A DNA stretch of 64,000 bases from Photorhabdus heterorhabditis (GTDB lineage: Bacteria > Pseudomonadota > Gammaproteobacteria > Enterobacterales > Enterobacteriaceae). The translations under genes were made by a program, and so were the position numbers. The stretch covers positions 1 through 64,000 of the forward strand of contig NZ_RCWA01000003.1 of the NCBI RefSeq assembly GCF_018448905.1, read 5' to 3'. Position 1 is the first letter of the stretch, and each line of letters begins with the position of its first letter. A model generated the notes under the pieces. That model did not search any database and was not told the DNA's origin. It saw only the letters and a program-made list of their open reading frames with translations. This document shows, piece after piece, positions 1-64,000 of the stretch.

Positions 1-209
1 AAAATAGTCAGCATTATATTCTTGATGTCGTTTTTAAAGAAGATGATTCACGGATTGTTCTGGATGGTGCGATTGAGAATCTTGCGTTATTCCGGCGTCT
101 TGTCTTGAACATGGTTAAACAATGTGATTGTGGCGCCCCGAGCCAGAGAAACAAGCTCAAGAAAGCAGGCTGGAGTGATGATTATCGTGCAAGAGTGTTC
201 TTTGGATGA
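1..209 (+). mobile_element. ISAs1-family transposase, C-terminal end (partial)
   Basis: The open frame running in from the left edge encodes about 69 residues ending at a TGA at 207-209. It reads LDVVFKEDDSRI, then GAIENLALFRRLVLNM and finally KAGWSDDYRARVFFG, which matches the conserved tail of ISAs1/H-repeat transposases (DDE enzymes that move the element). The rest lies outside the window. The last bases before tssB, about 211-236, end in CGCGCCCTG and are probably the terminal inverted repeat, because ISAs1-type ends often begin CAGGG; the other end is not visible for comparison. Family identification is fairly safe from the tail motif. Confidence 0.8.
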
Positions 210-239
210 AGATGAGTCAAAGTATGCTCGCGCCCTGCC

Positions 240-791
240 ATGAATACTCAACGTAAGCTTGATAAAGTAAGGTCGCCCCGTGTTCAGATTACTTATGATG
301 TCGAATTAGGTGGTGCGGTCGAGAAAAAAGAATTGCCTTTGGTTATTGGTGTGATTGGGCAATTTGCTGAGCAATCAATTCCTATGCGTGAACGTCGTTT
401 TATGCATGTTGATAAAGATAATTTTAATGCTGTGATGGAAGGTTTATCACCTTCGTTGGAATTACAGGTTGAAAGTGCGCTGCCGGGTCAGAGTGGATTT
501 ATTAATGTTGATTTGCGATTTAAATCAATGGCTGATTTTACCCCAGAGAATCTGGCGAAGCAGATTGAGCCACTGCGTAATTTACTGGAAGTTCGCAGCA
601 AATTGAGTGATTTGAAAGGTCGTGCATTGAGTAATGAAAAATTGCGTGACCGTCTGGCGGAAATTCTTGCTGAACATGCGGATAAATTACCGCAGGTAAA
701 TGAGGGAGCGGAAACCGCCGTCACAGAAAATACCGCGGATGACGCCACCCCGGAAAATAACAATATTCCGGAAGATAACAATGCACAGTGA
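240..791 (+). CDS. tssB: TssB (VipA), T6SS contractile sheath small subunit
   Basis: The 183-residue protein has the TssB signature: SPRVQITYDVE near the N-terminus, then ELPLVIGVIGQFA, MRERRFMHVDKDNF and a C-terminal LRNLLEVRSKLSDLKGRAL segment. In the family TssB pairs with TssC to form the cytoplasmic contractile sheath around the Hcp tube. An in-frame stop at 213-215 leaves ATG 240 as the only clear start, yet no Shine-Dalgarno sequence precedes it. The 30 bases upstream appear to be the end of the ISAs1 element, so the native leader and possibly a few codons have been replaced. The acidic, Asn-rich tail (about residues 160-183) is variable in this family. The gene ends just ahead of tssC. 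Confidence 0.93.
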   Translation: MNTQRKLDKVRSPRVQITYDVELGGAVEKKELPLVIGVIGQFAEQSIPMRERRFMHVDKDNFNAVMEGLSPSLELQVESALPGQSGFINVDLRFKSMADFTPENLAKQIEPLRNLLEVRSKLSDLKGRALSNEKLRDRLAEILAEHADKLPQVNEGAETAVTENTADDATPENNNIPEDNNAQ

Positions 792-798
792 GGACAGC

Positions 799-2280
799 AT
801 GGAACAGAGCGTTGTTGAACAGCAAGAATTGAAAGCAACGGAAACCAGCGGCGATTTTCTTGATCAGATTATTGATAACACTCAGGCCATTCGTCGGGAA
901 ACGGATCGTGATCGGGTAAAAAGCCAACTCGACCAGTTTTTAGCAGAAGTGACTGCGGGCTCATTAGCGGTTTCTGGTGATTTGGTAAACAGCATTGAGG
1001 AGCGTATCGCCGCGATTGACGCGCTGATGTCCGCCCAACTGAGTTTGGTATTGCATCATCCAGAATTCCAGTGTCTGGAATCATCCTGGACGGGGCTAAA
1101 AGGGTTACTCGATCAGAGTGAAACTGAGAATACCCAAATTCGCATGTTGAACGCGACAAAAACCGATTTGATTAAAGACTTTAAATCGGCTTCTGATTTT
1201 GATCAGTCAATGCTGTTTAAAAATATTTATGAACATGAGTACGGTACCTTTGGTGGTGAACCTTACTCGGCATTTGTTGGTGATTTTGATTTTGATAACA
1301 GCCCAGAAGATCTTTACTTACTGGAGCAGATTTCTCATGTGGCGGCTGCTGCCCATGCACCGTTTATCAGTTCGGCTAATGCAGGCATGTTGGGGCTGAA
1401 TGATTTTGGAGAACTACCGCGTCCGCGTGATTTGTCCAAGCTGTTTGACACATCCGACTATTTGCGTTGGAAACGCTTCCGGGAATCTGATGACTCCCGC
1501 TATGTCGGCCTAACTTTACCAAGAGTGATTGGACGTTTGCCTTACGGAGCAAAAACCATCCCGGTTGAACAGTTCTGTTTTGAAGAGAAGATGAGAGAAG
1601 GGGACAGCAGCAGTTATCTGTGGATTAACGCCGCTTATGCATTGGCTGGCCGTATGGTGGCTGCGTTTGAACAATATGGCTGGTGTGCCGCGATTCGCGG
1701 TGTGGAAGGCGGGGGATTGGTAGAGGCATTACCGACTCATCATTACTCCTCTGTGTCCGGCGAAAAAATGCTGCAATGTCCGACTGAAGTGGCTATTTCA
1801 GATCGCCGTGAGAAAGAATTGGCAGAATTAGGCTTTATTCCGCTGGTTTATTATAAAGGGACTGACTACGCTGCATTTTTCTCGGTGCAGTCGCCAAATA
1901 AACCCAGGAAATATAATTCTGACTTGGCAAATGCTAATGCGAAATTATCAACACAATTGCAATATATTATGACGACCTCTCGTTTTGCACATTATTTGAA
2001 AATGATTGTGCGTGACAAAGTGGGTAGTTTTATGTCCCGTGGAGAATGCCAGACTTATCTGCAAAGTTGGATCAGCCAGTATATTGTTGGCTCTGATACT
2101 GTCGGCGCAGAAATTAAAGCCAGCCATCCATTGCGGGAGGCAAGAGTTGATGTTGTTGAAGTTCCCGGTTCGCCTGGAACATATCGCGCAGTAGCTTATT
2201 TAAGGCCACACTTCCAATTAGAGGGATTAAGTATGTCTTTACGGTTGGTTGCAGATTTACCACCGTCTTCGGCTGCCTAA
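799..2280 (+). CDS. tssC: TssC (VipB), T6SS contractile sheath large subunit
   Basis: This 493-residue protein carries the hallmarks of TssC: LNATKTDLIKDF, YGTFGGEPYSAFVGDFDF, GMLGLNDFGELPRPRDL, RFRESDDSRYVGLTLPRVIGRLPYG and FVVY-like FIPLVYYKGTDYAAFFSVQS. TssC interlocks with TssB to build the sheath whose contraction fires the Hcp-VgrG needle. I chose ATG 799 because GAGGA at 790-794 sits just upstream and because the frame before it overlaps tssB heavily; ATG 781 is an alternative. Length is normal for the family. It forms an operon with tssB, whose stop lies 8 bases upstream. Confidence 0.95.
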   Translation: MEQSVVEQQELKATETSGDFLDQIIDNTQAIRRETDRDRVKSQLDQFLAEVTAGSLAVSGDLVNSIEERIAAIDALMSAQLSLVLHHPEFQCLESSWTGLKGLLDQSETENTQIRMLNATKTDLIKDFKSASDFDQSMLFKNIYEHEYGTFGGEPYSAFVGDFDFDNSPEDLYLLEQISHVAAAAHAPFISSANAGMLGLNDFGELPRPRDLSKLFDTSDYLRWKRFRESDDSRYVGLTLPRVIGRLPYGAKTIPVEQFCFEEKMREGDSSSYLWINAAYALAGRMVAAFEQYGWCAAIRGVEGGGLVEALPTHHYSSVSGEKMLQCPTEVAISDRREKELAELGFIPLVYYKGTDYAAFFSVQSPNKPRKYNSDLANANAKLSTQLQYIMTTSRFAHYLKMIVRDKVGSFMSRGECQTYLQSWISQYIVGSDTVGAEIKASHPLREARVDVVEVPGSPGTYRAVAYLRPHFQLEGLSMSLRLVADLPPSSAA

Positions 2281-2337
2281 TTATTTTATTTATTAATATT
2301 TATCCTATTCTATTACAAATAACAGGAGTAGTTAATT

Positions 2338-2832
2338 ATGAGTTCTTCTATTTTTTTACAAATTGATAGTATTCCAGGTGAAAGTACCGACAGCCAACAT
2401 AAAGGTTGGATTGAACTGGAGCATGTCAATTTTGGGGTGTTCAACCACGCACGTATTGCAGACAGTGGTAAACGTAAGATTACTGTTGGTGCAGCGGATT
2501 TCCGCACCATCGATTGTGTGAAGGTGATGGATACCAGTTCTATCAAACTGTTGTCTGCGGTAGCGCAGGGGACTGCGATTAAGAATGTGAAATTGGCAAT
2601 CTGTACGATTTTCAAAGGAGAAATGCACCCTTACGCGGAAGTTGAAATGGACGAATGTATTATCTCCGATGTCCATGAAACTTGTTCACGTGGCGGCGAA
2701 TTCCCGCAAGAGCAATTTTCCATCACTTATTCCAAAATTAAATGGACATTCACACCACTCAGCCCAGACGGCACCAAAGGCAGCAAAGCAGGTCCAGAAG
2801 GTTGGGATCTCATCGAGAACAAAAAACAGTAA
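2338..2832 (+). CDS. hcp: Hcp (TssD), T6SS inner tube protein
   Basis: The 164-residue protein is Hcp: IFLQIDSIPGESTDSQHKGWIELEHVNFGV at the start, followed by DFRTIDCVKVMDTSSIKLL and a C-terminal FSITYSKIKWTFTPL. Hcp hexamers stack into the tube that carries effectors and is secreted. Length and the all-beta pattern are typical. ATG 2338 follows CAGGAG with good spacing. The gene lies 57 bases after tssC and ends 13 bases before a strong intrinsic terminator, an arrangement that would produce more hcp mRNA than downstream structural genes. Confidence 0.96.
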   Translation: MSSSIFLQIDSIPGESTDSQHKGWIELEHVNFGVFNHARIADSGKRKITVGAADFRTIDCVKVMDTSSIKLLSAVAQGTAIKNVKLAICTIFKGEMHPYAEVEMDECIISDVHETCSRGGEFPQEQFSITYSKIKWTFTPLSPDGTKGSKAGPEGWDLIENKKQ

Positions 2833-2845
2833 TTTTTACTGTTTA

Positions 2846-2870
2846 CTGCCGGCCTTTGGCCGGCAGTTTT
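2846..2870 (+). terminator. Intrinsic terminator after hcp
   Basis: A perfect 9-bp stem, CTGCCGGCC (2846-2854) and GGCCGGCAG (2858-2866), closes a 3-base loop and is followed by TTTT. It lies between hcp and tssE on the same strand. It probably lets only part of transcription read into tssE and beyond. Confidence 0.85.
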
Positions 2871-2890
2871 AACCAGAAAGAAAGGATATT

Positions 2891-3334
2891 ATGATTCAAC
2901 CTTCATTTCTCCATCGTCTGAAAGATGATCATCCACAAAATGAAGAACGTGGTGTAACGCCCACTTGGTCACATCAGGAAGTTGTGAAAAGCCTCATGTT
3001 CGATCTGAATATGTTATTTTCATCAAGACCGATTTCCGCAGTTTTACCTTTATTTGGTGAGTTACCGAAATCAGTTTTAAATTATGGCGTTTCTGATGTG
3101 ATTAGTGTTGATATTTCGGATGATGAGCGTATTGATGCACTGAATAATAATATTTACCAAGCTATTTCCTGGTTTGAACCACGCCTGAAAAATGTCGTTA
3201 TTACATTACAAAAAAATACACCGGAGAATATTACTTTTTGGGTGAGTGGAATTTTTTTCAACGAGCAGATTGTGTTTTCTATCTCATGGAGCAGTACCGC
3301 TTATACCTATTCAATTTCATGGGACAGATCATAA
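2891..3334 (+). CDS. tssE: TssE, T6SS baseplate wedge (gp25-like)
   Basis: The 147-residue protein matches TssE, the homologue of phage T4 gp25: an N-terminal FLHRLKDD, HQEVVKSLMFDLNMLFSSR, and SVLNYGVSDVISVD, followed by a region resembling ARFEPRL in AISWFEPRLKNVVI. It belongs to the cytoplasmic baseplate with TssF, TssG and TssK and docks the sheath. ATG 2891 is preceded by AAAGGA. It is the first gene behind the hcp terminator and its stop lies one base before the tssF start. Confidence 0.92.
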   Translation: MIQPSFLHRLKDDHPQNEERGVTPTWSHQEVVKSLMFDLNMLFSSRPISAVLPLFGELPKSVLNYGVSDVISVDISDDERIDALNNNIYQAISWFEPRLKNVVITLQKNTPENITFWVSGIFFNEQIVFSISWSSTAYTYSISWDRS

Positions 3335-3335
3335 T

Positions 3336-5147
3336 ATGATGTTATTACCACAGAAAATACTGACTTATTATAATCGGGAGCTGAGTTATTTAAGGCAATA
3401 TGGTGCCGCTTTTTCTCAGCATTTTCCTAAAATTGCTAAACGTCTTGGATTTGCGGAGGGCGTTTCAGAAGATCCCCATGTAGAACGGTTAGTAGAATCT
3501 TTTGCTTTTCTGACGGCCAAGATTCATCAACGTATTGATGAAGATATGCCGGAATTGAACAACGCAATGCTGGAAGTACTGGCGCCACAATTCTTACGTC
3601 AGATCCCGTCGGTGTCGTTGGTACAGTTTCAGCAAGACCCGTTGGCATCGGGTGTGACTGGCGTGATGACAGTAGCACGGCATACGCCGTTAATTTCTCA
3701 GCCAGTCGGTGATGTGGCTTGCCGTTTCCGCACGGTATATCCGCTGGAAATGTTGCCATTGGATTTAACCCACGCAGAACTGATGCCAGATCCTTATGAT
3801 CGGGATTTTATCTTAACGCTGAATTTCACGCTGTGGCCGGGGGCCAGCTTTCAGGCGCGCCATATTCGGTTGTACTTACATGGAACGCCGATATTGGCCC
3901 ATAGCTTATATGAACTGTTATCGGCGCAGGTTAAGCAACTGGAATGTCGGTTGGGTGAGCGCGTATTCAATATGGATGGCCGAGATATTCAGGTCGTGGG
4001 TTTCGAGCCGCAGGATAACTTGTGCGCTGATGATCTGATGATAAATCCGATTCATCATCTGTTCCGCGATTATTTTAGTTTTCCTGAACGGTTCCTATTT
4101 CTGGATATTCCGTTGCCTGATGCGGGTTTAATCACTAAATCAGCCGGAGAACTGCATTATCGTTTCCGGCTTAAGGATTGTGCTGCGCTGCGTCGTATTG
4201 AGCGTATGAGCAATAAAGTGGATAACGAAACGTTTCGGCTAAATTGTGTACCCGTAGTAAATCTTTTTTCTCATCAGGCGGAACCGATTATCCCGTTGGA
4301 AACTGAGCACGAATATCTGGTTCAGCCGGATGCGCGTCGTCCACAAAGCATGGAAGTCTATACCATTGATCGGGTTGAGATTGTCAGCCGTCAGCAGGAG
4401 CAATTGAGTTCTAGAACAGTGCCGCCATTATTCGGTATTGAACACACACAAGATGGCGAACAGCCTCTGTTGTTCTGGCAAGCATCACCGCGCCTTTCAC
4501 TCAGGCACAACGAAACAGGAATGAATATGTTTATCGGTTTTTCCGATAGCAGTGGTGAGCAATTAAAGTCAGAAACCGATGTGGTGGTATTGAATTTAAC
4601 CTGTACCAATCGTGATATGCCACGGCTGTTGAGCAATGGTCATCCTGATGGGGATTTTGAATCAGAAGTTGCTTTGCCGGGCGTAAAAATTCTGGGATTG
4701 ATCCGCCCCCGATTTCCGGTGCGCCCACAACCGAACTGCGCATTGAACTGGCGTTTGGTATCACAGCTCAATCTGAACCAAATGTTGCTGAGTGGCTCGC
4801 AAGGCGTTCAGTGCCTGAAAGAGACGCTGGAGCTGTACAACTTACATAGTGATCCCGCTATATCGCAGTTAATTGCACAGTTACAACAGATTGCGGTTGT
4901 GCCGGTGAGTGCACGCCTGAATCCGGCTGATCCCTATTCTCTGGCGCGTGGATTGGAAGTGACGTTGACATTCCAGACACAGGCGGGTGAGTTTGTCGAT
5001 TTTTATCTTTTTTGCAGTCTACTGGAACGTTTTATCGCTATGTATGCGCCAATTAATAGTTTCACGCAGACAGTGATTCAATTGGAGTCGGTCAATAATA
5101 GTATGCGTCGTTGGCCTCGTCGTAGCGGGAGGCTGACATGGCTTTAG
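3336..5147 (+). CDS. tssF: TssF (VasA), T6SS baseplate wedge
   Basis: The 603-residue protein begins LLPQKILTYYNRELSYLRQYGAAFS, continues HFPKIAKRLGF, DPHVERLVESFAFLTAKI and ends in a beta-rich region, all typical of TssF/VasA. TssF forms the (TssF)2-TssG wedge of the baseplate. I place the start at ATG 3336, one base after the tssE stop, because that gives the conserved N-terminus; the open frame itself extends further up into tssE. It overlaps tssG by ten bases, consistent with translational coupling. Confidence 0.95.
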   Translation: MMLLPQKILTYYNRELSYLRQYGAAFSQHFPKIAKRLGFAEGVSEDPHVERLVESFAFLTAKIHQRIDEDMPELNNAMLEVLAPQFLRQIPSVSLVQFQQDPLASGVTGVMTVARHTPLISQPVGDVACRFRTVYPLEMLPLDLTHAELMPDPYDRDFILTLNFTLWPGASFQARHIRLYLHGTPILAHSLYELLSAQVKQLECRLGERVFNMDGRDIQVVGFEPQDNLCADDLMINPIHHLFRDYFSFPERFLFLDIPLPDAGLITKSAGELHYRFRLKDCAALRRIERMSNKVDNETFRLNCVPVVNLFSHQAEPIIPLETEHEYLVQPDARRPQSMEVYTIDRVEIVSRQQEQLSSRTVPPLFGIEHTQDGEQPLLFWQASPRLSLRHNETGMNMFIGFSDSSGEQLKSETDVVVLNLTCTNRDMPRLLSNGHPDGDFESEVALPGVKILGLIRPRFPVRPQPNCALNWRLVSQLNLNQMLLSGSQGVQCLKETLELYNLHSDPAISQLIAQLQQIAVVPVSARLNPADPYSLARGLEVTLTFQTQAGEFVDFYLFCSLLERFIAMYAPINSFTQTVIQLESVNNSMRRWPRRSGRLTWL

Positions 5148-6100
5148 AAAATAGGATACGTCTGGCTGGTGGCCGCTTTTATCAGAATGTTCGTCGTCTG
5201 CTTAAATGCTGTCACTATCGGCGGAGTGGTGAGACAGAAATTACTCCTGATGATGTGGTGCAATTTAGCTCGGTCCTTACGCTGGATGCGCCGGAAAGTG
5301 AAGTGGATGCTTTGTTGTCACCGCAGCAAGAGGGTGAACAGTATCGCATGGCGGTGTATCACTTTGGTTTGCTGGGAACGTTTGGTGCATTGCCGTTGCG
5401 CTATACCGAATGGCTGATTGATCGGCGTTATCGCTATGGCGATGAATCAGCTCAAGCGTTTATTGATATTTTTACCCATCGTCTGCTCAGTCTGCGTTTT
5501 CAGGCGTGGCAGAAATATCGGTTATTTGTTAATGCCGAATTGCGAAGCCGTCGGGCGTTACCCGCGATCATTCCAGCAGTTGCCGGGCAATTAACAGTAA
5601 GTGAAACTCAGCATGTTTATCCTGCCTGCGTTGGCTTGTTGGCAACATCTGTCCGCTCAATGGTGAATTTGCAACATCTGTTACAGCGGGAATTTAACAT
5701 GGCGATCAGTATTCAGCCGTTTCGGGGACGTTGGCAATATGTAGAGCAAATGCACTGTTGTTGCCTGGGCCGCAGTTTGTTGGGTGATAACCCGATGTTG
5801 GGGCGTGCTTACTGGGATATTCAGTCAGGATTTCATATTCAGCTGGGTCCGTTTGCAGCCCAGCAGCGCGCCGATTTTATGCCGGGAAATGAACGATATC
5901 GCAGATTGACGCGGTGGGTGTGGCAATTTGCTGGTCCGTTGCTCTCTTTCTCGCTGGAATTGTTGGTACAGCACGATGGGCGAGGCAATAGATTAAATGG
6001 CAGCCGTCGATTGGGATGGGACGGTTGTTTGGGGGATACCGGCGATACCCATATTCAGCATGTGTATCTGGGAGAATGTGTGAGTCCTTATACGGTTTGA
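5138..6100 (+). CDS. tssG: TssG (VasB), T6SS baseplate component
   Basis: The 320-residue protein has TssG features: VQFSSVLTLDAPESEV near residue 42, VYHFGLLGTFGALPLRYTEW, FIDIFTHRLLSLRFQAWQKYRL and a C-terminal LGQNMxLGRAYWD-like LLGDNPMLGRAYWDIQ. The partner is TssF in the baseplate wedge. It starts within the last codons of tssF and is followed 23 bases later by vgrG. Length is normal. Confidence 0.94.
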   Translation: MALENRIRLAGGRFYQNVRRLLKCCHYRRSGETEITPDDVVQFSSVLTLDAPESEVDALLSPQQEGEQYRMAVYHFGLLGTFGALPLRYTEWLIDRRYRYGDESAQAFIDIFTHRLLSLRFQAWQKYRLFVNAELRSRRALPAIIPAVAGQLTVSETQHVYPACVGLLATSVRSMVNLQHLLQREFNMAISIQPFRGRWQYVEQMHCCCLGRSLLGDNPMLGRAYWDIQSGFHIQLGPFAAQQRADFMPGNERYRRLTRWVWQFAGPLLSFSLELLVQHDGRGNRLNGSRRLGWDGCLGDTGDTHIQHVYLGECVSPYTV

Positions 6101-6123
6101 ACAAAAAATTCAGGTGAGAAAAT

Positions 6124-8130
6124 ATGCTGTTAGGGCAAAAGAATCGTTTTTTACAGGTTATCGGCAGTCTGTCAGATATTGTGGCGCTGAGTAAAATCAG
6201 AGGAGAAGAGCGCTTGTCTCGTCCTTATTCCTTTTCTGCCGAGCTTTATTCCAGCGCGGACTGGGACAAACTGGAGTCTTATATTGGTAAACCATTGGCA
6301 TTTCGTATTGGTGATGCACCAAATCACCGTATTGTGCATGGCATATTGACGGAATTGCAGCAACAAGGTTTTACCGACGGTCAGTTTTGTTATCAGGCGC
6401 GAGTTGAACCGTGGCTGAAAATGTTGACGTTAACTAGTAACCTGCGTGTTTATCAACGCATCAGTGTACCGGATATGGTGTGTGATATTTTCCGTAAACG
6501 TGGGTTTAACGATGTTGAATTAGCGTTAAAAAGCAGTTATCCGAAACTTGAATATTGCATGCAATACAAGGAGTCAGATTTTGATTTTGTGACGCGCCAA
6601 CTGGAACAGGCAGGTATTTTCTACTTTTTCCGCCATGAAGAAGGGCGCCATGTGTTGGTACTGGCTGATCACCCTTCGACGTTTATTAACGCCCCTCTGG
6701 CGGTATTGCCGTATCAGTCGAAGCTCGGTAGTCAGCAAGGATACGGGCTGCGTGCCTGGCATATTCATCGTACGATGATCCCAGGTATGGCGGAAATGAG
6801 TGGCTATAACGTTAAAAATGCATCGGTAGTTAGCGCCAGTGCTAAAGCGAATAGTGGTTATTCCGTCAATCCGAAGCTTTCTATCTATGACGATCGGCGG
6901 CAGGAGGAACGTAATCAGCTGGAGGCGCAGGCGGCGCTGTGCATGGAACAATGGGAATCACAGTCGCATTATGCAAATGCGGTTAATAGTTATCCTGGTT
7001 TGCAAGTTGGACATCAATTTACATTGAAAGGGCATATCAGCGCTGATGGGCGTTATGCGGTGGGCAGTCAGCAATTAAAAGCGGAAAGTAATCTGGAGGA
7101 AGGCGGGTTGTTGTTTTCGTCGCAGGTGACGCTGTTTCCGGCAAATAAAACATTCCGCCCACGTCCTTCAGTTACGCGGCCCTATATTGCGGGTGTGTTG
7201 TCTGCGTTGGTTGTGGGCGCGGCATCGGAGGAGATCCATACCGATGCACAGGGGCGTATCAAAATCCAATTTCATTGGGATAAAGAACACAAAAAAAATG
7301 ATGACAGCTCTTGTTGGGTGCGTGTGAGTCAGTTTTGGAATGGTGCAAAATTTGGTGCTCAATTTGTGCCACGTGTGGGCAGTGAAGTGCTGGTGAGTTT
7401 TGTCGACGGCGATCCCGATAGTCCGCTAGTGACTGGAACGGTTTATAACGGAGTAAAGATGCCTCCGTTTGCGTTGCCGGGACAAAAAACGCAAAGCGGC
7501 ATTGCTACTCGCAGCAGTGCAAAAGGTACGGTGGAGCAAGGGCATCAATTTTGTTTCGAAGATAAGAAGGGTGAAGAATTTATTTTGCTTCACTCACAAA
7601 AAGATCTGCGTCTAAAAGTGAAAAATGATTTTTCGGCGAATATCGGTCGTAATGCCTCGTGGGAAATTGAAGAGAAGCGCGATACAACAATTAAAAAAGG
7701 CCACGATACGTTAATTCTGAATGAAGGTAATGCTGTCACCGAGGTGAAAAAAGGCGATAAGAAGCAAACACTGGATCGCGGCAATTTCACCACGACTGTC
7801 AGCGCTGGCAGCTATTCTCTGGAGGTATCCAGAGGCAGCGCCAAAATTAACGCTGGACAACACTGCACGATTACGGCCAATCAGGGAATTGAGCTGAAAG
7901 TGGGTGCCAGTAAATTGTCGATTACCCCTGCGGGGATCACCATCAAAGCGCCATCTGTCACGGTAGAAGGGTCAGGGAAACTGGCATTGAAGAGCAGTGG
8001 TGTGGCAGAACTCACGGGAACCACAGCTAAAGTACAGGGCAGTGCAATGGCACAATTAAAAGGCGGCATTGTTCAGGTGGATGCGACCGGTATTGCGATG
8101 GTGAAAGGGATCTTGACCAAGATTGGTTAA
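6124..8130 (+). CDS. vgrG: VgrG (TssI), T6SS spike
   Basis: The 668-residue protein has the usual VgrG layout: a gp27/gp44-like N-terminal region (about 1-340, with YSFSAELYS, YESDFDFVTRQLEQAGIFYFF-like sequence), a gp5 OB-fold (about 375-445, GRIKIQFHWD, FVPRVGSEVLVSFVDGDPD) and a repetitive beta-helix needle (about 490-668, rich in short K/G/T repeats). VgrG trimers cap the Hcp tube and are tipped by PAAR proteins. No extra C-terminal enzymatic domain follows the needle, so this is probably a structural rather than an evolved VgrG. SD-like GTGAG precedes ATG 6124. Confidence 0.95.
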   Translation: MLLGQKNRFLQVIGSLSDIVALSKIRGEERLSRPYSFSAELYSSADWDKLESYIGKPLAFRIGDAPNHRIVHGILTELQQQGFTDGQFCYQARVEPWLKMLTLTSNLRVYQRISVPDMVCDIFRKRGFNDVELALKSSYPKLEYCMQYKESDFDFVTRQLEQAGIFYFFRHEEGRHVLVLADHPSTFINAPLAVLPYQSKLGSQQGYGLRAWHIHRTMIPGMAEMSGYNVKNASVVSASAKANSGYSVNPKLSIYDDRRQEERNQLEAQAALCMEQWESQSHYANAVNSYPGLQVGHQFTLKGHISADGRYAVGSQQLKAESNLEEGGLLFSSQVTLFPANKTFRPRPSVTRPYIAGVLSALVVGAASEEIHTDAQGRIKIQFHWDKEHKKNDDSSCWVRVSQFWNGAKFGAQFVPRVGSEVLVSFVDGDPDSPLVTGTVYNGVKMPPFALPGQKTQSGIATRSSAKGTVEQGHQFCFEDKKGEEFILLHSQKDLRLKVKNDFSANIGRNASWEIEEKRDTTIKKGHDTLILNEGNAVTEVKKGDKKQTLDRGNFTTTVSAGSYSLEVSRGSAKINAGQHCTITANQGIELKVGASKLSITPAGITIKAPSVTVEGSGKLALKSSGVAELTGTTAKVQGSAMAQLKGGIVQVDATGIAMVKGILTKIG

Positions 8131-8164
8131 TAGTAGAATCAACGGATAATGAGAGTTTGGAGCA

Positions 8165-8761
8165 ATGGCTAAATTACGACACTGTCAGCTTTCGTCACAG
8201 GCGGAGTTGGTATTACAGCAACATGTAGCACATGAGCAGAATCTATCGGCACTTAGCCAGGAAATGTTGTGGCAGGATGCTGTGTTCTACACCATTTTCA
8301 TGTTGCCTTACACCCAGGCTCTGGAACTGGCACTGACATTTATCTCCTGTGTTTATGAACGGGATCTGGGGCAGGAACAGCGGTTGCTGTTGCAGCAGGT
8401 GCGACACTGGCGCGCTAATGGGGGTGACCTGTTACGTCATGAATTGTTCGAGCAGGCACAGACTATTGGGTTTGATAACCCTATCTCGTGTCTGGCGCTG
8501 TCGGTTTTCTGGAGCGAGGGCAGCATGACCACGCCGGATCTTGAAGATGTTTATCCGCAGCCGTGGCAGTCACTGGCGGCACTGGCAGATGCGCTGTGTC
8601 TGATCCTGCACTTTTATGGTGAACAGCCGGAACAGCAAACGCGGTATGCCGAACAGTTTTTCCAACTGGCGCATGGGCACTTAAGGCAATTGACACCATT
8701 ACAGGATCAAGGCCGCAAAAACTATCTATACCATGAAGCTATGTTATCAGGAGAAAAATGA
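8165..8761 (+). CDS. T6SS-associated conserved protein, DUF6931-like
   Basis: This 198-residue, mostly helical soluble protein has no signal peptide or membrane segment. Its features are a central CVYERDLGQEQRLLLQQVRHW and a Trp/Leu-rich SEGSMTTPDLEDVYPQPWQSL. It resembles small proteins annotated as DUF6931 that sit beside PAAR genes in T6SS clusters; this is from memory and less certain than the core calls. Its place between vgrG and PAAR (its last codons overlap the PAAR start) suggests a role in spike assembly, for example as an adaptor or chaperone. That is inference from context only. Confidence 0.6.
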   Translation: MAKLRHCQLSSQAELVLQQHVAHEQNLSALSQEMLWQDAVFYTIFMLPYTQALELALTFISCVYERDLGQEQRLLLQQVRHWRANGGDLLRHELFEQAQTIGFDNPISCLALSVFWSEGSMTTPDLEDVYPQPWQSLAALADALCLILHFYGEQPEQQTRYAEQFFQLAHGHLRQLTPLQDQGRKNYLYHEAMLSGEK

Positions 8762-9060
8762 TGCCAATGCCAGCAGCTCGGGTAGGTGATATGCATATTT
8801 GTCCAATGATGTCTCCTGCTGTACCCCCCATACCGCATGTGGGCGGCCCGATTATGCCGCCAGGCGTACCAACCGTTCTGATTGGTGGCTTGCCCGCTGC
8901 GACGATGGGATCGTTATTGGTGTGTGTGGGGCCGCCGGATACGGTGGTGATGGGAAGTCCAACGGTGTTGATTGGCGGACGGCCAGCGGCCAGACTTGGC
9001 GATTTGTGCGCGCATGGCGGCACGATCACGACAGGCTATCCGTTGGTGATTATTGCCTGA
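8758..9060 (+). CDS. PAAR-domain T6SS spike tip protein
   Basis: The 100-residue protein is a single PAAR domain: PAARVGDMHICPM at the start, repeated PTVLIGGLPAATMGS and PTVLIGGRPAARLGDLCAHGG, and a terminal ITTGYPLVIIA. PAAR proteins bind zinc through Cys/His residues and sharpen the VgrG tip. There is no additional toxin domain, so any effector must be loaded non-covalently or encoded elsewhere. The start overlaps the preceding gene by four bases (ATGA). Confidence 0.93.
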   Translation: MMPMPAARVGDMHICPMMSPAVPPIPHVGGPIMPPGVPTVLIGGLPAATMGSLLVCVGPPDTVVMGSPTVLIGGRPAARLGDLCAHGGTITTGYPLVIIA

Positions 9061-9073
9061 AAGGGAAGCAAGC

Positions 9074-10159
9074 GTGAATTTAGCACAGACAGACATCACA
9101 CGTTTTTTACATCCTATCTCTGCTGATACACCTGCGGGATGTGATATCGAATATGAACCTCTTTTTGAACAGATAAGCGCTGCGCGTGAAGTTGATGAGG
9201 ATCTCCCACAGGATGATGAGTGGGGATATGAAACACGTCAGGCTGACTGGCCTCAGGTTTCAGTGTTGTGCCAGGAAGTATTGGAAAAGCACAGTAAAGA
9301 CTTACAGATAGCTTGTTGGCTAACTCAGGCACAAGGGAAACTGTATGGTTTGGCAGGTATTGCTGGCGGTATGACATTACTTGCCAGCCTACTGGAGACT
9401 TTTTGGCCGGTACTGTATCCGCCGTTGGATGATGAAAAAGGAAACCGTGCTGATGCCCGTCTTGGTCGGTTGAGTTGGCTGGATAAACAACTGGTCAAAC
9501 AGCTGGATAACCTGACACTGACTAGTGATGGTAAATTGAGTCTGAGCGTTTGGCAGCGAGTGCAGTATTTTGAACAACGTGTCGCGGCTAATAGTGAATT
9601 ACGCGCTCCCCTGATCAGTGATGGCTATTTCGGGATCGCTGAATGTGATGACAGTATTCGCGCTACGCCGGCTGAACAATTTGACCAGCTATTGGCACAG
9701 GCAGAACAAGTCAAGCAAGCATTGGAAAAACTACACCAAATTATGGCGGGTCTGGTGCCAGATACTGGCAACAGTATGAGTGCTAGCGCCCAGCGATTAC
9801 AGGAGATGGTGGCATTAATCACGCGTTTTCATGAAATTGTTGCGCCGGAAGCCACGCAGCAATATCACAGTGGGGAAGTGTTATCGGGAGGAACAGCGGC
9901 AAACGGTATCAATACAACGTTGGCAGAAGATCGGTCGCATCATGAAATACGCGCTGTTGCCATTGGGCAGATGATCAATATCGCCAATTATTTTCGTAAG
10001 AATGAACCCACCAGCCCGGTGCCATATTTAATGGAACGGGCAGCGCGCTGGGCAAATATGGGAATGGCCGAATGGCTGGAGGAAATGATGGAAGATAATA
10101 CCTCAGCGCGACAGGAAATTATGCGCGTGATAAAAGGACCAGAGAAAAATAGAGAGTAA
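9074..10159 (+). CDS. tssA: TssA (ImpA N-terminal domain), T6SS sheath/baseplate organiser
   Basis: The protein begins with the ImpA_N pattern HPISADTPAGCDIEYEPLFEQISAAREVDEDLP and WPQVSVLCQEVLEKHSKDLQIACWLT. It ends AVAIGQMINIANYFRKNEPTSPVPYLMERAARWANMGMAEWLEEM, the VasJ-type C-terminus. TssA recruits the baseplate and caps the growing sheath. The open frame can begin at TTG 9053, but I prefer GTG 9074 (361 residues): AAGGGAAG lies 6-13 bases upstream and the conserved region starts right after. Confidence 0.92.
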   Translation: MNLAQTDITRFLHPISADTPAGCDIEYEPLFEQISAAREVDEDLPQDDEWGYETRQADWPQVSVLCQEVLEKHSKDLQIACWLTQAQGKLYGLAGIAGGMTLLASLLETFWPVLYPPLDDEKGNRADARLGRLSWLDKQLVKQLDNLTLTSDGKLSLSVWQRVQYFEQRVAANSELRAPLISDGYFGIAECDDSIRATPAEQFDQLLAQAEQVKQALEKLHQIMAGLVPDTGNSMSASAQRLQEMVALITRFHEIVAPEATQQYHSGEVLSGGTAANGINTTLAEDRSHHEIRAVAIGQMINIANYFRKNEPTSPVPYLMERAARWANMGMAEWLEEMMEDNTSARQEIMRVIKGPEKNRE

Positions 10160-10163
10160 AATA

Positions 10164-10826
10164 ATGAAGAATAAGATGAATTTTTATAATGTTATTAAAC
10201 GTAGTTTCTTAGTATTACTAATGATTTTTTTAATCAGTGGTTGTAGTGATTCAATGTCTAATAATGAAAAACGATTACAAGCGATTGAACAAGCTAAACC
10301 TATTTACACTAGTAATGCGATTCGTTTAAAAATGACAGCTGATCCACAGCTGAATGTTTTTAATAATATGCCAAATAGTTGCACGATATTAATTGCTCAG
10401 GCGGAGAAACGTGAACAATTGGATAAATTACTGGCTAATCCCTCGCTATTACGCAATTTATTTGCGGGTACGGGTGCAACAGAAAATATATTACAGCTTG
10501 ATAATTATGTGATGATGCCGGGGCAATCTGTATTTTTACATATTGACAGAGCGGAACAGGCACGCTATGTCGCGCTGATTGCGGGTTATTATCCGGCTCC
10601 AGAAAGCGCACATGTGCGGGTATTATCGCTACCGTTGCGTCTTGAGCAAAGTGGTTGGTGGAATAAATCCTGGAGTGCTGAGTTTGTTCCTATGAATATT
10701 GATTTAATGCTGGGGCGTTATGCGATTACCCGGAGTCATGTCTTTGCGGGCAATGCGGGAGATGAAGTGATTTTCCCCGGGCAGGCAGCAGTATCTGATA
10801 ATAATGGGAATCTGTTGAGGAAGTAA
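10164..10826 (+). CDS. tssJ: TssJ (VasD), T6SS outer-membrane lipoprotein
   Basis: The 220-residue protein has a lipoprotein signal peptide: positively charged start, hydrophobic core FLVLLMIFL and lipobox ISGC with Cys27. After it comes the TssJ transthyretin-like fold with LNVFNNMPNSCTILIAQ, QLDNYVMMPGQSVFLHIDRAEQARYVALIAGYY and a terminal beta strand region. TssJ anchors the TssL-TssM membrane complex to the outer membrane. It follows tssA by four bases and precedes tssK by five, as expected for one operon. The N-terminal half is AT-richer than its neighbours. Confidence 0.93.
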   Translation: MKNKMNFYNVIKRSFLVLLMIFLISGCSDSMSNNEKRLQAIEQAKPIYTSNAIRLKMTADPQLNVFNNMPNSCTILIAQAEKREQLDKLLANPSLLRNLFAGTGATENILQLDNYVMMPGQSVFLHIDRAEQARYVALIAGYYPAPESAHVRVLSLPLRLEQSGWWNKSWSAEFVPMNIDLMLGRYAITRSHVFAGNAGDEVIFPGQAAVSDNNGNLLRK

Positions 10827-10831
10827 ACGCC

Positions 10832-12229
10832 ATGTTTGAACATAAACCGATGTATTGGTATTCAGGATTGTATTTACAACCGCAACATTTTCAGGCGCAT
10901 GAATTGCAACATGAATATTGGCAAGGACGTTATCAGCTATTGACTCAACCTTATGCTTTCGGTGTCGTAAGGCTGGTGTTTAATCTGGCCGCGCTGAGTG
11001 ATGAAGTACTCAGTGTTCATAAAGCGGCATTCGTTTTTCCTGATGGTTGTTATGTGGATTGTGATGTGAATGGTGTGCTCAGTGCCCGCTCACTGCGCGA
11101 TTGCTGGCCGGAACGTGAAAAACCACAGCGCATTTATATTGGCTTGCGGACGTTTAATCATAACCAGAGTAACGTCACCGGTGTCGCGGATGCGACTAGT
11201 GTAGGTGATATTACTAGCCGTTGGGTGACATGGCCACAAGAGCAGAGGATGCGGGATGCTTTTGGGGAAGGGCCAGAGGCAGAAGTGCAGCAACTCACTT
11301 ATAACTTACGTTTTTTTCTGCATGATGAGATTGCACAGGCAACGGGCTATACGCTGTTACCTGTGGGCCAACTGCGCTGTACGGGTGATGGTATTGAACT
11401 GGATAACCGCTACTTGCCGCCATGTTTGACGTTATACGCTGTGCCACAACTGGGACAGCGTATTGATCAACTTTGTCAGGAATTGACAGGGCGTGTCCAT
11501 CAACTGGAAGAATTGAAGCGCCCGCAAACATTGGAAGCAGAAGTTTATACTCAGGAGAAAAGCACATTATTACTGACACTGCGTACTCTGGTGCGTTATG
11601 TCGTGCAGTTGCATCACTATCAGGAGACGCGTGATGTTCATCCTTTGCAGATTTTTGGGCTATTGCGTCAACTGATCAGTGAACTTTCCTGTTTTACTGA
11701 CCGTTGCTCTTTTTTGGGGGAATGGAATGGCCGGGAGGGGACGCGGGAGAAATATCAGCATTTGGATCTGGCTTTAACACTCAATAGTTGTGAGCGAACA
11801 ATTATCGATCTGCTCAATGCGCTGGTGCTAGAACCGAACACGGTCATCCCACTGCAACAGGAATACAGCGGTTATTATCATGCGGCGTTCAACGTAACAG
11901 GTGCGAGTGAACAGCAACGGATCTATTTGGTGCTGCGCTCTGACAGCTTAACTCACAGCGAGCGTGAAATTCCTGATGATCGTTTGATTAAGTTGGCGGC
12001 AGCGGAACAGATTGACGGCATTATTAATCGGGCTTTGCCCGGAGTGCGTTTGTATTACCAGGAGATTGCCCCACACGGTTTACCTAACCGAATGAATACC
12101 CGTTATTTCCGGGTAGAGAATCGTGGCGCGTTGTGGCGGCAGGTAGAAGATAGCGAACGCGTGGCGGTGCACTGGGCTGATGCGCCGGACGATTTACAGA
12201 TAGAAATCGTTATAGTGAGAGTGTCGTGA
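10832..12229 (+). CDS. tssK: TssK, T6SS baseplate adaptor to the membrane complex
   Basis: The 465-residue protein starts with the diagnostic WYSGLYLQPQHFQAHELQHEYW, and includes RYLPPCLTL, LLRTLVRYVVQLHH-like sequence and the phage-receptor-binding-like C-terminus ending PDDLQIEIVIV. TssK trimers link the baseplate to TssL/TssM. Length is normal. The stop TGA overlaps the tssL start, indicating translational coupling. Confidence 0.95.
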   Translation: MFEHKPMYWYSGLYLQPQHFQAHELQHEYWQGRYQLLTQPYAFGVVRLVFNLAALSDEVLSVHKAAFVFPDGCYVDCDVNGVLSARSLRDCWPEREKPQRIYIGLRTFNHNQSNVTGVADATSVGDITSRWVTWPQEQRMRDAFGEGPEAEVQQLTYNLRFFLHDEIAQATGYTLLPVGQLRCTGDGIELDNRYLPPCLTLYAVPQLGQRIDQLCQELTGRVHQLEELKRPQTLEAEVYTQEKSTLLLTLRTLVRYVVQLHHYQETRDVHPLQIFGLLRQLISELSCFTDRCSFLGEWNGREGTREKYQHLDLALTLNSCERTIIDLLNALVLEPNTVIPLQQEYSGYYHAAFNVTGASEQQRIYLVLRSDSLTHSEREIPDDRLIKLAAAEQIDGIINRALPGVRLYYQEIAPHGLPNRMNTRYFRVENRGALWRQVEDSERVAVHWADAPDDLQIEIVIVRVS

Positions 12230-12849
12230 TGTGTTTGTTGGATTGTTACATTCCGGTATTTACCTGTGTGTTGCGTATGATCCAACAGCAGGTGAATCAA
12301 GCCGAAGAGCTGCGGCAGACATTGTTAACCGCGCTGACGCAGGCGCAGAATGAAGCGCAGCGGCATGGTTATGGATTGCAAGATATCGAAGAGGCGAATT
12401 TCGCGGTGGTGGTTTGGGCTGATGAAGCTATTTTGTGCGCAGGTCAGAAAGAATTGAATGTTTGGCGACAGTCATCGTTGCAAGCGCAGCTTTATGATGC
12501 TGAACTTGGCGGAAATACATTTTTTGATCGTCTGGCGGCATTATCTGCGGATAATTATCAAGTTCGGTTGGTCTATGTTTTTTGCCTGCTTTCTGGATTT
12601 TATGGGCGTTATGGCAGACGTGACAATTTGGAATTGCACAATATTATCCAACAGGAATTAGATAATTTCCCTGATACTTTGCGTCGTTATATTGCTACAA
12701 AAAATCACAGGTTGATGAACACGTGCGATAATATTCTGGAAAATAAGCGGCCCAATAATAAATGGCGTAGGAAGTTAATGTTATTAATATTGTCTCTTAC
12801 CTCAATTTATATTTCTATCACAGTTTATTTATTGAATATTAGCCGATAA
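12229..12849 (+). CDS. tssL: TssL (DotU/IcmH), T6SS inner-membrane protein, short form
   Basis: The 206-residue protein has the DotU core: an N-terminal helical LLDCYIPVFTCVLRMIQQQVN, FAVVVWADEAIL and LGGNTFFDRLAAL, LVYVFCLLSGFYGRYG. A single C-terminal membrane segment (about 184-203) places the rest in the cytoplasm. It lacks the OmpA-like peptidoglycan-binding extension found in longer TssL proteins. I choose ATG 12229 over the GTG three bases earlier because it gives the tight TGATG junction with tssK. Confidence 0.9.
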   Translation: MCLLDCYIPVFTCVLRMIQQQVNQAEELRQTLLTALTQAQNEAQRHGYGLQDIEEANFAVVVWADEAILCAGQKELNVWRQSSLQAQLYDAELGGNTFFDRLAALSADNYQVRLVYVFCLLSGFYGRYGRRDNLELHNIIQQELDNFPDTLRRYIATKNHRLMNTCDNILENKRPNNKWRRKLMLLILSLTSIYISITVYLLNISR

Positions 12850-12864
12850 ATTCGGAAATTAAAC

Positions 12865-15800
12865 ATGAAAAAGTTATTTTATGCCATTGGCTGGCTCAGC
12901 GTGATGGTCGTCCTTCTGTTACTCAGTTTAATCATTGCTGTGGCATTTTCATGGCCAACAATCGGTGGTCTGATATTATTTCTTTGCTTATTGCTGTTGT
13001 TATTACTGCTACGTGGGACGATGGCATTAATACCGCAAATAACAAATAGGCTGAGTCGGATAAATAGGTTCTGGCGGCAGGGAAATAATCGTCTGGAATA
13101 TTTACTGTATCAGCATTGGTGGTGGGGAGGACGTTTACAAAGCTGGCGTCGATTCCGTTCTCGGTTACACCGTAACGGTCCTGTTCCTCCGTGGTTTCTG
13201 GTGGTGGGAGAACGTGGTAGCGGTAAACAACCGTTGTTAGCACACAGTAATGTGGTGCCTATGGCAGGGAGAGATCTGACATCGTTTTCGGAGAATGCCT
13301 TTACTTGCCGTTGGTGGTTTTTCCGCCGGGCAATGTACATGGTAGTTTCTGGCCGTTATACCGAAGGGCAATCCTTGTATCGGCAAGCATGGTTACGTTT
13401 GATACGTTGGATCGCACTGGTGCGTAACCCTGCTGGTGTACTCGTTTGTTTGTCGGTGGAGCAGTTACTAAATAGTGACAATAGAGCGCTTTATATCATG
13501 GCGCGTAATGTACGTGCGCAGTTGGAACCGTTGCAGATACGTTTGGAACGTCGCTTACCGATCTGGTTGATTCTGACACACAGTGAAGCATTACCGGGGT
13601 TCAGCCATTGGTGTTCGCAATTGTCGGCAGAGCAGCGTGCTGATTTATTGGGCAGTTTTATCAGTCAACATACCGATGGCAATGTCACTGATGTGCTGGA
13701 TAAGAGCATGCGTACGATGGTCGATACCTTGAAGATGATGCGTCTTAAGCTGCTTAATCAGCAACGGCAGCAACCACGGTCGGAAGTACTGGCATTGCCG
13801 GAAACCGTTGCTCAACTGAAACCTGCATTGGGCTGTTACCTGAGTGCATTATTCGAACGCGATCATTATCTGGAGCATGGCCTGTTACGCGGCGTGTTTT
13901 TTACTGCGGAACATCAAACCGAGTTACAGCAAACCGAAGGCGTTTTTAGCCACCGTTTATTGGGGGAATATCTGCCCGGCCAGATTCGACGTAGTGATTC
14001 TGTTTTGCTAACAGGTTGGCGAACATTAGCCAAACGCACGTTGGTTAGCGTGTTTAGCCTGACGATGGTGTACGGCGCCGGTAGCGCATTGGTTAATACC
14101 TGGCGTGGTGTCACGCAGCTTGAGAATATCCATGAAACCCATCCGCTTGAACGGAGCTACTTACGTTATCAGCAGGTTGAACGCTGGTTACAGCAAACCT
14201 TGCCTCCTCTGCTTTTTTATCCTGTTACCTATACGACAGAACAACGTATGGCGAGGGAATATCAGCAGCAGGTTTCTGTTGATGTGTTCAATCCTGAGTC
14301 GACAGTCACTCGCTTGCTAACACGTTTCCAGAATGCTGAAGCACCGCAAAAACGACTGTTGGTTTTGCATTGGGCGCGTTTTATCAATATCGAACAGGCC
14401 ATGGCGCGTGGTGCTTCGCTGGAAACTTTACAACACATGCCCGCTTATTCCGCTACGTTATTAAGCGGTACAAACGACTCTTTACGGGCAGATCAGCGTG
14501 TGGCATTGCGTTTAGCGCAATACCGTCAAGGCAATGCACAACAAGCGTTTGATCAATGGCGGGATACATTGCAGGCATTATTGGAAGATTCCAGCGACTG
14601 GCAGTGGCTTTTGGCGGATGAACAGCCGACAGGAACGCACTCGCTAACGTTGGCGGATTTCTGGCCGCTGACGGGAGATGATGCCGCTAAGGCTAACGCG
14701 CGTATTCGTGGCATTTATACTCGGGCAGGTGAACGAGATATTCAGGCTACATTGGTCGAGTTAGAGCAAGCTCTCAACCGACCGGCAGTTTTTCCTCCTT
14801 TACAACGCTCGTTTTATCAACAATATCAGAATCAGCGTCAGTCTGAGTGGTTGGCATTTGCTCAAGCAATGCCACAAGCGGAAGGGTTGGTACGTGGCAA
14901 GAAAAACTGGCAAACACTGGTATTAGCAACCGGCCAGTATGGCAGTCCTTATATTGTTTTTCTGTCGCGGTTGGAGAGTGATCTGTCCACAGTGAAGCAG
15001 GAAGATCGGCAGCCTTGGTTGCAAACACAGCAGCGTTTATGGCAACTGCATGGCTATGTGCAAAAAGGCAGCATGATGCAGCGTGTCTCGCTGGGAAATA
15101 TTTCCTTACGTCAACGCATAATGTCATGGCTTGGTATTTCACCGCAGATCTCTGTGCAACTGGATGACAATACGTTAACGCGCTATCGCGATTACCGGCA
15201 GGCCATACAGTTGAATAGCCAACGTGAATTACTCAGTGATATGGAAACTGAATCGTTAGTCAAAAATGCGTTGAGTGATGGGAAAGGGGAACTGAACGAT
15301 GACGGTTTGCGTACATTATTCAATCGCTTCGCGCTGTGGCGTCATGAAACGGAAAGCAAGAATGCCGGGGTGAATGAAACCTTGTGGCGGCTCTATCAGG
15401 GGGATGCTCATCTGGTACTGCGTTATGCCTTCTTAAGTGCCGCCAGCCGCTTGCAAACACAGTGGGAAAGTAAAGTGATCTGGCCGATGGAAAAATTAAG
15501 CGGACAAGCGCTGTTCGATGGCCGGGAACTGAATGCTCGATTGTATGAATACAGTAATGCATTTGTGCGGGATACGGCAGATTATGCGCTGGATATTCGT
15601 CCTGCAGGCATTAAGCGTCAGGAAATTGAAGGGGTGGCTTTTCCATTTAGCGACAATTTCATTTTTTATATCAATAACTTGATTCAACCGAATAACATGC
15701 TTTCATCTACATCTGATATTCGTCGCCGTTTACAAGAAAAGCTTACTTTGTTGGAAAACGAACATGAATTGGCGGCGGTACAGCAGCAGAAACCAGAACA

Positions 15801-16368
15801 AGAGCAATCGGCAGAAGTCGTGATGACTAGTCAGCCCGCGACGGCTAACCGGGGAGCACGGGTGTTGCCAGTTGGTAGTTCGGTGACATTGAGTTGTGAT
15901 GATGGTGAACAGCAACTCAGAAGTATGAATTTCAATGACAGCATGACCCTGCGTTGGAACCCAGCATCATGCGGCAAGGTACAAATTGATGTGTATTTCC
16001 CCAGTTTTACGCTCAGTAAAAGCTACGTTGGTACTGATGGTTTGCTGCAATTTATACGCGCTTTCTCCCGTGGTGAACTGACACTGGCAGCACAGGCATT
16101 CCCGCAGCGGCACAATGAATTAAGTTCGCTAGGTATCAATAATGTCACCGTGCGCTATCAGATCAGCGGAGAGAAAGCCGTTTCTTCATTGTATCAACAG
16201 TGGCAACAACGTCAGCAGCAACAAACCGCGTTGTTGGAACAACGCAACCGGCTGGATAGTCAGTTGCTGGATTTAAGTGAACCGACAGTGGCGAAAGGCT
16301 CTCTTTCCACACTGCCGTTACAAATCACCACCTATTGGAATGAATTAAGGAAACCTAAAAGTGAGTAA
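12865..16368 (+). CDS. tssM: TssM (IcmF/VasK), T6SS inner-membrane scaffold
   Basis: The 1167-residue protein has two N-terminal membrane helices (about 5-55), a cytoplasmic nucleotide-binding-like region, another membrane helix near residue 400 and a long periplasmic part with the IcmF-related and DUF1215-like segments (for example DIRPAGIKRQEIEGVAFPFSDNF and the C-terminal beta domain after 960). TssM spans the envelope and contacts TssJ. The P-loop reads VVGERGSGKQ (113-122): the usual Ser/Thr after Lys121 is Gln, so nucleotide binding may be weak or lost, as in some other TssM proteins. Its stop overlaps the clpV start. Confidence 0.94.
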   Translation: MKKLFYAIGWLSVMVVLLLLSLIIAVAFSWPTIGGLILFLCLLLLLLLLRGTMALIPQITNRLSRINRFWRQGNNRLEYLLYQHWWWGGRLQSWRRFRSRLHRNGPVPPWFLVVGERGSGKQPLLAHSNVVPMAGRDLTSFSENAFTCRWWFFRRAMYMVVSGRYTEGQSLYRQAWLRLIRWIALVRNPAGVLVCLSVEQLLNSDNRALYIMARNVRAQLEPLQIRLERRLPIWLILTHSEALPGFSHWCSQLSAEQRADLLGSFISQHTDGNVTDVLDKSMRTMVDTLKMMRLKLLNQQRQQPRSEVLALPETVAQLKPALGCYLSALFERDHYLEHGLLRGVFFTAEHQTELQQTEGVFSHRLLGEYLPGQIRRSDSVLLTGWRTLAKRTLVSVFSLTMVYGAGSALVNTWRGVTQLENIHETHPLERSYLRYQQVERWLQQTLPPLLFYPVTYTTEQRMAREYQQQVSVDVFNPESTVTRLLTRFQNAEAPQKRLLVLHWARFINIEQAMARGASLETLQHMPAYSATLLSGTNDSLRADQRVALRLAQYRQGNAQQAFDQWRDTLQALLEDSSDWQWLLADEQPTGTHSLTLADFWPLTGDDAAKANARIRGIYTRAGERDIQATLVELEQALNRPAVFPPLQRSFYQQYQNQRQSEWLAFAQAMPQAEGLVRGKKNWQTLVLATGQYGSPYIVFLSRLESDLSTVKQEDRQPWLQTQQRLWQLHGYVQKGSMMQRVSLGNISLRQRIMSWLGISPQISVQLDDNTLTRYRDYRQAIQLNSQRELLSDMETESLVKNALSDGKGELNDDGLRTLFNRFALWRHETESKNAGVNETLWRLYQGDAHLVLRYAFLSAASRLQTQWESKVIWPMEKLSGQALFDGRELNARLYEYSNAFVRDTADYALDIRPAGIKRQEIEGVAFPFSDNFIFYINNLIQPNNMLSSTSDIRRRLQEKLTLLENEHELAAVQQQKPEQEQSAEVVMTSQPATANRGARVLPVGSSVTLSCDDGEQQLRSMNFNDSMTLRWNPASCGKVQIDVYFPSFTLSKSYVGTDGLLQFIRAFSRGELTLAAQAFPQRHNELSSLGINNVTVRYQISGEKAVSSLYQQWQQRQQQQTALLEQRNRLDSQLLDLSEPTVAKGSLSTLPLQITTYWNELRKPKSE

Positions 16369-18919
16369 TTATCTGAAACAGATCGTGGGTAAATTAACGG
16401 TGGAAGCGCGTCAGTGTCTTGATGAGGCGGCTAATTTGGCGGTACGGCGCACCCATCATGAAGTGGAGATTGAACATTTGCTGCTAGCTTTGTTTGAAAA
16501 ACAGATGTCGATGATGGAGCAGGTGTGTCATCACGGTGGTATTGATGCTATCGCGTTACTGAATGCTTGCCAACGGTCGCTGACGCTATTGCGTAGCGGT
16601 AATCATCGTCCGCCAGTATTCTCTACCAATCTGACAGAATGGCTGGAACAATCCTGGATGTATGCCAGCACTCGTTCTCACTTGGGATCGTTGCAGATTA
16701 CCGCTCAGGCGTTGATTGTGGCATTGCTCGTGAATCCATCACTGCAACATTCACTCACCTCGGAGCTACAACAGGCGTTACAGGGTAACATTGATGCGAT
16801 AGAACAGTGGTTGTGTACACAGGTACATACCGAACTGCAGCAAATGACGGCTGCCAGGGATAATACGCAATCTGCTCTGGCACAGTATGCTCATCATCTG
16901 ACTCAGGCGGCACGTGATAACAAATTGGACCCGGTTTTGGGACGTGAACAGGAGATTCGTCAATTAATTGACGTGCTGTTGCGTCGTCGTCAAAACAATC
17001 CGTTGTTAACCGGTGAAGCAGGTGTCGGCAAGACAGCTTTGATAGAGGGGCTTGCTCAACGTATTGTCGATGGCCGTGTGCCGGAGGTGCTGACGCAGGC
17101 CGAATTATTCACACTTGACATGGGGCTATTGCAGGCAGGTGCTAGTGTGAAAGGTGAGTTTGAAAGTCGCCTGCAAAACTTATTAGACGAGGTGCAGGAA
17201 TATCCGGCACCCGTGATTTTATTTATTGATGAAGCGCACACTCTGATTGGCGCTGGTGGTCAAGCTGGACAAAACGATGCAGCCAATTTGTTGAAACCGG
17301 CATTGGCACGGGGTGAATTGCGGGCGATTGCTGCAACTACCTGGGCCGAATATAAGAAATACTTTGAAAAAGACGCAGCGTTAGCACGTCGTTTTCAGGT
17401 GATTAAAGTTGAAGAGCCTTCTCTGGAACTGGCGACAGCTATGTTGCGTGCCATAACACCGGCTATGGAAACACATCATGGAGTCAAAGTACTCGCAGAG
17501 GCGGTAACCGAAGCCGTGACATTAGCTAGCCGTTATATCAGTGGGCGTCAGTTGCCGGATAAATCAGTCAGCCTGTTGGATAGCGCCTGTGCCCGTGTCT
17601 CAGTTTCACAGACTGACGAACCTGCGCCTATTGAAGATCTGCGTGCCATGCTGGCAAATATTGCTACCGAACAGGAAGCATTATTACGAGAAGGTGGTCA
17701 TGAAACTCAGTTAAAGAAATTGGCACAACGTCAGGCCGAATTACAGGCGTCACTGGAAGAAATTTTGCCGGAATATCATGTTCAGCGTCAGTTAGTGAAT
17801 GACATCCTCGCTTGTGAAGAACATGACGAACAGCTACCCGTATTGAGGGCAGAACTGCATCAACGCCATCGTCAACACGCCTACGTATTTGACTGTGTTG
17901 ATGCCGCCTGCGTAGCGGATATTGTTGCGGGTTGGACGGGAATACCGCTTGGTCGGATGGTGGAAAATGAACGTGATGTACTGCGTCAGCTCGAAAGGCG
18001 CCTTGGTCAGCGAGTTATGGGACAAGATCATGCGCTCAGTCAGATAGCCCGGCAAATTCGAATTGCCAAAGCGCAACTGGCCGATCCGGTCAAGCCTACC
18101 GGAGTATTTATGCTTGCAGGTCCTTCTGGTGTTGGGAAAACGGAAACCGCTCTGGCATTAGCGCATGAATTGTATGGTGGTGAACATCATATGATTACGA
18201 TCAATATGTCGGAATATCAAGAAGCTCATTCGGTTTCTGGCCTGAAAGGTTCTCCTCCAGGGTATGTCGGTTATGGACAAGGTGGCGTGTTGACCGAAGC
18301 AGTTCGGCGTCAGCCTTATAGTGTGGTACTCCTTGATGAGGTGGAGAAGGCACATCCTGATGTGTTGGAGTTGTTCTTTCAGGTGTTTGATAAGGGCATG
18401 ATGGAAGATGCGGAAGGGCAACAGATTAACTTCCGCAATACGTTGATTATTCTTACCACTAATGCGGCATCGGATTGGGTGATGCGGGCAGTAATGCATG
18501 GGGTAAAAGAGGAGGGCGAAAATCGCTCGGCAACACTTGAAGATATTCAGCAGGTTATCCGACCAGAACTGCAACGGATTTTTACTCCCGCATTTTTAGG
18601 TCGTTTGCAGGTTATTCCTTATTTGCCGGTACAGGGTGCAGTTCTGCATGCCATTGTGCGCCATAAACTGAATAAAGTTGTGGAGCGTTATCGTCAGGCA
18701 ACTCAGTGTGAACTGCACTATAGCGCTGCGTTGGTGGATTTTATCGCTGAAGGGTGCCGGATTGCCGAAAGTGGGGCCCGTGAAATTGATAACTTGTTAA
18801 TGCAGTTTGTTCTACCGTTGTTATCGGATCAATTGCTACTAGGAGATACGCCAGTGAATGAGGATGTTTGGCTGGATGTTATGGACGATCAGGTCCAGTT
18901 ATTGTCAGAACAAAACTGA
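16361..18919 (+). CDS. clpV: ClpV (TssH), AAA+ ATPase that disassembles the T6SS sheath
   Basis: The 852-residue protein has a Clp N-domain (1-150), first AAA+ domain with GEAGVGKTALIEGLA (about 218) and Walker B VILFIDEAHTLIGAGG, a coiled-coil middle domain, and a second AAA+ domain with GPSGVGKTETALAL (about 586) and VVLLDEVEKAHPDVLELF. It recycles contracted TssBC sheaths. Translation begins at GTG 16361, seven bases inside tssM, with AAGGA about ten bases upstream. Both ATPase sites look intact. It is the last T6SS gene. Confidence 0.96.
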   Translation: MSNYLKQIVGKLTVEARQCLDEAANLAVRRTHHEVEIEHLLLALFEKQMSMMEQVCHHGGIDAIALLNACQRSLTLLRSGNHRPPVFSTNLTEWLEQSWMYASTRSHLGSLQITAQALIVALLVNPSLQHSLTSELQQALQGNIDAIEQWLCTQVHTELQQMTAARDNTQSALAQYAHHLTQAARDNKLDPVLGREQEIRQLIDVLLRRRQNNPLLTGEAGVGKTALIEGLAQRIVDGRVPEVLTQAELFTLDMGLLQAGASVKGEFESRLQNLLDEVQEYPAPVILFIDEAHTLIGAGGQAGQNDAANLLKPALARGELRAIAATTWAEYKKYFEKDAALARRFQVIKVEEPSLELATAMLRAITPAMETHHGVKVLAEAVTEAVTLASRYISGRQLPDKSVSLLDSACARVSVSQTDEPAPIEDLRAMLANIATEQEALLREGGHETQLKKLAQRQAELQASLEEILPEYHVQRQLVNDILACEEHDEQLPVLRAELHQRHRQHAYVFDCVDAACVADIVAGWTGIPLGRMVENERDVLRQLERRLGQRVMGQDHALSQIARQIRIAKAQLADPVKPTGVFMLAGPSGVGKTETALALAHELYGGEHHMITINMSEYQEAHSVSGLKGSPPGYVGYGQGGVLTEAVRRQPYSVVLLDEVEKAHPDVLELFFQVFDKGMMEDAEGQQINFRNTLIILTTNAASDWVMRAVMHGVKEEGENRSATLEDIQQVIRPELQRIFTPAFLGRLQVIPYLPVQGAVLHAIVRHKLNKVVERYRQATQCELHYSAALVDFIAEGCRIAESGAREIDNLLMQFVLPLLSDQLLLGDTPVNEDVWLDVMDDQVQLLSEQN

Positions 18920-19017
18920 ACTATCACCATAGAATATTATCAACTTAGCGTAAGAAGCTGCCCTCTCTGCTATTATTATCTTATGATGTAACATCAGTGT
19001 TACGGAATGAGATCCTG

Positions 19018-20256
19018 ATGAAAATGAAAAAGATAGTGGTCTTTTGGTTTGCTTTTACGCTAGTTAATTTTGCGCTGGCACTGCTAAGTTTGCAAGTGCG
19101 TGATGTCTGGAGCTTGTCGTCATTGGTGTGGTTTCCGGCGGGTTTGTTACAAGGTATTTTTTGTGCCAGGGCGCCCCGGTACTGGCCTGTCTGGTTAATA
19201 ACGGGGGCGTTGATTTCTCTGACCGCGAGCCAATGGTATGGCAGACCAGTAAATGTATCGTTGATATTTGCTTGCATCAATGTCGTGATGTTGGCAGTGA
19301 CGGGGCTAATCTGGCAATTTTTTTACGGTGTAATGTGGGCGCCAAAACGAGCAAGGGATATCTTTAATCTGACAGTGCTTTGCTCATTAAGCGGAATTAT
19401 TGAGCGATTTGTTGCGAAGTTAGTACTTTATTTATTGGACTACCCTACCGATATATCCATTTCATTATCAATTGCCGTAGGCTCTGTGTTGAGTTATCTG
19501 CCGTTTACGTTTTTTGTCATTTCTTGTATCACCTACGAAAAGAGTCGGGCTGGAGATAAGAGAGTCTATGGTTTATGGCTAGTGGCTTTGTTAGTCATGG
19601 CAGCGTTGTTTACCAGCCCGTCACCTGAAACCGGGAAAATACAGTGGCAAGGAGTAGCGCTCATGTTTTCCTTCAGTTTGCCGATGCTACTAGCGTTAAG
19701 TGGTGATTTATTGGTATTAGGCAGCTTCTTATCTTTATGTACGCTGGGGATTGTGAGTGCAACCATTTTTGGTTTTGGGCCATTTTCATCTCCATCAATG
19801 AACCTTCAACAGAATGTACAAATGGCGGCATGGTACAGTACCGCGTTTACCTTGCCTGCGTTACTATGCTGTGGCTGTTTATATAACGCAATCAATGCAT
19901 TGCATCGTTGTAAAGCGCGTTTTTTGTTAATGAAGATGATGCTGGAACAAGAACAGATTAACTGTTTTCGATTAAGTGCCGATGGACATCTGTATTGGCA
20001 CCATGATTCGGTTTGGATGCGGTGTGGAAAAGCTCCTGTCTACTGGTCACAGTTGATGGCCTGGGTGCATAAAGAAGATAGACAGAAAATTGAACAGCTT
20101 AAGAGTTCAGTTTCTTTGATGCCACAGATGTTAAAAGTGCGGATTGCTGATGGCAAAGGTGAATTTAACCAAGTCATTATCGCCTTGATTGTTCATGTGG
20201 GGGAAAATGCCGGTTTTATTGAAGGAACTATGCGTGAAATAGCAGATAGAAAATAA
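19018..20256 (+). CDS. MASE1-domain membrane sensor with PAS-like C-terminus, no output domain
   Basis: The 412-residue protein has about eight hydrophobic membrane segments in residues 5-300, with the MASE1 pattern (SLVWFPAGLLQGIF, WPVWLITGALISL, FEVLCSLSG-like region). A C-terminal soluble part, about 305-412, has PAS-like features (FRLSADGHLYWHHDSVW, WVHKEDRQKIEQL, GFIEGTMREI). MASE1 normally sits in front of kinase or GGDEF domains; here none is present. I choose ATG 19018 (GGAATGAG upstream) over GTG 18997. It precedes an EvgA/EvgS-like pair by 16 bases, so it may be a membrane sensory partner of that system (inference). Confidence 0.75.
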   Translation: MKMKKIVVFWFAFTLVNFALALLSLQVRDVWSLSSLVWFPAGLLQGIFCARAPRYWPVWLITGALISLTASQWYGRPVNVSLIFACINVVMLAVTGLIWQFFYGVMWAPKRARDIFNLTVLCSLSGIIERFVAKLVLYLLDYPTDISISLSIAVGSVLSYLPFTFFVISCITYEKSRAGDKRVYGLWLVALLVMAALFTSPSPETGKIQWQGVALMFSFSLPMLLALSGDLLVLGSFLSLCTLGIVSATIFGFGPFSSPSMNLQQNVQMAAWYSTAFTLPALLCCGCLYNAINALHRCKARFLLMKMMLEQEQINCFRLSADGHLYWHHDSVWMRCGKAPVYWSQLMAWVHKEDRQKIEQLKSSVSLMPQMLKVRIADGKGEFNQVIIALIVHVGENAGFIEGTMREIADRK

Positions 20257-20272
20257 TATGGAGAAATAACCT

Positions 20273-20899
20273 ATGTCAAGACGAGTTATTATTGCTGACG
20301 ATCATCCGGTATTTCTATTAGGACTGCGTACAGTATTGGCAACATTACCCGAGAATTATCAGGTTGTGGGGGAAGCGCATGATGTCTCGGCACTTTTCTC
20401 TCTGCTGGCGGAAAAAGAGGTGGATATGCTGATTACGGATTTCAATATGCCAGGTGATAACCAGATAGATGGCTTGAGGATGATTAGTCGGATACGTGAG
20501 CAGTATCCGAGCTTGCCGATTGTGGTGATCACGATGATTAGTGACCGAAAGATAATTGCGTCGTTGATTGATTACAAAGTGAAAGCGATTTTAAATAAAA
20601 ATAGTCTATCTCACGAGCTAGTGAAAGGGTTGTACAGCACAACGGGACGTGATGAGCCTTATTTAAGTGAGCAATTTCTCGAATCTCCGGGTGAGGAAGT
20701 TGTAAAAGCACTCACCGGCAAAGAGCTAGAAGTGATGAAATTATTGGGCCAGGGGTTGAGTGTGAATGATATCGCTGCGCGTTTGTACCGTACTAAACAG
20801 ACGATCAGCGCACAAAAAATCAGCGCAATGAAAAAGCTGGGATTAGACAATGAAGCTGCTCTTTATAATTATTTGCATCAGGTTGGATTGGGATTGTAA
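20273..20899 (+). CDS. LuxR/FixJ-family response regulator, EvgA/BvgA-like
   Basis: The 208-residue protein has a receiver domain with acidic residues D9 and D10, phospho-acceptor Asp56 in LITDFNMPG, and the conserved Lys in VKAILNKNS. A C-terminal helix-turn-helix of LuxR type follows: LTGKELEVMKLLGQGLSVNDIAARLYRTKQTIS. The pairing with the EvgS-like kinase three bases downstream is that of EvgA-EvgS or BvgA-BvgS. Targets are not evident; the neighbouring T6SS operon is a candidate. AGGAGAAA-like GGAGAAA precedes the ATG. Confidence 0.9.
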   Translation: MSRRVIIADDHPVFLLGLRTVLATLPENYQVVGEAHDVSALFSLLAEKEVDMLITDFNMPGDNQIDGLRMISRIREQYPSLPIVVITMISDRKIIASLIDYKVKAILNKNSLSHELVKGLYSTTGRDEPYLSEQFLESPGEEVVKALTGKELEVMKLLGQGLSVNDIAARLYRTKQTISAQKISAMKKLGLDNEAALYNYLHQVGLGL

Positions 20900-20902
20900 C
20901 AA

Positions 20903-23900
20903 ATGAAAGGCTGGTGGAACGGACCTCGATGGGTAGCTATATTGTTACTTTTGTTGCCATTATCTGGCCGGAGTCTCAATCTGTTTGAATACCATAATGC
21001 GCAAGATCTGCCTTCAGGTGGACTGCCGGTGGAATTTTATTCGAACGTCGTCACTCAGGAGTTTGTTCCATTACCTGTCAAAGAACCCGAAATTCTGGCG
21101 CCGCATTTCCCAACCCTAAAAGTCGGCATTCTTTGTTGTATTGGGGCTCCATTGGTGATCCATCGTTGGGATGGCAAGCTGGAAGGGATTTATGCTGATT
21201 ATCTTCGCCTGATTGAAACGGTGTTGAAAAGGCCGGTGGAGGTACGTCTGTTTGGTAACTGGGCATCCGCCTATGAAGCATTGCAGCGTGGAGATATTCA
21301 GCTGTTATCGCATTCTGCCTCATCACAGTCGGGAAATAGGAACGATGATACTTACCCGATTCTGGTGCAGCCGCTCGCCCTGATTGTGCGTAAAGAACAA
21401 GTGAAGATGCCATTTGACAAAATGAATATTATGGCAGCACCTGGCAGTAACCCGAATGTCGTTAAGCAATTGAGCAAATACTACCGCAGCGTTTCAGTGG
21501 CGCAAAATCAACAGGAAGCAATTCAGGCGGTGGTAGATGGTCAAGTGGATGCTTATCTGGATGGTCAAAGCCAGATTGCCTATTTGCTGGCTTTTCGTCC
21601 GTTTGCTGGGCTAACCTACCGTCGGGATCTTTCTCAGGGAGAACGGTACGATTTTCTTGGTCACAATGGTGATGATATGGTTGAAACGATCAATCTCATC
21701 CTGACCGCCATTCCCCATGAGATAAGAAATAAGGTTTATCAACGTTGGATTTCTGGATTAGCGCTGGGAAGTAATAACGACACCTCGATCTTTTCACCAC
21801 AAGAAAAAGCCTGGATTAAAAAAAATCCTGTTATTAATGTCGCAATCAGTCGTACTGCACCGCCTTATTCATTCTTAGATAAAAATGGTGAAATTACGGG
21901 GTTAGATGTCGATATTTTACATCTGATAGGAGAGAAAAGTGGCATCACCTTTAATTTTATTCCGGCTGATGGTGCTGTGGGGGTCAAAAAGCTGTTAAAA
22001 AACGGCGAAGCTCAAATGACTTCTTTGGTCAATACACCAGAGCGGACCCGATGGCTCTCTTTCAGCCATCCTTATGGCACGGTGGAATGGGTAATGATTA
22101 CCCGCAATGAGCGTAATGCGCCTTATGAGTTTGATCAGCTTAAGCACCACCGGGTCGCTGTTCAGCGCGATCATGCGCTATTGTCAGTATTGAAACAATA
22201 CCCAGAGATTTCCGTCGTGGAAGTTGACAATGTGACGAAAGGCATTGATATGGTACTGGCTGGGGCAGCGGATGCAACCTTTGATAGCTTGATTAGTGCT
22301 GATTATCTACAGGCAAGCCACTATGGTTCTAATATTTCTATTCAATTCTTTAGGGATTCCTTACAACCAGAACAGTACGCCATCCTACCTTCCTATCCTA
22401 AACTAGTTAGCATATTGAATAAAAGCATTGATGCACTACCGCCAAATGAGCTGCGTGTATTGCGCTTAAAATGGTTATCTATGGCGAATGTAACGCCCTA
22501 TGATGACAATAAAATCTCTCCTTGGGTGAAATTGTGGGGAGGGGCGTTATTTGTGATTGCATTGAGTTCAGCCTTTTGGGGGAGCTATCTTGCACACCAA
22601 ATCAGACGCCGGAAAAAGGCTGAAAATAACTTACAGAATTTGCTGGCATACTGGGAAACGTTATTCAATAACATCCCTACGCCTATGTTTGTCTGTGATC
22701 CAACGATGTGCATTACGGCGGCGAACCTCTATTTCAGACGCGAAATGAGCCTGATTGAGTCTGATGTGATTGGTCGCAGCCTTTTTTCTCTCTGTTTTTT
22801 AGATCCTGATGATGAGCAAGAGATCAGTATGATTTTCTTACGTTGTCTGGAGGGGGAACTGGCACATTTTTCTGACCGCAGTATTGTGGCACGAGGCAGA
22901 GACAAACATGTTTATTTATGGCTTGAAAGTTACCGAAATACTGAAGGCATTGTTCAGGGGATCATTGGTGGTTGGTTTGATGTCACTGAGCGTAAATTGC
23001 TAGCGCAAGAGTTGCGTCAGGAGCGCGATAAAGCTGAACTTGCCAGTTTGGAAAAATCAGATTTTCTGGCACACATGAGCCATGAGATCCGTACCCCTTT
23101 ACAAGCGATTATCGGTATTCTCGATTTGGAAGTAAAACAGCAAACTCAACCATCCGCACCGTTGCATATCGCATGGCATGCCGCTATGTCCTTACAGGGA
23201 ATCATCGGTGATGTGCTGGATTTTTCCAAGATAGAAGCTGGGCGCATGGTGCTGAATTTGAAGCCAGAATCATTGCAGGATGTTTTGGAAAGTTGTGCAG
23301 CGACGTTTAGCCATCGAGCAAAGGAGAAGGGGCTGTATTTCACCCGGCAGTTCGATTTGCCATCTGAATATTATCATCTGCTGGATGCTACACGTGTCAC
23401 CCAGATAGTTAATAACCTGTTGGGCAACGCGATTAAATTTACTGAACAGGGCGGTGTGCGGATCAGCACTCGCTATCAGCATATTCCAGACAGTAATCGA
23501 GATGAAATTACGCTGGTGGTTGCAGATACGGGTTGCGGTATCCCGGAAATCCTGTATGAGGCGGTTTTACTACCCTACGTACAGGTGACGCAAAATAATG
23601 GCGGTAAAACCGGTACTGGGTTGGGATTACCTATCTCTGTACAGTTAGTTGAATTAATGGGAGGGAGCCTAAAAATCACTGGTGTGCCTGGTGGTGGCGC
23701 ACAGGTAACCGCGGTATTACCGCTTATGCGCAGTACGATTGAAAAGGAGATTGCGAGTGAAAGAACTGAAAATATTGGCATAGAGATTAATGAACCACTG
23801 AATATCCTGGTGGTTGATGACTTACCTGCCAATTTACAGGTGCTATCATTACAGTTAGCGCCATCGGGCCATCGTGTTTTATTGGCTGAAAGCGGTGAAC

Positions 23901-24508
23901 AGGCCATGAACCTAATGGAAGATGGGTATTTCGACATTGTGCTGACGGATTGCCAGATGCCGGTGATGAATGGTTACGAGCTGACCCAGTTACTGAGAAA
24001 ACATGAACGGCTGCGGCAATTACCGCCATTCATTATTCTGGGGTGTACCGCGAATGCGTTTTCTACCGAGCAGGCCCGCTGCCTGGAGGCGGGAATGGAT
24101 GGTGTATTGATTAAGCCGCTGGTGCAAAGCAAGTTACTGGCAGAAATTACTCGTTATTACCGACAAGTCAATGATGAGGCAGCGCTCCAGTTTGATGAGA
24201 TTCAAACGTTGGCTCAACAAGACATAGTTGTAGAACGTCAATTACTCAGTGCGATACAGAAAGGGATGTTGGAAGATATTGCAGAGCTGAGGCAACAGGA
24301 AAATCAACAACGCCATGAGAAAGTTGCGCATCATGCACATCGTATGAAAGGTGCTTTTGCTTTGATGCGATATCAGCAGGGAATACGTGTCTGTCTGCGT
24401 ATAGAAAAAGGCGAATGTTATGATGAGAAAACAATTGCCGTTTTGTTGACTCGTGCGGAATATTTCCAACGGCAGATCGAGCAGCGATTGGAAATAAAGC
24501 TAAATTAA
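20903..24508 (+). CDS. Unorthodox hybrid histidine kinase, EvgS/BvgS-like
   Basis: The 1201-residue kinase has an N-terminal signal/membrane segment (about 6-24), two periplasmic SBP-type (Venus flytrap) domains (about 70-295 and 305-535), a membrane helix (about 545-567), a PAS domain (about 585-705), HisKA with His727 in HMSHEIRTPLQAI, HATPase motifs NAIKFTEQGG, DTGCGIPE and TGTGLGLPIS, a receiver with Asp near 1015 in LTDCQMPVMNGYEL, and an HPt domain with His1146 in HRMKG. The phosphorelay is therefore complete. It lies three bases after the response regulator. Ligand unknown. Confidence 0.92.
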   Translation: MKGWWNGPRWVAILLLLLPLSGRSLNLFEYHNAQDLPSGGLPVEFYSNVVTQEFVPLPVKEPEILAPHFPTLKVGILCCIGAPLVIHRWDGKLEGIYADYLRLIETVLKRPVEVRLFGNWASAYEALQRGDIQLLSHSASSQSGNRNDDTYPILVQPLALIVRKEQVKMPFDKMNIMAAPGSNPNVVKQLSKYYRSVSVAQNQQEAIQAVVDGQVDAYLDGQSQIAYLLAFRPFAGLTYRRDLSQGERYDFLGHNGDDMVETINLILTAIPHEIRNKVYQRWISGLALGSNNDTSIFSPQEKAWIKKNPVINVAISRTAPPYSFLDKNGEITGLDVDILHLIGEKSGITFNFIPADGAVGVKKLLKNGEAQMTSLVNTPERTRWLSFSHPYGTVEWVMITRNERNAPYEFDQLKHHRVAVQRDHALLSVLKQYPEISVVEVDNVTKGIDMVLAGAADATFDSLISADYLQASHYGSNISIQFFRDSLQPEQYAILPSYPKLVSILNKSIDALPPNELRVLRLKWLSMANVTPYDDNKISPWVKLWGGALFVIALSSAFWGSYLAHQIRRRKKAENNLQNLLAYWETLFNNIPTPMFVCDPTMCITAANLYFRREMSLIESDVIGRSLFSLCFLDPDDEQEISMIFLRCLEGELAHFSDRSIVARGRDKHVYLWLESYRNTEGIVQGIIGGWFDVTERKLLAQELRQERDKAELASLEKSDFLAHMSHEIRTPLQAIIGILDLEVKQQTQPSAPLHIAWHAAMSLQGIIGDVLDFSKIEAGRMVLNLKPESLQDVLESCAATFSHRAKEKGLYFTRQFDLPSEYYHLLDATRVTQIVNNLLGNAIKFTEQGGVRISTRYQHIPDSNRDEITLVVADTGCGIPEILYEAVLLPYVQVTQNNGGKTGTGLGLPISVQLVELMGGSLKITGVPGGGAQVTAVLPLMRSTIEKEIASERTENIGIEINEPLNILVVDDLPANLQVLSLQLAPSGHRVLLAESGEQAMNLMEDGYFDIVLTDCQMPVMNGYELTQLLRKHERLRQLPPFIILGCTANAFSTEQARCLEAGMDGVLIKPLVQSKLLAEITRYYRQVNDEAALQFDEIQTLAQQDIVVERQLLSAIQKGMLEDIAELRQQENQQRHEKVAHHAHRMKGAFALMRYQQGIRVCLRIEKGECYDEKTIAVLLTRAEYFQRQIEQRLEIKLN

Positions 24509-24542
24509 TTTCCTCTCAGTCTGTCTGGCCTTTCGTTAAAAG

Positions 24543-24562
24543 CAATAAAAATGATTTTATTG
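24543..24562 (+). terminator. AT-rich hairpin after the EvgS-like gene
   Basis: CAATAAAA (24543-24550) and TTTTATTG (24555-24562) pair perfectly around ATGA. It lies 34 bases behind the kinase stop. The stem is AT-only and the following T-run is short, so termination here is plausible but weakly supported. Confidence 0.4.
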
Positions 24563-24653
24563 TTGTCGAAGCGATATGCGAGGCAGAGCATCACGGTCTT
24601 CAATGCGTTTTGTTCAACCCAGAATCGAAGCTCAACAAGCCCCTGATAAATCC

Positions 24654-24685
24654 TTAATCTAGTCTAGTTAACTTGACTAGATTAA
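24654..24685 (+). promoter_or_regulatory. 32-bp palindromic operator in front of the toxin-antitoxin genes
   Basis: The two outer arms TTAATCTAGTC (24654-24664) and GACTAGATTAA (24675-24685) are perfect inverted repeats around a core containing AGTTAACT; only the T/T pair at 24665/24674 breaks symmetry. It ends 44 bases before the antitoxin start. Phd/YefM-type antitoxins bind such palindromes to repress their own operon, so this is the probable autoregulatory site. Confidence 0.7.
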
Positions 24686-24729
24686 TAAAGACAAATAAAC
24701 TTAAAGTGTGTACATCAAGAGGTGATGTT

Positions 24730-24975
24730 ATGGAAAAGGTTAACATCTACGATGCGAAAACCAACCTGTCTAGAATTGTTCAGGAAGTTGCTCGCACTGG
24801 AGAGCCAGTCGTGATTGCTAAGAATGGTCATGCACTGGTTAAAGTCGTCGCATACAGAGAAGAGAAGCCTAAGCGAAAATTAGGTTTTCTCAAAGGTAAA
24901 GGCAGTGTTCCCGCCAATTTTGACGATATGAACAGCGCCGAAATTGTTGATATATTCGAAGGAAAATACACTTAA
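24730..24975 (+). CDS. Phd/YefM-family antitoxin
   Basis: The 81-residue protein shows the Phd/YefM fold: YDAKTNLSRIVQEVARTGEPVVIAKNGHALVKVVAY, followed by a C-terminal GFLKGKGSVPANFDDMNSAEIVDIFEGKYT that resembles the toxin-binding tail of this class. The frame is open further upstream, but ATG 24730 has GAGGTG about five bases before it and begins exactly at the conserved N-terminus. It overlaps the PIN toxin start by one base. It probably neutralises the toxin and represses the operon from the palindrome upstream. Confidence 0.9.
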   Translation: MEKVNIYDAKTNLSRIVQEVARTGEPVVIAKNGHALVKVVAYREEKPKRKLGFLKGKGSVPANFDDMNSAEIVDIFEGKYT

Positions 24976-25376
24976 TGGAATTACTGTTAGATACCAACAT
25001 CTTGCTGTTTATGGCATATGAACCAGAAAAACTGAAAACTGATATTGTTGATCTTCTGGAAGATACCAGTAAAACGCTTTGTTTTAGTGCGGCGTCTATA
25101 TGGGAGGTCGTCATTAAAAGCAATCTGAATAAGCCTAATTTTTCTGTAGATCCTGAACAGTTCAGGGATGGACTGTTTGAAGCTGGTTTGATTGAAATAC
25201 CCATCAAAAGCGAGCATATGCTCGTTGTGTGCGATTTACCGGAAAAGCTACATAAAGACCCGTTTGACCGGTTAATTATCGCTCAGGCGAAATACAATAA
25301 GATCCCACTAATCACTAGTGATAGCAAACTGATAGATTTTGTCAGTGATTATATTACTGTAATCCCTAATAGATAG
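24975..25376 (+). CDS. PIN-domain ribonuclease toxin (VapC type)
   Basis: The 133-residue protein begins LLLDTNILLFMA with the first PIN acidic residue, has SAASIWEVVIKSNLNK with the conserved Glu, and DPFDRLIIAQAKYNKIPLITSDSKL with the remaining acidic residues. VapC-like PIN toxins cleave RNA. The start ATG overlaps the antitoxin stop by one base. The Phd antitoxin plus PIN toxin pairing is a known type II arrangement. All four acidic positions appear present, so the toxin is probably active. Confidence 0.9.
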   Translation: MELLLDTNILLFMAYEPEKLKTDIVDLLEDTSKTLCFSAASIWEVVIKSNLNKPNFSVDPEQFRDGLFEAGLIEIPIKSEHMLVVCDLPEKLHKDPFDRLIIAQAKYNKIPLITSDSKLIDFVSDYITVIPNR

Positions 25377-25403
25377 CCAAAATGAGTAGGTAATTTGGCT
25401 ATC
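25372..25403 (+). terminator. Hairpin at the end of the toxin gene
   Basis: GATAGCCAAA (25372-25381) and TTTGGCTATC (25394-25403) form a perfect 10-bp stem with a 12-base loop. The stem includes the toxin stop codon. No T-run follows, so it may stabilise the mRNA end rather than terminate by itself. Confidence 0.5.
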
Positions 25404-25613
25404 GTAAGCTAATAGTTTAAGTACCGGTATTTTATCCTCTCCATCTTCTATTTCTGCACGTATTATCTAAAAGCAATTTCTTCTGAAATATATTACATCA
25501 CTTTATTACTCCTATTGGTGAGTTTTCAGGGCATTTTAGCCTTCAAATCACGACCTTCTTGCAACCAACTTACCTTGTATCCTGTTTACGCTATACTTCA
25601 TAAAAATAGATTG

Positions 25614-25632
25614 CATGCGATCTATTCGTATG
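25614..25632 (+). promoter_or_regulatory. Operator A (putative MarR site) before the MFS gene
   Basis: CATGCGATCTATTCGTATG is an imperfect palindrome, CATGCGA-N5-TCGTATG. It matches 15 of 19 positions of the consensus CATGCGATTAGTTCGCATG built by eye from three sites in this island. A possible -10 box, TATACT at 25592-25597, lies about 17 bases upstream, so a bound repressor would sit just downstream of the start point. The -35 is weak. The rest of the 335-base gap before the MFS gene shows no gene. Confidence 0.65.
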
Positions 25633-25712
25633 ACACCATTATGGTCATTATAGCTCCTTGAGCTGAAACAAAGATGACATCTGATTAACCAAACCGAGTC
25701 ATGGAGTTTAAA

Positions 25713-27272
25713 ATGAACGTTTCACAGCAGATACCAGCTCCTGATAATTATAGTGAGGAGAGAAACCGGTATTCAGTATTACTTCCTTTATGTGCTGCGG
25801 GAATCATCATCCCTATCGTATTTACAGGGCCTGCAATTGCTACGCCTATGATTGCTCTCGAACTTGGTGGTTCTTCGATTGAGTTGGGCGGGATTGTTAA
25901 CGCTTATAACGTTGCTTTTGGTAGTTGTGTGATGGCTGGTGGAACATTGGCTGATCGGTTTGGTCGTAAGCGTTGTTTTTTAAGTGGATTAATCCTGTTT
26001 TTTATCACGTCACTTCTCATTGGTTTCGCTCCCGATATTACTTCACTCAACATACTTCGAGGCATAGAAGGAATCGCCGGCGCGTTGACCCTGACAAGTT
26101 CATCAGCGCTTATCGCGCAAGAATTCGATGAACATTTACGATTGCGCGCGTTTAGTTTCCTTGGTACCTCTTTTGGCATTGGATTAGCATTCGGCCCTAT
26201 GCTTGTGGGGATGATGATAGCTAATTTCGGTTGGAGATCGCTTTTTTTCTTTATCGCGCTGGTATCACTAATTGTCCTTTTGTTCAGCGCCAAAAAGGTA
26301 AATGAATCAAAAGATCCCGACGCGAAAAATATAGATTGGCCGGGCATCATTCTTTTTACACTTGCCTTGAGTACATTAACGCTGGGAATTGTTTTTGCAC
26401 CAGAAAGAGGATGGACTGATATTTATATTATTGGATTATTTCTTGCGAGTGCTTTGTTTTTAGTTATTTTTGTTATAGCGGAAGTTAAGTCTCGCTATGC
26501 AATGCTTGATTTAAGCCTATTCCGCTATCCGCGATTTATTGGCGTGCAATTATTGCCCATTTCAACCGGATTCTGTTTTGTCGCATTATTAGTTTCTCTA
26601 CCAATCTGGTTTATCGGTATTCAAGGTTTTGATGAGGGGCGAGTAGGTCTTGCAATCCTTCCACTGACAGCGCCGATGCTGGTTGTCCCTTTCATTGCTG
26701 GATATCTCTCGAAATATGTCTCACCTGGGCTGATTTGTAGTGTTGGGTTGTTGGTTGCTGCTGTTGGCGGGTGCTGGTTAGCTTTCAGCCTCCAAGTTAA
26801 CGGAGAGATAAATTCTTTAGTTGGTCCTTTGTTAATGATCGGTATTGGTAGTGGATTGCCGTGGGGACTCATGGATGGTTTATCGATGAGTGTCGTTCCT
26901 AAAGAACGCGCAGGCATGGCAGCAGGCATATTTACAACGATGCGCGTGTCTGGAGAAGCTTTAGCTATCGCTATCATTGGTGCTTTGCTGGCAGCTCAAA
27001 CATCAGCCATTCTGGTTTCCTCCAAAGCAGATCATGCTTTTTCAAATATCGTCTCCAGTGAGTGGGGAGGAAAGATCGCGAGTGGTCAAATGTCATCCAT
27101 ACTTGAATCGGTTGCTGATGCAGATAGGACAAGTTTAGGCCACTGGCTTGCAACAATATATCAAAGCTCATTTGGTTCAATTCTACTGATAATAGCCGCA
27201 TTAACAGCGTTGAGTGCGTTAGCTTGTGCATTATTGCTACGACGTGAAAAACAAAACGCCATTCGTAATTAA
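25713..27272 (+). CDS. MFS drug/metabolite exporter, DHA2 (14-TM) family
   Basis: The 519-residue protein has about 14 hydrophobic helices and the MFS motif A GGTLADRFGRKRCFL between helices 2 and 3, followed by IEGIAGALTLTSSSALIA typical of QacA/EmrB-type antiporters. It lies in the inner membrane and probably exports a product or toxic intermediate of the island. ATG 25713 has GGAG six bases upstream; ATG 25701 is less likely. It is the first gene of a co-directional set with the SDR (25 bases later) and the OYE gene. Operator A lies in front. Confidence 0.9.
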   Translation: MNVSQQIPAPDNYSEERNRYSVLLPLCAAGIIIPIVFTGPAIATPMIALELGGSSIELGGIVNAYNVAFGSCVMAGGTLADRFGRKRCFLSGLILFFITSLLIGFAPDITSLNILRGIEGIAGALTLTSSSALIAQEFDEHLRLRAFSFLGTSFGIGLAFGPMLVGMMIANFGWRSLFFFIALVSLIVLLFSAKKVNESKDPDAKNIDWPGIILFTLALSTLTLGIVFAPERGWTDIYIIGLFLASALFLVIFVIAEVKSRYAMLDLSLFRYPRFIGVQLLPISTGFCFVALLVSLPIWFIGIQGFDEGRVGLAILPLTAPMLVVPFIAGYLSKYVSPGLICSVGLLVAAVGGCWLAFSLQVNGEINSLVGPLLMIGIGSGLPWGLMDGLSMSVVPKERAGMAAGIFTTMRVSGEALAIAIIGALLAAQTSAILVSSKADHAFSNIVSSEWGGKIASGQMSSILESVADADRTSLGHWLATIYQSSFGSILLIIAALTALSALACALLLRREKQNAIRN

Positions 27273-27297
27273 TTGACTTGCAAAAGCGAGGTATCTG

Positions 27298-28101
27298 ATG
27301 GATTTGCAGCTGACAGGAAAACGAGCTTTGGTAACAGGAAGCAATAGTGGGATTGGTAGAGCGATAGCGATTTCCTTGGCAAATGAAGGCGTACAGGTTG
27401 TTGTACATGGACGAAGGAAAAAGGAAACTGAAGAAGTCATGCAGGAAATACTTGATCATGGTGGGCAAGCACATATGGTTATCGGCGATCTGACCAATGA
27501 TGATCAAGCTCAAGATGTTGTCCGGTCGGCTCAAATTGCCTCTAGCGGAATCGATATATTAGTGGCAAATGCGGGCGCTTTTCCGCCAACGCCAATCCTG
27601 GAAAGTACGGCTCAGGATTGGTTAAATCTTTACGATCAAAATGTGGGTTCTATTATTCGTTTGCTTCGTTTTATTGTTCCTTCAATGGTGGAAAATGGAT
27701 GGGGACGAGTGATTACTTTAGGGAGTATTGCCGCATCCCGTCCCTTTGCTTCTTTCGGTGCTTATGCGACAACAAAATCGGCCTGTGTGAGCCTTGCGGT
27801 CACCATTGCAAAAGAATTTGCGGGTACCGGTGTAACTGCCAATTGTATTAGTCCGGGTGATGTTATTACCCCAGCCGCAGAACAGCATTGGCGAACTGTA
27901 GCTAAACGTAATGATTGGGCTGATGAATGGGAAAAGATTGAATCTCATGTGGCTTCTAATATTTCACCGACTTTGGTGGGACGATTAGGGCGACCAGAAG
28001 AAATTGCTGATCTGGTGACTTTCCTGGCAAGTCCGAAATCTAATTATATTAATGGTTCTAATTTTAGGATCGACGGGGGTTTTCTAGCGAGTACGGCTTA
28101 A
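27298..28101 (+). CDS. SDR-family NAD(P)-dependent oxidoreductase
   Basis: The 267-residue protein is a classical short-chain dehydrogenase: TGSNSGIG nucleotide motif near residue 9, LVANAGAFPP, catalytic Ser in TLGSIAAS and YATTK (the YxxxK motif), and a C-terminal NYINGSNFRIDGGF. It reduces a carbonyl or oxidises an alcohol; the substrate cannot be read from sequence. Asn-Arg-rich GRRKKE after the second strand suggests NADP preference (inference). It follows the MFS gene by 25 bases. Confidence 0.9.
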   Translation: MDLQLTGKRALVTGSNSGIGRAIAISLANEGVQVVVHGRRKKETEEVMQEILDHGGQAHMVIGDLTNDDQAQDVVRSAQIASSGIDILVANAGAFPPTPILESTAQDWLNLYDQNVGSIIRLLRFIVPSMVENGWGRVITLGSIAASRPFASFGAYATTKSACVSLAVTIAKEFAGTGVTANCISPGDVITPAAEQHWRTVAKRNDWADEWEKIESHVASNISPTLVGRLGRPEEIADLVTFLASPKSNYINGSNFRIDGGFLASTA

Positions 28102-28108
28102 TTCGATA

Positions 28109-28194
28109 TATACTCAGTGGATTTCAAGATGGATCGCGACGGCAAGGGAGCGAATCCCCGGGAGCAAGAGGCAACTTGAAAGATAACGGGTATA
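28109..28194 (+). repeat. Dispersed repeat copy R1
   Basis: It starts TATACTCAGTGGATTTCAAG and ends CTTGAAAGATAACGGGTATA, with GATCGCGACGGCAAGGGAGC between. Six related copies occur in the window (28109, 29344, 44668, 45887, 51999, 54981), in both orientations. The ends are imperfect inverted repeats beginning TATACCC, like a miniature element without coding capacity. R1 fills most of the SDR-OYE gap. Confidence 0.75.
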
Positions 28195-28216
28195 GATAAA
28201 TAGCTAGAGGGATATT

Positions 28217-29332
28217 ATGGATACGCATTACGCTGCATTGTTTGCGCCAATGTCATTTGGTTCTCAGATGTTGAAAAATCGAATTGTCATGTCACCAATG
28301 ACACGGCAATTATCTCCCAATGGTATTCCTGGGCAGGTAAATGCTGCATATTATCGACGACGTGCCGAGGGAGGTGTTGGTTTAATTATTACCGAGGGGG
28401 TATGTATTCCCCATATCGCAGCAAATGGTTACGCGGATGTTCCGGTAATGTATGGAGATGAAGCGCTTAACGGATGGAAAACAGTTGTAAAGCAAGTGCA
28501 TGAATATGGTGCATTGATAATTCCCCAACTCTGGCATGTTGGCCCAATGCGTAGACCGGGTATTGGGCCAGATCCTTCAGTGCCTGGATATGGCCCGATG
28601 ACCATACGCGACGGCGACCAGACAATAGTGAAAGGTCTCAACGAGAAGGATATCAAAGATATTATTGATGCGTATGTTCAGGCGGCTAAGAATGCATTGG
28701 ACATTGGTTTTGATGGTATTGAGATCCATGGAGCCCATGAGTATTTGTTAGATAGTTTTATTTGGCAAGTGACAAATCAGCGTAAAGATAAATATGGAGG
28801 AACATTTAATAACCGTATTCGTCTTGCATCTGAGGTTGTCAGCGCGATACGAGCAGCCACTAGCCCTGAATTTCCTATCGTATTCCGTTTTTCACAGTGG
28901 AAAATACGCAACTATGGCGCTAAAATAATCGAAACCCCTGATCAGTTAGAGAAATTTGTGACAACGCTAGTTAAAGCGGGTGTAGATGTATTTGATGTTA
29001 GCACCCGCCGTTTTTGGGAACCAGCATTTGAAGGGAGTCCAGACAGCCTGGCAGTTTGGACCCGACGTTTAAGTGGCAAGCCTACTATTATGGTCGGTAG
29101 TGTTGGTTTGGATAAAGCCTATGCGATCGCGCAGTTGCGTGGAGATGAGAAACCAGATGCAGGGAGAGCTGATTTAGCTCCGGCAATAGAATTGTTGGCA
29201 TCCGGCTCAGTTGATTTAGTTGCTTTGGGGCGAATGTTATTAGCTGATCCAGAATGGCCGACAAAAGTTTATGAAGGAAGACTATCGGAAATTTTTCCTT
29301 TTGATAAGTCGTCAATGATGACGCGTCTTTGA
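28217..29332 (+). CDS. NADH:flavin oxidoreductase, Old Yellow Enzyme family
   Basis: The 371-residue protein is a TIM-barrel OYE: LFAPMSFGSQMLKNRIVMSPMTRQ at the N-terminus, YYRRRAEGGVGLIITEG, LIIPQLWHVG, and GFDGIEIHGAHEYLLDSFIWQVTNQRKDKYGG with the substrate-binding His pair. It carries FMN and reduces activated C=C bonds with NAD(P)H. There is no C-terminal FeS/FAD extension as in 2,4-dienoyl-CoA reductase. Substrate unknown; a ring or enone intermediate of the island is likely (inference). GAGGGA-like SD precedes the ATG. Confidence 0.9.
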   Translation: MDTHYAALFAPMSFGSQMLKNRIVMSPMTRQLSPNGIPGQVNAAYYRRRAEGGVGLIITEGVCIPHIAANGYADVPVMYGDEALNGWKTVVKQVHEYGALIIPQLWHVGPMRRPGIGPDPSVPGYGPMTIRDGDQTIVKGLNEKDIKDIIDAYVQAAKNALDIGFDGIEIHGAHEYLLDSFIWQVTNQRKDKYGGTFNNRIRLASEVVSAIRAATSPEFPIVFRFSQWKIRNYGAKIIETPDQLEKFVTTLVKAGVDVFDVSTRRFWEPAFEGSPDSLAVWTRRLSGKPTIMVGSVGLDKAYAIAQLRGDEKPDAGRADLAPAIELLASGSVDLVALGRMLLADPEWPTKVYEGRLSEIFPFDKSSMMTRL

Positions 29333-29343
29333 TGTTATTTACA

Positions 29344-29428
29344 TATACCCTTCCTCTCACCCCAGTCACATAGTTATCTATGCTCCTGGGGATGCGTTCA
29401 TTTGCCGCCGCGCTGCAACTCGAAATCT
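29344..29428 (-). repeat. Dispersed repeat copy R2 (degenerate)
   Basis: This copy lies in the opposite orientation to R1 and is decayed. It keeps TATACCC at its left end, the inner CTCACCCCAGTCACATAGTT block and CTGCAACTCGAAATC near its right end. It sits between the converging OYE and EthD-like genes. Confidence 0.6.
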
Positions 29429-29490
29429 GCTCCCGATTATTTGTCTGGTGTCTGTCAGATGAATTTTTGTATCTGATTGTCAATCCAAAA

Positions 29491-30471
29491 TTATAAAAGG
29501 CTATTTATCGAGTTTTGATTTATTAATGTGTGAGAAAGTGCACTCCAATATTCACTTTTTTCTATATTAAATAAAGAATTATTTTCTAGAGTGGCAGATA
29601 AATCCAGATCCTGGAGAAAGTCTTCTAAATCGGTTATCGATGCGAATGCCATAATTGAGATGGCATCGATATCTTTTGCTATCGGATGGAAAAATTTCTC
29701 TCCTGTCATGATGGGACCAATATTATGTAGCTGAATGTAACGTTGAACAAACTTTTGTGTTGAAGGTTGAGAGATTATTGCTTTGGCATATTGGTATAAC
29801 AGAATTTCATGAAAATCACTGCGATTTAATTCCGTTGCCCGTCGATGAATATTGACTAAAAGTATAGCATCGCTATTTGTTTTGCTCGGAATTAAAACAT
29901 GTTGACGGCAAAGTACTGGACAGAGTTCTCGAAAGATCACTTGGTCCTCAGGCAAGATGGCTCTACTAATTTCTGGATGTTCGAATAAGGAATACAAGTT
30001 ATCTATATTTGGGAAGCTTAAATACGCTATGCCATCCCATTGTGGCCGACGATGGCTAGGAATATGCCCTATGATGGTATTAAACAAATGCCCGTCTTTA
30101 TCAAGTGGTGGCTGATAAGGAAGAGGGTTGATGCTTGAAGGACCCGATGAGAATCGGTGGATTTGATCATAGCGTAGTAACGTATATTTCCCATCGGATT
30201 CCCGTGGTAAGGCATGAAGGAACCTGGGACCATGAACTTTACGCCAATATTCGGTCCATTTTTCGAAAGCCAAATTTGCATCCTTTTCAAATGCATTTAT
30301 GACTAAAGGCGGTTCCACCAAAGGGTGGCCTTGTACGTCAAGCATTTGATTTGGATCTTTGCGACGTTCTGTTAATGGCGAACTGTCAGCTCTGGAGAGC
30401 AATGTGCAAAGTACGGTTGTCTGAGGTGTGGATGATGAACTAACGGGAAGAACGCTAATGCAATCAGTCAT
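29491..30471 (-). CDS. Tandem EthD-domain protein (dimeric alpha/beta-barrel)
   Basis: The 326-residue protein appears to hold two EthD-like ferredoxin-fold repeats. The first (about 55-190) has AFEKWTEYWRKVHGPRF and RPQWDGIAYLSFPNIDNLYSLF; the second (about 195-320) is weaker, with FVQRYIQLHNIGPI and DAISIMAFASITDLEDFLQ. Single EthD domains occur with aromatic or ether catabolism and with polyketide tailoring, where the fold can catalyse decarboxylation or cyclisation. There is no signal peptide. It is transcribed away from the FAD monooxygenase, and operator B lies inside its predicted promoter. Confidence 0.7.
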   Translation of the reverse strand: MTDCISVLPVSSSSTPQTTVLCTLLSRADSSPLTERRKDPNQMLDVQGHPLVEPPLVINAFEKDANLAFEKWTEYWRKVHGPRFLHALPRESDGKYTLLRYDQIHRFSSGPSSINPLPYQPPLDKDGHLFNTIIGHIPSHRRPQWDGIAYLSFPNIDNLYSLFEHPEISRAILPEDQVIFRELCPVLCRQHVLIPSKTNSDAILLVNIHRRATELNRSDFHEILLYQYAKAIISQPSTQKFVQRYIQLHNIGPIMTGEKFFHPIAKDIDAISIMAFASITDLEDFLQDLDLSATLENNSLFNIEKSEYWSALSHTLINQNSINSLL

Positions 30472-30564
30472 ATGTTACTTCCTTAGCTAAGCGCTGGTGC
30501 AATATTAGTGCATTACAAACGTTCGAAGTGTCCGATCAGTATGCGAGGGACAATGAACCAAATA

Positions 30565-30593
30565 ATGGTATCATGCGATTAGTAAGCATGTAA
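30565..30593 (-). promoter_or_regulatory. Predicted sigma70-type promoter of the EthD-like gene
   Basis: On the - strand, -35 TTACAT (complement of 30588-30593) and -10 TACCAT (complement of 30565-30570) are separated by exactly 17 bases. Operator B covers the spacer. The transcript would begin about 85 bases before the EthD-like start codon. Confidence 0.5.
30572..30590 (+). promoter_or_regulatory. Operator B (putative MarR site) between EthD-like and FAD monooxygenase genes
   Basis: CATGCGATTAGTAAGCATG agrees with 17 of 19 positions of the shared motif and is a partial palindrome (outer CATGC/GCATG). AATGGTA occurs just before and just after it. The 359-base divergent region also holds a 14-bp palindrome at 30617-30630 and a possible + strand promoter (TTTACA near 30703, 17 bases, TATTTG) for the monooxygenase. 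Confidence 0.7.
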
Positions 30594-30616
30594 TGGTATT
30601 TTTGTGCTGGCTAGAC

Positions 30617-30630
30617 CCTATCATGATAGG
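30617..30630. promoter_or_regulatory. 14-bp perfect palindrome in the divergent promoter region
   Basis: CCTATCATGATAGG is fully self-complementary. It lies 27 bases from operator B in the same divergent region. It could be a second regulator site; no other copy was noticed in the window. Confidence 0.35.
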
Positions 30631-30830
30631 AAAATAGCATAAGGTTACTGTTCGCTTCATTTTTTGGCCCTTATAACGAATAGCAATGTTGTAGCTGTTT
30701 ATATTTACATTAAAATTTAAAGAATATATTTGCTTATTACACGCAAACGATCTAAATTCAAAAAAGAAATAATCCCGTTCAGTTCTCATCTATCGTCTCT
30801 GTTCTCGCGTCATTTCGGAGAGCTAAAAAA

Positions 30831-32519
30831 ATGCATCAACCTCCAAGTTTGGATTATAAAAAACCTTTGGATATCAATTTATCAGTGCCAAGGAAGGTTC
30901 CCGTAGTGATTGTAGGAGCTGGATTAGTAGGATTGACTTTGGCATTAGATCTCGCTCGTAGAGGTGTTCCAAGTGTCGTGCTTGAAACACGTCAGGCATT
31001 AATTGAAGGTTCTCGAGCCATTGTCTTCGCTCAGCGTTCTTTAGAAATACTTCAGCGGTTAGGGTTAGGGGAACGATTGACTGAGAAAGGCGTCAATTGG
31101 AATTTGTCCAGAATTTATCATAGAGAACGAGAGTCTTTCAGTTTTGACTTTAAAACCGAGCCTTATTTTGGTTGCCCTGCATTCTTGAATATTCAACAGA
31201 CTTATATAGAACAGTGGCTAATTGAGGATTGTTTAGCCAGTGGGTGGGTTGATTTGCGCTGTTTAAACACGGTGACCTCGTTAGAATCGAGTGGTGTTGG
31301 GGCTTCGGTGAAGGTCACCTGTCCAGATGGTTCGTATCGACTGGATTGTGATTGGCTCATAGCTTGTGATGGCGCGCGCTCATTTGTGCGGAATGCGCTG
31401 AATTTACCGTTAGTTGGTAGGCATTTTCATGATCATTTTTTGATTGTTGACGTCGAAATGAAACCGGACTTTCCTGCGGAACGTCGTTTCTGGTTCGATC
31501 CACCGTTTCATCCGGGGCATTCGGTTCTTTTACATAAACAACCTGATAACTTGTGGCGTGTTGATTTTCAATTGGGTGCAGAAGCAGACCCAGCATTTGA
31601 GAAACAGCCAGCAAGAGTTACCGAACGTTTAAAGGCAATGCTAGATCCGAAAATCGCTTTCAGGATCGACTGGATAAGCATATATACCTTTCGATGCAGG
31701 CGATTGGAGAATTTTGTTCATTCACGAATCGTATTCGCTGGCGATAGTGCCCACGAAGTCAGCCCTTTTGGAGGAAGAGGGGGAAATGGAGGAATTCAGG
31801 ATGCAGATAATTTGGCCTGGAAACTCTGTGCCGTTGTAAAACATGGAGCATCACCAAAACTATTGCAGTCCTATGATGAAGAACGAGTTTACGCTGCGGA
31901 TGAGAACATAATTAATTCGACTCGCAGTGCACAATTCATTACCCCGCCAAATCACGCAATAGCGACGCTTCGTCAAGCCAGTCTTGTTTTGTCTGAAACG
32001 ACGGCAATGGGATGTACCTTTGTAAACTCTGGGCGTTTATCCAGTCCAGCTCGACTAGGAGGTATCGGGCAATTTTTGCCCGATACCTCTGTGAAAGGCA
32101 GAGTGAAACCCGGGGATGTTGCTCTGGATGCTCCGGTAAAAAATGGAGATGAGAGTAGCTGGTTATTGCACTTTATCGGTAGAAAAGGGTTCACACTTCT
32201 ATGTTATCGGCTAAGTTCCAATTATGACGGAGGAGTAAATCATATTCATATAGAAGATATTAGTAATTCCTATCCATTAGAAATCATTACAGTCGTGTCG
32301 GCTACAGTAGAACAACCGACTGTAGCCTCAATTGATATCACTTTGGTAGATCACTATGGTTTGGTTGCTAAGCGTTATGATTTGGCTTGTGGATCAATCG
32401 TATTATTCAGACCTGATCAACATGTGTTAGACGTATTTCCCTCGTTTAACCGTGATGACATTGAAAGGACACTTGCTCATTCCATGCCAATAGCTACCCA
32501 TGCCGAGAGAAAAATATAA
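30831..32519 (+). CDS. FAD-dependent aromatic monooxygenase (PheA/MhpA-like)
   Basis: The 562-residue flavoprotein has the GxGxxG dinucleotide motif VVIVGAGLVGLTLALDLARRG (24-44), the DG motif WLIACDGARSFVRNAL (near 180) and the GD motif RIVFAGDSAHEVSPFGGRGGNGGIQDADNLAWKL (near 300). These define group A hydroxylases acting on phenols and hydroxylated aryl acids, using NAD(P)H and oxygen. A C-terminal thioredoxin-like extension is present. GGAGAG precedes ATG 30831. It overlaps the DUF2783 gene by one base; the two are often neighbours. The precise substrate cannot be predicted. Confidence 0.9.
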   Translation: MHQPPSLDYKKPLDINLSVPRKVPVVIVGAGLVGLTLALDLARRGVPSVVLETRQALIEGSRAIVFAQRSLEILQRLGLGERLTEKGVNWNLSRIYHRERESFSFDFKTEPYFGCPAFLNIQQTYIEQWLIEDCLASGWVDLRCLNTVTSLESSGVGASVKVTCPDGSYRLDCDWLIACDGARSFVRNALNLPLVGRHFHDHFLIVDVEMKPDFPAERRFWFDPPFHPGHSVLLHKQPDNLWRVDFQLGAEADPAFEKQPARVTERLKAMLDPKIAFRIDWISIYTFRCRRLENFVHSRIVFAGDSAHEVSPFGGRGGNGGIQDADNLAWKLCAVVKHGASPKLLQSYDEERVYAADENIINSTRSAQFITPPNHAIATLRQASLVLSETTAMGCTFVNSGRLSSPARLGGIGQFLPDTSVKGRVKPGDVALDAPVKNGDESSWLLHFIGRKGFTLLCYRLSSNYDGGVNHIHIEDISNSYPLEIITVVSATVEQPTVASIDITLVDHYGLVAKRYDLACGSIVLFRPDQHVLDVFPSFNRDDIERTLAHSMPIATHAERKI

Positions 32520-32752
32520 TGAAACCGTACAATCACTTTTTGGCAGGATCGTTAATTACCTACAGCCATTTAACAGACCCAGATGCCTGTTATGAAATGA
32601 TAACAGAGGCGTGTCAAGAGCTGGGGGATGAACCAGGGAATCTATTTTACGCTCAATTGGTTTTATTACTCGTTAATCATATCGGTGATTCTAATATCTT
32701 ACGAGAAGCGATAACTGTTACACGTAAGGGGCTGACGACAGTCGCTAATTAA
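32519..32752 (+). CDS. DUF2783-family small protein, monooxygenase partner
   Basis: The 77-residue acidic protein has the DUF2783 pattern DPDACYEMITEACQELGDE followed by AQLVLLLVNHIGDSNILREAI. It is helical, has no signal and no catalytic motif. Its ATG shares one base with the monooxygenase stop, so the two are almost certainly co-translated. Such proteins are found next to FAD-dependent hydroxylases, and a role as a small subunit or stabiliser is inferred from this association; no function is established to my knowledge. Confidence 0.75.
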   Translation: MKPYNHFLAGSLITYSHLTDPDACYEMITEACQELGDEPGNLFYAQLVLLLVNHIGDSNILREAITVTRKGLTTVAN

Positions 32753-32796
32753 GTCGCGTAATAACCTTTAAAAACTTATATTCAAGGGGAATTGAT

Positions 32797-35700
32797 ATGA
32801 TTCTCGATACTTCTTATCGTCTTGAATCTCGATATCGTCGAGGTATTGATGAACCTCAAGGCAAAATATTTATCAGTGGACAACAAGCTCTGGTACGAAT
32901 GTTATTAGCTCAATCAGCCCTTGATCGATCTGTTGGTTTAAATACTGCGGGATTTGTCAGTGGTTATCGAGGTTCACCACTTGGTGGTGTTGATAAAGAG
33001 CTTTGGGCTGCAAAAAATTTATTGGAGAAAGCAAATATTCGGTTTCAACCCGGTATAAATGAGGATTTAGCGGCAACGACCCTCATTGGGACCCAACGTG
33101 TAGAAACGGATAAAATGCGTCTCTTTGACGGTGTTTTTGGGCTTTGGTACGGGAAAGGGCCTGGGGTGGACCGATCCGGTGATGCGTTAAGGCACGGTAA
33201 TGCATATGGTTCATCACCCCACGGAGGAGTATTAGTCGTTATTGGTGACGATCATGGATGTGTATCTTCCTCAATGTCGCATCAATCAGATCAAGCTTTA
33301 ATTGCCTGGGGATTACCCGTTATTCATCCTATTAACCTTCAGGACTATGAATATTGTGGACTCTGGGGTTGGGCATTATCGCGTTTTTCAGGTTTATGGG
33401 TGGGTTTTAAGGCGATTACTGAAACTGTAGAAGCAACAGCATCAATTAAAGTATCTGAGTTTCCCTCGTTCAAACAACCTGAAATAGAAACTGGGCCTGA
33501 TGGATTACATTGGCGTTGGCCAGATTTACCGGGTATGCAAATTGAGCGACGTTTTGCTTATAAGCTAGAAGCGGCTCGTCGTTTTATCAGCGAAAATTCG
33601 TTAGATAGCGTAGATTGCGCCCCGGCTACCCCAAAATTGCTTATTGCCGCAGTGGGTAAAGCCTACCTGGATGTTCGCGGAGCATTAGATGAACTGGGTA
33701 TCACTCTGACTGAATTAGAGACGGCAGGCATTGCATTACTCGGTATTCGAGTTGTTTATCCATTATCTCCTGTCTTAAAAGCTTGGGCACAACGGAGTGA
33801 AAAGGTATGGATTATCGAAGAAAAAACCGGGATCGTTGAGAACTTGCTAAAGGCCAGTATATTTAATTCAATTCTCGATAGCAGGCCATTAATTATTGGC
33901 AAGTCAGACGAAAATGGAATGAAACTTTTACCCAGTGAGGACGAGTTAAGGCCATCACGTATTGTCGATGTTCTTGTCAAACAGCTTCGGGAATGTGGCC
34001 TGTCAATAGAAGTCCCATCATTTTGGTCAATGAAACTCATAGAGCGTTCTCTGAATTGGGTAAAACGCACGCCATATTTGTGCTCCGGTTGCCCACATAA
34101 TAGTTCCACAATGATTCCAGAAGGGAGTCAGGCGAGGTTAGGTATTGGATGTCACGCGCTGGCCGCTCGTATTCCTGAACGTGCCACGACAGGCAGTGTA
34201 CAAATGGGAGGGGAAGGTGTTGATTGGATAGGTCAAATGTCGTTTGTCAGAACAGACCACATTTTCCAAAATATGGGGGATGGAACTTTTTTTCATTCTG
34301 GATATTTGGCTATTCGACAAGCGATCGCGGCAAAAGCTAATATCACTTATAAGATTTTATATAATGATGCTGTCGCAATGACCGGTGGTCAACCACTGGA
34401 TGGTAGCTTAAGTGTTGAGCAAGTAGCGGCGTTAGTTTGTAGCGAAGGGGCTAAAGAAGTGGTTATTGTTGCTAAAGAGCCTGAGCGTTATAAAACAAAG
34501 GACCGTTTGCCAGAACAAGTCAAAGTCTACCACCGTGATCAGCTTAATGAGGTGCAGCTTCGATTGCGAACAATACCGGGTGTCACCGTATTGATTTATG
34601 ATCAAGTCTGCGCCACTGAAGATCGCAGACGTCGCAAACGCCAACCCGTACCTGCTAAAAAGACCTATGTAACAATAAACGAACTGGTCTGTGAAGGTTG
34701 TGGAGATTGTCAAATCCAGTCGAATTGTTTATCCGTGGTACCCGTTGATACCGAGTTTGGAGCTAAACGAGCGATAGATTCTGAGTCGTGTAATACCGAT
34801 CTTTCATGCTTAAAGGGTTTTTGTCCCAGTTTCGTCACTGTTACAGGGAAACCGCGTTTAGTTAATATGGATAAAACTGAACGGCAATTGATTATGACAC
34901 GGGCAGATGAGTTACCGCTGCCGCAATTACCCGGTATTAATCAATGCTATGAAATATTGATAACCGGTGTTGGTGGTACGGGTGTTGTTACTATGGCGGC
35001 GACTATCGGTTTGGCGGCGCATCTACAGGATTTTTCAGTTAGCGTGCTTGATTTTACGGGATTCACACAGAAAGGCGGCTCGGTTTTTAGTCACATACGC
35101 ATTGGTGCTAAAGATCATATATTACATCAGCATCGTATTGAACGAGGATGTGCCGACGTTTTAATCGCTGCGGATTTAACTGTTGCTTCAGAGGATGAGG
35201 CATTAAATGCTCTGCGTTCAGGACAAACTAAAATCATTGCCAATACTCATGAAATGCAGACAGGTTCAATGGTTCGTGATAGAAACCTCAAAATAGACAC
35301 TTCTGATATTGAGAAACGATTAATAGAATTAGTCGGGGAAGATGGCTATGACGCTATCAATGCACGTTATTTTGCAACTCAATTCGTGGGGAGCATACAA
35401 ACAAATATATTATTGTTGGGATATGCTTGGCAGAAAGGCGTCATCCCGTTAAGTTTACAAGTTCTTGAGCAGGCGATTAATTTACAAGGCGGTGATGTTG
35501 CTGCTAATAAAGTTGCGTTCGCTGGTGGTCGGTTGCTAGCGACTGATCCTGCGTATGTGCAATCCTTAGTTGTCCCTGCCGCATCTGTCAGGGCCAGCGG
35601 CGGTGAACAGGGGCTCCGTGAGGTTGTCGAGTCTCGTAGCCGTTATCTTACGGACTACCAGAATGAAAGCTATGCGGAAAAGTATCGAGCACAGGTCAAT

Positions 35701-36282
35701 GCTGTTGTAAAAGCTACTGCTAACTGGGGGGATTTCACATTAGCTCACGCAGTTGCTCGCAATTTATTTAAACTCATGGCTTACAAAGATGAATATGAGG
35801 TTGCCCGCCTGCATAGTTCACCGCAATTTCTGCATTCTTTGACCGAATCATACATTGGGCGTCCCAAATTAAATTTTCATCTTGCACCGCCATTCTTGGG
35901 TAAGTGGCTGGGAAAAAATGGGTATCATCGTAAAATTACTGTATCTGGTTGGATTATTCCTTTTTTTCGCGGGCTTGCCGCTCTCCGATGTGTGCGTCAC
36001 ACTTTTTTCGACATCTTTGCCTGGTCTCATGAACGACGTGAAGAGCGGCTTTTGGTTTCGAGATATAAGGATACATTAAATGATTTATTATCAAAGGTTT
36101 CACCAGATAATCTCTCTTTGATTGTCCAGTGGGCGGAAGTACCCGAAAATATTAGAGGATATGGACATATCAAGGAGCGTTCAATTGCAGTCGCTTATAA
36201 ACGTCAGGATGAATTACTTAATCAAATAGCGAATGGTGGCGCCACAATATATTCATCAATACCCATTAAAGAAGTTAATTAA
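32797..36282 (+). CDS. Fused indolepyruvate:ferredoxin oxidoreductase family protein (IorA-IorB type)
   Basis: This 1161-residue protein combines a 2-oxoacid:acceptor oxidoreductase alpha part (GFVSGYRGSPLGGVDKELW near the N-terminus), the TPP-binding part (CSGCPHNSST near 428, GDGTFFHSGY near 495 and NDAVAMTGGQ), a 4Fe-4S segment (CEGCGDCQIQSNC near 631-643 plus later Cys residues), a gamma domain (GVGGTGVVTMAATIGL near 728, FTQKGGSVFSHIRI) and a C-terminal DUF6537-like region. The family converts aryl- or branched 2-oxoacids to acyl-CoA, CO2 and reduced ferredoxin. All cofactor motifs appear intact. It follows the DUF2783 gene by 44 bases with GGGGAA upstream. Confidence 0.92.
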   Translation: MILDTSYRLESRYRRGIDEPQGKIFISGQQALVRMLLAQSALDRSVGLNTAGFVSGYRGSPLGGVDKELWAAKNLLEKANIRFQPGINEDLAATTLIGTQRVETDKMRLFDGVFGLWYGKGPGVDRSGDALRHGNAYGSSPHGGVLVVIGDDHGCVSSSMSHQSDQALIAWGLPVIHPINLQDYEYCGLWGWALSRFSGLWVGFKAITETVEATASIKVSEFPSFKQPEIETGPDGLHWRWPDLPGMQIERRFAYKLEAARRFISENSLDSVDCAPATPKLLIAAVGKAYLDVRGALDELGITLTELETAGIALLGIRVVYPLSPVLKAWAQRSEKVWIIEEKTGIVENLLKASIFNSILDSRPLIIGKSDENGMKLLPSEDELRPSRIVDVLVKQLRECGLSIEVPSFWSMKLIERSLNWVKRTPYLCSGCPHNSSTMIPEGSQARLGIGCHALAARIPERATTGSVQMGGEGVDWIGQMSFVRTDHIFQNMGDGTFFHSGYLAIRQAIAAKANITYKILYNDAVAMTGGQPLDGSLSVEQVAALVCSEGAKEVVIVAKEPERYKTKDRLPEQVKVYHRDQLNEVQLRLRTIPGVTVLIYDQVCATEDRRRRKRQPVPAKKTYVTINELVCEGCGDCQIQSNCLSVVPVDTEFGAKRAIDSESCNTDLSCLKGFCPSFVTVTGKPRLVNMDKTERQLIMTRADELPLPQLPGINQCYEILITGVGGTGVVTMAATIGLAAHLQDFSVSVLDFTGFTQKGGSVFSHIRIGAKDHILHQHRIERGCADVLIAADLTVASEDEALNALRSGQTKIIANTHEMQTGSMVRDRNLKIDTSDIEKRLIELVGEDGYDAINARYFATQFVGSIQTNILLLGYAWQKGVIPLSLQVLEQAINLQGGDVAANKVAFAGGRLLATDPAYVQSLVVPAASVRASGGEQGLREVVESRSRYLTDYQNESYAEKYRAQVNAVVKATANWGDFTLAHAVARNLFKLMAYKDEYEVARLHSSPQFLHSLTESYIGRPKLNFHLAPPFLGKWLGKNGYHRKITVSGWIIPFFRGLAALRCVRHTFFDIFAWSHERREERLLVSRYKDTLNDLLSKVSPDNLSLIVQWAEVPENIRGYGHIKERSIAVAYKRQDELLNQIANGGATIYSSIPIKEVN

Positions 36283-36350
36283 TAAGCTCTGTATAAATAA
36301 CTGAATTAAGTGATAATCATTGGTTATTAATTTCTAAATAAAATAAAGTT

Positions 36351-36410
36351 TGAGAGTTACTGGTTCTAATATTTGGCTACATTCTTATATAAAACACAAA
36401 GTAACTCTCA
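36351..36410. terminator. Long inverted repeat between converging genes
   Basis: TGAGAGTTACT (36351-36361) and AGTAACTCTCA (36400-36410) are perfect 11-bp inverted repeats separated by 38 AT-rich bases. They lie between the converging oxidoreductase and MmgE/PrpD genes and may act as a two-way transcription stop. The loop is long and no clear U-run follows either arm, so the role is uncertain. Confidence 0.4.
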
Positions 36411-36457
36411 TTAATAATAAATTTATATGTCCATACCAGAATAGCGGTTAAATCCCT

Positions 36458-37849
36458 TTATCTTGGGAATAATACGTTAGCAAGCATTTGATAATCTGGA
36501 TTATGATTTTCGCGATCTAAAATCCAATCTAATATTGCTGAAATATTTTTGTGAATATATGCATTTTGGGAATAAACCACACATTTTTTAAACTTGTCTA
36601 TCAACTCTTCAAGCGTCATTGGGTTTTTGGCATTACCTTTTGCATAAGAAACTTCGCCTTTAAGTTGGGTCGCATCTTTAAACTGAATAATAATTTTGAT
36701 TTTTCCATGTGTGCCTAATTCAGGTATTTCACATTCGGCTGCACTTCTGAGATAAATTTTTCTACTTAAATCAATGATATCCTTGCGACGAATGGCGTTT
36801 TCCGTGAAATCATCAATAAATAAATCCCCTGTTGTGAGTACGGCCGCAATATTATACGCGAGGCTGAAACGGGCTTCGACTACGGTTTGTGGTACTTGTT
36901 TTCGTTCTACTGGCGAGCCAACGAGATCAAATATTTGTTGGTTGGTAAGAACATCTATACGCTCTATTTCATTAATATCAATCTGTTGACCATTTAGCAT
37001 TTCTTTTATTAACGCCACGGCTGAGGTATTTGGGCGGCAAGTAGGATAGGGTTTAAATGCGATTAATTGATCGAGTACAAAGGTTGTGCCTAATTCGTCA
37101 ATAATTGAGTCAAGATTTGAACCAGGTTCAAAGGCGCTATAATAGCCCCAGCGTCCACTGAGAAATTGTTTTGCCCCGGTAAAACCTTGTTCAGCGAATA
37201 TTACCGCTTTCACTGCATGGGATGCGACCAAGCCTTGTTGGTAAAAAACGGTTGAGGCACCGTCTATCATACATTGTGTTTCACCCAATGCGGATGTATA
37301 TGCAATCCCAAGTGCGTTATGCAGTCGATCTCCTGTCAGGCCATATAACATTCCTGAGGCCGCTGTTGCTGCAATAACTTTACACAGGTCATACCGGCCA
37401 CTTTCAAGTAATGTTTCCTTACGCGCCCTTGAAAGTCTAAGAGAAAGTTCCATACCTGCAATATAGGCAGTCATGAATTGTTCACGCGATATTGGTCGAT
37501 CAAGGGAATCGGCAATAGCAAGCAACGCGGGTAATATCGCCACACTGGGATGTGTTCCGAGTGAGTCGCCAACATCATCGAAATCTAGCACTCTGGCAGC
37601 CGCTCCGTTTAACATTGCTGTGGCCGGAGCCGGTAAAGCTAATATTCGCCCAACTACTCGACTTTCTGGTTTTCCTCCCCATTTTTCGGTTATTTTAGTC
37701 AATAGTTCAACGCCGGGGTCACGGGTGCCAGCTAATAAAACACCAATAATATCAAGTAAGCAGTGGCTGCCGATTTCTCGGGTATTGTGATCAATTGAGG
37801 AATATTTAAGACTATCACAATAACTAACGATTTTAGATTCTAAGTTCAT
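36458..37849 (-). CDS. MmgE/PrpD-family protein
   Basis: The 463-residue protein has the MmgE/PrpD layout: HCLLDIIGVLLAGTRDPG, GAAARVLDFDDVGDSLGTHPSVAILPALLAIAD near 80, GLVASHAVKAVIFAEQGFTGAKQFLSG and KPYPTCRPNTSAVALI. Members include 2-methylcitrate dehydratase and cis-aconitate decarboxylase, acting on tricarboxylic or branched acids. The exact reaction cannot be read from sequence. The gene ends the - strand run beginning with the carboxyltransferase; an AGGAAT ribosome site precedes it. It suggests that a branched-chain acid is dehydrated or decarboxylated in the pathway. Confidence 0.88.
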   Translation of the reverse strand: MNLESKIVSYCDSLKYSSIDHNTREIGSHCLLDIIGVLLAGTRDPGVELLTKITEKWGGKPESRVVGRILALPAPATAMLNGAAARVLDFDDVGDSLGTHPSVAILPALLAIADSLDRPISREQFMTAYIAGMELSLRLSRARKETLLESGRYDLCKVIAATAASGMLYGLTGDRLHNALGIAYTSALGETQCMIDGASTVFYQQGLVASHAVKAVIFAEQGFTGAKQFLSGRWGYYSAFEPGSNLDSIIDELGTTFVLDQLIAFKPYPTCRPNTSAVALIKEMLNGQQIDINEIERIDVLTNQQIFDLVGSPVERKQVPQTVVEARFSLAYNIAAVLTTGDLFIDDFTENAIRRKDIIDLSRKIYLRSAAECEIPELGTHGKIKIIIQFKDATQLKGEVSYAKGNAKNPMTLEELIDKFKKCVVYSQNAYIHKNISAILDWILDRENHNPDYQMLANVLFPR

Positions 37850-37908
37850 GATAATTCCTGTTTATAAAAGTCTTATTCACGCTATAAGTCTTAAAAATAA
37901 TTAAATAT

Positions 37909-38487
37909 TTATCTAACTGGATTGAAAGTCATGAGTACCTGATCGGTACTGACATTTTCTCCCACTGCCACATCTATTTTTTGGATTAAATATTTTCCTG
38001 GAGAGTAAAGTGTTATAACCATTTTCATGGCTTCTATACGTAATAACGGTTGTTTATCTTCTACAACACTGTTTTCAGAGACGAGAATCTCTAATACATT
38101 GGCTGGAATAGGGGATGACAATATATTGCTATCTTGATAAGGCTTAATGGATTTGTTTTTCCATAAATTCCCCATACTTAAAGCTATTGCTCGATGGCTT
38201 CCCGCATAGTCGATAAGAAAGTCATTTGATGAATTGCGTTTTAATAAAATCGTTTTTCGAATACCGTCAATCTTTATTCTTAATCGTATTGTATCGCTTG
38301 ATATATGTTGCACATCTTCTAACTTGAGTTCACATGAAATGCCTTGAATATCATTCCATTGCGCTTGGTAAAGATGCGAACCAAGGCTATGAATTGTTGT
38401 CCTGACTTGGTTCAATTCACCTTCTACGACACCGTTTAGCAATGTTGATATTGTTGATGATACAGAGCTTGGATCTGTATTACGCAT
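37909..38487 (-). CDS. Biotin carrier subunit (BT-BCCP type) of an acyl-CoA carboxylase
   Basis: The 192-residue protein ends in a biotinyl domain with EAMKM, the biotinylation Lys being residue 155, and flanking IPANVLEILVSENSVVEDKQPLLRI. The preceding part (about 45-110) looks like the beta-barrel BT linker found between biotin carboxylase and carrier in propionyl- or methylcrotonyl-CoA carboxylase alpha chains. It thus seems to be the C-terminal half of such an alpha chain encoded as its own gene. AAGAGGA precedes the start. It lies 45 bases after the biotin carboxylase gene. Confidence 0.88.
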   Translation of the reverse strand: MRNTDPSSVSSTISTLLNGVVEGELNQVRTTIHSLGSHLYQAQWNDIQGISCELKLEDVQHISSDTIRLRIKIDGIRKTILLKRNSSNDFLIDYAGSHRAIALSMGNLWKNKSIKPYQDSNILSSPIPANVLEILVSENSVVEDKQPLLRIEAMKMVITLYSPGKYLIQKIDVAVGENVSTDQVLMTFNPVR

Positions 38488-38532
38488 ATGCAGTCCTCTT
38501 AATATGAAGGAATTTATGGCGTACCTGTTGAC

Positions 38533-40011
38533 TCATTTCCAACTGCTATTTCGTTGAATCCATGGTGATATTGGTTTATGTGTATCCGAATGTGTTTGCA
38601 CATCAGGAATAAGATTTAAATGTAGAACCAAAGCGGTAATTGCATGCATTGCCAGAGCTTTCCGCTGGGGTAGGGAATGGGTATTTTCGATTGTTTTACC
38701 GATAGAAAGATCATAATTGCCTTGGTTGAATGATTGGTTGTCTATTAACCAACGATGTACTGCGAGATTAGTACTAAAACCCGCAATAACCAGTTCATCC
38801 AGCGCCAGCCGCGACCGCTTTAAAGTTTGTTCACGATTGGCGCCGGAAACAATGAGCTTGAGGCATAAGCTATCAAACAGAGGCGACATCTTAGCGCCCA
38901 GATGTATCCCTGAATCAACACGTATACCCGGTCCTTCCGGGATACGATAATCCAACACTTCCCCACCGTTTGGTAGAAAATTCCCGTGGGCATCTTCCGC
39001 ACAAATACGAAATTCCATTGCATGACCTGAGAAATGAATGTCCTGCTGAGTCAGTGTCAAAGGCTGATTTGCCGCGGAATAAATCATGTGTTCAACGATA
39101 TCTATGCCGGTTATAGATTCTGTAACCGGATGCTCAACCTGAATGCGGGCATTCATCTCAATGAAATAAAAATGTCCTTCTTTATCAAGCAGAAATTCAA
39201 CCGTGCCGGCGCTGTCGTATTCTACCTGATGAGCAACCGCCAACGCAGCGTTATGAAGTTTTTCATATTGCATTTCTGTCAGTCCGGGAGCGGGTGCTTC
39301 TTCAACAATTTTTTGCCGTCGGCGTTGCACGCTACATTCACGAGTTCCAAGATGTAAAATTTTTCCGTATTGGTCAGCCAGTATTTGAACTTCTATATGG
39401 CGGATATCTTCTCCCAGGAACTTCTCAAGATAGACCTGATTGTTGCCGAATGCCCGTAGAGCCTCTTGCCTGACTTCCTCATAAGAGGTGATAAAGTCTT
39501 CCGGTTGATCTACCACTCGAATCCCACGTCCGCCGCCGCCATGAGCGGCTTTAATCAACAGGGGATAACCCAGATTATTTGCCAAAATCATTGCCGCATT
39601 AGCATCGGCATCAATTTGCATGCCCGGAATAATAGGAATTTTAGCCCGTTCTGCCGCTGCGCGAGCAGCAATTTTGTCACCTGTCTGGCGGATAACTGCG
39701 CTATTAGGACCGATAAAAATTAAGTTGGCCTTAGCACAGGCGTCAGCGAAATCAGCGTTTTCTGCGAGAGGGCCATATCCCGGTGCTACGGCATCTACCT
39801 TACAAGATAGCGCGACGTTAATCACCGTCGTGATAAGCGTTTCAGGTATCCAGGCGTCAACTCTTACCGCTTGATCAGCAGCATGAACAAATTCTGCATT
39901 ATCATCATCCGCGCTGTAAATCACGGTGGTATTAATATCCATTAGCCGACATGTACGTATGAAACGCAGGGCGATTTCTCCTCTGCAACAGATAAGTACA
40001 TGGCGGATCAT
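38533..40011 (-). CDS. Biotin carboxylase subunit of an acyl-CoA carboxylase (AccC-like)
   Basis: The 492-residue protein has the ATP-grasp biotin carboxylase motifs: RGEIALRFIRTCR at the N-terminus, GPNSAVIRQTGDKIAAR, the Gly-rich AAHGGGGRGIRVV near 165, EVQILADQYGKILHLGTRECSVQRRRQKIVEEAP and FIEMNARIQVEHPVTE. It carboxylates the biotin of the carrier subunit using ATP and bicarbonate. The start ATG overlaps the HMG-CoA reductase stop (ATGA), showing translational coupling. The usual ANRGE is replaced by CCRGE. It is distinct from the housekeeping AccC by its operon, and probably belongs to a propionyl- or methylcrotonyl-type complex. Confidence 0.92.
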   Translation of the reverse strand: MIRHVLICCRGEIALRFIRTCRLMDINTTVIYSADDDNAEFVHAADQAVRVDAWIPETLITTVINVALSCKVDAVAPGYGPLAENADFADACAKANLIFIGPNSAVIRQTGDKIAARAAAERAKIPIIPGMQIDADANAAMILANNLGYPLLIKAAHGGGGRGIRVVDQPEDFITSYEEVRQEALRAFGNNQVYLEKFLGEDIRHIEVQILADQYGKILHLGTRECSVQRRRQKIVEEAPAPGLTEMQYEKLHNAALAVAHQVEYDSAGTVEFLLDKEGHFYFIEMNARIQVEHPVTESITGIDIVEHMIYSAANQPLTLTQQDIHFSGHAMEFRICAEDAHGNFLPNGGEVLDYRIPEGPGIRVDSGIHLGAKMSPLFDSLCLKLIVSGANREQTLKRSRLALDELVIAGFSTNLAVHRWLIDNQSFNQGNYDLSIGKTIENTHSLPQRKALAMHAITALVLHLNLIPDVQTHSDTHKPISPWIQRNSSWK

Positions 40012-41240
40012 AACGATGTATCCTCGGATGATTCAGTTGGCTTGGTCGGGTTTAAGCCACGACCCAATACGGTATGGGCACGGGTGAATTCTCCCGCACT
40101 TACCGCGCCAGCAACGGAGATTTCACCCGCCAGTGCAACTGCTGCTGTTATTTCAGCCAATTTACGGGCATCGTGAGTGCACCCAATCATGCTGAGACAT
40201 TCTTGCTGGATGGGGAGTTTAGTTCCACCGCCGACCACGCCAACGATAAGGTTGGGGATGGTCAAACTGGCGTTGAGATCTCCGTTATCAAGTACTTCAA
40301 AATGCGTGCAGGCATTTTTAAAAGAGACGGTAACAAAAGCCGGATCTTGCCCACAGGCGATAAACATTGCGGTTAACGCATTAGCGACATGGATGTTTGG
40401 CGCTGTGGCTCCGCGTTGTGCAAGTAATGTGTTACATGCTAATAGAAATTGTTGCATGCGTAATGGCGTTGTACGTAATCGTTCTTTTACCAAACTGTGA
40501 GGTATTCGGACACTCGCGGCAACATATCGGCCTTTAGCCTGATCACTGACAAAACGTTTATCTCCCCCTAAGGTATTGAAATAGTGTGAAATAAGTTCGG
40601 GACACGCTTCCTGAATATAACGACAAACGGCCTCATTCGCCTTAGTCGCCATATTTAATCCCATTGCGTCACCTGTCTGGTAGGTCAATGCTAATCCGAT
40701 TAAATTACCCTGAAAGAGCGGGGAAATTTCTAACAGCCGAGCGTAACGGCTGGTGTTGTTGGCAACTATTAAGATTTGCGACATGTGCTCTTGCAGCCAG
40801 TTGGCGAATTTTAGCGCATCCTCAGATCGGTGTAATACAACAGCAGAGACTTTTGTCAAAGCGTCGCCCAAAAAGCGATATGCGGGGTTTGGTGTGTTTT
40901 GAACGGAATTCTCCTGACTCAGTATTTGGCAACCTCCGCTATCACTGATTAAATTCATTCCTCTTGAAAAAGAAGCAATCAAAGCGCCCTCTGTCGTTGC
41001 CAGGGGAATAGCAAATGTTCCTTTGGCTGATATGCCATTGATCAGAAGCGGGCCAGCTATGCCTAGAGGAACCCCAACGTAACCAATCATGTTTTCGCAG
41101 GTTCCTTGAGCTAACTCGGGTCCCATGGTTTTGCCTGCAATATAGGGATAAGATTGCCCGGTTGTTTCGGAAAGCCAGGATAACCGTCGGCTTACCGATG
41201 CCTGACTATAGTCATCGTGTCGATCACGCGGAATTGCCAT
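40008..41240 (-). CDS. Hydroxymethylglutaryl-CoA reductase
   Basis: The 410-residue protein shows all hallmark segments: ENMIGYVGVPLGIAGPL (49-65), TTEGALIAS with Glu84, TGDAMGLNMA (189-198), Lys228 in GGDKR, Asp299 in CGQD, VGVVGGGT and His389. The four family catalytic residues (Glu, Lys, Asp, His) are therefore present. The GYVGVPLGIAGPL and CGQD motifs resemble class I more than the Pseudomonas mevalonii class II enzyme. The reaction interconverts HMG-CoA and mevalonate with NAD(P)H. I moved the start to ATG 41240 (AAGGAAT upstream), which lies 13 bases after the carboxyltransferase stop. No HMG-CoA synthase or other mevalonate genes are nearby. Confidence 0.9.
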   Translation of the reverse strand: MAIPRDRHDDYSQASVSRRLSWLSETTGQSYPYIAGKTMGPELAQGTCENMIGYVGVPLGIAGPLLINGISAKGTFAIPLATTEGALIASFSRGMNLISDSGGCQILSQENSVQNTPNPAYRFLGDALTKVSAVVLHRSEDALKFANWLQEHMSQILIVANNTSRYARLLEISPLFQGNLIGLALTYQTGDAMGLNMATKANEAVCRYIQEACPELISHYFNTLGGDKRFVSDQAKGRYVAASVRIPHSLVKERLRTTPLRMQQFLLACNTLLAQRGATAPNIHVANALTAMFIACGQDPAFVTVSFKNACTHFEVLDNGDLNASLTIPNLIVGVVGGGTKLPIQQECLSMIGCTHDARKLAEITAAVALAGEISVAGAVSAGEFTRAHTVLGRGLNPTKPTESSEDTSL

Positions 41241-41253
41241 AATTTTAATTCCT

Positions 41254-42759
41254 TTATAGTTGTATGTTCGAATGCCGTCTGGCTGGATGACCACTTATTT
41301 TGTCTCTTAATATTCTGAAACTTGAAATAAGCCGGTTACGCAGATGAGAAGCGGGGATCAGTCCTTCAATGTAGGTTTTTTTTGCAGAATATGCAGCGCT
41401 AGCGTGGGCTTGACGATATTCTGTAATCAAAAGTTCTCGCTGTTTTTCTGGTTCTTGAGCAGCCGCAACAATTTTACGAAATATGATATTGACCGCGCCT
41501 TCTGGCCCCATGACAGAAATTTCGGCATCAGGCAGGGCATAAATGAAATCCGTGGCTCCCCGATTGGCTAGTGTTGGATATGCTCCTCCATATGCTTTAC
41601 GCAATATCACGGCAATCTTAGGGATCGACGCTTCACAATAGGCGTGCATAAGCTTAGAGCCAGCGCCTATTATGTTACCTTGTTCCTGCTGTTTTCCCGG
41701 TAAGTAGCCCGGTACATCAACTAATGTCAGTAAGGGGATGCCAAACGCATCACATAAACGGACAAAACGAGCGGCCTTTTCAGAAGCATCAATATCTAAA
41801 CAGCCCGCTAACCAATTAGGTTGATTAGCGACAATGCCGATGACATGTCCACCCAAGCGAGCCAGACCGGTAATGATATTGCGAGCATACAATTGCTGTA
41901 TTTCAAGGAAAGTTTCTTTATCGACTATTTCTGCAATGACTTCCTTGACGTCGAAAGGAAGAGATTTGTCATGAGGTACAATTTCCTCAATGTTGGGTGT
42001 TTCTCGCTGCCTCGCTGTAGAATCTGAGATAACGATAGGCGTTTCGGCATTATTCTGGGGAAGATAGGATAATAGATGTCGTGTTAAAGATATTGCCTCC
42101 AACGCTGAATCGACCAGAAAGTGAGCCAGCCCGGTCTGACTTGCATGCATTAACCCACCGCCTATATCTTCTTTACTGACATTTTCTCCGGTCGCTTGTT
42201 TAATGACCGCTGGACCGGTTAAAAATAAAGTAGATTGTTTATCAATCATTATTATGAAGTCAGTGAGTGCTGGTGTGTAAGCCGCTCCGCCTATACAGTC
42301 GCCGAGTATTAATGATATTTGAGGGACAACGCCGGAAGCTTGTACTGTTTTACAAAATACGTAACTGAATTGAGAGTTGGCATCAACGCCTTCATGTATG
42401 CGTAAGCCAGATGATTGATTCAGCGCTATGATCGGCATACCAGTACGTAAAGCTAACTCTATGACTTTGCATATCTTTACGGCATGAATTCGGCTGGAAC
42501 TGCCTCCCATAAACTGATTGTCATGACCATAAACAACCACTGGACGGCCATTGATGAATCCATATCCGGTAGATATCCCGTCTCCGGGTATTTTCTTTTG
42601 ATCTGCGTTAAAGAGAATACAGTCATGTTCTGCAAGCGCATCCAATTCTGAAAAGCTACCTGGATCAAGCAGATTTTCGATCAGATTATAATTTGGGTTT
42701 GCGGGGGATACTTCTTTTTGTTGATTGATGATACCGGTAGTGTCAGATAATTCGGACAT
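41254..42759 (-). CDS. Acyl-CoA carboxylase carboxyltransferase (beta) subunit
   Basis: The 501-residue crotonase-fold protein has a two-lobe carboxyltransferase: N-lobe with IPGDGISTGYGFINGRPVVVYGHD, QSSGLRIHEGVD, GDCIGGAAYTPAL and DIGGGLMHASQTG, and C-lobe with RFVRLCDAFGIPLLTLVDVPGYLPGKQQEQGNIIGAGSKLMHAY and AVILRKAYGGAY. This is the PCC-B/MCC-B family, transferring CO2 from biotin to an acyl-CoA. Substrate (propionyl, methylcrotonyl, geranyl or other) is undetermined. It is the first gene of the - strand operon, behind a promoter overlapped by operator C. Confidence 0.93.
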   Translation of the reverse strand: MSELSDTTGIINQQKEVSPANPNYNLIENLLDPGSFSELDALAEHDCILFNADQKKIPGDGISTGYGFINGRPVVVYGHDNQFMGGSSSRIHAVKICKVIELALRTGMPIIALNQSSGLRIHEGVDANSQFSYVFCKTVQASGVVPQISLILGDCIGGAAYTPALTDFIIMIDKQSTLFLTGPAVIKQATGENVSKEDIGGGLMHASQTGLAHFLVDSALEAISLTRHLLSYLPQNNAETPIVISDSTARQRETPNIEEIVPHDKSLPFDVKEVIAEIVDKETFLEIQQLYARNIITGLARLGGHVIGIVANQPNWLAGCLDIDASEKAARFVRLCDAFGIPLLTLVDVPGYLPGKQQEQGNIIGAGSKLMHAYCEASIPKIAVILRKAYGGAYPTLANRGATDFIYALPDAEISVMGPEGAVNIIFRKIVAAAQEPEKQRELLITEYRQAHASAAYSAKKTYIEGLIPASHLRNRLISSFRILRDKISGHPARRHSNIQL

Positions 42760-42817
42760 GTAGTGACTCCGCTCGCATAACGAAACAAGATAACAAAATG
42801 GACCTTATCTGATTATG

Positions 42818-42846
42818 ATAATAGATCTCATGCGAACTAATCGCAA
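42818..42846 (-). promoter_or_regulatory. Predicted sigma70-type promoter of the carboxylase operon
   Basis: On the - strand, -35 TTGCGA (complement of 42841-42846), a 17-base spacer and -10 TATTAT (complement of 42818-42823) form a good match. The transcript would start some 50 bases ahead of the carboxyltransferase start codon. Operator C covers the -35 and most of the spacer. Confidence 0.65.
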
Positions 42847-42847
42847 G
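42829..42847 (-). promoter_or_regulatory. Operator C (putative MarR site) in the carboxylase promoter
   Basis: Read on the - strand it is CTTGCGATTAGTTCGCATG, matching 18 of 19 positions of the island motif. The arms CTTGCGA and TCGCATG are inverted repeats. Its position over the -35 and spacer implies repression by occlusion, and the MarR gene ends about 150 bases away. Confidence 0.75.
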
Positions 42848-42995
42848 CTGTGTTATTGAGGATTTCGTTGATATAAATTTGCGCGCTGAATTTAGGTGTA
42901 CGATGGACGCTCTCGTGGGTTAAATGAATTTTTTTCTCCATTTTGCTGCATAGGGTACTTACTCGAGGCGTCCATCTCGTCAGATCCGTACTCGT

Positions 42996-43457
42996 TTATT
43001 CACTGGTTTCACTAGCCGTACTGGCTGCATTGATAATCTTGTCAAAAACGCGATCAACAATGGCCAGATTTTCGTTAGGTTCACCATCAAGTAATCGAGC
43101 TCGGATATTTCTTACGACAATTTCGGCTTGCTCGGCTAAATTACGTCCTTCATCAGTGAGGTAAAGCGCCTTAGCGCGACGATCGGTAGGATCGTCTTGC
43201 CTGATCAGTAACCCGGCTCCTTCTAGCTGATCGAGTAGCCTGACTAATGATTGTCCTTCAAGCCCCATATGGTCGGCTAAGGTGCGTTGGCGCAGACCCT
43301 CTCCAAGTTTATTAATCAGCCAGAGCGGAGTTGTTGTCGCTTCGGATAAATTTAGTTTGCTCAGTTCCTCATCAGATACCTTACGCCACATCCTTGCGGC
43401 GCGTTGCAAACGTAGACAGAATGTATCGTCAGCCAAGGTTAGTAAACTTGTGTACAT
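42996..43457 (-). CDS. MarR-family transcriptional regulator
   Basis: The 153-residue protein has a MarR winged helix: GLRQRTLADHMGLEGQSLVRLLDQLEGAGLLIRQDDPTDRRAKALYLTDEG, flanked by dimerisation helices. Such regulators usually repress nearby genes and release DNA upon binding a small aromatic ligand. It is the only regulator in the 25.6-43.5 kb island, and a common palindrome occurs at three of its promoters. A CTAGC-N13-GCTAG inverted repeat at 43502-43524, upstream of the gene, may be a diverged autoregulatory site. Confidence 0.92.
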   Translation of the reverse strand: MYTSLLTLADDTFCLRLQRAARMWRKVSDEELSKLNLSEATTTPLWLINKLGEGLRQRTLADHMGLEGQSLVRLLDQLEGAGLLIRQDDPTDRRAKALYLTDEGRNLAEQAEIVVRNIRARLLDGEPNENLAIVDRVFDKIINAASTASETSE

Positions 43458-44008
43458 CTTATTGCCTTTTTGTTTGAGTGCTTATGCTCTGATGAGATCA
43501 GCTAGCATGGGATAAATCTGCTAGTTATATAATATCGGAGTAAGCAGGAGCTTGTGAATCTGTGGCAAGTTATGCTCAAAGAATAGATACTAACGAGCAA
43601 TAAGCATGCTTCTAACTTCAAAGTTATACCAAATATACCAAAGTGAGGGAAAAATAACACCACTTGTCCGAATTCCGGGATTGAACGTTACCAAAATCCA
43701 AAATCGTGCTCCTGTGTGTCGCGGGCAAATACCGACCGGGCTTGATTTATATAATATCTGAAAAAAAGGGTGTGACGGTTATGATATTAATAAAAGCAAG
43801 AATAAACATCACATTAGTTACTTAATAATTTTCTTTTTTATGTAATTTACTCGTCAATATTAATGATTTATATATCAGATAAAAAATTAACATAAAACTA
43901 TGTTGTTGTTTTTTAAATGATGGAATAATCGGAAAATATTACTCAAACTGTAATTTATCCTATTGAAATAGAAAATCGATAAAATGATAACCAAGAAAAG
44001 GATTAATC
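43458..44008. other. 550-base gap upstream of the MarR and deaminase genes
   Basis: No gene is supported here. It holds the CTAGC-N13-GCTAG inverted repeat at 43502-43524 and two occurrences of TTATATAATATC (43524 and about 43747). The right half is very AT-rich and probably contains the deaminase promoter. Confidence 0.5.
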
Positions 44009-44590
44009 ATGAATAAAACCAGAAGAAAATTATTGGCAATGCCTGACATTATGAGTGCCAATATATCTTTTGTTACACAAACGGGTGAAAATAAAACACA
44101 GTTTACAAATAATATATTATCAGAACAGGAGATTGCCAAACATGAAAAATATATGCGAGAAGCAATAGAAGAAGCTAAAAAGAGCGCTAAATATCCTTTT
44201 GGTGCGGTAATCGTTAACAGGAACAGCGGGGAAATATTAAGTCGTGGTGTGAATTCATGGGTAAAGAATCCCATTTTGCATGGAGAAATTCAGGCAATAA
44301 ATCACTATGTTACTTTATATGGCAACCAAGGATGGAATAATGTTGCACTGTATACCACAGCAGAGCCTTGTTCAATGTGCATGAGCGCCTTGGTCTGGAC
44401 GGGTATTCGGGAAGTGATCTGGGCGACGTCTATCAGTGGCCTTCGTAATATGGGTATACGCCAAATTGATATTTCTGCGCAGGAGATTGCGGAAAGAGCA
44501 TCATCATTTTACAGCCCGATCTCTTTGGTCGGAGGGATCTTGGCAAATGAGACAGATAAATTGTTTTCTGAGCTCAGAAAGAAAAACTGA
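44009..44590 (+). CDS. Nucleoside deaminase (CMP/dCMP deaminase family)
   Basis: The 193-residue protein has the zinc-dependent deaminase signature: HGE (His91-Glu93) and PCSMC (Cys121, Cys124), in the order and spacing of guanine/cytidine-type deaminases. It hydrolyses an amino group from a purine or pyrimidine base or nucleoside. The first about 40 residues extend beyond the usual domain start and contain TRRKLL, a faint twin-arginine-like motif without a clear hydrophobic core. AAAAGGA precedes ATG 44009, supporting this start. A hairpin terminator follows. Confidence 0.88.
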   Translation: MNKTRRKLLAMPDIMSANISFVTQTGENKTQFTNNILSEQEIAKHEKYMREAIEEAKKSAKYPFGAVIVNRNSGEILSRGVNSWVKNPILHGEIQAINHYVTLYGNQGWNNVALYTTAEPCSMCMSALVWTGIREVIWATSISGLRNMGIRQIDISAQEIAERASSFYSPISLVGGILANETDKLFSELRKKN

Positions 44591-44610
44591 ATCATAGTAC
44601 TTCGTATCAG

Positions 44611-44646
44611 TAGCGAAATAATAAATTGTTATTTCGCTATCTTTAT
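44611..44646 (+). terminator. Terminator after the deaminase gene
   Basis: TAGCGAAATAA (44611-44621) and TTATTTCGCTA (44629-44639) form a perfect 11-bp stem with a 7-base loop, followed by the T-rich TCTTTATT. Confidence 0.75.
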
Positions 44647-44667
44647 TGTCGAATAAACCTAAATTTT

Positions 44668-44749
44668 TATACCCTTCATCTTTCAAGCTGCTGCTTTGTT
44701 GGCTGCGTTCACTTGCCGCCGCCCTGCAACTTGAAATCTATTGGGTATA
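44668..44749 (-). repeat. Dispersed repeat copy R3
   Basis: Starts TATACCCTTCATCTTTCAAG and ends CTTGAAATCTATTGGGTATA, opposite in orientation to R1. It lies between the deaminase terminator and the PhzF-like gene. Confidence 0.8.
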
Positions 44750-44873
44750 GTTCTGTATTTATCTGGAAACTCAGAGTAGCATGAAACCATATAAATATGA
44801 GACTGACTACTGTGTTATTCTTTTTGGGGTCAGGGTTTAAGTTAATTTAGAAAAACAAAAAACAGGAAACTCT

Positions 44874-45752
44874 ATGTCTAGTGTACCTTTTAAACAAGTT
44901 GACGTTTTTACTTCAAAACGATTTAAAGGAAATCCCGTTGCGGTTGTTATGAATGCTTCTGAGCTTTCGACGGAGCAAATGCAAAGTATCGCCCGTTGGA
45001 CCAATCTTTCCGAAACCACTTTTGTCCTTCCAACAATAGATTCGGCGGCTGATTATCGGGTTCGTATATTTACACCAGGAAGTGAGTTACCTTTTGCGGG
45101 TCATCCCACTATTGGTACCGCACATGCATTGCTTGAAGCTGGCGTTATCTCAGTAACAGATGGGCGTTTAATTCAGGAATGCGACGCAGGCTTGATCACC
45201 CTAAATGTTAGTGAAATGGAAAATGGTGAACGGTCAATCTCATTTGAGTTACCAGATCCGAAAATCACGTTACTTAGCAGAGAACAAATCAGTCGCCTTG
45301 AAGATATTCTTAGTTGTTCGATCAATGATGAATTAACGCCAGCATTAGTTGATGTTGGTGCCAGATGGATAGTTGCCTGTACTCCTGATGCAGAAACAGT
45401 GCTCGCTGCACAGCCCGATTTCAGCCGCTTAAAAGCTCACGACATTGAAATGAATTGCACCGGAATTTGTATCTATGGTTCGTACCCGGAAGGCATGGAG
45501 GCGCACATTGAAGTTCGCTCTTTTGCCCCTGCTTGTGGTGTAAATGAAGATCCGGTTTGTGGTAGTGGAAATGGCAGCGTTGCGGCGTTTATGCGTCACC
45601 ATCATGTTATGCCACCAGAAGGTGTGGCCGTGATCTCTTCACAGGGTGCAAAACTGGGTCGTGAAGGGTTGTTATCGCTCGTTCAGCGTGGAGGCAAGAT
45701 TTTTGTAGGCGGAAGTGCCGTTACCTGTATTGACGGCACAATTGCATTCTGA
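44874..45752 (+). CDS. PhzF-family isomerase-like protein
   Basis: The 292-residue protein matches the PhzF/diaminopimelate-epimerase-like fold: FKQVDVFTSKRFKGNPVAVV at the N-terminus, NLSETTFVLP with Glu47 at the position of the catalytic Glu of PhzF, FAGHPTIGTAHALLE and EDPVCGSGNGSVAAF. True PhzF isomerises DHHA in phenazine synthesis, but no phenazine genes are near, so this is a paralogue of unknown substrate. CAGGAAA precedes ATG 44874. The gene has its own terminator. Confidence 0.9.
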   Translation: MSSVPFKQVDVFTSKRFKGNPVAVVMNASELSTEQMQSIARWTNLSETTFVLPTIDSAADYRVRIFTPGSELPFAGHPTIGTAHALLEAGVISVTDGRLIQECDAGLITLNVSEMENGERSISFELPDPKITLLSREQISRLEDILSCSINDELTPALVDVGARWIVACTPDAETVLAAQPDFSRLKAHDIEMNCTGICIYGSYPEGMEAHIEVRSFAPACGVNEDPVCGSGNGSVAAFMRHHHVMPPEGVAVISSQGAKLGREGLLSLVQRGGKIFVGGSAVTCIDGTIAF

Positions 45753-45825
45753 AACAAATATGAGCGAATAAGACCAGTTCTAATTTAAGCATGTTTAATG
45801 TAATACAGAATTATGAATATTTTCA

Positions 45826-45849
45826 AAAAGCTAGATTATTCTAGCTTTT
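45826..45849 (+). terminator. Terminator after the PhzF-like gene
   Basis: AAAAGCTAGA (45826-45835) and TCTAGCTTTT (45840-45849) pair perfectly around TTAT. The right arm itself ends in T's, giving a good intrinsic terminator 74 bases after the stop. Confidence 0.75.
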
Positions 45850-45886
45850 CATGTTTGTTATAACTAAAGGTTTGATTTATTTAAGT

Positions 45887-46011
45887 TATACCCAATAGAT
45901 TTCAAGATACATCGCGACGACCAGGGAGCGAATTCCCGGGAGCCCCGGGAGCATAGCTAACTCTGTGACCGGGGTGAGTGAGTGCCGCCAACTTGAAAGA
46001 TAACAGGTATA
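45887..46011 (+). repeat. Dispersed repeat copy R4 (longest)
   Basis: Starts TATACCCAATAGATTTCAAG and ends CTTGAAAGATAACAGGTATA. At 125 bases it is the fullest copy and keeps the central block CGACCAGGGAGCGAATTCCC and TAACTCTGTGACCGGGGTGAG. It ends 18 bases before the NRPS pseudogene. Confidence 0.85.
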
Positions 46012-46029
46012 TTGTCTAAGGATGAAATA

Positions 46030-46939
46030 ATGGCAGTTAACAACTCGGCTCGTGAAAGCAGTGATCAGGATATCCTATCAAGCAAATGCAATGTGGATGA
46101 TTTTAAAGGCTGCCGGTATCGCCAGAACGAGCCAAGTTTATGCTGCGTGATACGAAGGCTCGTGTAGTTCTAACATTGGGCGCGCCGGGAGAGCTTTATC
46201 TTGGTGGTATTGGATTGGCTCTCGTGAGGAATTAAGTACTCAACGATTTGTCGCAAACCCTTTTGCCGATGAACATGACAAAGAAAAAGGGTATACACGA
46301 CTCTATAAAACGGGTGATCTGGTTCGCTGGCGAGGTGACGGTGAGCTGGAATATTTGGGAAGAAATGACTGCCAGCTAAAAATCCGCGGATTTCGGATCG
46401 AACCGGGAGAGATAGAGAATACGCTGATGGACCTAGACGACGTACAGCAGGCAGTGGTAATTGCCCATGGAAATGGAGCGAGTAGCCACTTAATTGCGTA
46501 TATCGTACCGACACCGGGAAAAGGGCAATCAGAATCGAGCCTGCGTGATGCGTTGGTGAAGGTTTTGCCGGAGTACATGGTTCCGAATATGTTTATTACG
46601 CTGGAAAAGTTACCGTTGACGATAAACGGCAAATTGGACCGCAAAGGCTTGCCGGCGCAGGGAGAAGTCAGAAATGGTGACTACGAGGCACCCGTGAAAG
46701 AGATAGAGCGTAAGCTGTGTCAAATCTGGCAAGCAGTATTGGGTGTAGAGCGGGTAGGCATCAATGATAATTTCTTTCACATCGGTGGTAACTCTTTATC
46801 CGTTGTCCGGTTGGTTGCAAAGATGAATGCTCAAATGCCGGATCAAATGAAAGTAAGGATTAGGGATGTTTTCAGACATAAAACCATCGCCATGCTGCTA
46901 AAGTCGCTGGAAAAGACATTTGAAGTAACAATGGCGTAA
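46030..46939 (+). pseudogene. Degraded NRPS gene: adenylation domain remnants plus PCP
   Basis: Behind AAGGATG, an ATG at 46030 opens a 45-codon frame. In another frame, FMLRDTKARVVLT (A-domain A2-A3 neighbourhood, about 46140) jumps directly to GAPGELYLGGIGLA (after A7), so most of the A domain is deleted. At about 46220 a further deletion and frameshift follow; the frame then continues REELSTQRFVANPF, YKTGDLVRWRGDGELEYLGR, QLKIRGFRIEPGEIE, LPLTINGKLDRKGLP (A8-A10) and a PCP with GGNSLSVVRLV, stopping at 46937-46939. The C-terminal A-PCP part is open for about 230 codons but lacks a usable start with the rest of the domain. Confidence 0.85.
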
Positions 46940-47900
46940 ATCATCAATAATATAGAGGGAAAGCAAGGTACGAAAACACCGCTTTCCCTAAATTGTCTAA
47001 AAAGCCTTTGCTCATTATGATAGAACTGGCGGGGGCTTATTGAAGGCACTTAAAAATCGTTTTATTAAATAAGCTTATTATGTTCAAATTATCAGTAATA
47101 GTGATGAAATAAATAAACAGGAGTTTAGGTTTTAAAGTTATTCGTTATTCTAATAAATCAAATCAATAATATGCTTCTACATAAATACCACCTGGTTTAA
47201 TAAATTGACAACTGCATATATCAGCAGTAGCATATAAAGGCAGTTTGTGGTGGTAGGAGCGCCCCATGTAAAAAACAGAAATTTCCAAACAGAATTAACT
47301 GCCAGAAAAAAAACTGAATTTTGGGGTTTTTCTGATCTAAGCAAAAGTGATCAGAATTAAATTAAGAAAATAAAAAGATTTAGGGAAAAGAATATTTCAT
47401 TGTTAGGTCTATGAATAATACGATAATGTTTTTTCATTGATTGGTGATCTACTTTAACGGAAATATTAACAGAGCATTTAACTCAAATAATTTAATTTTT
47501 ACTTGTTAAACTTATACACATTCGATTGATGAAATACCTGTTTGAATCATTATCATCAAATTAGGCAGCATTTAATGCTGATAAATATGTACAGAAAGCC
47601 ACAGTTGTTTAAATAAAGATCATTCATTTATTCCCATGTGATATATTAAATATTTTTAAGATCGAAAAAATTATATTGGCTATGCGCCATAATGAACGGC
47701 ATATTTTATCCATATGTTAATTTATGGGAAATTTATTATTAATATTAATTCTTAGTGTGACTAATATCACAAAAAAAGAAGAAAACAGAGGAAAAATATC
47801 AAGCAAAATTTTATCTTGCATCACAATTTCAGTATGAAGCTAATTATTGCTAACTACTTAGTTTCATAAAGTAATTTCATTATGAAATTGTTATTTATAG
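46940..47900. other. AT-rich non-coding stretch of about 960 bases
   Basis: No credible gene, repeat of the R family or RNA was seen between the NRPS remnant and the thioesterase remnant. Several stop codons occur in every frame. It is probably what is left of deleted secondary-metabolite genes or an old promoter region. Confidence 0.45.
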
Positions 47901-48146
47901 AAACTTTCAGGTGTTAATGGGTTAGAATCAGCTCTTGGCATCTCTGGATTTATTGGATTCGGTTGCACACCATCTGGTGTCGTTGCTCTTGATATCAAAA
48001 TGATGCAGATCATTCGCGGTCAGTTTAGTCATGTGAAAGCACGGATAGACAGAAAAACTCGGACAATGATTTTTGCGTCAGCACATCTCTATAGCGAGAG
48101 GGGCGGTTTATGTGCGACTGCAAGCGGTATCATTGCTAAAGGATGA
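47901..48146 (+). pseudogene. Remnant of a PaaI-like hotdog thioesterase
   Basis: An open frame from the stop at 47898 to the TGA at 48144-48146 encodes about 81 residues without a start codon at the family N-terminus. The stretch CTPSGVVALDIKMM, KARIDRKTRTMIFASAHLYSE and GGLCATASGIIAKG resembles the C-terminal half of PaaI/YdiI hotdog thioesterases, including the ATASG end. The front half and its catalytic residues are missing. The identification rests on short motifs. Confidence 0.45.
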
Positions 48147-48164
48147 TGAAAGGGAGAGCTGATT

Positions 48165-48713
48165 ATGCTGAAAAATGAAAGAATTATGCTGGTTGAACCT
48201 ACAATCGACCTTGCTGACACAATGTATTCCGCAATTAAAGAAAATAGAGAGCACCTTTCTCGTTATATGCCTTGGGTAAAAGCCATCACGGATGAAGAAA
48301 GTTTTATCGAGAATATGAAGGAAGCGGTGGAAAATTTTAATAAATGTGAAAGTGAATTGCGATTTTCCATTATTCGGTTAGCTGATAATCGATTTCTTGG
48401 CGCACTGGGGCTTATTGTCCGTGATAAATCAATCCCATTCTTCGAAATGGGATATTGGCTATGTCGTGATGCTGTAGGCTTGGGCTATGTCAGTGACGGT
48501 GTGAAACTCTTAGAAAGATATGCTTTCGAAAATCTTAAAGCCAAAAGAATCGAAATTCGTATGGCAGCTTGTAATATGGAAAGTCGGAAGGTCGCAGAAA
48601 GAAATAATTATCAACTAGAAGGCATTCTAAAATGCGAACGAAGGCTACCATCTGGAGAAATAGACGATACTGCAATATATAGTAAATGTATGTATCAGTC
48701 CGCATTAACATAA
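48165..48713 (+). CDS. GNAT N-acetyltransferase, RimJ/RimL type
   Basis: The 182-residue protein has the RimJ/L fold: RIMLVEPTIDLADTMYSAIKENREHLSRYMPWV at the start, FEMGYWLCRDAVGLGYVSDGVKLLERYAFENLKAKRIEIR with the acetyl-CoA-binding region, and NMESRKVAERNNYQLEGILK at the end. Family members acetylate protein N-termini or small molecules such as antibiotics. AGGGAGAG precedes ATG 48165. Being inside a decayed NRPS zone, it may once have served as a resistance or tailoring gene (inference). Confidence 0.9.
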   Translation: MLKNERIMLVEPTIDLADTMYSAIKENREHLSRYMPWVKAITDEESFIENMKEAVENFNKCESELRFSIIRLADNRFLGALGLIVRDKSIPFFEMGYWLCRDAVGLGYVSDGVKLLERYAFENLKAKRIEIRMAACNMESRKVAERNNYQLEGILKCERRLPSGEIDDTAIYSKCMYQSALT

Positions 48714-48736
48714 AAAAACAAAATCAAGAAAATAAA

Positions 48737-48754
48737 ACCCTCTGTATTGAGGGT
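48737..48754 (+). terminator. Weak hairpin after the GNAT gene
   Basis: ACCCTC (48737-48742) and GAGGGT (48749-48754) form a 6-bp stem. No T-run follows, so termination is doubtful. Confidence 0.3.
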
Positions 48755-48785
48755 GGCACAACTCATTCTTAAACAAACTATGTGA

Positions 48786-51700
48786 ATGCTTATGTACGAT
48801 ACAACGCGTTATCCAGTTAATAGCTACCAACAAAATTTTCATTTGGCCTCTCAATTAGATGAGACCCACACGAAGTACTTAATTCCGGTCAAGGTGTCGA
48901 TACAATGTGTGTATGATATAAGCAAGATATTAAGCGCACTAAATCAGTGGATAGCACGGCATCCAAATATTTTTTCTAAATTGTCGTTTGATCAAGGCAT
49001 GACATTTTTTACTGCCGAAAACGCGACAATAGAACAATATAAATTTAATCAGGAAGAGAAAAGAGAGCTGGCGTTACTGAAATATCTCCAACAGCCTATT
49101 AAGGTCGATGACGATCCTTTATTTCGGATTGTGCTATTTTATCTGGAAAACGCTGGCATTGAACTTGCACTGCTTTTTCATCATATTCTCATTGACCAGC
49201 AAGGGCTTGAAGAATTGATGACAGATCTCGACCTTATTTTTCAAGGGCACGACAAATCACCTGCTGTCAGGTTAAACTCATCACCTAACAAAGAAATTGA
49301 GCACTCACTTTTTGACTTTTGGTATCAGTCAATACATTCATATGAAGCAATTAGATTCAAAGCACCTGAATCTAAAGATGCACCTTCGTCAGACTGGCGC
49401 TACGATTTAATATTCACTCAGGAACTGTCAGATAAAATAACCCAATTCTGCAAGGAAGAGGGCGCTACTCCGGCAATTTTTCTCAACAGCTGCCTTGCGA
49501 TTGTTATTTCATCACTACAACATTCAGATAAAGTTCTCCTGGGAACAGTGACCAATGCCCGTCAGGAAGAAGATGAAGGTATAGGATGTTTTGCTAATAC
49601 GACATTCCTTCCGCTCGATCTGTCGAAAGCGACAAGATTCACTGATGTTATAGAAATAGTGTTAGAAAAGACTATCGATATTCTTGAATATGGACATTAT
49701 CCGTTTCAGGCATTGCGCAAAGGTATGCTGGAAAAAGGCTGGGGAGGAGAAAATCCATTTCACATTTTTACCAGCTTTGCCGAGAAGTCGGAAAATAAAT
49801 TAACCACACTTGCATGGGAAGTGATATTTGCTGGTGGATCTAAATTTCCGCTGAATGTGCTGTTCTCAAAAGGGCATGAATGTTTTTCTGCATGTATAAC
49901 ATACGACACCACTATTTTTAACCAAGATTATGTGGCTGCTGTATGCCAAATGATTATTGAAGTGGCGCAGAAAGCCGTTCATACCAACAACCATTTGGAT
50001 ATTACCAATCGAGAACTTTATAGAAAGTTTGCACCGTTAACGACAGGAGCATTTCAGCCAGACGGTACATTACTGGGGCGATTTAGACAACATGTGACAG
50101 CCTGCGGAGATAGGCCGTTCTATGTAGACCATGAGCAAATATTAACCTGGAGTGAGATTGATACCATTTCAAACCGTGTCGCCTCATCATTACTACGTTT
50201 AGGTGTTAAAGCTGGAGATAGAGTAGTTTTTGAGGCGTCAAGGGATTACCGATTCATCTGCCTGGTATTAGGTATCTGGAAAATCAGGGGGAGCTTTGTT
50301 TGCATAGACGAACAGGCCATTTTAAGCAGAAAGACCCGTGTCTTTACTGAGGCGAAAGCGGCCCTCCTGCTTACTCTAACCGAACACCATGAATTGCATG
50401 AGAAAAGCTACTGCATAGAAGAGATATTGCAACATAACGGTGAAGCACAAATCCTCACCAGTTATGACGTCGCCTCAGTCAGCGATGAAGCCTATATGGT
50501 GTTTACTTCTGGAACTACGGGAACGTCAAAAGGTATCTCTATATCGCATGGTAATGTTATTCATTATGCCAAGAGTATCGCGATTGAACTGGAGCGACTG
50601 GCATTGACAGAAGCCGAATCGCCTCTCGCTTTTGCAGTCGCATCTACACTGTCAGCCGATTTGGGTTATACCTCTATCTTTGCTTCTCTCTACATGGGGG
50701 GAAGCCTGAGTATTGCGCCTTATCACATCAGCCTCGATCCTTTGTTATTCTCGCAATTCATCCGAGAGAACCAGATTGATGTTCTAAAAATCACGCCATC
50801 CCATGTATGGGGCCTTTCACAGGGAGAGGGAATCGCCTCAACATTCCCCTTAAAATGTCTCATTTTGGGAGGAGAGAAACTTTCGGGCCAGCAACTTGAT
50901 GCTGTTCAACAAAGCGGTATCAAAGTACTTAACCATTATGGGCCATCAGAAACAACGGTAGGCGCAGTACTCCACCATCCCAAATCCGCCGATGTCAGAT
51001 TACCCAGCGTCCCTATTGGCAAGCCTTTGGGCCTTAATCAGGTTTTGATAGTCGATCACAATAAAAGATTGCTGCCGGATGGAGTCATGGGTGAATTGAC
51101 TATTTCTGGCCCCGGTGTCTCCAGAGGGTATCAGGGGTCCCACGAAAACACGGCGGGTTTTGAGCAAAATCCATTGACGGGGCAGACATACCATACGGGG
51201 GATCTTGCTTACTACAACAACGATGGCGATCTGGTTTTTGCATGTCGGAAAGATAAGCAAATAAAAATCTTAGGACATCGAGTTGAATTAAATGAGATTG
51301 AACATGCGGTGGCTATGCACATCAATCCCGCAGAGTTTCGGGTGAGATTTATCGCTGGGCGTATCACACTTTTTTGTACAAGTTTGACGTTTGACCGTTG
51401 GCAGAAACTGTCGGTACTCCTAAGAGATACCTTGACAGACTATATGATCCCAACTGAGTTCGTGAAACTTGAGCGCCTGCCGACAACCCTGAATGGAAAA
51501 ATTGATGAAGAGGCGTTAAAGCAGTTTGCACACAATGTCTTTACACATAATGCTTTTACACAAATAAAACAACACCAATTTTCTCTGTCACAGATTGATC
51601 AACGGATTCTGAATATATGGGAGAAACACATTGGGCTGGCTAAGTCACTGGAAGATTCTATTTATGCATCAGGGGCGAGTTCCATATCTGCGGTAAGGCT

Positions 51701-51926
51701 GATTGCTGAAATTAATGAGCAATTTGGTTTGAACCTGAAAGTATCAGACTTTCTTAAGCAGCCAAGAATTGTTTTTTTTCAGGATATTCAATTAGGGAAG
51801 CCGACTCAGTCAGAAGAAGTGGAAGAAAATCAACATGGAGAGAGAAGCTATTCATTAAGTTCACTGCAACAGACGATGTGGAATATCAACCAGCTTGATG
51901 AAACAGACACCTCTTATCTGAACTAA
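48786..51926 (+). CDS. NRPS protein C-A-PCP, truncated at the start of a second C domain
   Basis: The 1046-residue protein has a condensation domain (1-430; HHILIDQ at 132-138 in place of HHxxxDG), an adenylation domain (about 430-900: FTSGTTGTSKG near 573, NHYGPSETTVG, YHTGDLAYY, KDKQIKILGHRVELNEIEHA, TLNGKID) and a carrier domain (DSIYASGASSISAVRL near 960). It ends with SYSLSSLQQTMWNINQLDETDTSYLN, the opening of another C domain, then stops. The remaining 25-residue stub and repeat R5 right behind it indicate loss of the rest. No SD is obvious before ATG 48786. The adenylated substrate is not predicted. Confidence 0.85.
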   Translation: MLMYDTTRYPVNSYQQNFHLASQLDETHTKYLIPVKVSIQCVYDISKILSALNQWIARHPNIFSKLSFDQGMTFFTAENATIEQYKFNQEEKRELALLKYLQQPIKVDDDPLFRIVLFYLENAGIELALLFHHILIDQQGLEELMTDLDLIFQGHDKSPAVRLNSSPNKEIEHSLFDFWYQSIHSYEAIRFKAPESKDAPSSDWRYDLIFTQELSDKITQFCKEEGATPAIFLNSCLAIVISSLQHSDKVLLGTVTNARQEEDEGIGCFANTTFLPLDLSKATRFTDVIEIVLEKTIDILEYGHYPFQALRKGMLEKGWGGENPFHIFTSFAEKSENKLTTLAWEVIFAGGSKFPLNVLFSKGHECFSACITYDTTIFNQDYVAAVCQMIIEVAQKAVHTNNHLDITNRELYRKFAPLTTGAFQPDGTLLGRFRQHVTACGDRPFYVDHEQILTWSEIDTISNRVASSLLRLGVKAGDRVVFEASRDYRFICLVLGIWKIRGSFVCIDEQAILSRKTRVFTEAKAALLLTLTEHHELHEKSYCIEEILQHNGEAQILTSYDVASVSDEAYMVFTSGTTGTSKGISISHGNVIHYAKSIAIELERLALTEAESPLAFAVASTLSADLGYTSIFASLYMGGSLSIAPYHISLDPLLFSQFIRENQIDVLKITPSHVWGLSQGEGIASTFPLKCLILGGEKLSGQQLDAVQQSGIKVLNHYGPSETTVGAVLHHPKSADVRLPSVPIGKPLGLNQVLIVDHNKRLLPDGVMGELTISGPGVSRGYQGSHENTAGFEQNPLTGQTYHTGDLAYYNNDGDLVFACRKDKQIKILGHRVELNEIEHAVAMHINPAEFRVRFIAGRITLFCTSLTFDRWQKLSVLLRDTLTDYMIPTEFVKLERLPTTLNGKIDEEALKQFAHNVFTHNAFTQIKQHQFSLSQIDQRILNIWEKHIGLAKSLEDSIYASGASSISAVRLIAEINEQFGLNLKVSDFLKQPRIVFFQDIQLGKPTQSEEVEENQHGERSYSLSSLQQTMWNINQLDETDTSYLN

Positions 51927-51998
51927 TACAGTTTAGTTAGGGTTCTTGGTTACTCTCCAGAATATCGCCCAATGATTACACCAGTATTTGATTCGATT

Positions 51999-52064
51999 TA
52001 TACCCTTCATCTTTCAAGCGGCTGCTTTGTTGGCTGCGTTGCAATTTGAAATCTATTGGGTATA
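51999..52064 (-). repeat. Dispersed repeat copy R5 (short)
   Basis: Starts TATACCCTTCATCTTTCAAG and ends TTTGAAATCTATTGGGTATA with only about 26 bases between. It lies 73 bases after the truncated NRPS stop, between it and xylB. Confidence 0.8.
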
Positions 52065-52122
52065 TATACATTTTCATTACCCAAGTCGATTCACTGAGCT
52101 CAATAAGTGAGCGGCAATGATG

Positions 52123-53610
52123 TCAGAATGTCGTACCATTATGTCGTTCCGGGAGATAAATCGATTTCAATGCCTGATAAATTTTACTAAATGACTGTCT
52201 TCTTTCTTGATAAATTTCATAATGTTTCTCATTGGGCCGCACTACGTGTTCTAAAGGTAATTCCGGTAGTAGTTCCTTTAACGATAAAAATGGATTGAGA
52301 GCAATTTGTGCCAAACGAGCTGCACCTAATGCTGGCCCGACATCACCTCCTAACCTAAATTCTAAAACTTGCCCGGTCACATCCGCTAACATTTGCCGCC
52401 AATATGGACTACGAGCACCACCACCAATCAAGGTAATTTTCTCTGGTGTCACTCCTGCCTTAACTTTGTGAAGGGCATCTATACCATCAGCCAGACCAAA
52501 ACTAATTCCCTCTAATACCGCTCGACAAAAATCGATTCTTTTATGTTGATGAGTTAATCCCCAAAATAGACCTTTAGCATTTGAATCATTATGTGGTGTC
52601 CTTTCGCCTGATAAATAGGGGAGAAAAATAGGAGAAGCGATATTAATATCTGTCTGAGATTCAATGGTGTCTAGCATAATCGATACTGAAGAATGATGCG
52701 TTATTTCTGCAACCCAATCCAGACAATTTGCCGCATTCAACATAACAGACATTAAATGCCATGAATTAGGTAGAATATGGCAAAAACTATGTACTGCATT
52801 TTGTGAAGAATAAAACCCATTATTCACAACAAAATAAACCCCGGAACTACCAAGAGACAGCATTGCTTGCCCAGATCGGTATAATCCGACACCTAAAGCG
52901 CCGGCAGCATTATCTCCTCCGCCGGCAATAACCGGTACAATTGGCATTCCCCAACGTTTAGCCACGTCAGGTAATAACGTACCCGTTATTTCATTGCCCT
53001 CAAATAAATAGGGCATGTGAGAACGATTTAATCCAGTTGCATCAAGTAACTTATCACTCCAGTCTCTTTTGGCAACATCAAGCCACATTGTACCTGAGGC
53101 GTCAGACATATCTGTTGCAAAATTACCGCACATTTTAAACCGCAAAAAATCTTTCGGTAATAAAACCTTATCAATTTCCGTATAAATTTCTGGTTTATGT
53201 TTGGCTATCCATTTTATTTTAGGTGCCGTAAAACCAGGCATCATTATATTACCTGTAATCTCTTGTGCATCAGGAACAAGATGCATAATTTCTTCACATT
53301 CTTTTGTACAACGCCTGTCGTTCCAGAGAATCGCTGGATGCAAAACGTGATAATTTTTATTTAGTAAAACAGCGCCATGCATTTGCCCGGTTAAGCCAAT
53401 GGCTTTCACTGATTGAAGGGAGTTTCTTTGAGATAATTTTTGAATAACTATCTCAGTTTTATGCCACCATTCTGAAGGTTCTTGTTCCGAATAAAGTGGA
53501 TGTGGATGAGAAATTGATAACTGCTCACTCGCGATATCAATGATTTTTCCTTCTTCATTCAATCGTACCGCTTTTATACTTGATGTTCCTAAATCAATAC
53601 CAATGTACAT
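52123..53610 (-). CDS. xylB: Xylulokinase XylB
   Basis: The 495-residue FGGY sugar kinase begins YIGIDLGTSSIKAV, has AIGLTGQMHGAVLLN, AILWNDRRCTKEC, GGGDNAAGALGVG, FLPYLSGERTPHND and GGGARSPYWRQMLADV. QMHG and SGERTPHND mark the xylulokinase group. It phosphorylates D-xylulose at O5 in the cytoplasm, after XylA. It lies 35 bases behind xylA on the same strand and is probably co-transcribed. Confidence 0.95.
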   Translation of the reverse strand: MYIGIDLGTSSIKAVRLNEEGKIIDIASEQLSISHPHPLYSEQEPSEWWHKTEIVIQKLSQRNSLQSVKAIGLTGQMHGAVLLNKNYHVLHPAILWNDRRCTKECEEIMHLVPDAQEITGNIMMPGFTAPKIKWIAKHKPEIYTEIDKVLLPKDFLRFKMCGNFATDMSDASGTMWLDVAKRDWSDKLLDATGLNRSHMPYLFEGNEITGTLLPDVAKRWGMPIVPVIAGGGDNAAGALGVGLYRSGQAMLSLGSSGVYFVVNNGFYSSQNAVHSFCHILPNSWHLMSVMLNAANCLDWVAEITHHSSVSIMLDTIESQTDINIASPIFLPYLSGERTPHNDSNAKGLFWGLTHQHKRIDFCRAVLEGISFGLADGIDALHKVKAGVTPEKITLIGGGARSPYWRQMLADVTGQVLEFRLGGDVGPALGAARLAQIALNPFLSLKELLPELPLEHVVRPNEKHYEIYQERRQSFSKIYQALKSIYLPERHNGTTF

Positions 53611-53645
53611 AGTCCACCTTTCATTCCCATTATCTGTCGATTCAT

Positions 53646-54965
53646 TTAACCATGAATATAACGATTAATAAGATTTTCCAGCCATTCCTGTTGCCCACTT
53701 TGATGTTTAGGTTCTTGTGTCAGTCTTGCTGCATAATCAGCAACTTCATCAAGCGTCATTCTTCCTTTAAGAATATTTTTACCTAATTCACTATGCCAAC
53801 CGGAATAACGTTGAGCGATATATTTATCTAATTTACCGTCTGATAATATTTTCATGGCATTTTTTAATGATAAGGCCATCGTGTCAATTGCACCGATATG
53901 TCCATAGAATAGATCTTCAATATCGATACTTTGGCGGCGAACTTTTGCATCAAAATTTAAACCGCCTGTTGTAAAGCCACCGGATTTTAATATTTCATAC
54001 ATCACGAGCGAATTTTCTTCTACACTATGGGGAAACTGATCGGTATCCCAACCAAGTTGAGCATCCCCGCGATTTGCATCAATAGAACCAAATAGACCTA
54101 ATGCAATTGCTGTCGCAACTTCATGTTGAAATGAGTGCCCGGCTAATGTGGCATGGTTGGCTTCAATATTCAGCTTAATTTCGTTTTCCAAGCCAAACTG
54201 TTTTAGAAAACCGTAAACTGTCGCTACGTCATAATCATATTGGTGTTTAGTTGGCTCCTGGGGTTTAGGTTCAATAAGCAAGGTGCCCTGAAAACCAATT
54301 TTATATTTATAATCTACAACCATTTGCATAAAACGACCGATCTGTTCTCTTTCCTGGCGTAAATCTGTATTGAGCAAACTTTCATAACCTTCACGTCCTC
54401 CCCAGAGTACATAGTTTTCACCAGCCAATTTTTTAGTTATTTGCATGGCTTGACATACCTGTGCTGATGCATAAGCGAAAATATTTGGATCGGGGTTAGT
54501 TGATGCACCGGCAGCATAACGCGGATGGGTAAAACAATTTGCCGTTCCCCATAATAACTTAACACCGGTCAGCTCTTGTTTGTTGGCAAGAATATCGGAC
54601 ATGACATTCAAATTATAAATATATTCTTTTAAGGAATAACCTTCAGGGGAGACATCAATATCATGGAAACAATAAAAAGGAATATTCAGCTTGTAGAAAA
54701 ACTCAAAAGCAACATCCGCTTTAAGTTTAGCTCGTTCTAAGGCATTACCTCCTTTTTGCCAAAAACGTTCAAAGGCGCCAGAACCAAACATATCGGAACC
54801 ATTCCAGCAGAAGTTATGCCAATAGCAAGCAGCAAAACGTAGATGATCTTTCATTTTTTTACCCAGAATAATCTCTTCAGGATTATAGTGGCGGAAAACT
54901 AATGGATTATTGCTTTGCCTACCTTCATAAATAATTCTATTGATTTTCTTAAAATACTGGTGCAT
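53646..54965 (-). CDS. xylA: Xylose isomerase XylA
   Basis: The 439-residue enzyme has the xylose isomerase motifs: [12 protein letters not shown] with the catalytic His-Asp, [51 protein letters not shown] and [17 protein letters not shown]. It converts D-xylose to D-xylulose using two divalent metals, as a tetramer. Length is normal for the enterobacterial protein. Repeat R6 starts 16 bases upstream of its start codon, so the untranslated leader contains part of that repeat. Confidence 0.96.
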
Positions 54966-54980
54966 ATCAACCTCTATCTA

Positions 54981-55068
54981 TATACCCGTTATCTTTCAAG
55001 TTGCCTCTTTGTTGGCTGTTTTCACTTACCCTGGTCACAGAGTTATCATAGACATACGTGAGTGTATA
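54981..55068 (-). repeat. Dispersed repeat copy R6 in the xylA leader
   Basis: Starts TATACCCGTTATCTTTCAAG, continues TTGCCTCTTTGTTGGCTG and the CTGGTCACAGAGTTATCATA block, but its far end is altered and only GTGTATA can be recognised. It sits between xylA and its likely promoter. Confidence 0.7.
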
Positions 55069-55139
55069 AAATTTTGTTTATCAACTGCTATTTTTTCAAT
55101 TGTGTTATTTTATTTCTTCATTAAGATTATTGTTAATTG

Positions 55140-55155
55140 TGTGATTTATCTCATA
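55140..55155. promoter_or_regulatory. CRP-like site between xylA and xylR
   Basis: TGTGATTTATCTCATA matches the TGTGA-N6-TCACA half-site pattern with one change and is flanked by AATT on both sides. It lies in the 277-base divergent region, consistent with cAMP-CRP control of xylose genes in enterobacteria. Confidence 0.6.
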
Positions 55156-55242
55156 ATTTGGCATTAATTTAATCCTGAAAATAGAAAAATAATTATGATT
55201 CACACTGTATATATTCAATTTTAATCTTCAAGGTCACCAACA

Positions 55243-56424
55243 ATGCCTAGACGCTATCACATAACATTATTATTCAACGCCAATAAAGCTTATGATCGTC
55301 AAGTGATAGAAGGAATAGGGGGATATTTACAGGCATCTCAATGTAATTGGGATATTTTCATTGAGGAAGATTTCACCACTAAATTAAATGGCTTGAAAAC
55401 CTTGCAGAGTGATGGAATTATTGCTGATTTTGATGATATGGAAATTCAACGTTTTTTCAGTCACTTAGACATTCCTGTTGTTGGTATTGGTGGTTCTTAT
55501 CACCAGGAAAATCATTATCCTGCGGCGCATTATATTGCGACAAATAACTTTGCTTTAATAGCGAGTGCGTTTAATCATTTAAAAGCTAAGGGTATTAAAC
55601 GTTTTGCATTTTATGGTTTACCGCCAGCTAGTGGTAAACGATGGGCAATAGAACGTGAATATGCTTTTCGGCAATTGGTTGAAAAAGAAAAATATCAAGG
55701 TATTGTATATCAGGGAATGGAGATAACGCCAGAAAACTGGTTTTACGCACAAAATAGATTAAAAGATTGGCTCCAAATTTTACCCTCAAATATAGGAATT
55801 ATCGCGGTAACAGATGCAAGAGCCAGACATATTTTAGCAGCATGTGAACATTTGGATATTCCTATTCCTGATAAAGTCTGTGTTATAGGTATCGATAATG
55901 AAGAAATAGCCCGTTTTCTTTCACGTACTGGACTATCTTCCGTTGTGCAAGGTACACAACAAATGGGCTATCAGGCTGCAAAATTACTTCATCGGCTGCT
56001 TGATGGTTATGCGCCTAAAAAATATCATCGTCAGTTAATTCCACCTTTAAAAGTTATTGCAAGACAATCGACAGATTTTCGTGCATTAAAAGATCCCGCT
56101 GTCATTCAGGCAATGCACTATATTCGCCATAATGCTTGCAAAGGGATAAAAGTTGAACAAGTTATTGATGCCGTGGGCATGTCACGTTCTAATCTTGAAA
56201 GCCGTTTTAAAAGTGAGTTTGGGCAAACAATTCATACTATCATTCATAATAATAAATTAGATAAAGTCAAAAATCTTTTAACAGATACCTCTATTCCAAT
56301 AAGTGAAATTGCCAGTATTTGTGGATATTCTTCTTTACATTACTTTTACTCTATGTTTAAAAGAAATTATAATATAACACCTAAAGAATATCGGAACAGA
56401 TATAAAATTATTAAAAAAATTTAA
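55243..56424 (+). CDS. xylR: XylR, xylose-responsive AraC-family activator
   Basis: The 393-residue protein has a LacI-like sugar-binding part (about 1-280: HITLLFNANKAYDRQVIEGIGGYLQ, VCVIGIDNEEIARFLSRTGLSSV) and a C-terminal AraC helix-turn-helix (about 285-390: VEQVIDAVGMSRSNLESRFKSEFGQTIH, ISEIASICGYSSLHYFYSMFKRNYNITPKEYRNRY). This fusion is characteristic of XylR, which activates the xyl promoters when xylose binds. It is divergent from xylAB. A good terminator follows. No xylose transporter gene lies in the window. Confidence 0.95.
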   Translation: MPRRYHITLLFNANKAYDRQVIEGIGGYLQASQCNWDIFIEEDFTTKLNGLKTLQSDGIIADFDDMEIQRFFSHLDIPVVGIGGSYHQENHYPAAHYIATNNFALIASAFNHLKAKGIKRFAFYGLPPASGKRWAIEREYAFRQLVEKEKYQGIVYQGMEITPENWFYAQNRLKDWLQILPSNIGIIAVTDARARHILAACEHLDIPIPDKVCVIGIDNEEIARFLSRTGLSSVVQGTQQMGYQAAKLLHRLLDGYAPKKYHRQLIPPLKVIARQSTDFRALKDPAVIQAMHYIRHNACKGIKVEQVIDAVGMSRSNLESRFKSEFGQTIHTIIHNNKLDKVKNLLTDTSIPISEIASICGYSSLHYFYSMFKRNYNITPKEYRNRYKIIKKI

Positions 56425-56450
56425 ACGTTAAATGACATTTTTAATGTAAT

Positions 56451-56482
56451 AAACCATCCGTTAAATTAACAGGATGGTTTTT
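56451..56482 (+). terminator. Terminator after xylR
   Basis: AAACCATCC (56451-56459) and GGATGGTTT (56472-56480) form a perfect 9-bp stem with a 12-base loop, followed by TTAATT. It could also serve the converging glycosidase gene. Confidence 0.8.
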
Positions 56483-56564
56483 AATTAGATATTTTTGCCA
56501 TTCCCATGGTGTATAGCTTAGTATATCTAAATCATCTGATAAAATAGACCAAGCAAATAATAAC

Positions 56565-57878
56565 TTAGCTAAAAATAATAGAATTAATAGAGTTAGGCTC
56601 TAAGAAAATATGCCAAACATCATTGTTATAATTTATATTTAGTGGTTGTTTTTCTTTATGCGCGTTATTTACATTAACTACAATAGATCCATCTTTATTC
56701 TCGAAAGCGACAGAATTTCCTGACATATTACCTTCTAACTCAACATGTTCCGCATCAGGTAAAATTAAACCAGAAAAATGGCGCATGACATAATACTCGG
56801 GATTATATATTACTTCGTTTGTTCCTTTGGGAATACTTATCATGCTATTTTGTTGCCAACCCCAACTACTTTCTCCACCTGAATGCAGCACCATATTCCA
56901 GTACAAATAACCATTAGCACCATTAGTTAAATAATGTCTGAAAAGTGTAAATATATAATGGGAATATTCCCAACTATTATGACCATTACCACATTCATTT
57001 TCAGTTTGATAATATTTTAATTCTGGGTAGCTTTGTACTGTCCTTTGAATAGCATTTTTTCCTTGCCATTGATAACCAACACCTTTTATATATTTATAGG
57101 CGTCTGCATCACGCAATACACAGTTTGCGTAATCATCATAATCCTGTCCAACTTCTTTGGAGAATTCTGGTGCATTAATTGTGCCTAACCAAATTTCAGT
57201 TTTTATATTATTTTGTTCGAATTTAGGACCAAGGTATTTCTTTATAAAATCTCTTAATTGTTCACCACTCCACACACAAGAAGGGAACTTTTGATCTGCG
57301 GCAACTTCATTTTGAATATGAATTTGAGCAATTGCAATGTCTTCTTTCTGATATTCTTCAACAAATTTCGTGAAATATAAAGCATATGCATCCTGGCTTT
57401 GAAAATCACTCTTTAATTTACCAAAATTATATACCTGATGAGTTTTAAGCCATATAGGGGGACTCCACGGTGAAGCAGATATTTTTAGGTTAGGTTGTCT
57501 TTTTAAAGCTTCTTTTATATAGGGAATGAGTAAGCGTTTATCTCTTTGAATGGAGAAATGTGCCATACTATAATCATCTTCAATATCATTTAAACTATAC
57601 CAGGAAACCGCATAATCACTGGCACCAATAGGCATTCTGGCTAATGTAAATTTGCACTCTCCATCGGGTGAAAATAATTTATCTAAAATGGTCTTTCTAT
57701 TTTCTTTATCTAGTTCTAATAAAGATTTCATTCCAAGCTCATTAAAGCAACCACCAAATCCGTCTAACTTACGACCTCGTTTATTAGTGATAATTAAATT
57801 GGGTTTTTTATCTGTTTTTGTAATAAATTCTTCTTCTTTCCATTTTTCTTTATCATTTGTATAAATAAATTTAATCAT
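56565..57878 (-). CDS. Glycoside hydrolase family 30 enzyme, cytoplasmic
   Basis: The 437-residue protein begins with LDGFGGCFNELGMKSLL, then FTLARMPIGASDYAVSWYS, ISASPWSPPIWLKT, HIQNEV with the acid/base Glu (near 190), YQTENECGNG with the nucleophile Glu (near 293), NGYLYWNMVLHSGGESSWGWQQNSM and a C-terminal beta-sandwich. GH30 includes glucosylceramidase and beta-xylosidase types. No signal peptide is visible, so it probably acts on imported small glycosides. Its position beside the xyl genes suggests a xyloside or related substrate (inference). Confidence 0.88.
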   Translation of the reverse strand: MIKFIYTNDKEKWKEEEFITKTDKKPNLIITNKRGRKLDGFGGCFNELGMKSLLELDKENRKTILDKLFSPDGECKFTLARMPIGASDYAVSWYSLNDIEDDYSMAHFSIQRDKRLLIPYIKEALKRQPNLKISASPWSPPIWLKTHQVYNFGKLKSDFQSQDAYALYFTKFVEEYQKEDIAIAQIHIQNEVAADQKFPSCVWSGEQLRDFIKKYLGPKFEQNNIKTEIWLGTINAPEFSKEVGQDYDDYANCVLRDADAYKYIKGVGYQWQGKNAIQRTVQSYPELKYYQTENECGNGHNSWEYSHYIFTLFRHYLTNGANGYLYWNMVLHSGGESSWGWQQNSMISIPKGTNEVIYNPEYYVMRHFSGLILPDAEHVELEGNMSGNSVAFENKDGSIVVNVNNAHKEKQPLNINYNNDVWHIFLEPNSINSIIFS

Positions 57879-58371
57879 GTTTTATATCCTGCTATTGTTA
57901 AATATAAGTAAATTCACATAATATTATTTCTTTGTTGCAACCAATTAAGCACAGTTAATTTGGTTTTAATATTACGTTATTTCACAAATGGTTTAACTTA
58001 ACTGGTTTTTTTGAATTCCATCACATATCTTTTATCGGGATCATTTTTTGATTATAAACCATAGTGTTAATAATATAGATGTTTACATTAAATTAAAGGG
58101 TAGGGTAGAAGCCGCTCTTAAGAAAATAAACGTAACTACACAACACACATGTATTAAGTACATATATTAAGTACATATATTAAGTACAACAGGGTATGGG
58201 GAATGCGTCATTATACGGGAGCAGTATCGATTCACCGCAAGGAAAGTACTAAATTCTCGTAATATGACCGTTAAAACTCATAAATTTATTTTATGTATGA
58301 TATAAAAGCTATGGCTATTCCGGCTTACGGTTTTCAACATCCATATTTACCTTAAATTAAGGAGTTATTAC
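57879..58371. other. 492-base gap between glycosidase and small lumazine-binding-like gene
   Basis: No gene is supported. The left part is the AT-rich promoter region of the GH30 gene. A 13-base tandem repeat lies at 58153-58188. The right part ends with TTAAGGAG before the small + strand gene. Confidence 0.5.
58153..58188 (+). repeat. 13-base tandem repeat, 2.8 copies
   Basis: ATTAAGTACATAT occurs at 58153-58165 and 58166-58178, with a third partial unit ATTAAGTACA to 58188. Each unit contains the self-complementary GTAC. It may be a slippage product or a cluster of regulator half-sites. Confidence 0.7.
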
Positions 58372-58755
58372 ATGAACAACCCAACCTATATTCAGGAATA
58401 CAATGCTATCGTTGAAGTTATAAACAAGTACAAAGAAGGCTGTGCAAAAGCTAACAGCGACATGATGAAACCTGCTTTTAATGAACAAGCGACCATTTTT
58501 GGTGTTGATGACGATAACACGTTGGTTGGTGGTCCGATTCAGGGGCTTTTTGACATCATCGACAACACGTTCTGTCCATCCCCGGAAACGAAAATTGGCA
58601 TCGTTAGTATCGATATTGTAGGAACCGCCGCCAGTGCTCGTATTGATATGGACGACCTTTCTGGTTTCCGTTTCACCGATTTCCTCCATCTCTTGAAAGT
58701 GGACGGTAAGTGGACAATTGTCAGCAAAATCTACCACACTCATCAAAACACATAA
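58372..58755 (+). CDS. NTF2-like small protein (putative lumazine-binding, SnoaL fold)
   Basis: The 127-residue protein has the cone-shaped NTF2/SnoaL pattern: an N-terminal helix pair (AIVEVINKYKEGCAKANSDMMKPAFNEQATIFG), then SIDIVGTAASARIDMDDLSGFRFTDFLHLLKVDGKWTIVSKIYH. This most resembles the family annotated as putative lumazine-binding (Lumazine_bd_2). Function is unknown in most members, though related folds bind small ring compounds. TTAAGGAG precedes the ATG. No signal peptide. It stands alone, 173 bases before the aminotransferase. Confidence 0.8.
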   Translation: MNNPTYIQEYNAIVEVINKYKEGCAKANSDMMKPAFNEQATIFGVDDDNTLVGGPIQGLFDIIDNTFCPSPETKIGIVSIDIVGTAASARIDMDDLSGFRFTDFLHLLKVDGKWTIVSKIYHTHQNT

Positions 58756-58928
58756 GCCAAAGCGATATGGGGCTAATTCAAGTCTCTATCATAAGCCTGA
58801 CAGCGTTCTTTTTGGACTCTGTTGAAGCCGAATTAATAGGTGCGTAAATACAAAGTATTTAAATATGTTGGCGAAAATAGAGGTGGGGCACTAAACTCAA
58901 ATTTTACTTTTGTGAGAGGAAGTTAGCT

Positions 58929-60260
58929 ATGTCTGAAACCCGTTTTTCTGAATCGTTAAACCTGAAATCTCACTGGATGCCATTCAGCGGCAACCGAAAT
59001 TTCCAACGCGATCCGCGCCTTATCGTCGCAGCTGAGGGACAATGGCTAAAGGATGATAAAGGGCGCAAGATTTATGACAGTTTGTCCGGTCTTTGGACTT
59101 GCGGAGCGGGTCATACCCGAACAGAAATTCAGAAAGCTGTTGCTGATCAATTAAGTACGCTCGATTACTCGCCAGGATTTCAGTTCGGTCATCCTTTATC
59201 GTTTCAACTGGCAGAAAAAATTGTCAATTTAACACCTGGTAATCTCAATCACGTCTTTTTCACCAGTTCAGGTTCTGAATCTATAGACACCGCAGTTAAA
59301 ATAGCGCGAGCTTACTGGCGTGTGAAAGGCCAACCCGAGAAAACCAAACTGATTGGCCGTGTGCTTGGCTATCATGGTGTCAATATTGCTGGTACCAGTT
59401 TGGGGGGGATTGGTAATAACCGCAAAATGTTCGGGCAGTTGATGGACGTAGATCATTTACCCCATACGTTACAGAGTGGTATGGCATTTACGCCAGGTAT
59501 GGCGAAAACCGGCGGCGTGGAGTTGGCCAATGAAATGCTCAAGTTGATTGAACTGCATGATGCCTCCAATATCGCGGCGGTTATTATCGAGCCGGTGTGT
59601 GGCTCCGCTGGTGCGATTATTCCACCTAAAGGGTATCTACAGCGTTTGCGTGAAATTTGCGATCAGCATAATATTTTGTTGATTTTTGACGAGGTTATTA
59701 CCGGCTTTGGCCGCATGGGGCGCTGGACGGGGGCTGAATATTTTGGAGTGACACCAGATATTCTTAACTTTGCCAAACAAATTACCAATGGCGCTATTCC
59801 TCTGGGAGGTGTAGTAGCAAGCAGTGAAATTTATGAAGCTTTTATGTCTCAACCGCTACCGGAACACGCCGTGGAGTTCAGTCATGGTTATACCTATTCG
59901 GCACACCCCGTAGCCTGTGCCGCTGGACTAGCAACCTTGGAACTGCTGGATAAAGACCATCTTATCCAGCGCTCTGCCGAACTTGCTCCTCACTTCGAAA
60001 TCGCTCTTCATTCTCTCGGAAACTGTCCAAATGTGACTGATGTCCGCAACTGTGGCTTGATAGGGGCAATTCAGTTGGCGGCCCGTGATGGTGATGCTGC
60101 TGTGCGTCCTTTTGATGCCAGCATAGCGCTTTGGAAAGCGGGTTTTTATGTCCGCTTTAGCGGCAATACGCTGCAATTCGGGCCTATGTTCAATGCTGAA
60201 CGAGCTGATTTGGATCGCCTTTTTGACGCCGTAGGTGAAGTCTTACATTACATTAACTGA
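58929..60260 (+). CDS. Class III (omega) aminotransferase, beta-alanine--pyruvate type
   Basis: The 443-residue PLP enzyme has the class III layout: HWMPFSGNRNFQRDPRLIVAAEGQWLKDDKGRKIYDSLSGLWTCGAGH, VFFTSSGSESIDTAVKIAR, YHGVNIAGTSLGGIGNNRK, ILLIFDEVITGFGRMGRW and FAKQITNGAIPLGG with the PLP Lys283. The MPFSGNRNF start and LSGLWTCGAGH are those of beta-alanine:pyruvate transaminases (AptA-like). It transfers an amino group from an omega-amino donor to pyruvate. GAGGAAG precedes the ATG. Isolated gene with its own hairpin terminator. Confidence 0.92.
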   Translation: MSETRFSESLNLKSHWMPFSGNRNFQRDPRLIVAAEGQWLKDDKGRKIYDSLSGLWTCGAGHTRTEIQKAVADQLSTLDYSPGFQFGHPLSFQLAEKIVNLTPGNLNHVFFTSSGSESIDTAVKIARAYWRVKGQPEKTKLIGRVLGYHGVNIAGTSLGGIGNNRKMFGQLMDVDHLPHTLQSGMAFTPGMAKTGGVELANEMLKLIELHDASNIAAVIIEPVCGSAGAIIPPKGYLQRLREICDQHNILLIFDEVITGFGRMGRWTGAEYFGVTPDILNFAKQITNGAIPLGGVVASSEIYEAFMSQPLPEHAVEFSHGYTYSAHPVACAAGLATLELLDKDHLIQRSAELAPHFEIALHSLGNCPNVTDVRNCGLIGAIQLAARDGDAAVRPFDASIALWKAGFYVRFSGNTLQFGPMFNAERADLDRLFDAVGEVLHYIN

Positions 60261-60265
60261 GGATA

Positions 60266-60282
60266 GGGCGGGTAACCCGCCC
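60266..60282 (+). terminator. GC-rich hairpin after the aminotransferase gene
   Basis: GGGCGGG (60266-60272) and CCCGCCC (60276-60282) form a 7-bp stem around TAA, five bases behind the stop codon. No T-run follows immediately. Confidence 0.55.
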
Positions 60283-60395
60283 AGAATAAGGTGATGAAAG
60301 GGTACGAAAATGCTCAGTAGTGAAACGGACCATTGAAAACAGTGGTCCATTTATCGACCAAACGCGAATATAAAAATAATAGTGTACAAATATGA

Positions 60396-61382
60396 CTAAA
60401 ACGTCTTGTTTTGTAACGTTCTTTTAAAAAACTGAATGACCTCATCATTAAACTCTTTGTGAAAATTTATGCGGTCAAAACCAGCCGGGTCTGTACAAAT
60501 TATTGGTACATCACGTTTTTGTCGAATGGTGCACGGGGCAAGAAAAGAAAAATGGCCTGCATTCTTTGCAATATGAAATTCTGGAGCAAATCTCAGGGCA
60601 TTTCTTATCGATTCTATATCTTTCAGTACCACACCATCACCACCGAATTCAGACGCCCATAGTTGTATTGGTGCAGAAACACTTTTAAATCCATCTTGCG
60701 AGAACAAATTGAGTGGATCGGCAAGCACGAAAGCTCTTATACGAATGTCACTTTTAGGTAATACCAGAAATTCTCGTTCACGAGCTTCTTTGCAAAGTGG
60801 CAAATCATCACGCAAGCAAAAATTGGCAGCCATCCCATAATCCGGTTTAGCTCCTGCTGCGGCTAAACCTGTATAACCGCCTCGAGAGAAACCAAAAAAA
60901 CCAATTTCTCCTGATGCTAAATGCGTATGTTCTGGCCATGTTCCAGTCATGAAATCAATCAGACGTTTTATATCATTTGGACGATTTACAAACACACGTA
61001 AGTGTCCTTGATCGGACACGTCCTGAAAATTGTCGCCAGGATGATTGATGGCTGCAACAACAAAACCGGCATCAGCCAATGCTTCTGCCGTGTCGTGATG
61101 CCCTAAGAACGATCCCGCACTTCCATGTGAAATAATCACCAATGACCACATTGATCCAGATGCTACACAATCACGCACCCCAGGTAAGGTAAATGGCCCA
61201 AGTTGAAATTGACCCGCAGGTGATTGGCATGGATACCAAACAGCCCCATGCATCTCAGGACCCTGTTCGTCCGCTGGAACATCAATCAAGCTAAATCCAG
61301 CCGCTTGTACACTCTGAATAAATGCTATCAGCATAAATGTACTGAGTGCAGCGAGAAAATAGTGAATGGTTGAACGTAGCAT
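60396..61382 (-). CDS. Secreted alpha/beta hydrolase
   Basis: The 328-residue protein has a signal peptide (hydrophobic YFLAALSTFMLIAFI, cleavage likely after VQAA near residue 28). The mature part has LVIISHGSAGSFLGHHDTAEALADAGFVVAAINHPGDN and the nucleophile elbow FGFSRGGYTG (GxSxGG), with a later GHFSFLAPC providing the His. It resembles dienelactone-hydrolase/PAF-acetylhydrolase-like enzymes and should act in the periplasm on an ester. Substrate unknown. Orientation is opposite to its neighbours. Confidence 0.85.
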   Translation of the reverse strand: MLRSTIHYFLAALSTFMLIAFIQSVQAAGFSLIDVPADEQGPEMHGAVWYPCQSPAGQFQLGPFTLPGVRDCVASGSMWSLVIISHGSAGSFLGHHDTAEALADAGFVVAAINHPGDNFQDVSDQGHLRVFVNRPNDIKRLIDFMTGTWPEHTHLASGEIGFFGFSRGGYTGLAAAGAKPDYGMAANFCLRDDLPLCKEAREREFLVLPKSDIRIRAFVLADPLNLFSQDGFKSVSAPIQLWASEFGGDGVVLKDIESIRNALRFAPEFHIAKNAGHFSFLAPCTIRQKRDVPIICTDPAGFDRINFHKEFNDEVIQFFKRTLQNKTF

Positions 61383-61617
61383 AGGGATATTTTCCTTAAT
61401 CGAAACTTATTGAGATAATAGAGTAGTGAGAATATTGTTTCGAGAACTATTTTCAAGAACATGGAAGCCTCGTTTTCAGGTTTCTAATCAAAGCTGAACT
61501 CTTTTTCCCAAAAACAATTGGTTTCAATGAGAGGAGAGAGTTGGCACTCAGAAACTCTGTGTAATCCGTTCGAATAGCACTTTCACTGCGTATACCTTGC
61601 TGGCCGGTACGCTTTAA

Positions 61618-61638
61618 TGTACAATTTTAATACGTACA
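61618..61638 (+). promoter_or_regulatory. Inverted repeat before the DUF1778/GNAT operon
   Basis: TGTAC at 61618-61622 and GTACA at 61634-61638 are inverted repeats around 11 AT-rich bases, 17 bases ahead of the antitoxin start. DUF1778 antitoxins repress their own operon, so this is a probable operator. Confidence 0.5.
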
Positions 61639-61655
61639 AATAGGAGGGCTTAACC

Positions 61656-61934
61656 ATGCCTCAGATCCCAGTAGAAACTAACGACCGTATGTCGCTACGT
61701 ATCGCCTCAGAAGAAAAATCGCTGTTAATACGTGCAGCCGCTTTACAGCATACCAACTTGACTGAGTTCGTGATCCGCAATGTGATGCCAATAGCACGAA
61801 AAATTATCGACGAGAATGAGCGGCTGGAGTTGACAGAAAGAGATAGTTTGCATGTTCTGGATCTTTTAGATAACCCACCGGCACCCAATGACAAATTGAT
61901 GGCTGCCGCATTTGCCTTGCCGAAACAATCATGA
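61656..61934 (+). CDS. DUF1778 ribbon-helix-helix antitoxin (TacA-like)
   Basis: The 92-residue protein begins TNDRMSLRIASEEKSLLIRAAALQHTNLTEFVIRNVMPIARKII, the DUF1778 ribbon-helix-helix pattern, and ends with a toxin-binding tail LLDNPPAPNDKLMAAAFALPKQ. It binds its GNAT toxin and DNA. AGGAGG lies eight bases before ATG 61656. It overlaps the toxin start by four bases. Confidence 0.92.
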   Translation: MPQIPVETNDRMSLRIASEEKSLLIRAAALQHTNLTEFVIRNVMPIARKIIDENERLELTERDSLHVLDLLDNPPAPNDKLMAAAFALPKQS

Positions 61935-62455
61935 TGCTATCGATTTGGCATGAAGAAGCTATTGGCAAATATCATGATCGTACCTCCTTTAATTGCGGTG
62001 ATGAGGCGCTGAATCAGTTTTTACATCTCCATGCAAGGCAGAGCCATGAGAAAGGTGGAGCAAAAACTTTCCTGGCTGTTAGCGGGGGCAATAAAAAGAT
62101 ATTGGGCTATTACAGTTTAAGCCCGGCCTCCATTGCTTACGAACGAGCGCCTGAAGTGATTAAACGCGGTTTGACTCGACATGAAGTACCGGTATTTCGG
62201 CTTGGCCGCCTAGCTGTAGATTCTTCAGTACAGGGGCAAGGACTTGGCGGGCAGTTATTGCTTACAGCTGGGCGGCGTTGTTTGTTGGTAGCTGCTCATG
62301 CCGGCGGAGTGGCATTGTTGATTGATGCCAAAAATGAGCGTGTCGCTCAGTGGTATACCAGCTATGGTGCTATTTCGTTATTAGATGCTCCTCTATTTTT
62401 GCTGTTACCATTCAAAACGATCCATACAGCGCTGACTACAGCGGGGAAGCTCTAA
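61931..62455 (+). CDS. GNAT toxin (TacT-like acetyltransferase)
   Basis: The 174-residue protein has the TacT pattern: FNCGDEALNQFLHLHARQSHEKGGAKTFLAV near residue 22, ILGYYSLSPASI, VPVFRLGRLAVDSSVQGQGLGGQLLL (acetyl-CoA-binding Q/RxxGxG) and CALIDAKNE-like ALLIDAKNERVAQWYTSYGA. Such toxins acetylate the amino group of charged tRNAs and block translation. Tyr in the WYTSYGA region matches the catalytic position of the family. Its start overlaps the antitoxin. Confidence 0.9.
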   Translation: MMLSIWHEEAIGKYHDRTSFNCGDEALNQFLHLHARQSHEKGGAKTFLAVSGGNKKILGYYSLSPASIAYERAPEVIKRGLTRHEVPVFRLGRLAVDSSVQGQGLGGQLLLTAGRRCLLVAAHAGGVALLIDAKNERVAQWYTSYGAISLLDAPLFLLLPFKTIHTALTTAGKL

Positions 62456-62698
62456 CACTAATGCCTTCATGATACATCCTCTCATTTTTATGTTTTCAAT
62501 ATCATTTGTATAGACAATGAATGGACAGTAAGCAATTTAACTTATGTTGAATATTTAGTGATGGAAATTTTTTAACCGAGATCCCGAAAAAAGATACAAA
62601 AGGGCATACAGACTGGCCGAAAACGAATCCTTTTCATATTATATTGTGGATCTTGATATTCTGATCTTGAGCCTACAAGTTAATTACAAGGAGTAATT

Positions 62699-63874
62699 GT
62701 GAAAATATTGAATATTATAATTTTATCTATATCGACAATAATAGCTTCCAATTCTTTAGCCAATGAGATGAGAGCAAGGGACTTAGGCATTCCGTTCTCT
62801 GGCGTAACGGGGAAATATAATGCGATTACAGATGTCAGCGGTGTACAAGTTGGCTATTCAACCATAATAGAAGGCAATGGCAAGCTAGAGGTTAGAAAAG
62901 GCCCAATAAGAACCGGCGTGACAGCTATATTGCCAAGGGGGAAGAAATTTAGCCCAGTATTTTCGGGTATATTCTCTTTAAATGGAAATGGAGATATGAC
63001 AGGCAATCAATGGGTCAAAGAGAGTGGTTTCTTGGAAACGCCAATATTAATCACTAACACTCATAGCGTTGGAGTGGTCAGAGACTCAACAATTAGCTGG
63101 ATGATTGATAACAATCTAACATCACCACTAAAAGATGATTTATTTTGGTTATTACCTGTGGTTGCAGAAACGTGGGATGGAATATTAAATGATATAAACG
63201 GTATGCATGTAAAAAAAGAACATGTATATAATGCGTTGAATAGTGCTAAATCAGGAGCGATAGAAGAGGGTAATGTCGGTGGGGGAACGGGAATGAACCT
63301 TTTTAAATTTAAAGGGGGCACAGGTACTTCATCAAGAGTTCTGGATAAAGAAGATGGAGGATATACTGTTGGAGTTCTTGTTCAGGGCAACTTTGGTAAT
63401 CGTGATGACTTAATTATTGCGGGGATTCCGGTTGGTAAAGAAATACAGGATCTTGAGCCGATATATCATGGGAGTAAGAAAAAAATAAAGGATGCGGGTT
63501 CTATAATAGCCGTCGTAGCCACAGATGCACCATTAGCGCCTCACCAATTAGAAAAAATAGCCAAAAGGGTATCTCTTGGGCTTGCAAAAGTAGGTGGTGT
63601 AGCCAGAAATACTAGCGGTGAGATATTTATTGCATTTTCAACCGCAAATAATGATGCATTCTCCAGAGATAAGGCAAAAACAATAAAAATTCTGCCAAAT
63701 GACAAACTAGATCCTTTATATGAAGCAACAATAAACGCAACAGAAGAAGCAATAATTAATGCCATGATTGCCGCTAAAAAAATGGTTGGGAGAAATAGTA
63801 ATACTTCCTATCCTATTCCTAAAGATAGGGTTAAAGAGATATTAAAAAAACATAATGTACTTAATATCACCTGA
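62699..63874 (+). CDS. P1-family aminopeptidase (DmpA/BapA-like), with signal peptide
   Basis: The 391-residue protein has a signal peptide (IIILSISTIIASNSLANE, likely cleaved after SLA). The mature part starts RARDLGIPFSGVTGKYNAITDVSGVQVGYSTI, followed by TGVTAILPRG, GNGDMTGNQWVKESGFLETPILITNTHSVG and NVGGGTGMNLFKFKGGTGTSSR. AGSIIAVVATDAPL contains Gly267-Ser268, the expected self-cleavage site creating the catalytic Ser of the beta chain. Enzymes of this family release N-terminal D- or beta-amino acids. GTG 62699 has AAGGAG upstream and is the only good start. Confidence 0.92.
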   Translation: MKILNIIILSISTIIASNSLANEMRARDLGIPFSGVTGKYNAITDVSGVQVGYSTIIEGNGKLEVRKGPIRTGVTAILPRGKKFSPVFSGIFSLNGNGDMTGNQWVKESGFLETPILITNTHSVGVVRDSTISWMIDNNLTSPLKDDLFWLLPVVAETWDGILNDINGMHVKKEHVYNALNSAKSGAIEEGNVGGGTGMNLFKFKGGTGTSSRVLDKEDGGYTVGVLVQGNFGNRDDLIIAGIPVGKEIQDLEPIYHGSKKKIKDAGSIIAVVATDAPLAPHQLEKIAKRVSLGLAKVGGVARNTSGEIFIAFSTANNDAFSRDKAKTIKILPNDKLDPLYEATINATEEAIINAMIAAKKMVGRNSNTSYPIPKDRVKEILKKHNVLNIT

Positions 63875-63880
63875 GAGATA

Positions 63881-64000
63881 TTAGTTCAGACAAGGTGAAT
63901 CCGAGCTGTCCACCAATTCCCGCAAATATTGAGCTAACTGACTGACAGTTTTCTCACCGGTAGCAGCTTCTACAGTTAGGTTTTCCAGCATATTGCCGTT
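63881..64000 (-). CDS. Unidentified gene, C-terminal end (partial)
   Basis: An uninterrupted - strand frame ends at TAA (complement of 63881-63883) and runs out of the window. The visible 39 residues include NMLENLTVEAATGEKTVSQL and AQYLRELVDSSDSPCL. It converges on the aminopeptidase gene, with only six bases between. I do not recognise the product; the visible tail is helical and acidic. Confidence 0.5.
   Translation of the reverse strand, partial: NGNMLENLTVEAATGEKTVSQLAQYLRELVDSSDSPCLN

Follow-up and report, generated by a model that had tools for sequence, protein, structure and literature searches.

A MarR-type regulator and a repeated 19-bp palindrome probably form a local regulon in a gene island found in Photorhabdus and Pseudomonas

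Introduction

In a 64-kb window of the Photorhabdus heterorhabditis genome (positions 1 to 64,000 of contig NZ_RCWA01000003.1), three copies of a 19-bp palindrome lie near promoters in an island of about 18 kb that contains a single marR gene. An earlier note on this DNA had proposed that the palindromes place a set of otherwise unrelated-looking genes under that regulator, as a single inducible unit. This raises the question of whether the regulator, the sites and the genes belong together. We find it highly probable that the island forms one local regulon, under one marR gene and a repeated 19-bp operator. Inducibility is what the family of the regulator would lead one to expect.

Results

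The palindromes and their rarity in the genome

The genes and sites of the island are listed in Table 1. Scanning of the 64-kb window with the 19-bp consensus at up to three mismatches returned three matches, compared with a mean of 0.00 in 100 dinucleotide shuffles. All three lie where the earlier note had placed them: before the MFS-SDR-OYE genes, between the EthD and monooxygenase genes, and in the carboxylase promoter. Operator 1 matches on the minus strand with three mismatches (16/19), operator 2 on the plus strand with two (17/19) and operator 3 on the minus strand with one (18/19). Of the previous agreement counts of 15, 17 and 18 of 19, the last two stand; the first becomes 16 on the best strand, 15 being the plus-strand reading with four mismatches. 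A genome-wide scan had also been proposed, and equally good scattered matches proved to be absent: operators 1–3 are the only consensus matches at up to three mismatches in the assembly of 5,046,526 bases, in which the reversed control gave none.

Table 1 Features of the island and its regulatory sites, in window coordinates
Feature	Position	Strand	Remark
Operator 1	25614..25632	+	before MFS-SDR-OYE; consensus match and conserved site before the Pseudomonas MFS gene
MFS exporter, DHA2/EmrB-like	25701..27272	+	below EmrB cut-off
Short-chain dehydrogenase (SDR)	27298..28101	+	
Old Yellow Enzyme family (OYE)	28217..29332	+	
EthD-domain protein	29491..30471	-	
Operator 2	30572..30590	+	between divergent EthD and FMO genes; consensus match
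FAD-dependent hydroxylase family protein (FMO)	30831..32519	+	
Indolepyruvate ferredoxin oxidoreductase family protein (IOR)	32797..36282	+	
MmgE/PrpD family protein	36458..37849	-	
Biotin carrier protein (BCCP)	37909..38487	-	
Biotin carboxylase (BC)	38533..40011	-	
HMG-CoA reductase-like protein (HMGR)	40008..41294	-	
Acyl-CoA carboxylase carboxyltransferase (CT)	41254..42759	-	propionyl-CoA carboxylase beta type
Promoter TTGCGA-17-TATTAT	42818..42846	-	carboxylase operon; overlapped by operator 3
Operator 3	42829..42847	-	over -35 and spacer of carboxylase operon promoter; consensus match
marR	42996..43457	-	SlyA-like MarR regulator, 153 aa
Possible weak operator, CATGCTTATTGCTCGTTAG	43590..43608	-	upstream of marR; fourth-best window match with the Pseudomonas matrix

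Less stringent patterns were also scanned. The looser pattern CATGCGANNNNNTCGCATG, at up to two mismatches, occurs at six places in the same genome, namely operators 1–3 and three others inside ORFs of 535, 286 and 671 aa; five of eight such places in Photorhabdus asymbiotica and Photorhabdus australis fall outside the three sites. Two variant consensus words at up to three mismatches each gave four matches in the P. heterorhabditis genome (operators 1 and 3 and two off-island positions), and both missed operator 2 in all three Photorhabdus genomes carrying the island. Over five genomes, 9 of the 13 matches to the first word fell on island sites and 4 off them; for the second, with 14 matches, the counts were 8 and 6. 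No Rfam match was obtained across positions 25300–44000.

Overlap of the operators with promoters

Operator 3 covers the -35 hexamer and spacer of its promoter, as previously claimed, and the orthologous carboxylase promoters of Pseudomonas read TTGCGA-17-TACAGT and TTGCGA-17-TAGCAT. Overall, an operator overlaps a TTGNNN-17-TANNNT promoter in 11 of the 19 oriented sites examined, an arrangement consistent with a SlyA-like MarR protein acting as a steric repressor. A palindromic operator overlapping the promoters of adjacent genes is a trait of the MarR family, present here, at the sequence level, in those 11 of 19 sites. Even with looser hexamers, no such promoter was found at the MFS site in any of four copies (window, P. 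asymbiotica, P. australis, Pseudomonas japonica), or in the EthD direction of the window.

Conservation of the island in Pseudomonas

The block comprising marR, the carboxylase operon, IOR, FMO, EthD and OYE-SDR-MFS is collinear in P. japonica and Pseudomonas sp. Irchel 3E13, within non-matching flanks, and among the alignments listed its proteins are 56–86% identical between Photorhabdus and Pseudomonas. The genes are thus not unrelated, as they had first appeared, since they travel as one block. Two further genes, tyrA and one for a class II DAHP synthase, are present in the Pseudomonas islands, and no regulator gene other than marR was found within the homologous block there.

The palindromes recur at the orthologous promoters. 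A strong copy precedes the carboxylase and MFS genes in both Pseudomonas; that before FMO is strong in P. japonica and degenerate in 3E13. Both also have separate weak EthD sites, the FMO site of P. japonica being distinct from its EthD site. With a matrix of the three window sites, the best match fell at a cluster promoter in each of the four Pseudomonas island stretches (carboxylase in two, MFS in one and FMO in one). In the reverse, partly circular comparison, a matrix of eight Pseudomonas sites ranked operators 1–3 first to third in the window. The longest word common to the lineages is the 15-bp TTGCATGCGATCTAT in the MFS intergenic region, lying on operator 1, and the 14-bp TCGCATGAGATCTA in the MarR-CT intergenic region, lying on operator 3 and found in both Pseudomonas. 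Between these lineages, the only two that are well separated, the MFS and carboxylase promoters keep operator words to a greater extent than chance would give; the EthD-FMO region yielded no common word beyond chance. For positions 64–7626 of one Pseudomonas stretch, the guess of an NRPS failed, with no Pfam match.

Co-occurrence of sites and regulator

The island MarR is encoded in 3 of 13 Photorhabdus genomes, and the same three carry all three sites. The 10 genomes without it contain one three-mismatch consensus match in total; the reversed consensus control gave eight matches over the 13 genomes, all eight in those 10. In P. asymbiotica the island is split by an insert of about 34.7 kb, and sites are kept in both halves. 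A six-gene core of the island occurs on Sinorhizobium plasmids without MarR, and no palindrome at up to three mismatches was found from 10 kb to the operon end in two of the nine Sinorhizobium matches. The single-regulon interpretation gains support in two ways: the orthologous Pseudomonas promoters carry the sites, and the sites accompany the marR gene.

The MarR protein and its own promoter

The marR product contains a MarR winged-helix domain above the curated cut-offs (PF12802, 41.2 bits against 27; PF01047, 40.6 against 24.6). The SlyA/RovA lineage is the nearest known one: the top PDB matches, with a similar SLVR-LDQLE helix, carry the name SlyA (4aih, which we take to be RovA, E 2e-19; 3q5f/3qpt, E 1.2e-16). 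We rejected its assignment as the SlyA orthologue: it scores 84.9 bits against the cut-off of 120 for the NCBIfam equivalog NF002926, and its orthologue is present in only 3 of 13 Photorhabdus. A separate relative at 33–35% identity is found in all 13; that of the P. heterorhabditis genome itself, at 33%, is taken to be SlyA. The island operator also differs from the SlyA site, TTAGCAAGCTAA. Between Photorhabdus and Pseudomonas the island MarR is 85% identical, with the invariant stretch EGQSLVRLLDQLE, compared with 56–76% for the other island proteins among the alignments listed.

As previously claimed, marR lies beside operator 3; it is on the minus strand, upstream of the carboxylase gene and in the same direction, with the operator between the two. 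Its own upstream region contains the possible weak operator of Table 1, whose score of 13.9 with the Pseudomonas matrix is near the mean best shuffle score of 13.0 and so is not significant alone. A repeat at 43491–43509, also before marR, scores low (7.2). In Pseudomonas, a palindrome site lies in the tyrA-marR gap. Matches before marR were also seen at position 9848 in two Pseudomonas stretches, with scores of 12.1 and 12.6.

Comparison with other MarR systems

One study (PMC6401476) describes SlyA as a repressor of its own gene and of the divergent ydhIJK pump, with aromatic carboxylates as inhibitors; the presumed targets in the island are, in contrast, metabolic genes. In another (PMC4737184), the MarR protein CouR is described as repressing an aromatic pathway encoded locally and as leaving its operator in response to p-coumaroyl-CoA. 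The island likewise has a MarR regulator beside a gene cluster, here for a putative aromatic pathway, but CouR is a weak sequence match to its MarR (6c28, E 1.3e-8).

Cousin MarR proteins were found on plasmid records of Burkholderia, Caballeronia and Rhizobium (42–50% identity in the best 10 of 47 records), and eight of these 10 loci were compared. Six are annotated as MarR-FUSC-DUF1656-HlyD and two are unannotated; unlike in the island, the cousin regulator sits with an efflux pump. The palindrome CGATAG-N4-CTATCG lies upstream in three of the eight, all Burkholderia. In none of the eight did any of the four best matches to the island motif score above 2.5 within 260 bp before marR, and the best matches in the Rhizobium loci (12.2 and 14.5) are both inside marR itself. 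As these relatives are not preceded by the island palindrome, operator specificity is not readable from the wider family, and their loci neither support nor refute the pairing of MarR with its operator.

Alternative explanations

Chance, or a dispersed repeat, is an exceedingly improbable source of the palindromes. The pattern CATGCGANNNNNTCGCATG at up to three mismatches was discarded as a genome-wide test, as its 96 matches are near background (73 in the reversed control), and the reversed consensus matches in Photorhabdus point the same way. However, the consensus itself matches the P. heterorhabditis genome three times, always at island promoters, and sites are conserved across genera; chance is already contradicted for operators 1 and 3, operator 2 resting on motif and position. 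The sites could instead be real operators of another regulator encoded elsewhere, with the adjacent marR incidental, as the differing palindromes before cousin genes and the want of a strong site copy at marR itself would allow. We consider this improbable: marR is the sole regulator found inside a Pseudomonas block with unmatched flanks, whose extra genes are tyrA and DAHP synthase, MarR and the sites occur together in 3 of 13 Photorhabdus, and the Sinorhizobium core lacks both.

It is similarly improbable that activation or countersilencing, rather than blocking repression, is the main action of MarR at these sites. Its closest solved relatives are SlyA-type proteins, and SlyA and RovA countersilence horizontally acquired genes in Enterobacteriaceae, as PMC6401476 describes; according to the same paper, however, SlyA does not behave in vitro as a classical activator. 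Many of the sites, moreover, lie on the -35 and spacer at fixed geometry, including those in GC-rich Pseudomonas (63–69% GC in the island stretches), which argues for the blocking repressor.

Proposed regulation and pathway

While the sites and their conservation, the consensus being unique in the genome, the collinear gene order and the co-occurrence with marR are observations, we infer that this MarR is the binding protein and a repressor, as well as its ligand and the transcription units. The SlyA-like protein, presumably as a dimer, would bind the 19-bp inverted repeat, approximately NWTGCGA-N5-TCGCAWN and often with CTA or TAG at mid-site. Three or four transcription units would be controlled: MFS-SDR-OYE, EthD, FMO-IOR and CT-HMGR-BC-BCCP-PrpD. 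As operators frequently lie across the -35 hexamer and spacer, MarR on the DNA would be expected to keep RNA polymerase out. Its release would come from a ligand, most likely an aromatic acid or CoA ester from the pathway. Sequence alone indicates that Photorhabdus and Pseudomonas have an accessory block in common and, with it, the regulator and the operators.

While the type of regulator is familiar, the controlled pathway looks uncharacterised and aromatic. Among the papers listed in a literature search, none dealt with this cluster by title or start of abstract; the main text of PMC3091717 contains none of the searched gene words, and in that of PMC2717986 PVC alone of these occurs. The regulon delimits this pathway, and a defined operator and regulator offer a handle for finding the inducer and, through it, the pathway chemistry.

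It is conceivable, though on balance unlikely, that the island encodes a portable biosynthetic route that brings its own regulation with it, the step order reflecting enzyme families only; we rate this higher because of the DAHP synthase in the Pseudomonas island. In this scheme, arylpyruvate would be fed in by two dedicated Pseudomonas enzymes whose genes each follow a palindrome site, the class II DAHP synthase and the prephenate dehydrogenase. IOR would convert it to arylacetyl-CoA, and the propionyl-CoA-carboxylase-type enzyme would turn this into arylmalonyl-CoA. The HMG-CoA reductase homologue would then form 3-hydroxy-2-arylpropanoate, followed by dehydration by PrpD and tailoring by FMO, OYE, SDR and EthD, with MarR sensing a pathway intermediate and the MFS protein exporting the product. 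At E values up to 1e-120, the island HMGR was found in the P. heterorhabditis genome alone among 398 genomes of a phylum sample and 394 of an order sample, and in 2 of 398 genomes of a single-genus sample, both already in the comparison set.

Palindromic sites in the genome and their co-occurrence with MarR

The earlier note had proposed that a 19-bp palindrome is shared by three island promoters and, together with a single MarR gene, marks out a regulon of about 18 kb. Three such putative operators are indeed present, fitting CATGCGATTAGTTCGCATG at 16, 17 and 18 of 19 positions on the best strand. Site 1 belongs to the genes for an MFS protein, a short-chain dehydrogenase (SDR) and an Old Yellow Enzyme (OYE); site 2 lies between divergent genes for an EthD-like protein and an FAD-dependent hydroxylase family enzyme (FMO), a gap that holds one site in Photorhabdus; site 3 precedes the acyl-CoA carboxylase carboxyltransferase (CT) gene. 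A genome-wide scan matched CATGCGATTAGTTCGCATG with up to three mismatches only at these sites in the whole 5,046,526-base assembly, and shuffles of the window (n = 100) gave a mean of 0.00 matches against its three. The symmetrical pattern CATGCGANNNNNTCGCATG with up to two mismatches occurred at six places, the three sites and three others within ORFs (Table); at three mismatches it was close to background (96 matches vs 73 for the reversed control). The variant words CATGCGATCTATTCGCATG and CTTGCGAATAGATCGCATG each matched sites 1 and 3 and two off-island places in this genome, and both missed site 2.

A search of genome contigs with the island MarR, reaching close relatives only, reduced 102 candidate stretches to four confirmed loci: P. 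asymbiotica DSM 15149 (99% identity), P. australis DSM 17609 (97%), and Pseudomonas sp. Irchel 3E13 and P. japonica DSM 22348 (86% each). By these matches the window comes from a Photorhabdus close to P. asymbiotica and P. australis. Among 13 Photorhabdus genomes, two others carry the island HMG-CoA reductase-like protein (HMGR) at 94-95%, the remaining ten having only a 36-39% relative, and MarR is found in the same three genomes as the island HMGR. All three sites are present in each of these three, and the ten genomes without the island MarR gave a single three-mismatch match altogether; the reversed control pattern gave eight matches over the ten and none over the three. With CATGCGANNNNNTCGCATG at up to two mismatches, P. 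asymbiotica and P. australis each showed eight places, three being the island sites and five lying elsewhere. The more distant HMG-CoA reductase-like domain occurs in 13/13 Photorhabdus, within a frame of 849-875 aa.

Coordinates of sites, genes and other features (L- and G-numbers, loci and genomes examined)
Feature	Location	Remark
Site 1	window 25614-25632	MFS-SDR-OYE
Site 2	window 30572-30590	EthD/FMO
Site 3	window 42829-42847	CT
Island marR	window 42996-43457 (-)	
ORFs holding off-island CATGCGANNNNNTCGCATG places	L008 67-1674; L009 707-1567; L010 169-2184	own genome; place at 1501-1519 in each
tyrA	L006 8743-9609; L007 8745-9620	Pseudomonas
ORF at BCCP position	L006 14931-15497; L007 14898-15485	Pseudomonas
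Class II DAHP synthase	L065 8070-9449; L066 13549-14928	Pseudomonas
tRNA-Asp	L066 9541-9617	P. japonica
IOR-CT-HMGR-BC-BCCP-PrpD	L071 13043-22739; L072 13067-22739	conjugative Sinorhizobium plasmids
IOR-PrpD insert	L052 from 13778 through L054 to 10464	P. asymbiotica
HMG-CoA reductase-like domain	G000:C12:8554-9729	example
Repeat	window 29356-29424	between OYE and EthD
Region upstream of marR	L056 15160-15650	P. australis

Conservation of the block and its sites in Pseudomonas

The window and both Pseudomonas share the gene order marR, CT, HMGR, biotin carboxylase (BC), biotin carrier protein (BCCP) and PrpD, followed by convergent indolepyruvate ferredoxin oxidoreductase family (IOR), FMO, EthD, OYE, SDR and MFS genes. 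Protein identities to Pseudomonas were 86% for MarR, 69-70% for CT, 71-73% for HMGR, 64-65% for BC, 65-68% for PrpD, 66-76% for IOR (the top value being a partial match), 62-63% for FMO, 56-59% for EthD, 65-66% for OYE, 71-73% for SDR and 68-71% for MFS. BCCP had no Pseudomonas match above the 45% limit, and a right-sized ORF occupies its position. The extra genes of the Pseudomonas block (n = 2) encode prephenate dehydrogenase (tyrA), divergent from marR in both, and a class II DAHP synthase (697 bits in L065 vs the NCBIfam cut-off of 615), lying between EthD and OYE on the EthD strand, immediately 3' of EthD. Both lacked matches in the window and in the Photorhabdus and Sinorhizobium stretches searched. 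Homologous DNA between 3E13 and P. japonica takes in tyrA at one end and stops 13 bp past the MFS operator at the other, and the flanks examined outside the block did not match. P. japonica has three tRNA genes immediately outside that operator, tRNA-Asp being the closest.

The palindrome stands ahead of CT as CTTGCGAATAGCTCGCATG in 3E13 and TTTGCGAATAGATCGCATG in P. japonica, ahead of MFS as CATGCGATCTATCAGCGTG in both, and ahead of FMO as CTTGCGAACTAAGCGCAAG in P. japonica and a degenerate CTTGCGTACTACGCGTCAG in 3E13; further sites are a weak one ahead of EthD and another within the tyrA-marR gap. A matrix built from the three window sites alone placed its top score at a cluster promoter in 4/4 Pseudomonas stretches scanned: 23.9 in L006 (largest of 100 shuffles, 17.7), 24.6 in L007 (20.5), 17.5 in L065 (16.9) and 21.3 in L066, the last below some shuffle (26.3). 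The tyrA-marR site ranked second (14.3 in L006, 20.0 in L007), and the EthD sites (9.8, 10.4) and the 3E13 FMO site (5.7) were not significant alone. The reverse matrix, trained on eight Pseudomonas sites picked knowing the motif and thus partly circular as a test, ranked the window sites 1-3 (26.1, 23.3 and 19.2); over 200 shuffles the mean best score was 13.0 and the largest 21.8, so that the third site does not exceed all. The longest cross-lineage words fell on the operators in the MFS region (TTGCATGCGATCTAT, 15 bp, reached by 0 and 1 of 500 shuffles) and the MarR-CT region (TCGCATGAGATCTA, 14 bp, 0/500 in either comparison). For EthD-FMO, the longest shared word (9 bp) was at chance level (197 and 209 of 500 shuffles).

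Promoter geometry and proposed regulation

A TTGNNN-17-TANNNT promoter with its -35 inside the operator or at its edge was found at 11/19 oriented sites (for FMO and EthD, the window and Pseudomonas copies), namely all five CT sites and both Pseudomonas FMO, EthD and tyrA sites, tyrA having TTGC(G/T)T-17-TAATTT. Looser hexamers at 16 or 18 spacing occurred at three (window FMO, 3E13 MFS, window marR), and no such promoter was seen at the remaining five (four MFS and the window EthD direction). A general scan of the island region showed no excess of promoter-like matches (34 vs 45.6 in shuffles).

Neighbourhood and co-occurrence suggest that MarR acts at these sites. It might also regulate its own gene. 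Blocking repression would be the simplest reading, because bound MarR would cover the -35 and spacer. The ligand may plausibly be aromatic, given the DAHP synthase and prephenate dehydrogenase of the Pseudomonas block and the IOR and FMO family enzymes of both the Pseudomonas and Photorhabdus blocks. The closest solved structures to the island MarR are SlyA-type; SlyA is described as an autorepressor that also represses a linked pump, and as being inhibited by aromatic carboxylates (PMC6401476). MarR cousins (42-50% identity) precede FUSC-DUF1656-HlyD genes in the six annotated of eight loci, and the island palindrome was not found upstream of the cousins at the eight loci examined (47 records matched). 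Control of a local cluster by a MarR through operators at its promoters is an already known kind of regulation; no paper on this cluster was found among the open-access matches listed, and the pathway of the island is the more interesting question.

Related core and local features

Conjugative Sinorhizobium plasmids carry a six-gene core at 24-61% identity, BCCP being lowest. The two stretches examined (2/9 Sinorhizobium hits) had no match to MarR, EthD, FMO, OYE, SDR or MFS, and the palindrome, allowing three mismatches, did not occur between the 10-kb position and the operon end. Near the core, L071 also has adenylation-domain, SagB-type and phosphopantetheinyl transferase genes.

IOR and PrpD, which adjoin without an insert in the window, are separated in P. 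asymbiotica by about 34.7 kb. Three of four insert proteins scanned had Pfam matches (phage tail sheath, baseplate and AAA ATPase families), and the insert resembles a Photorhabdus virulence cassette by its look and as described in PMC2717986. The P. australis island halves lie on separate contigs, both bordered by sequence matching this insert, and in both species both halves retain the sites. In P. australis the weak pre-marR site is directly followed by roughly 100 bases that, by eye, neither the window nor P. asymbiotica has. The window repeat between OYE and EthD, which we take to be ERIC-like by its look, has 87-100% identity to short segments of 11 enterobacterial records in the plasmid collection.
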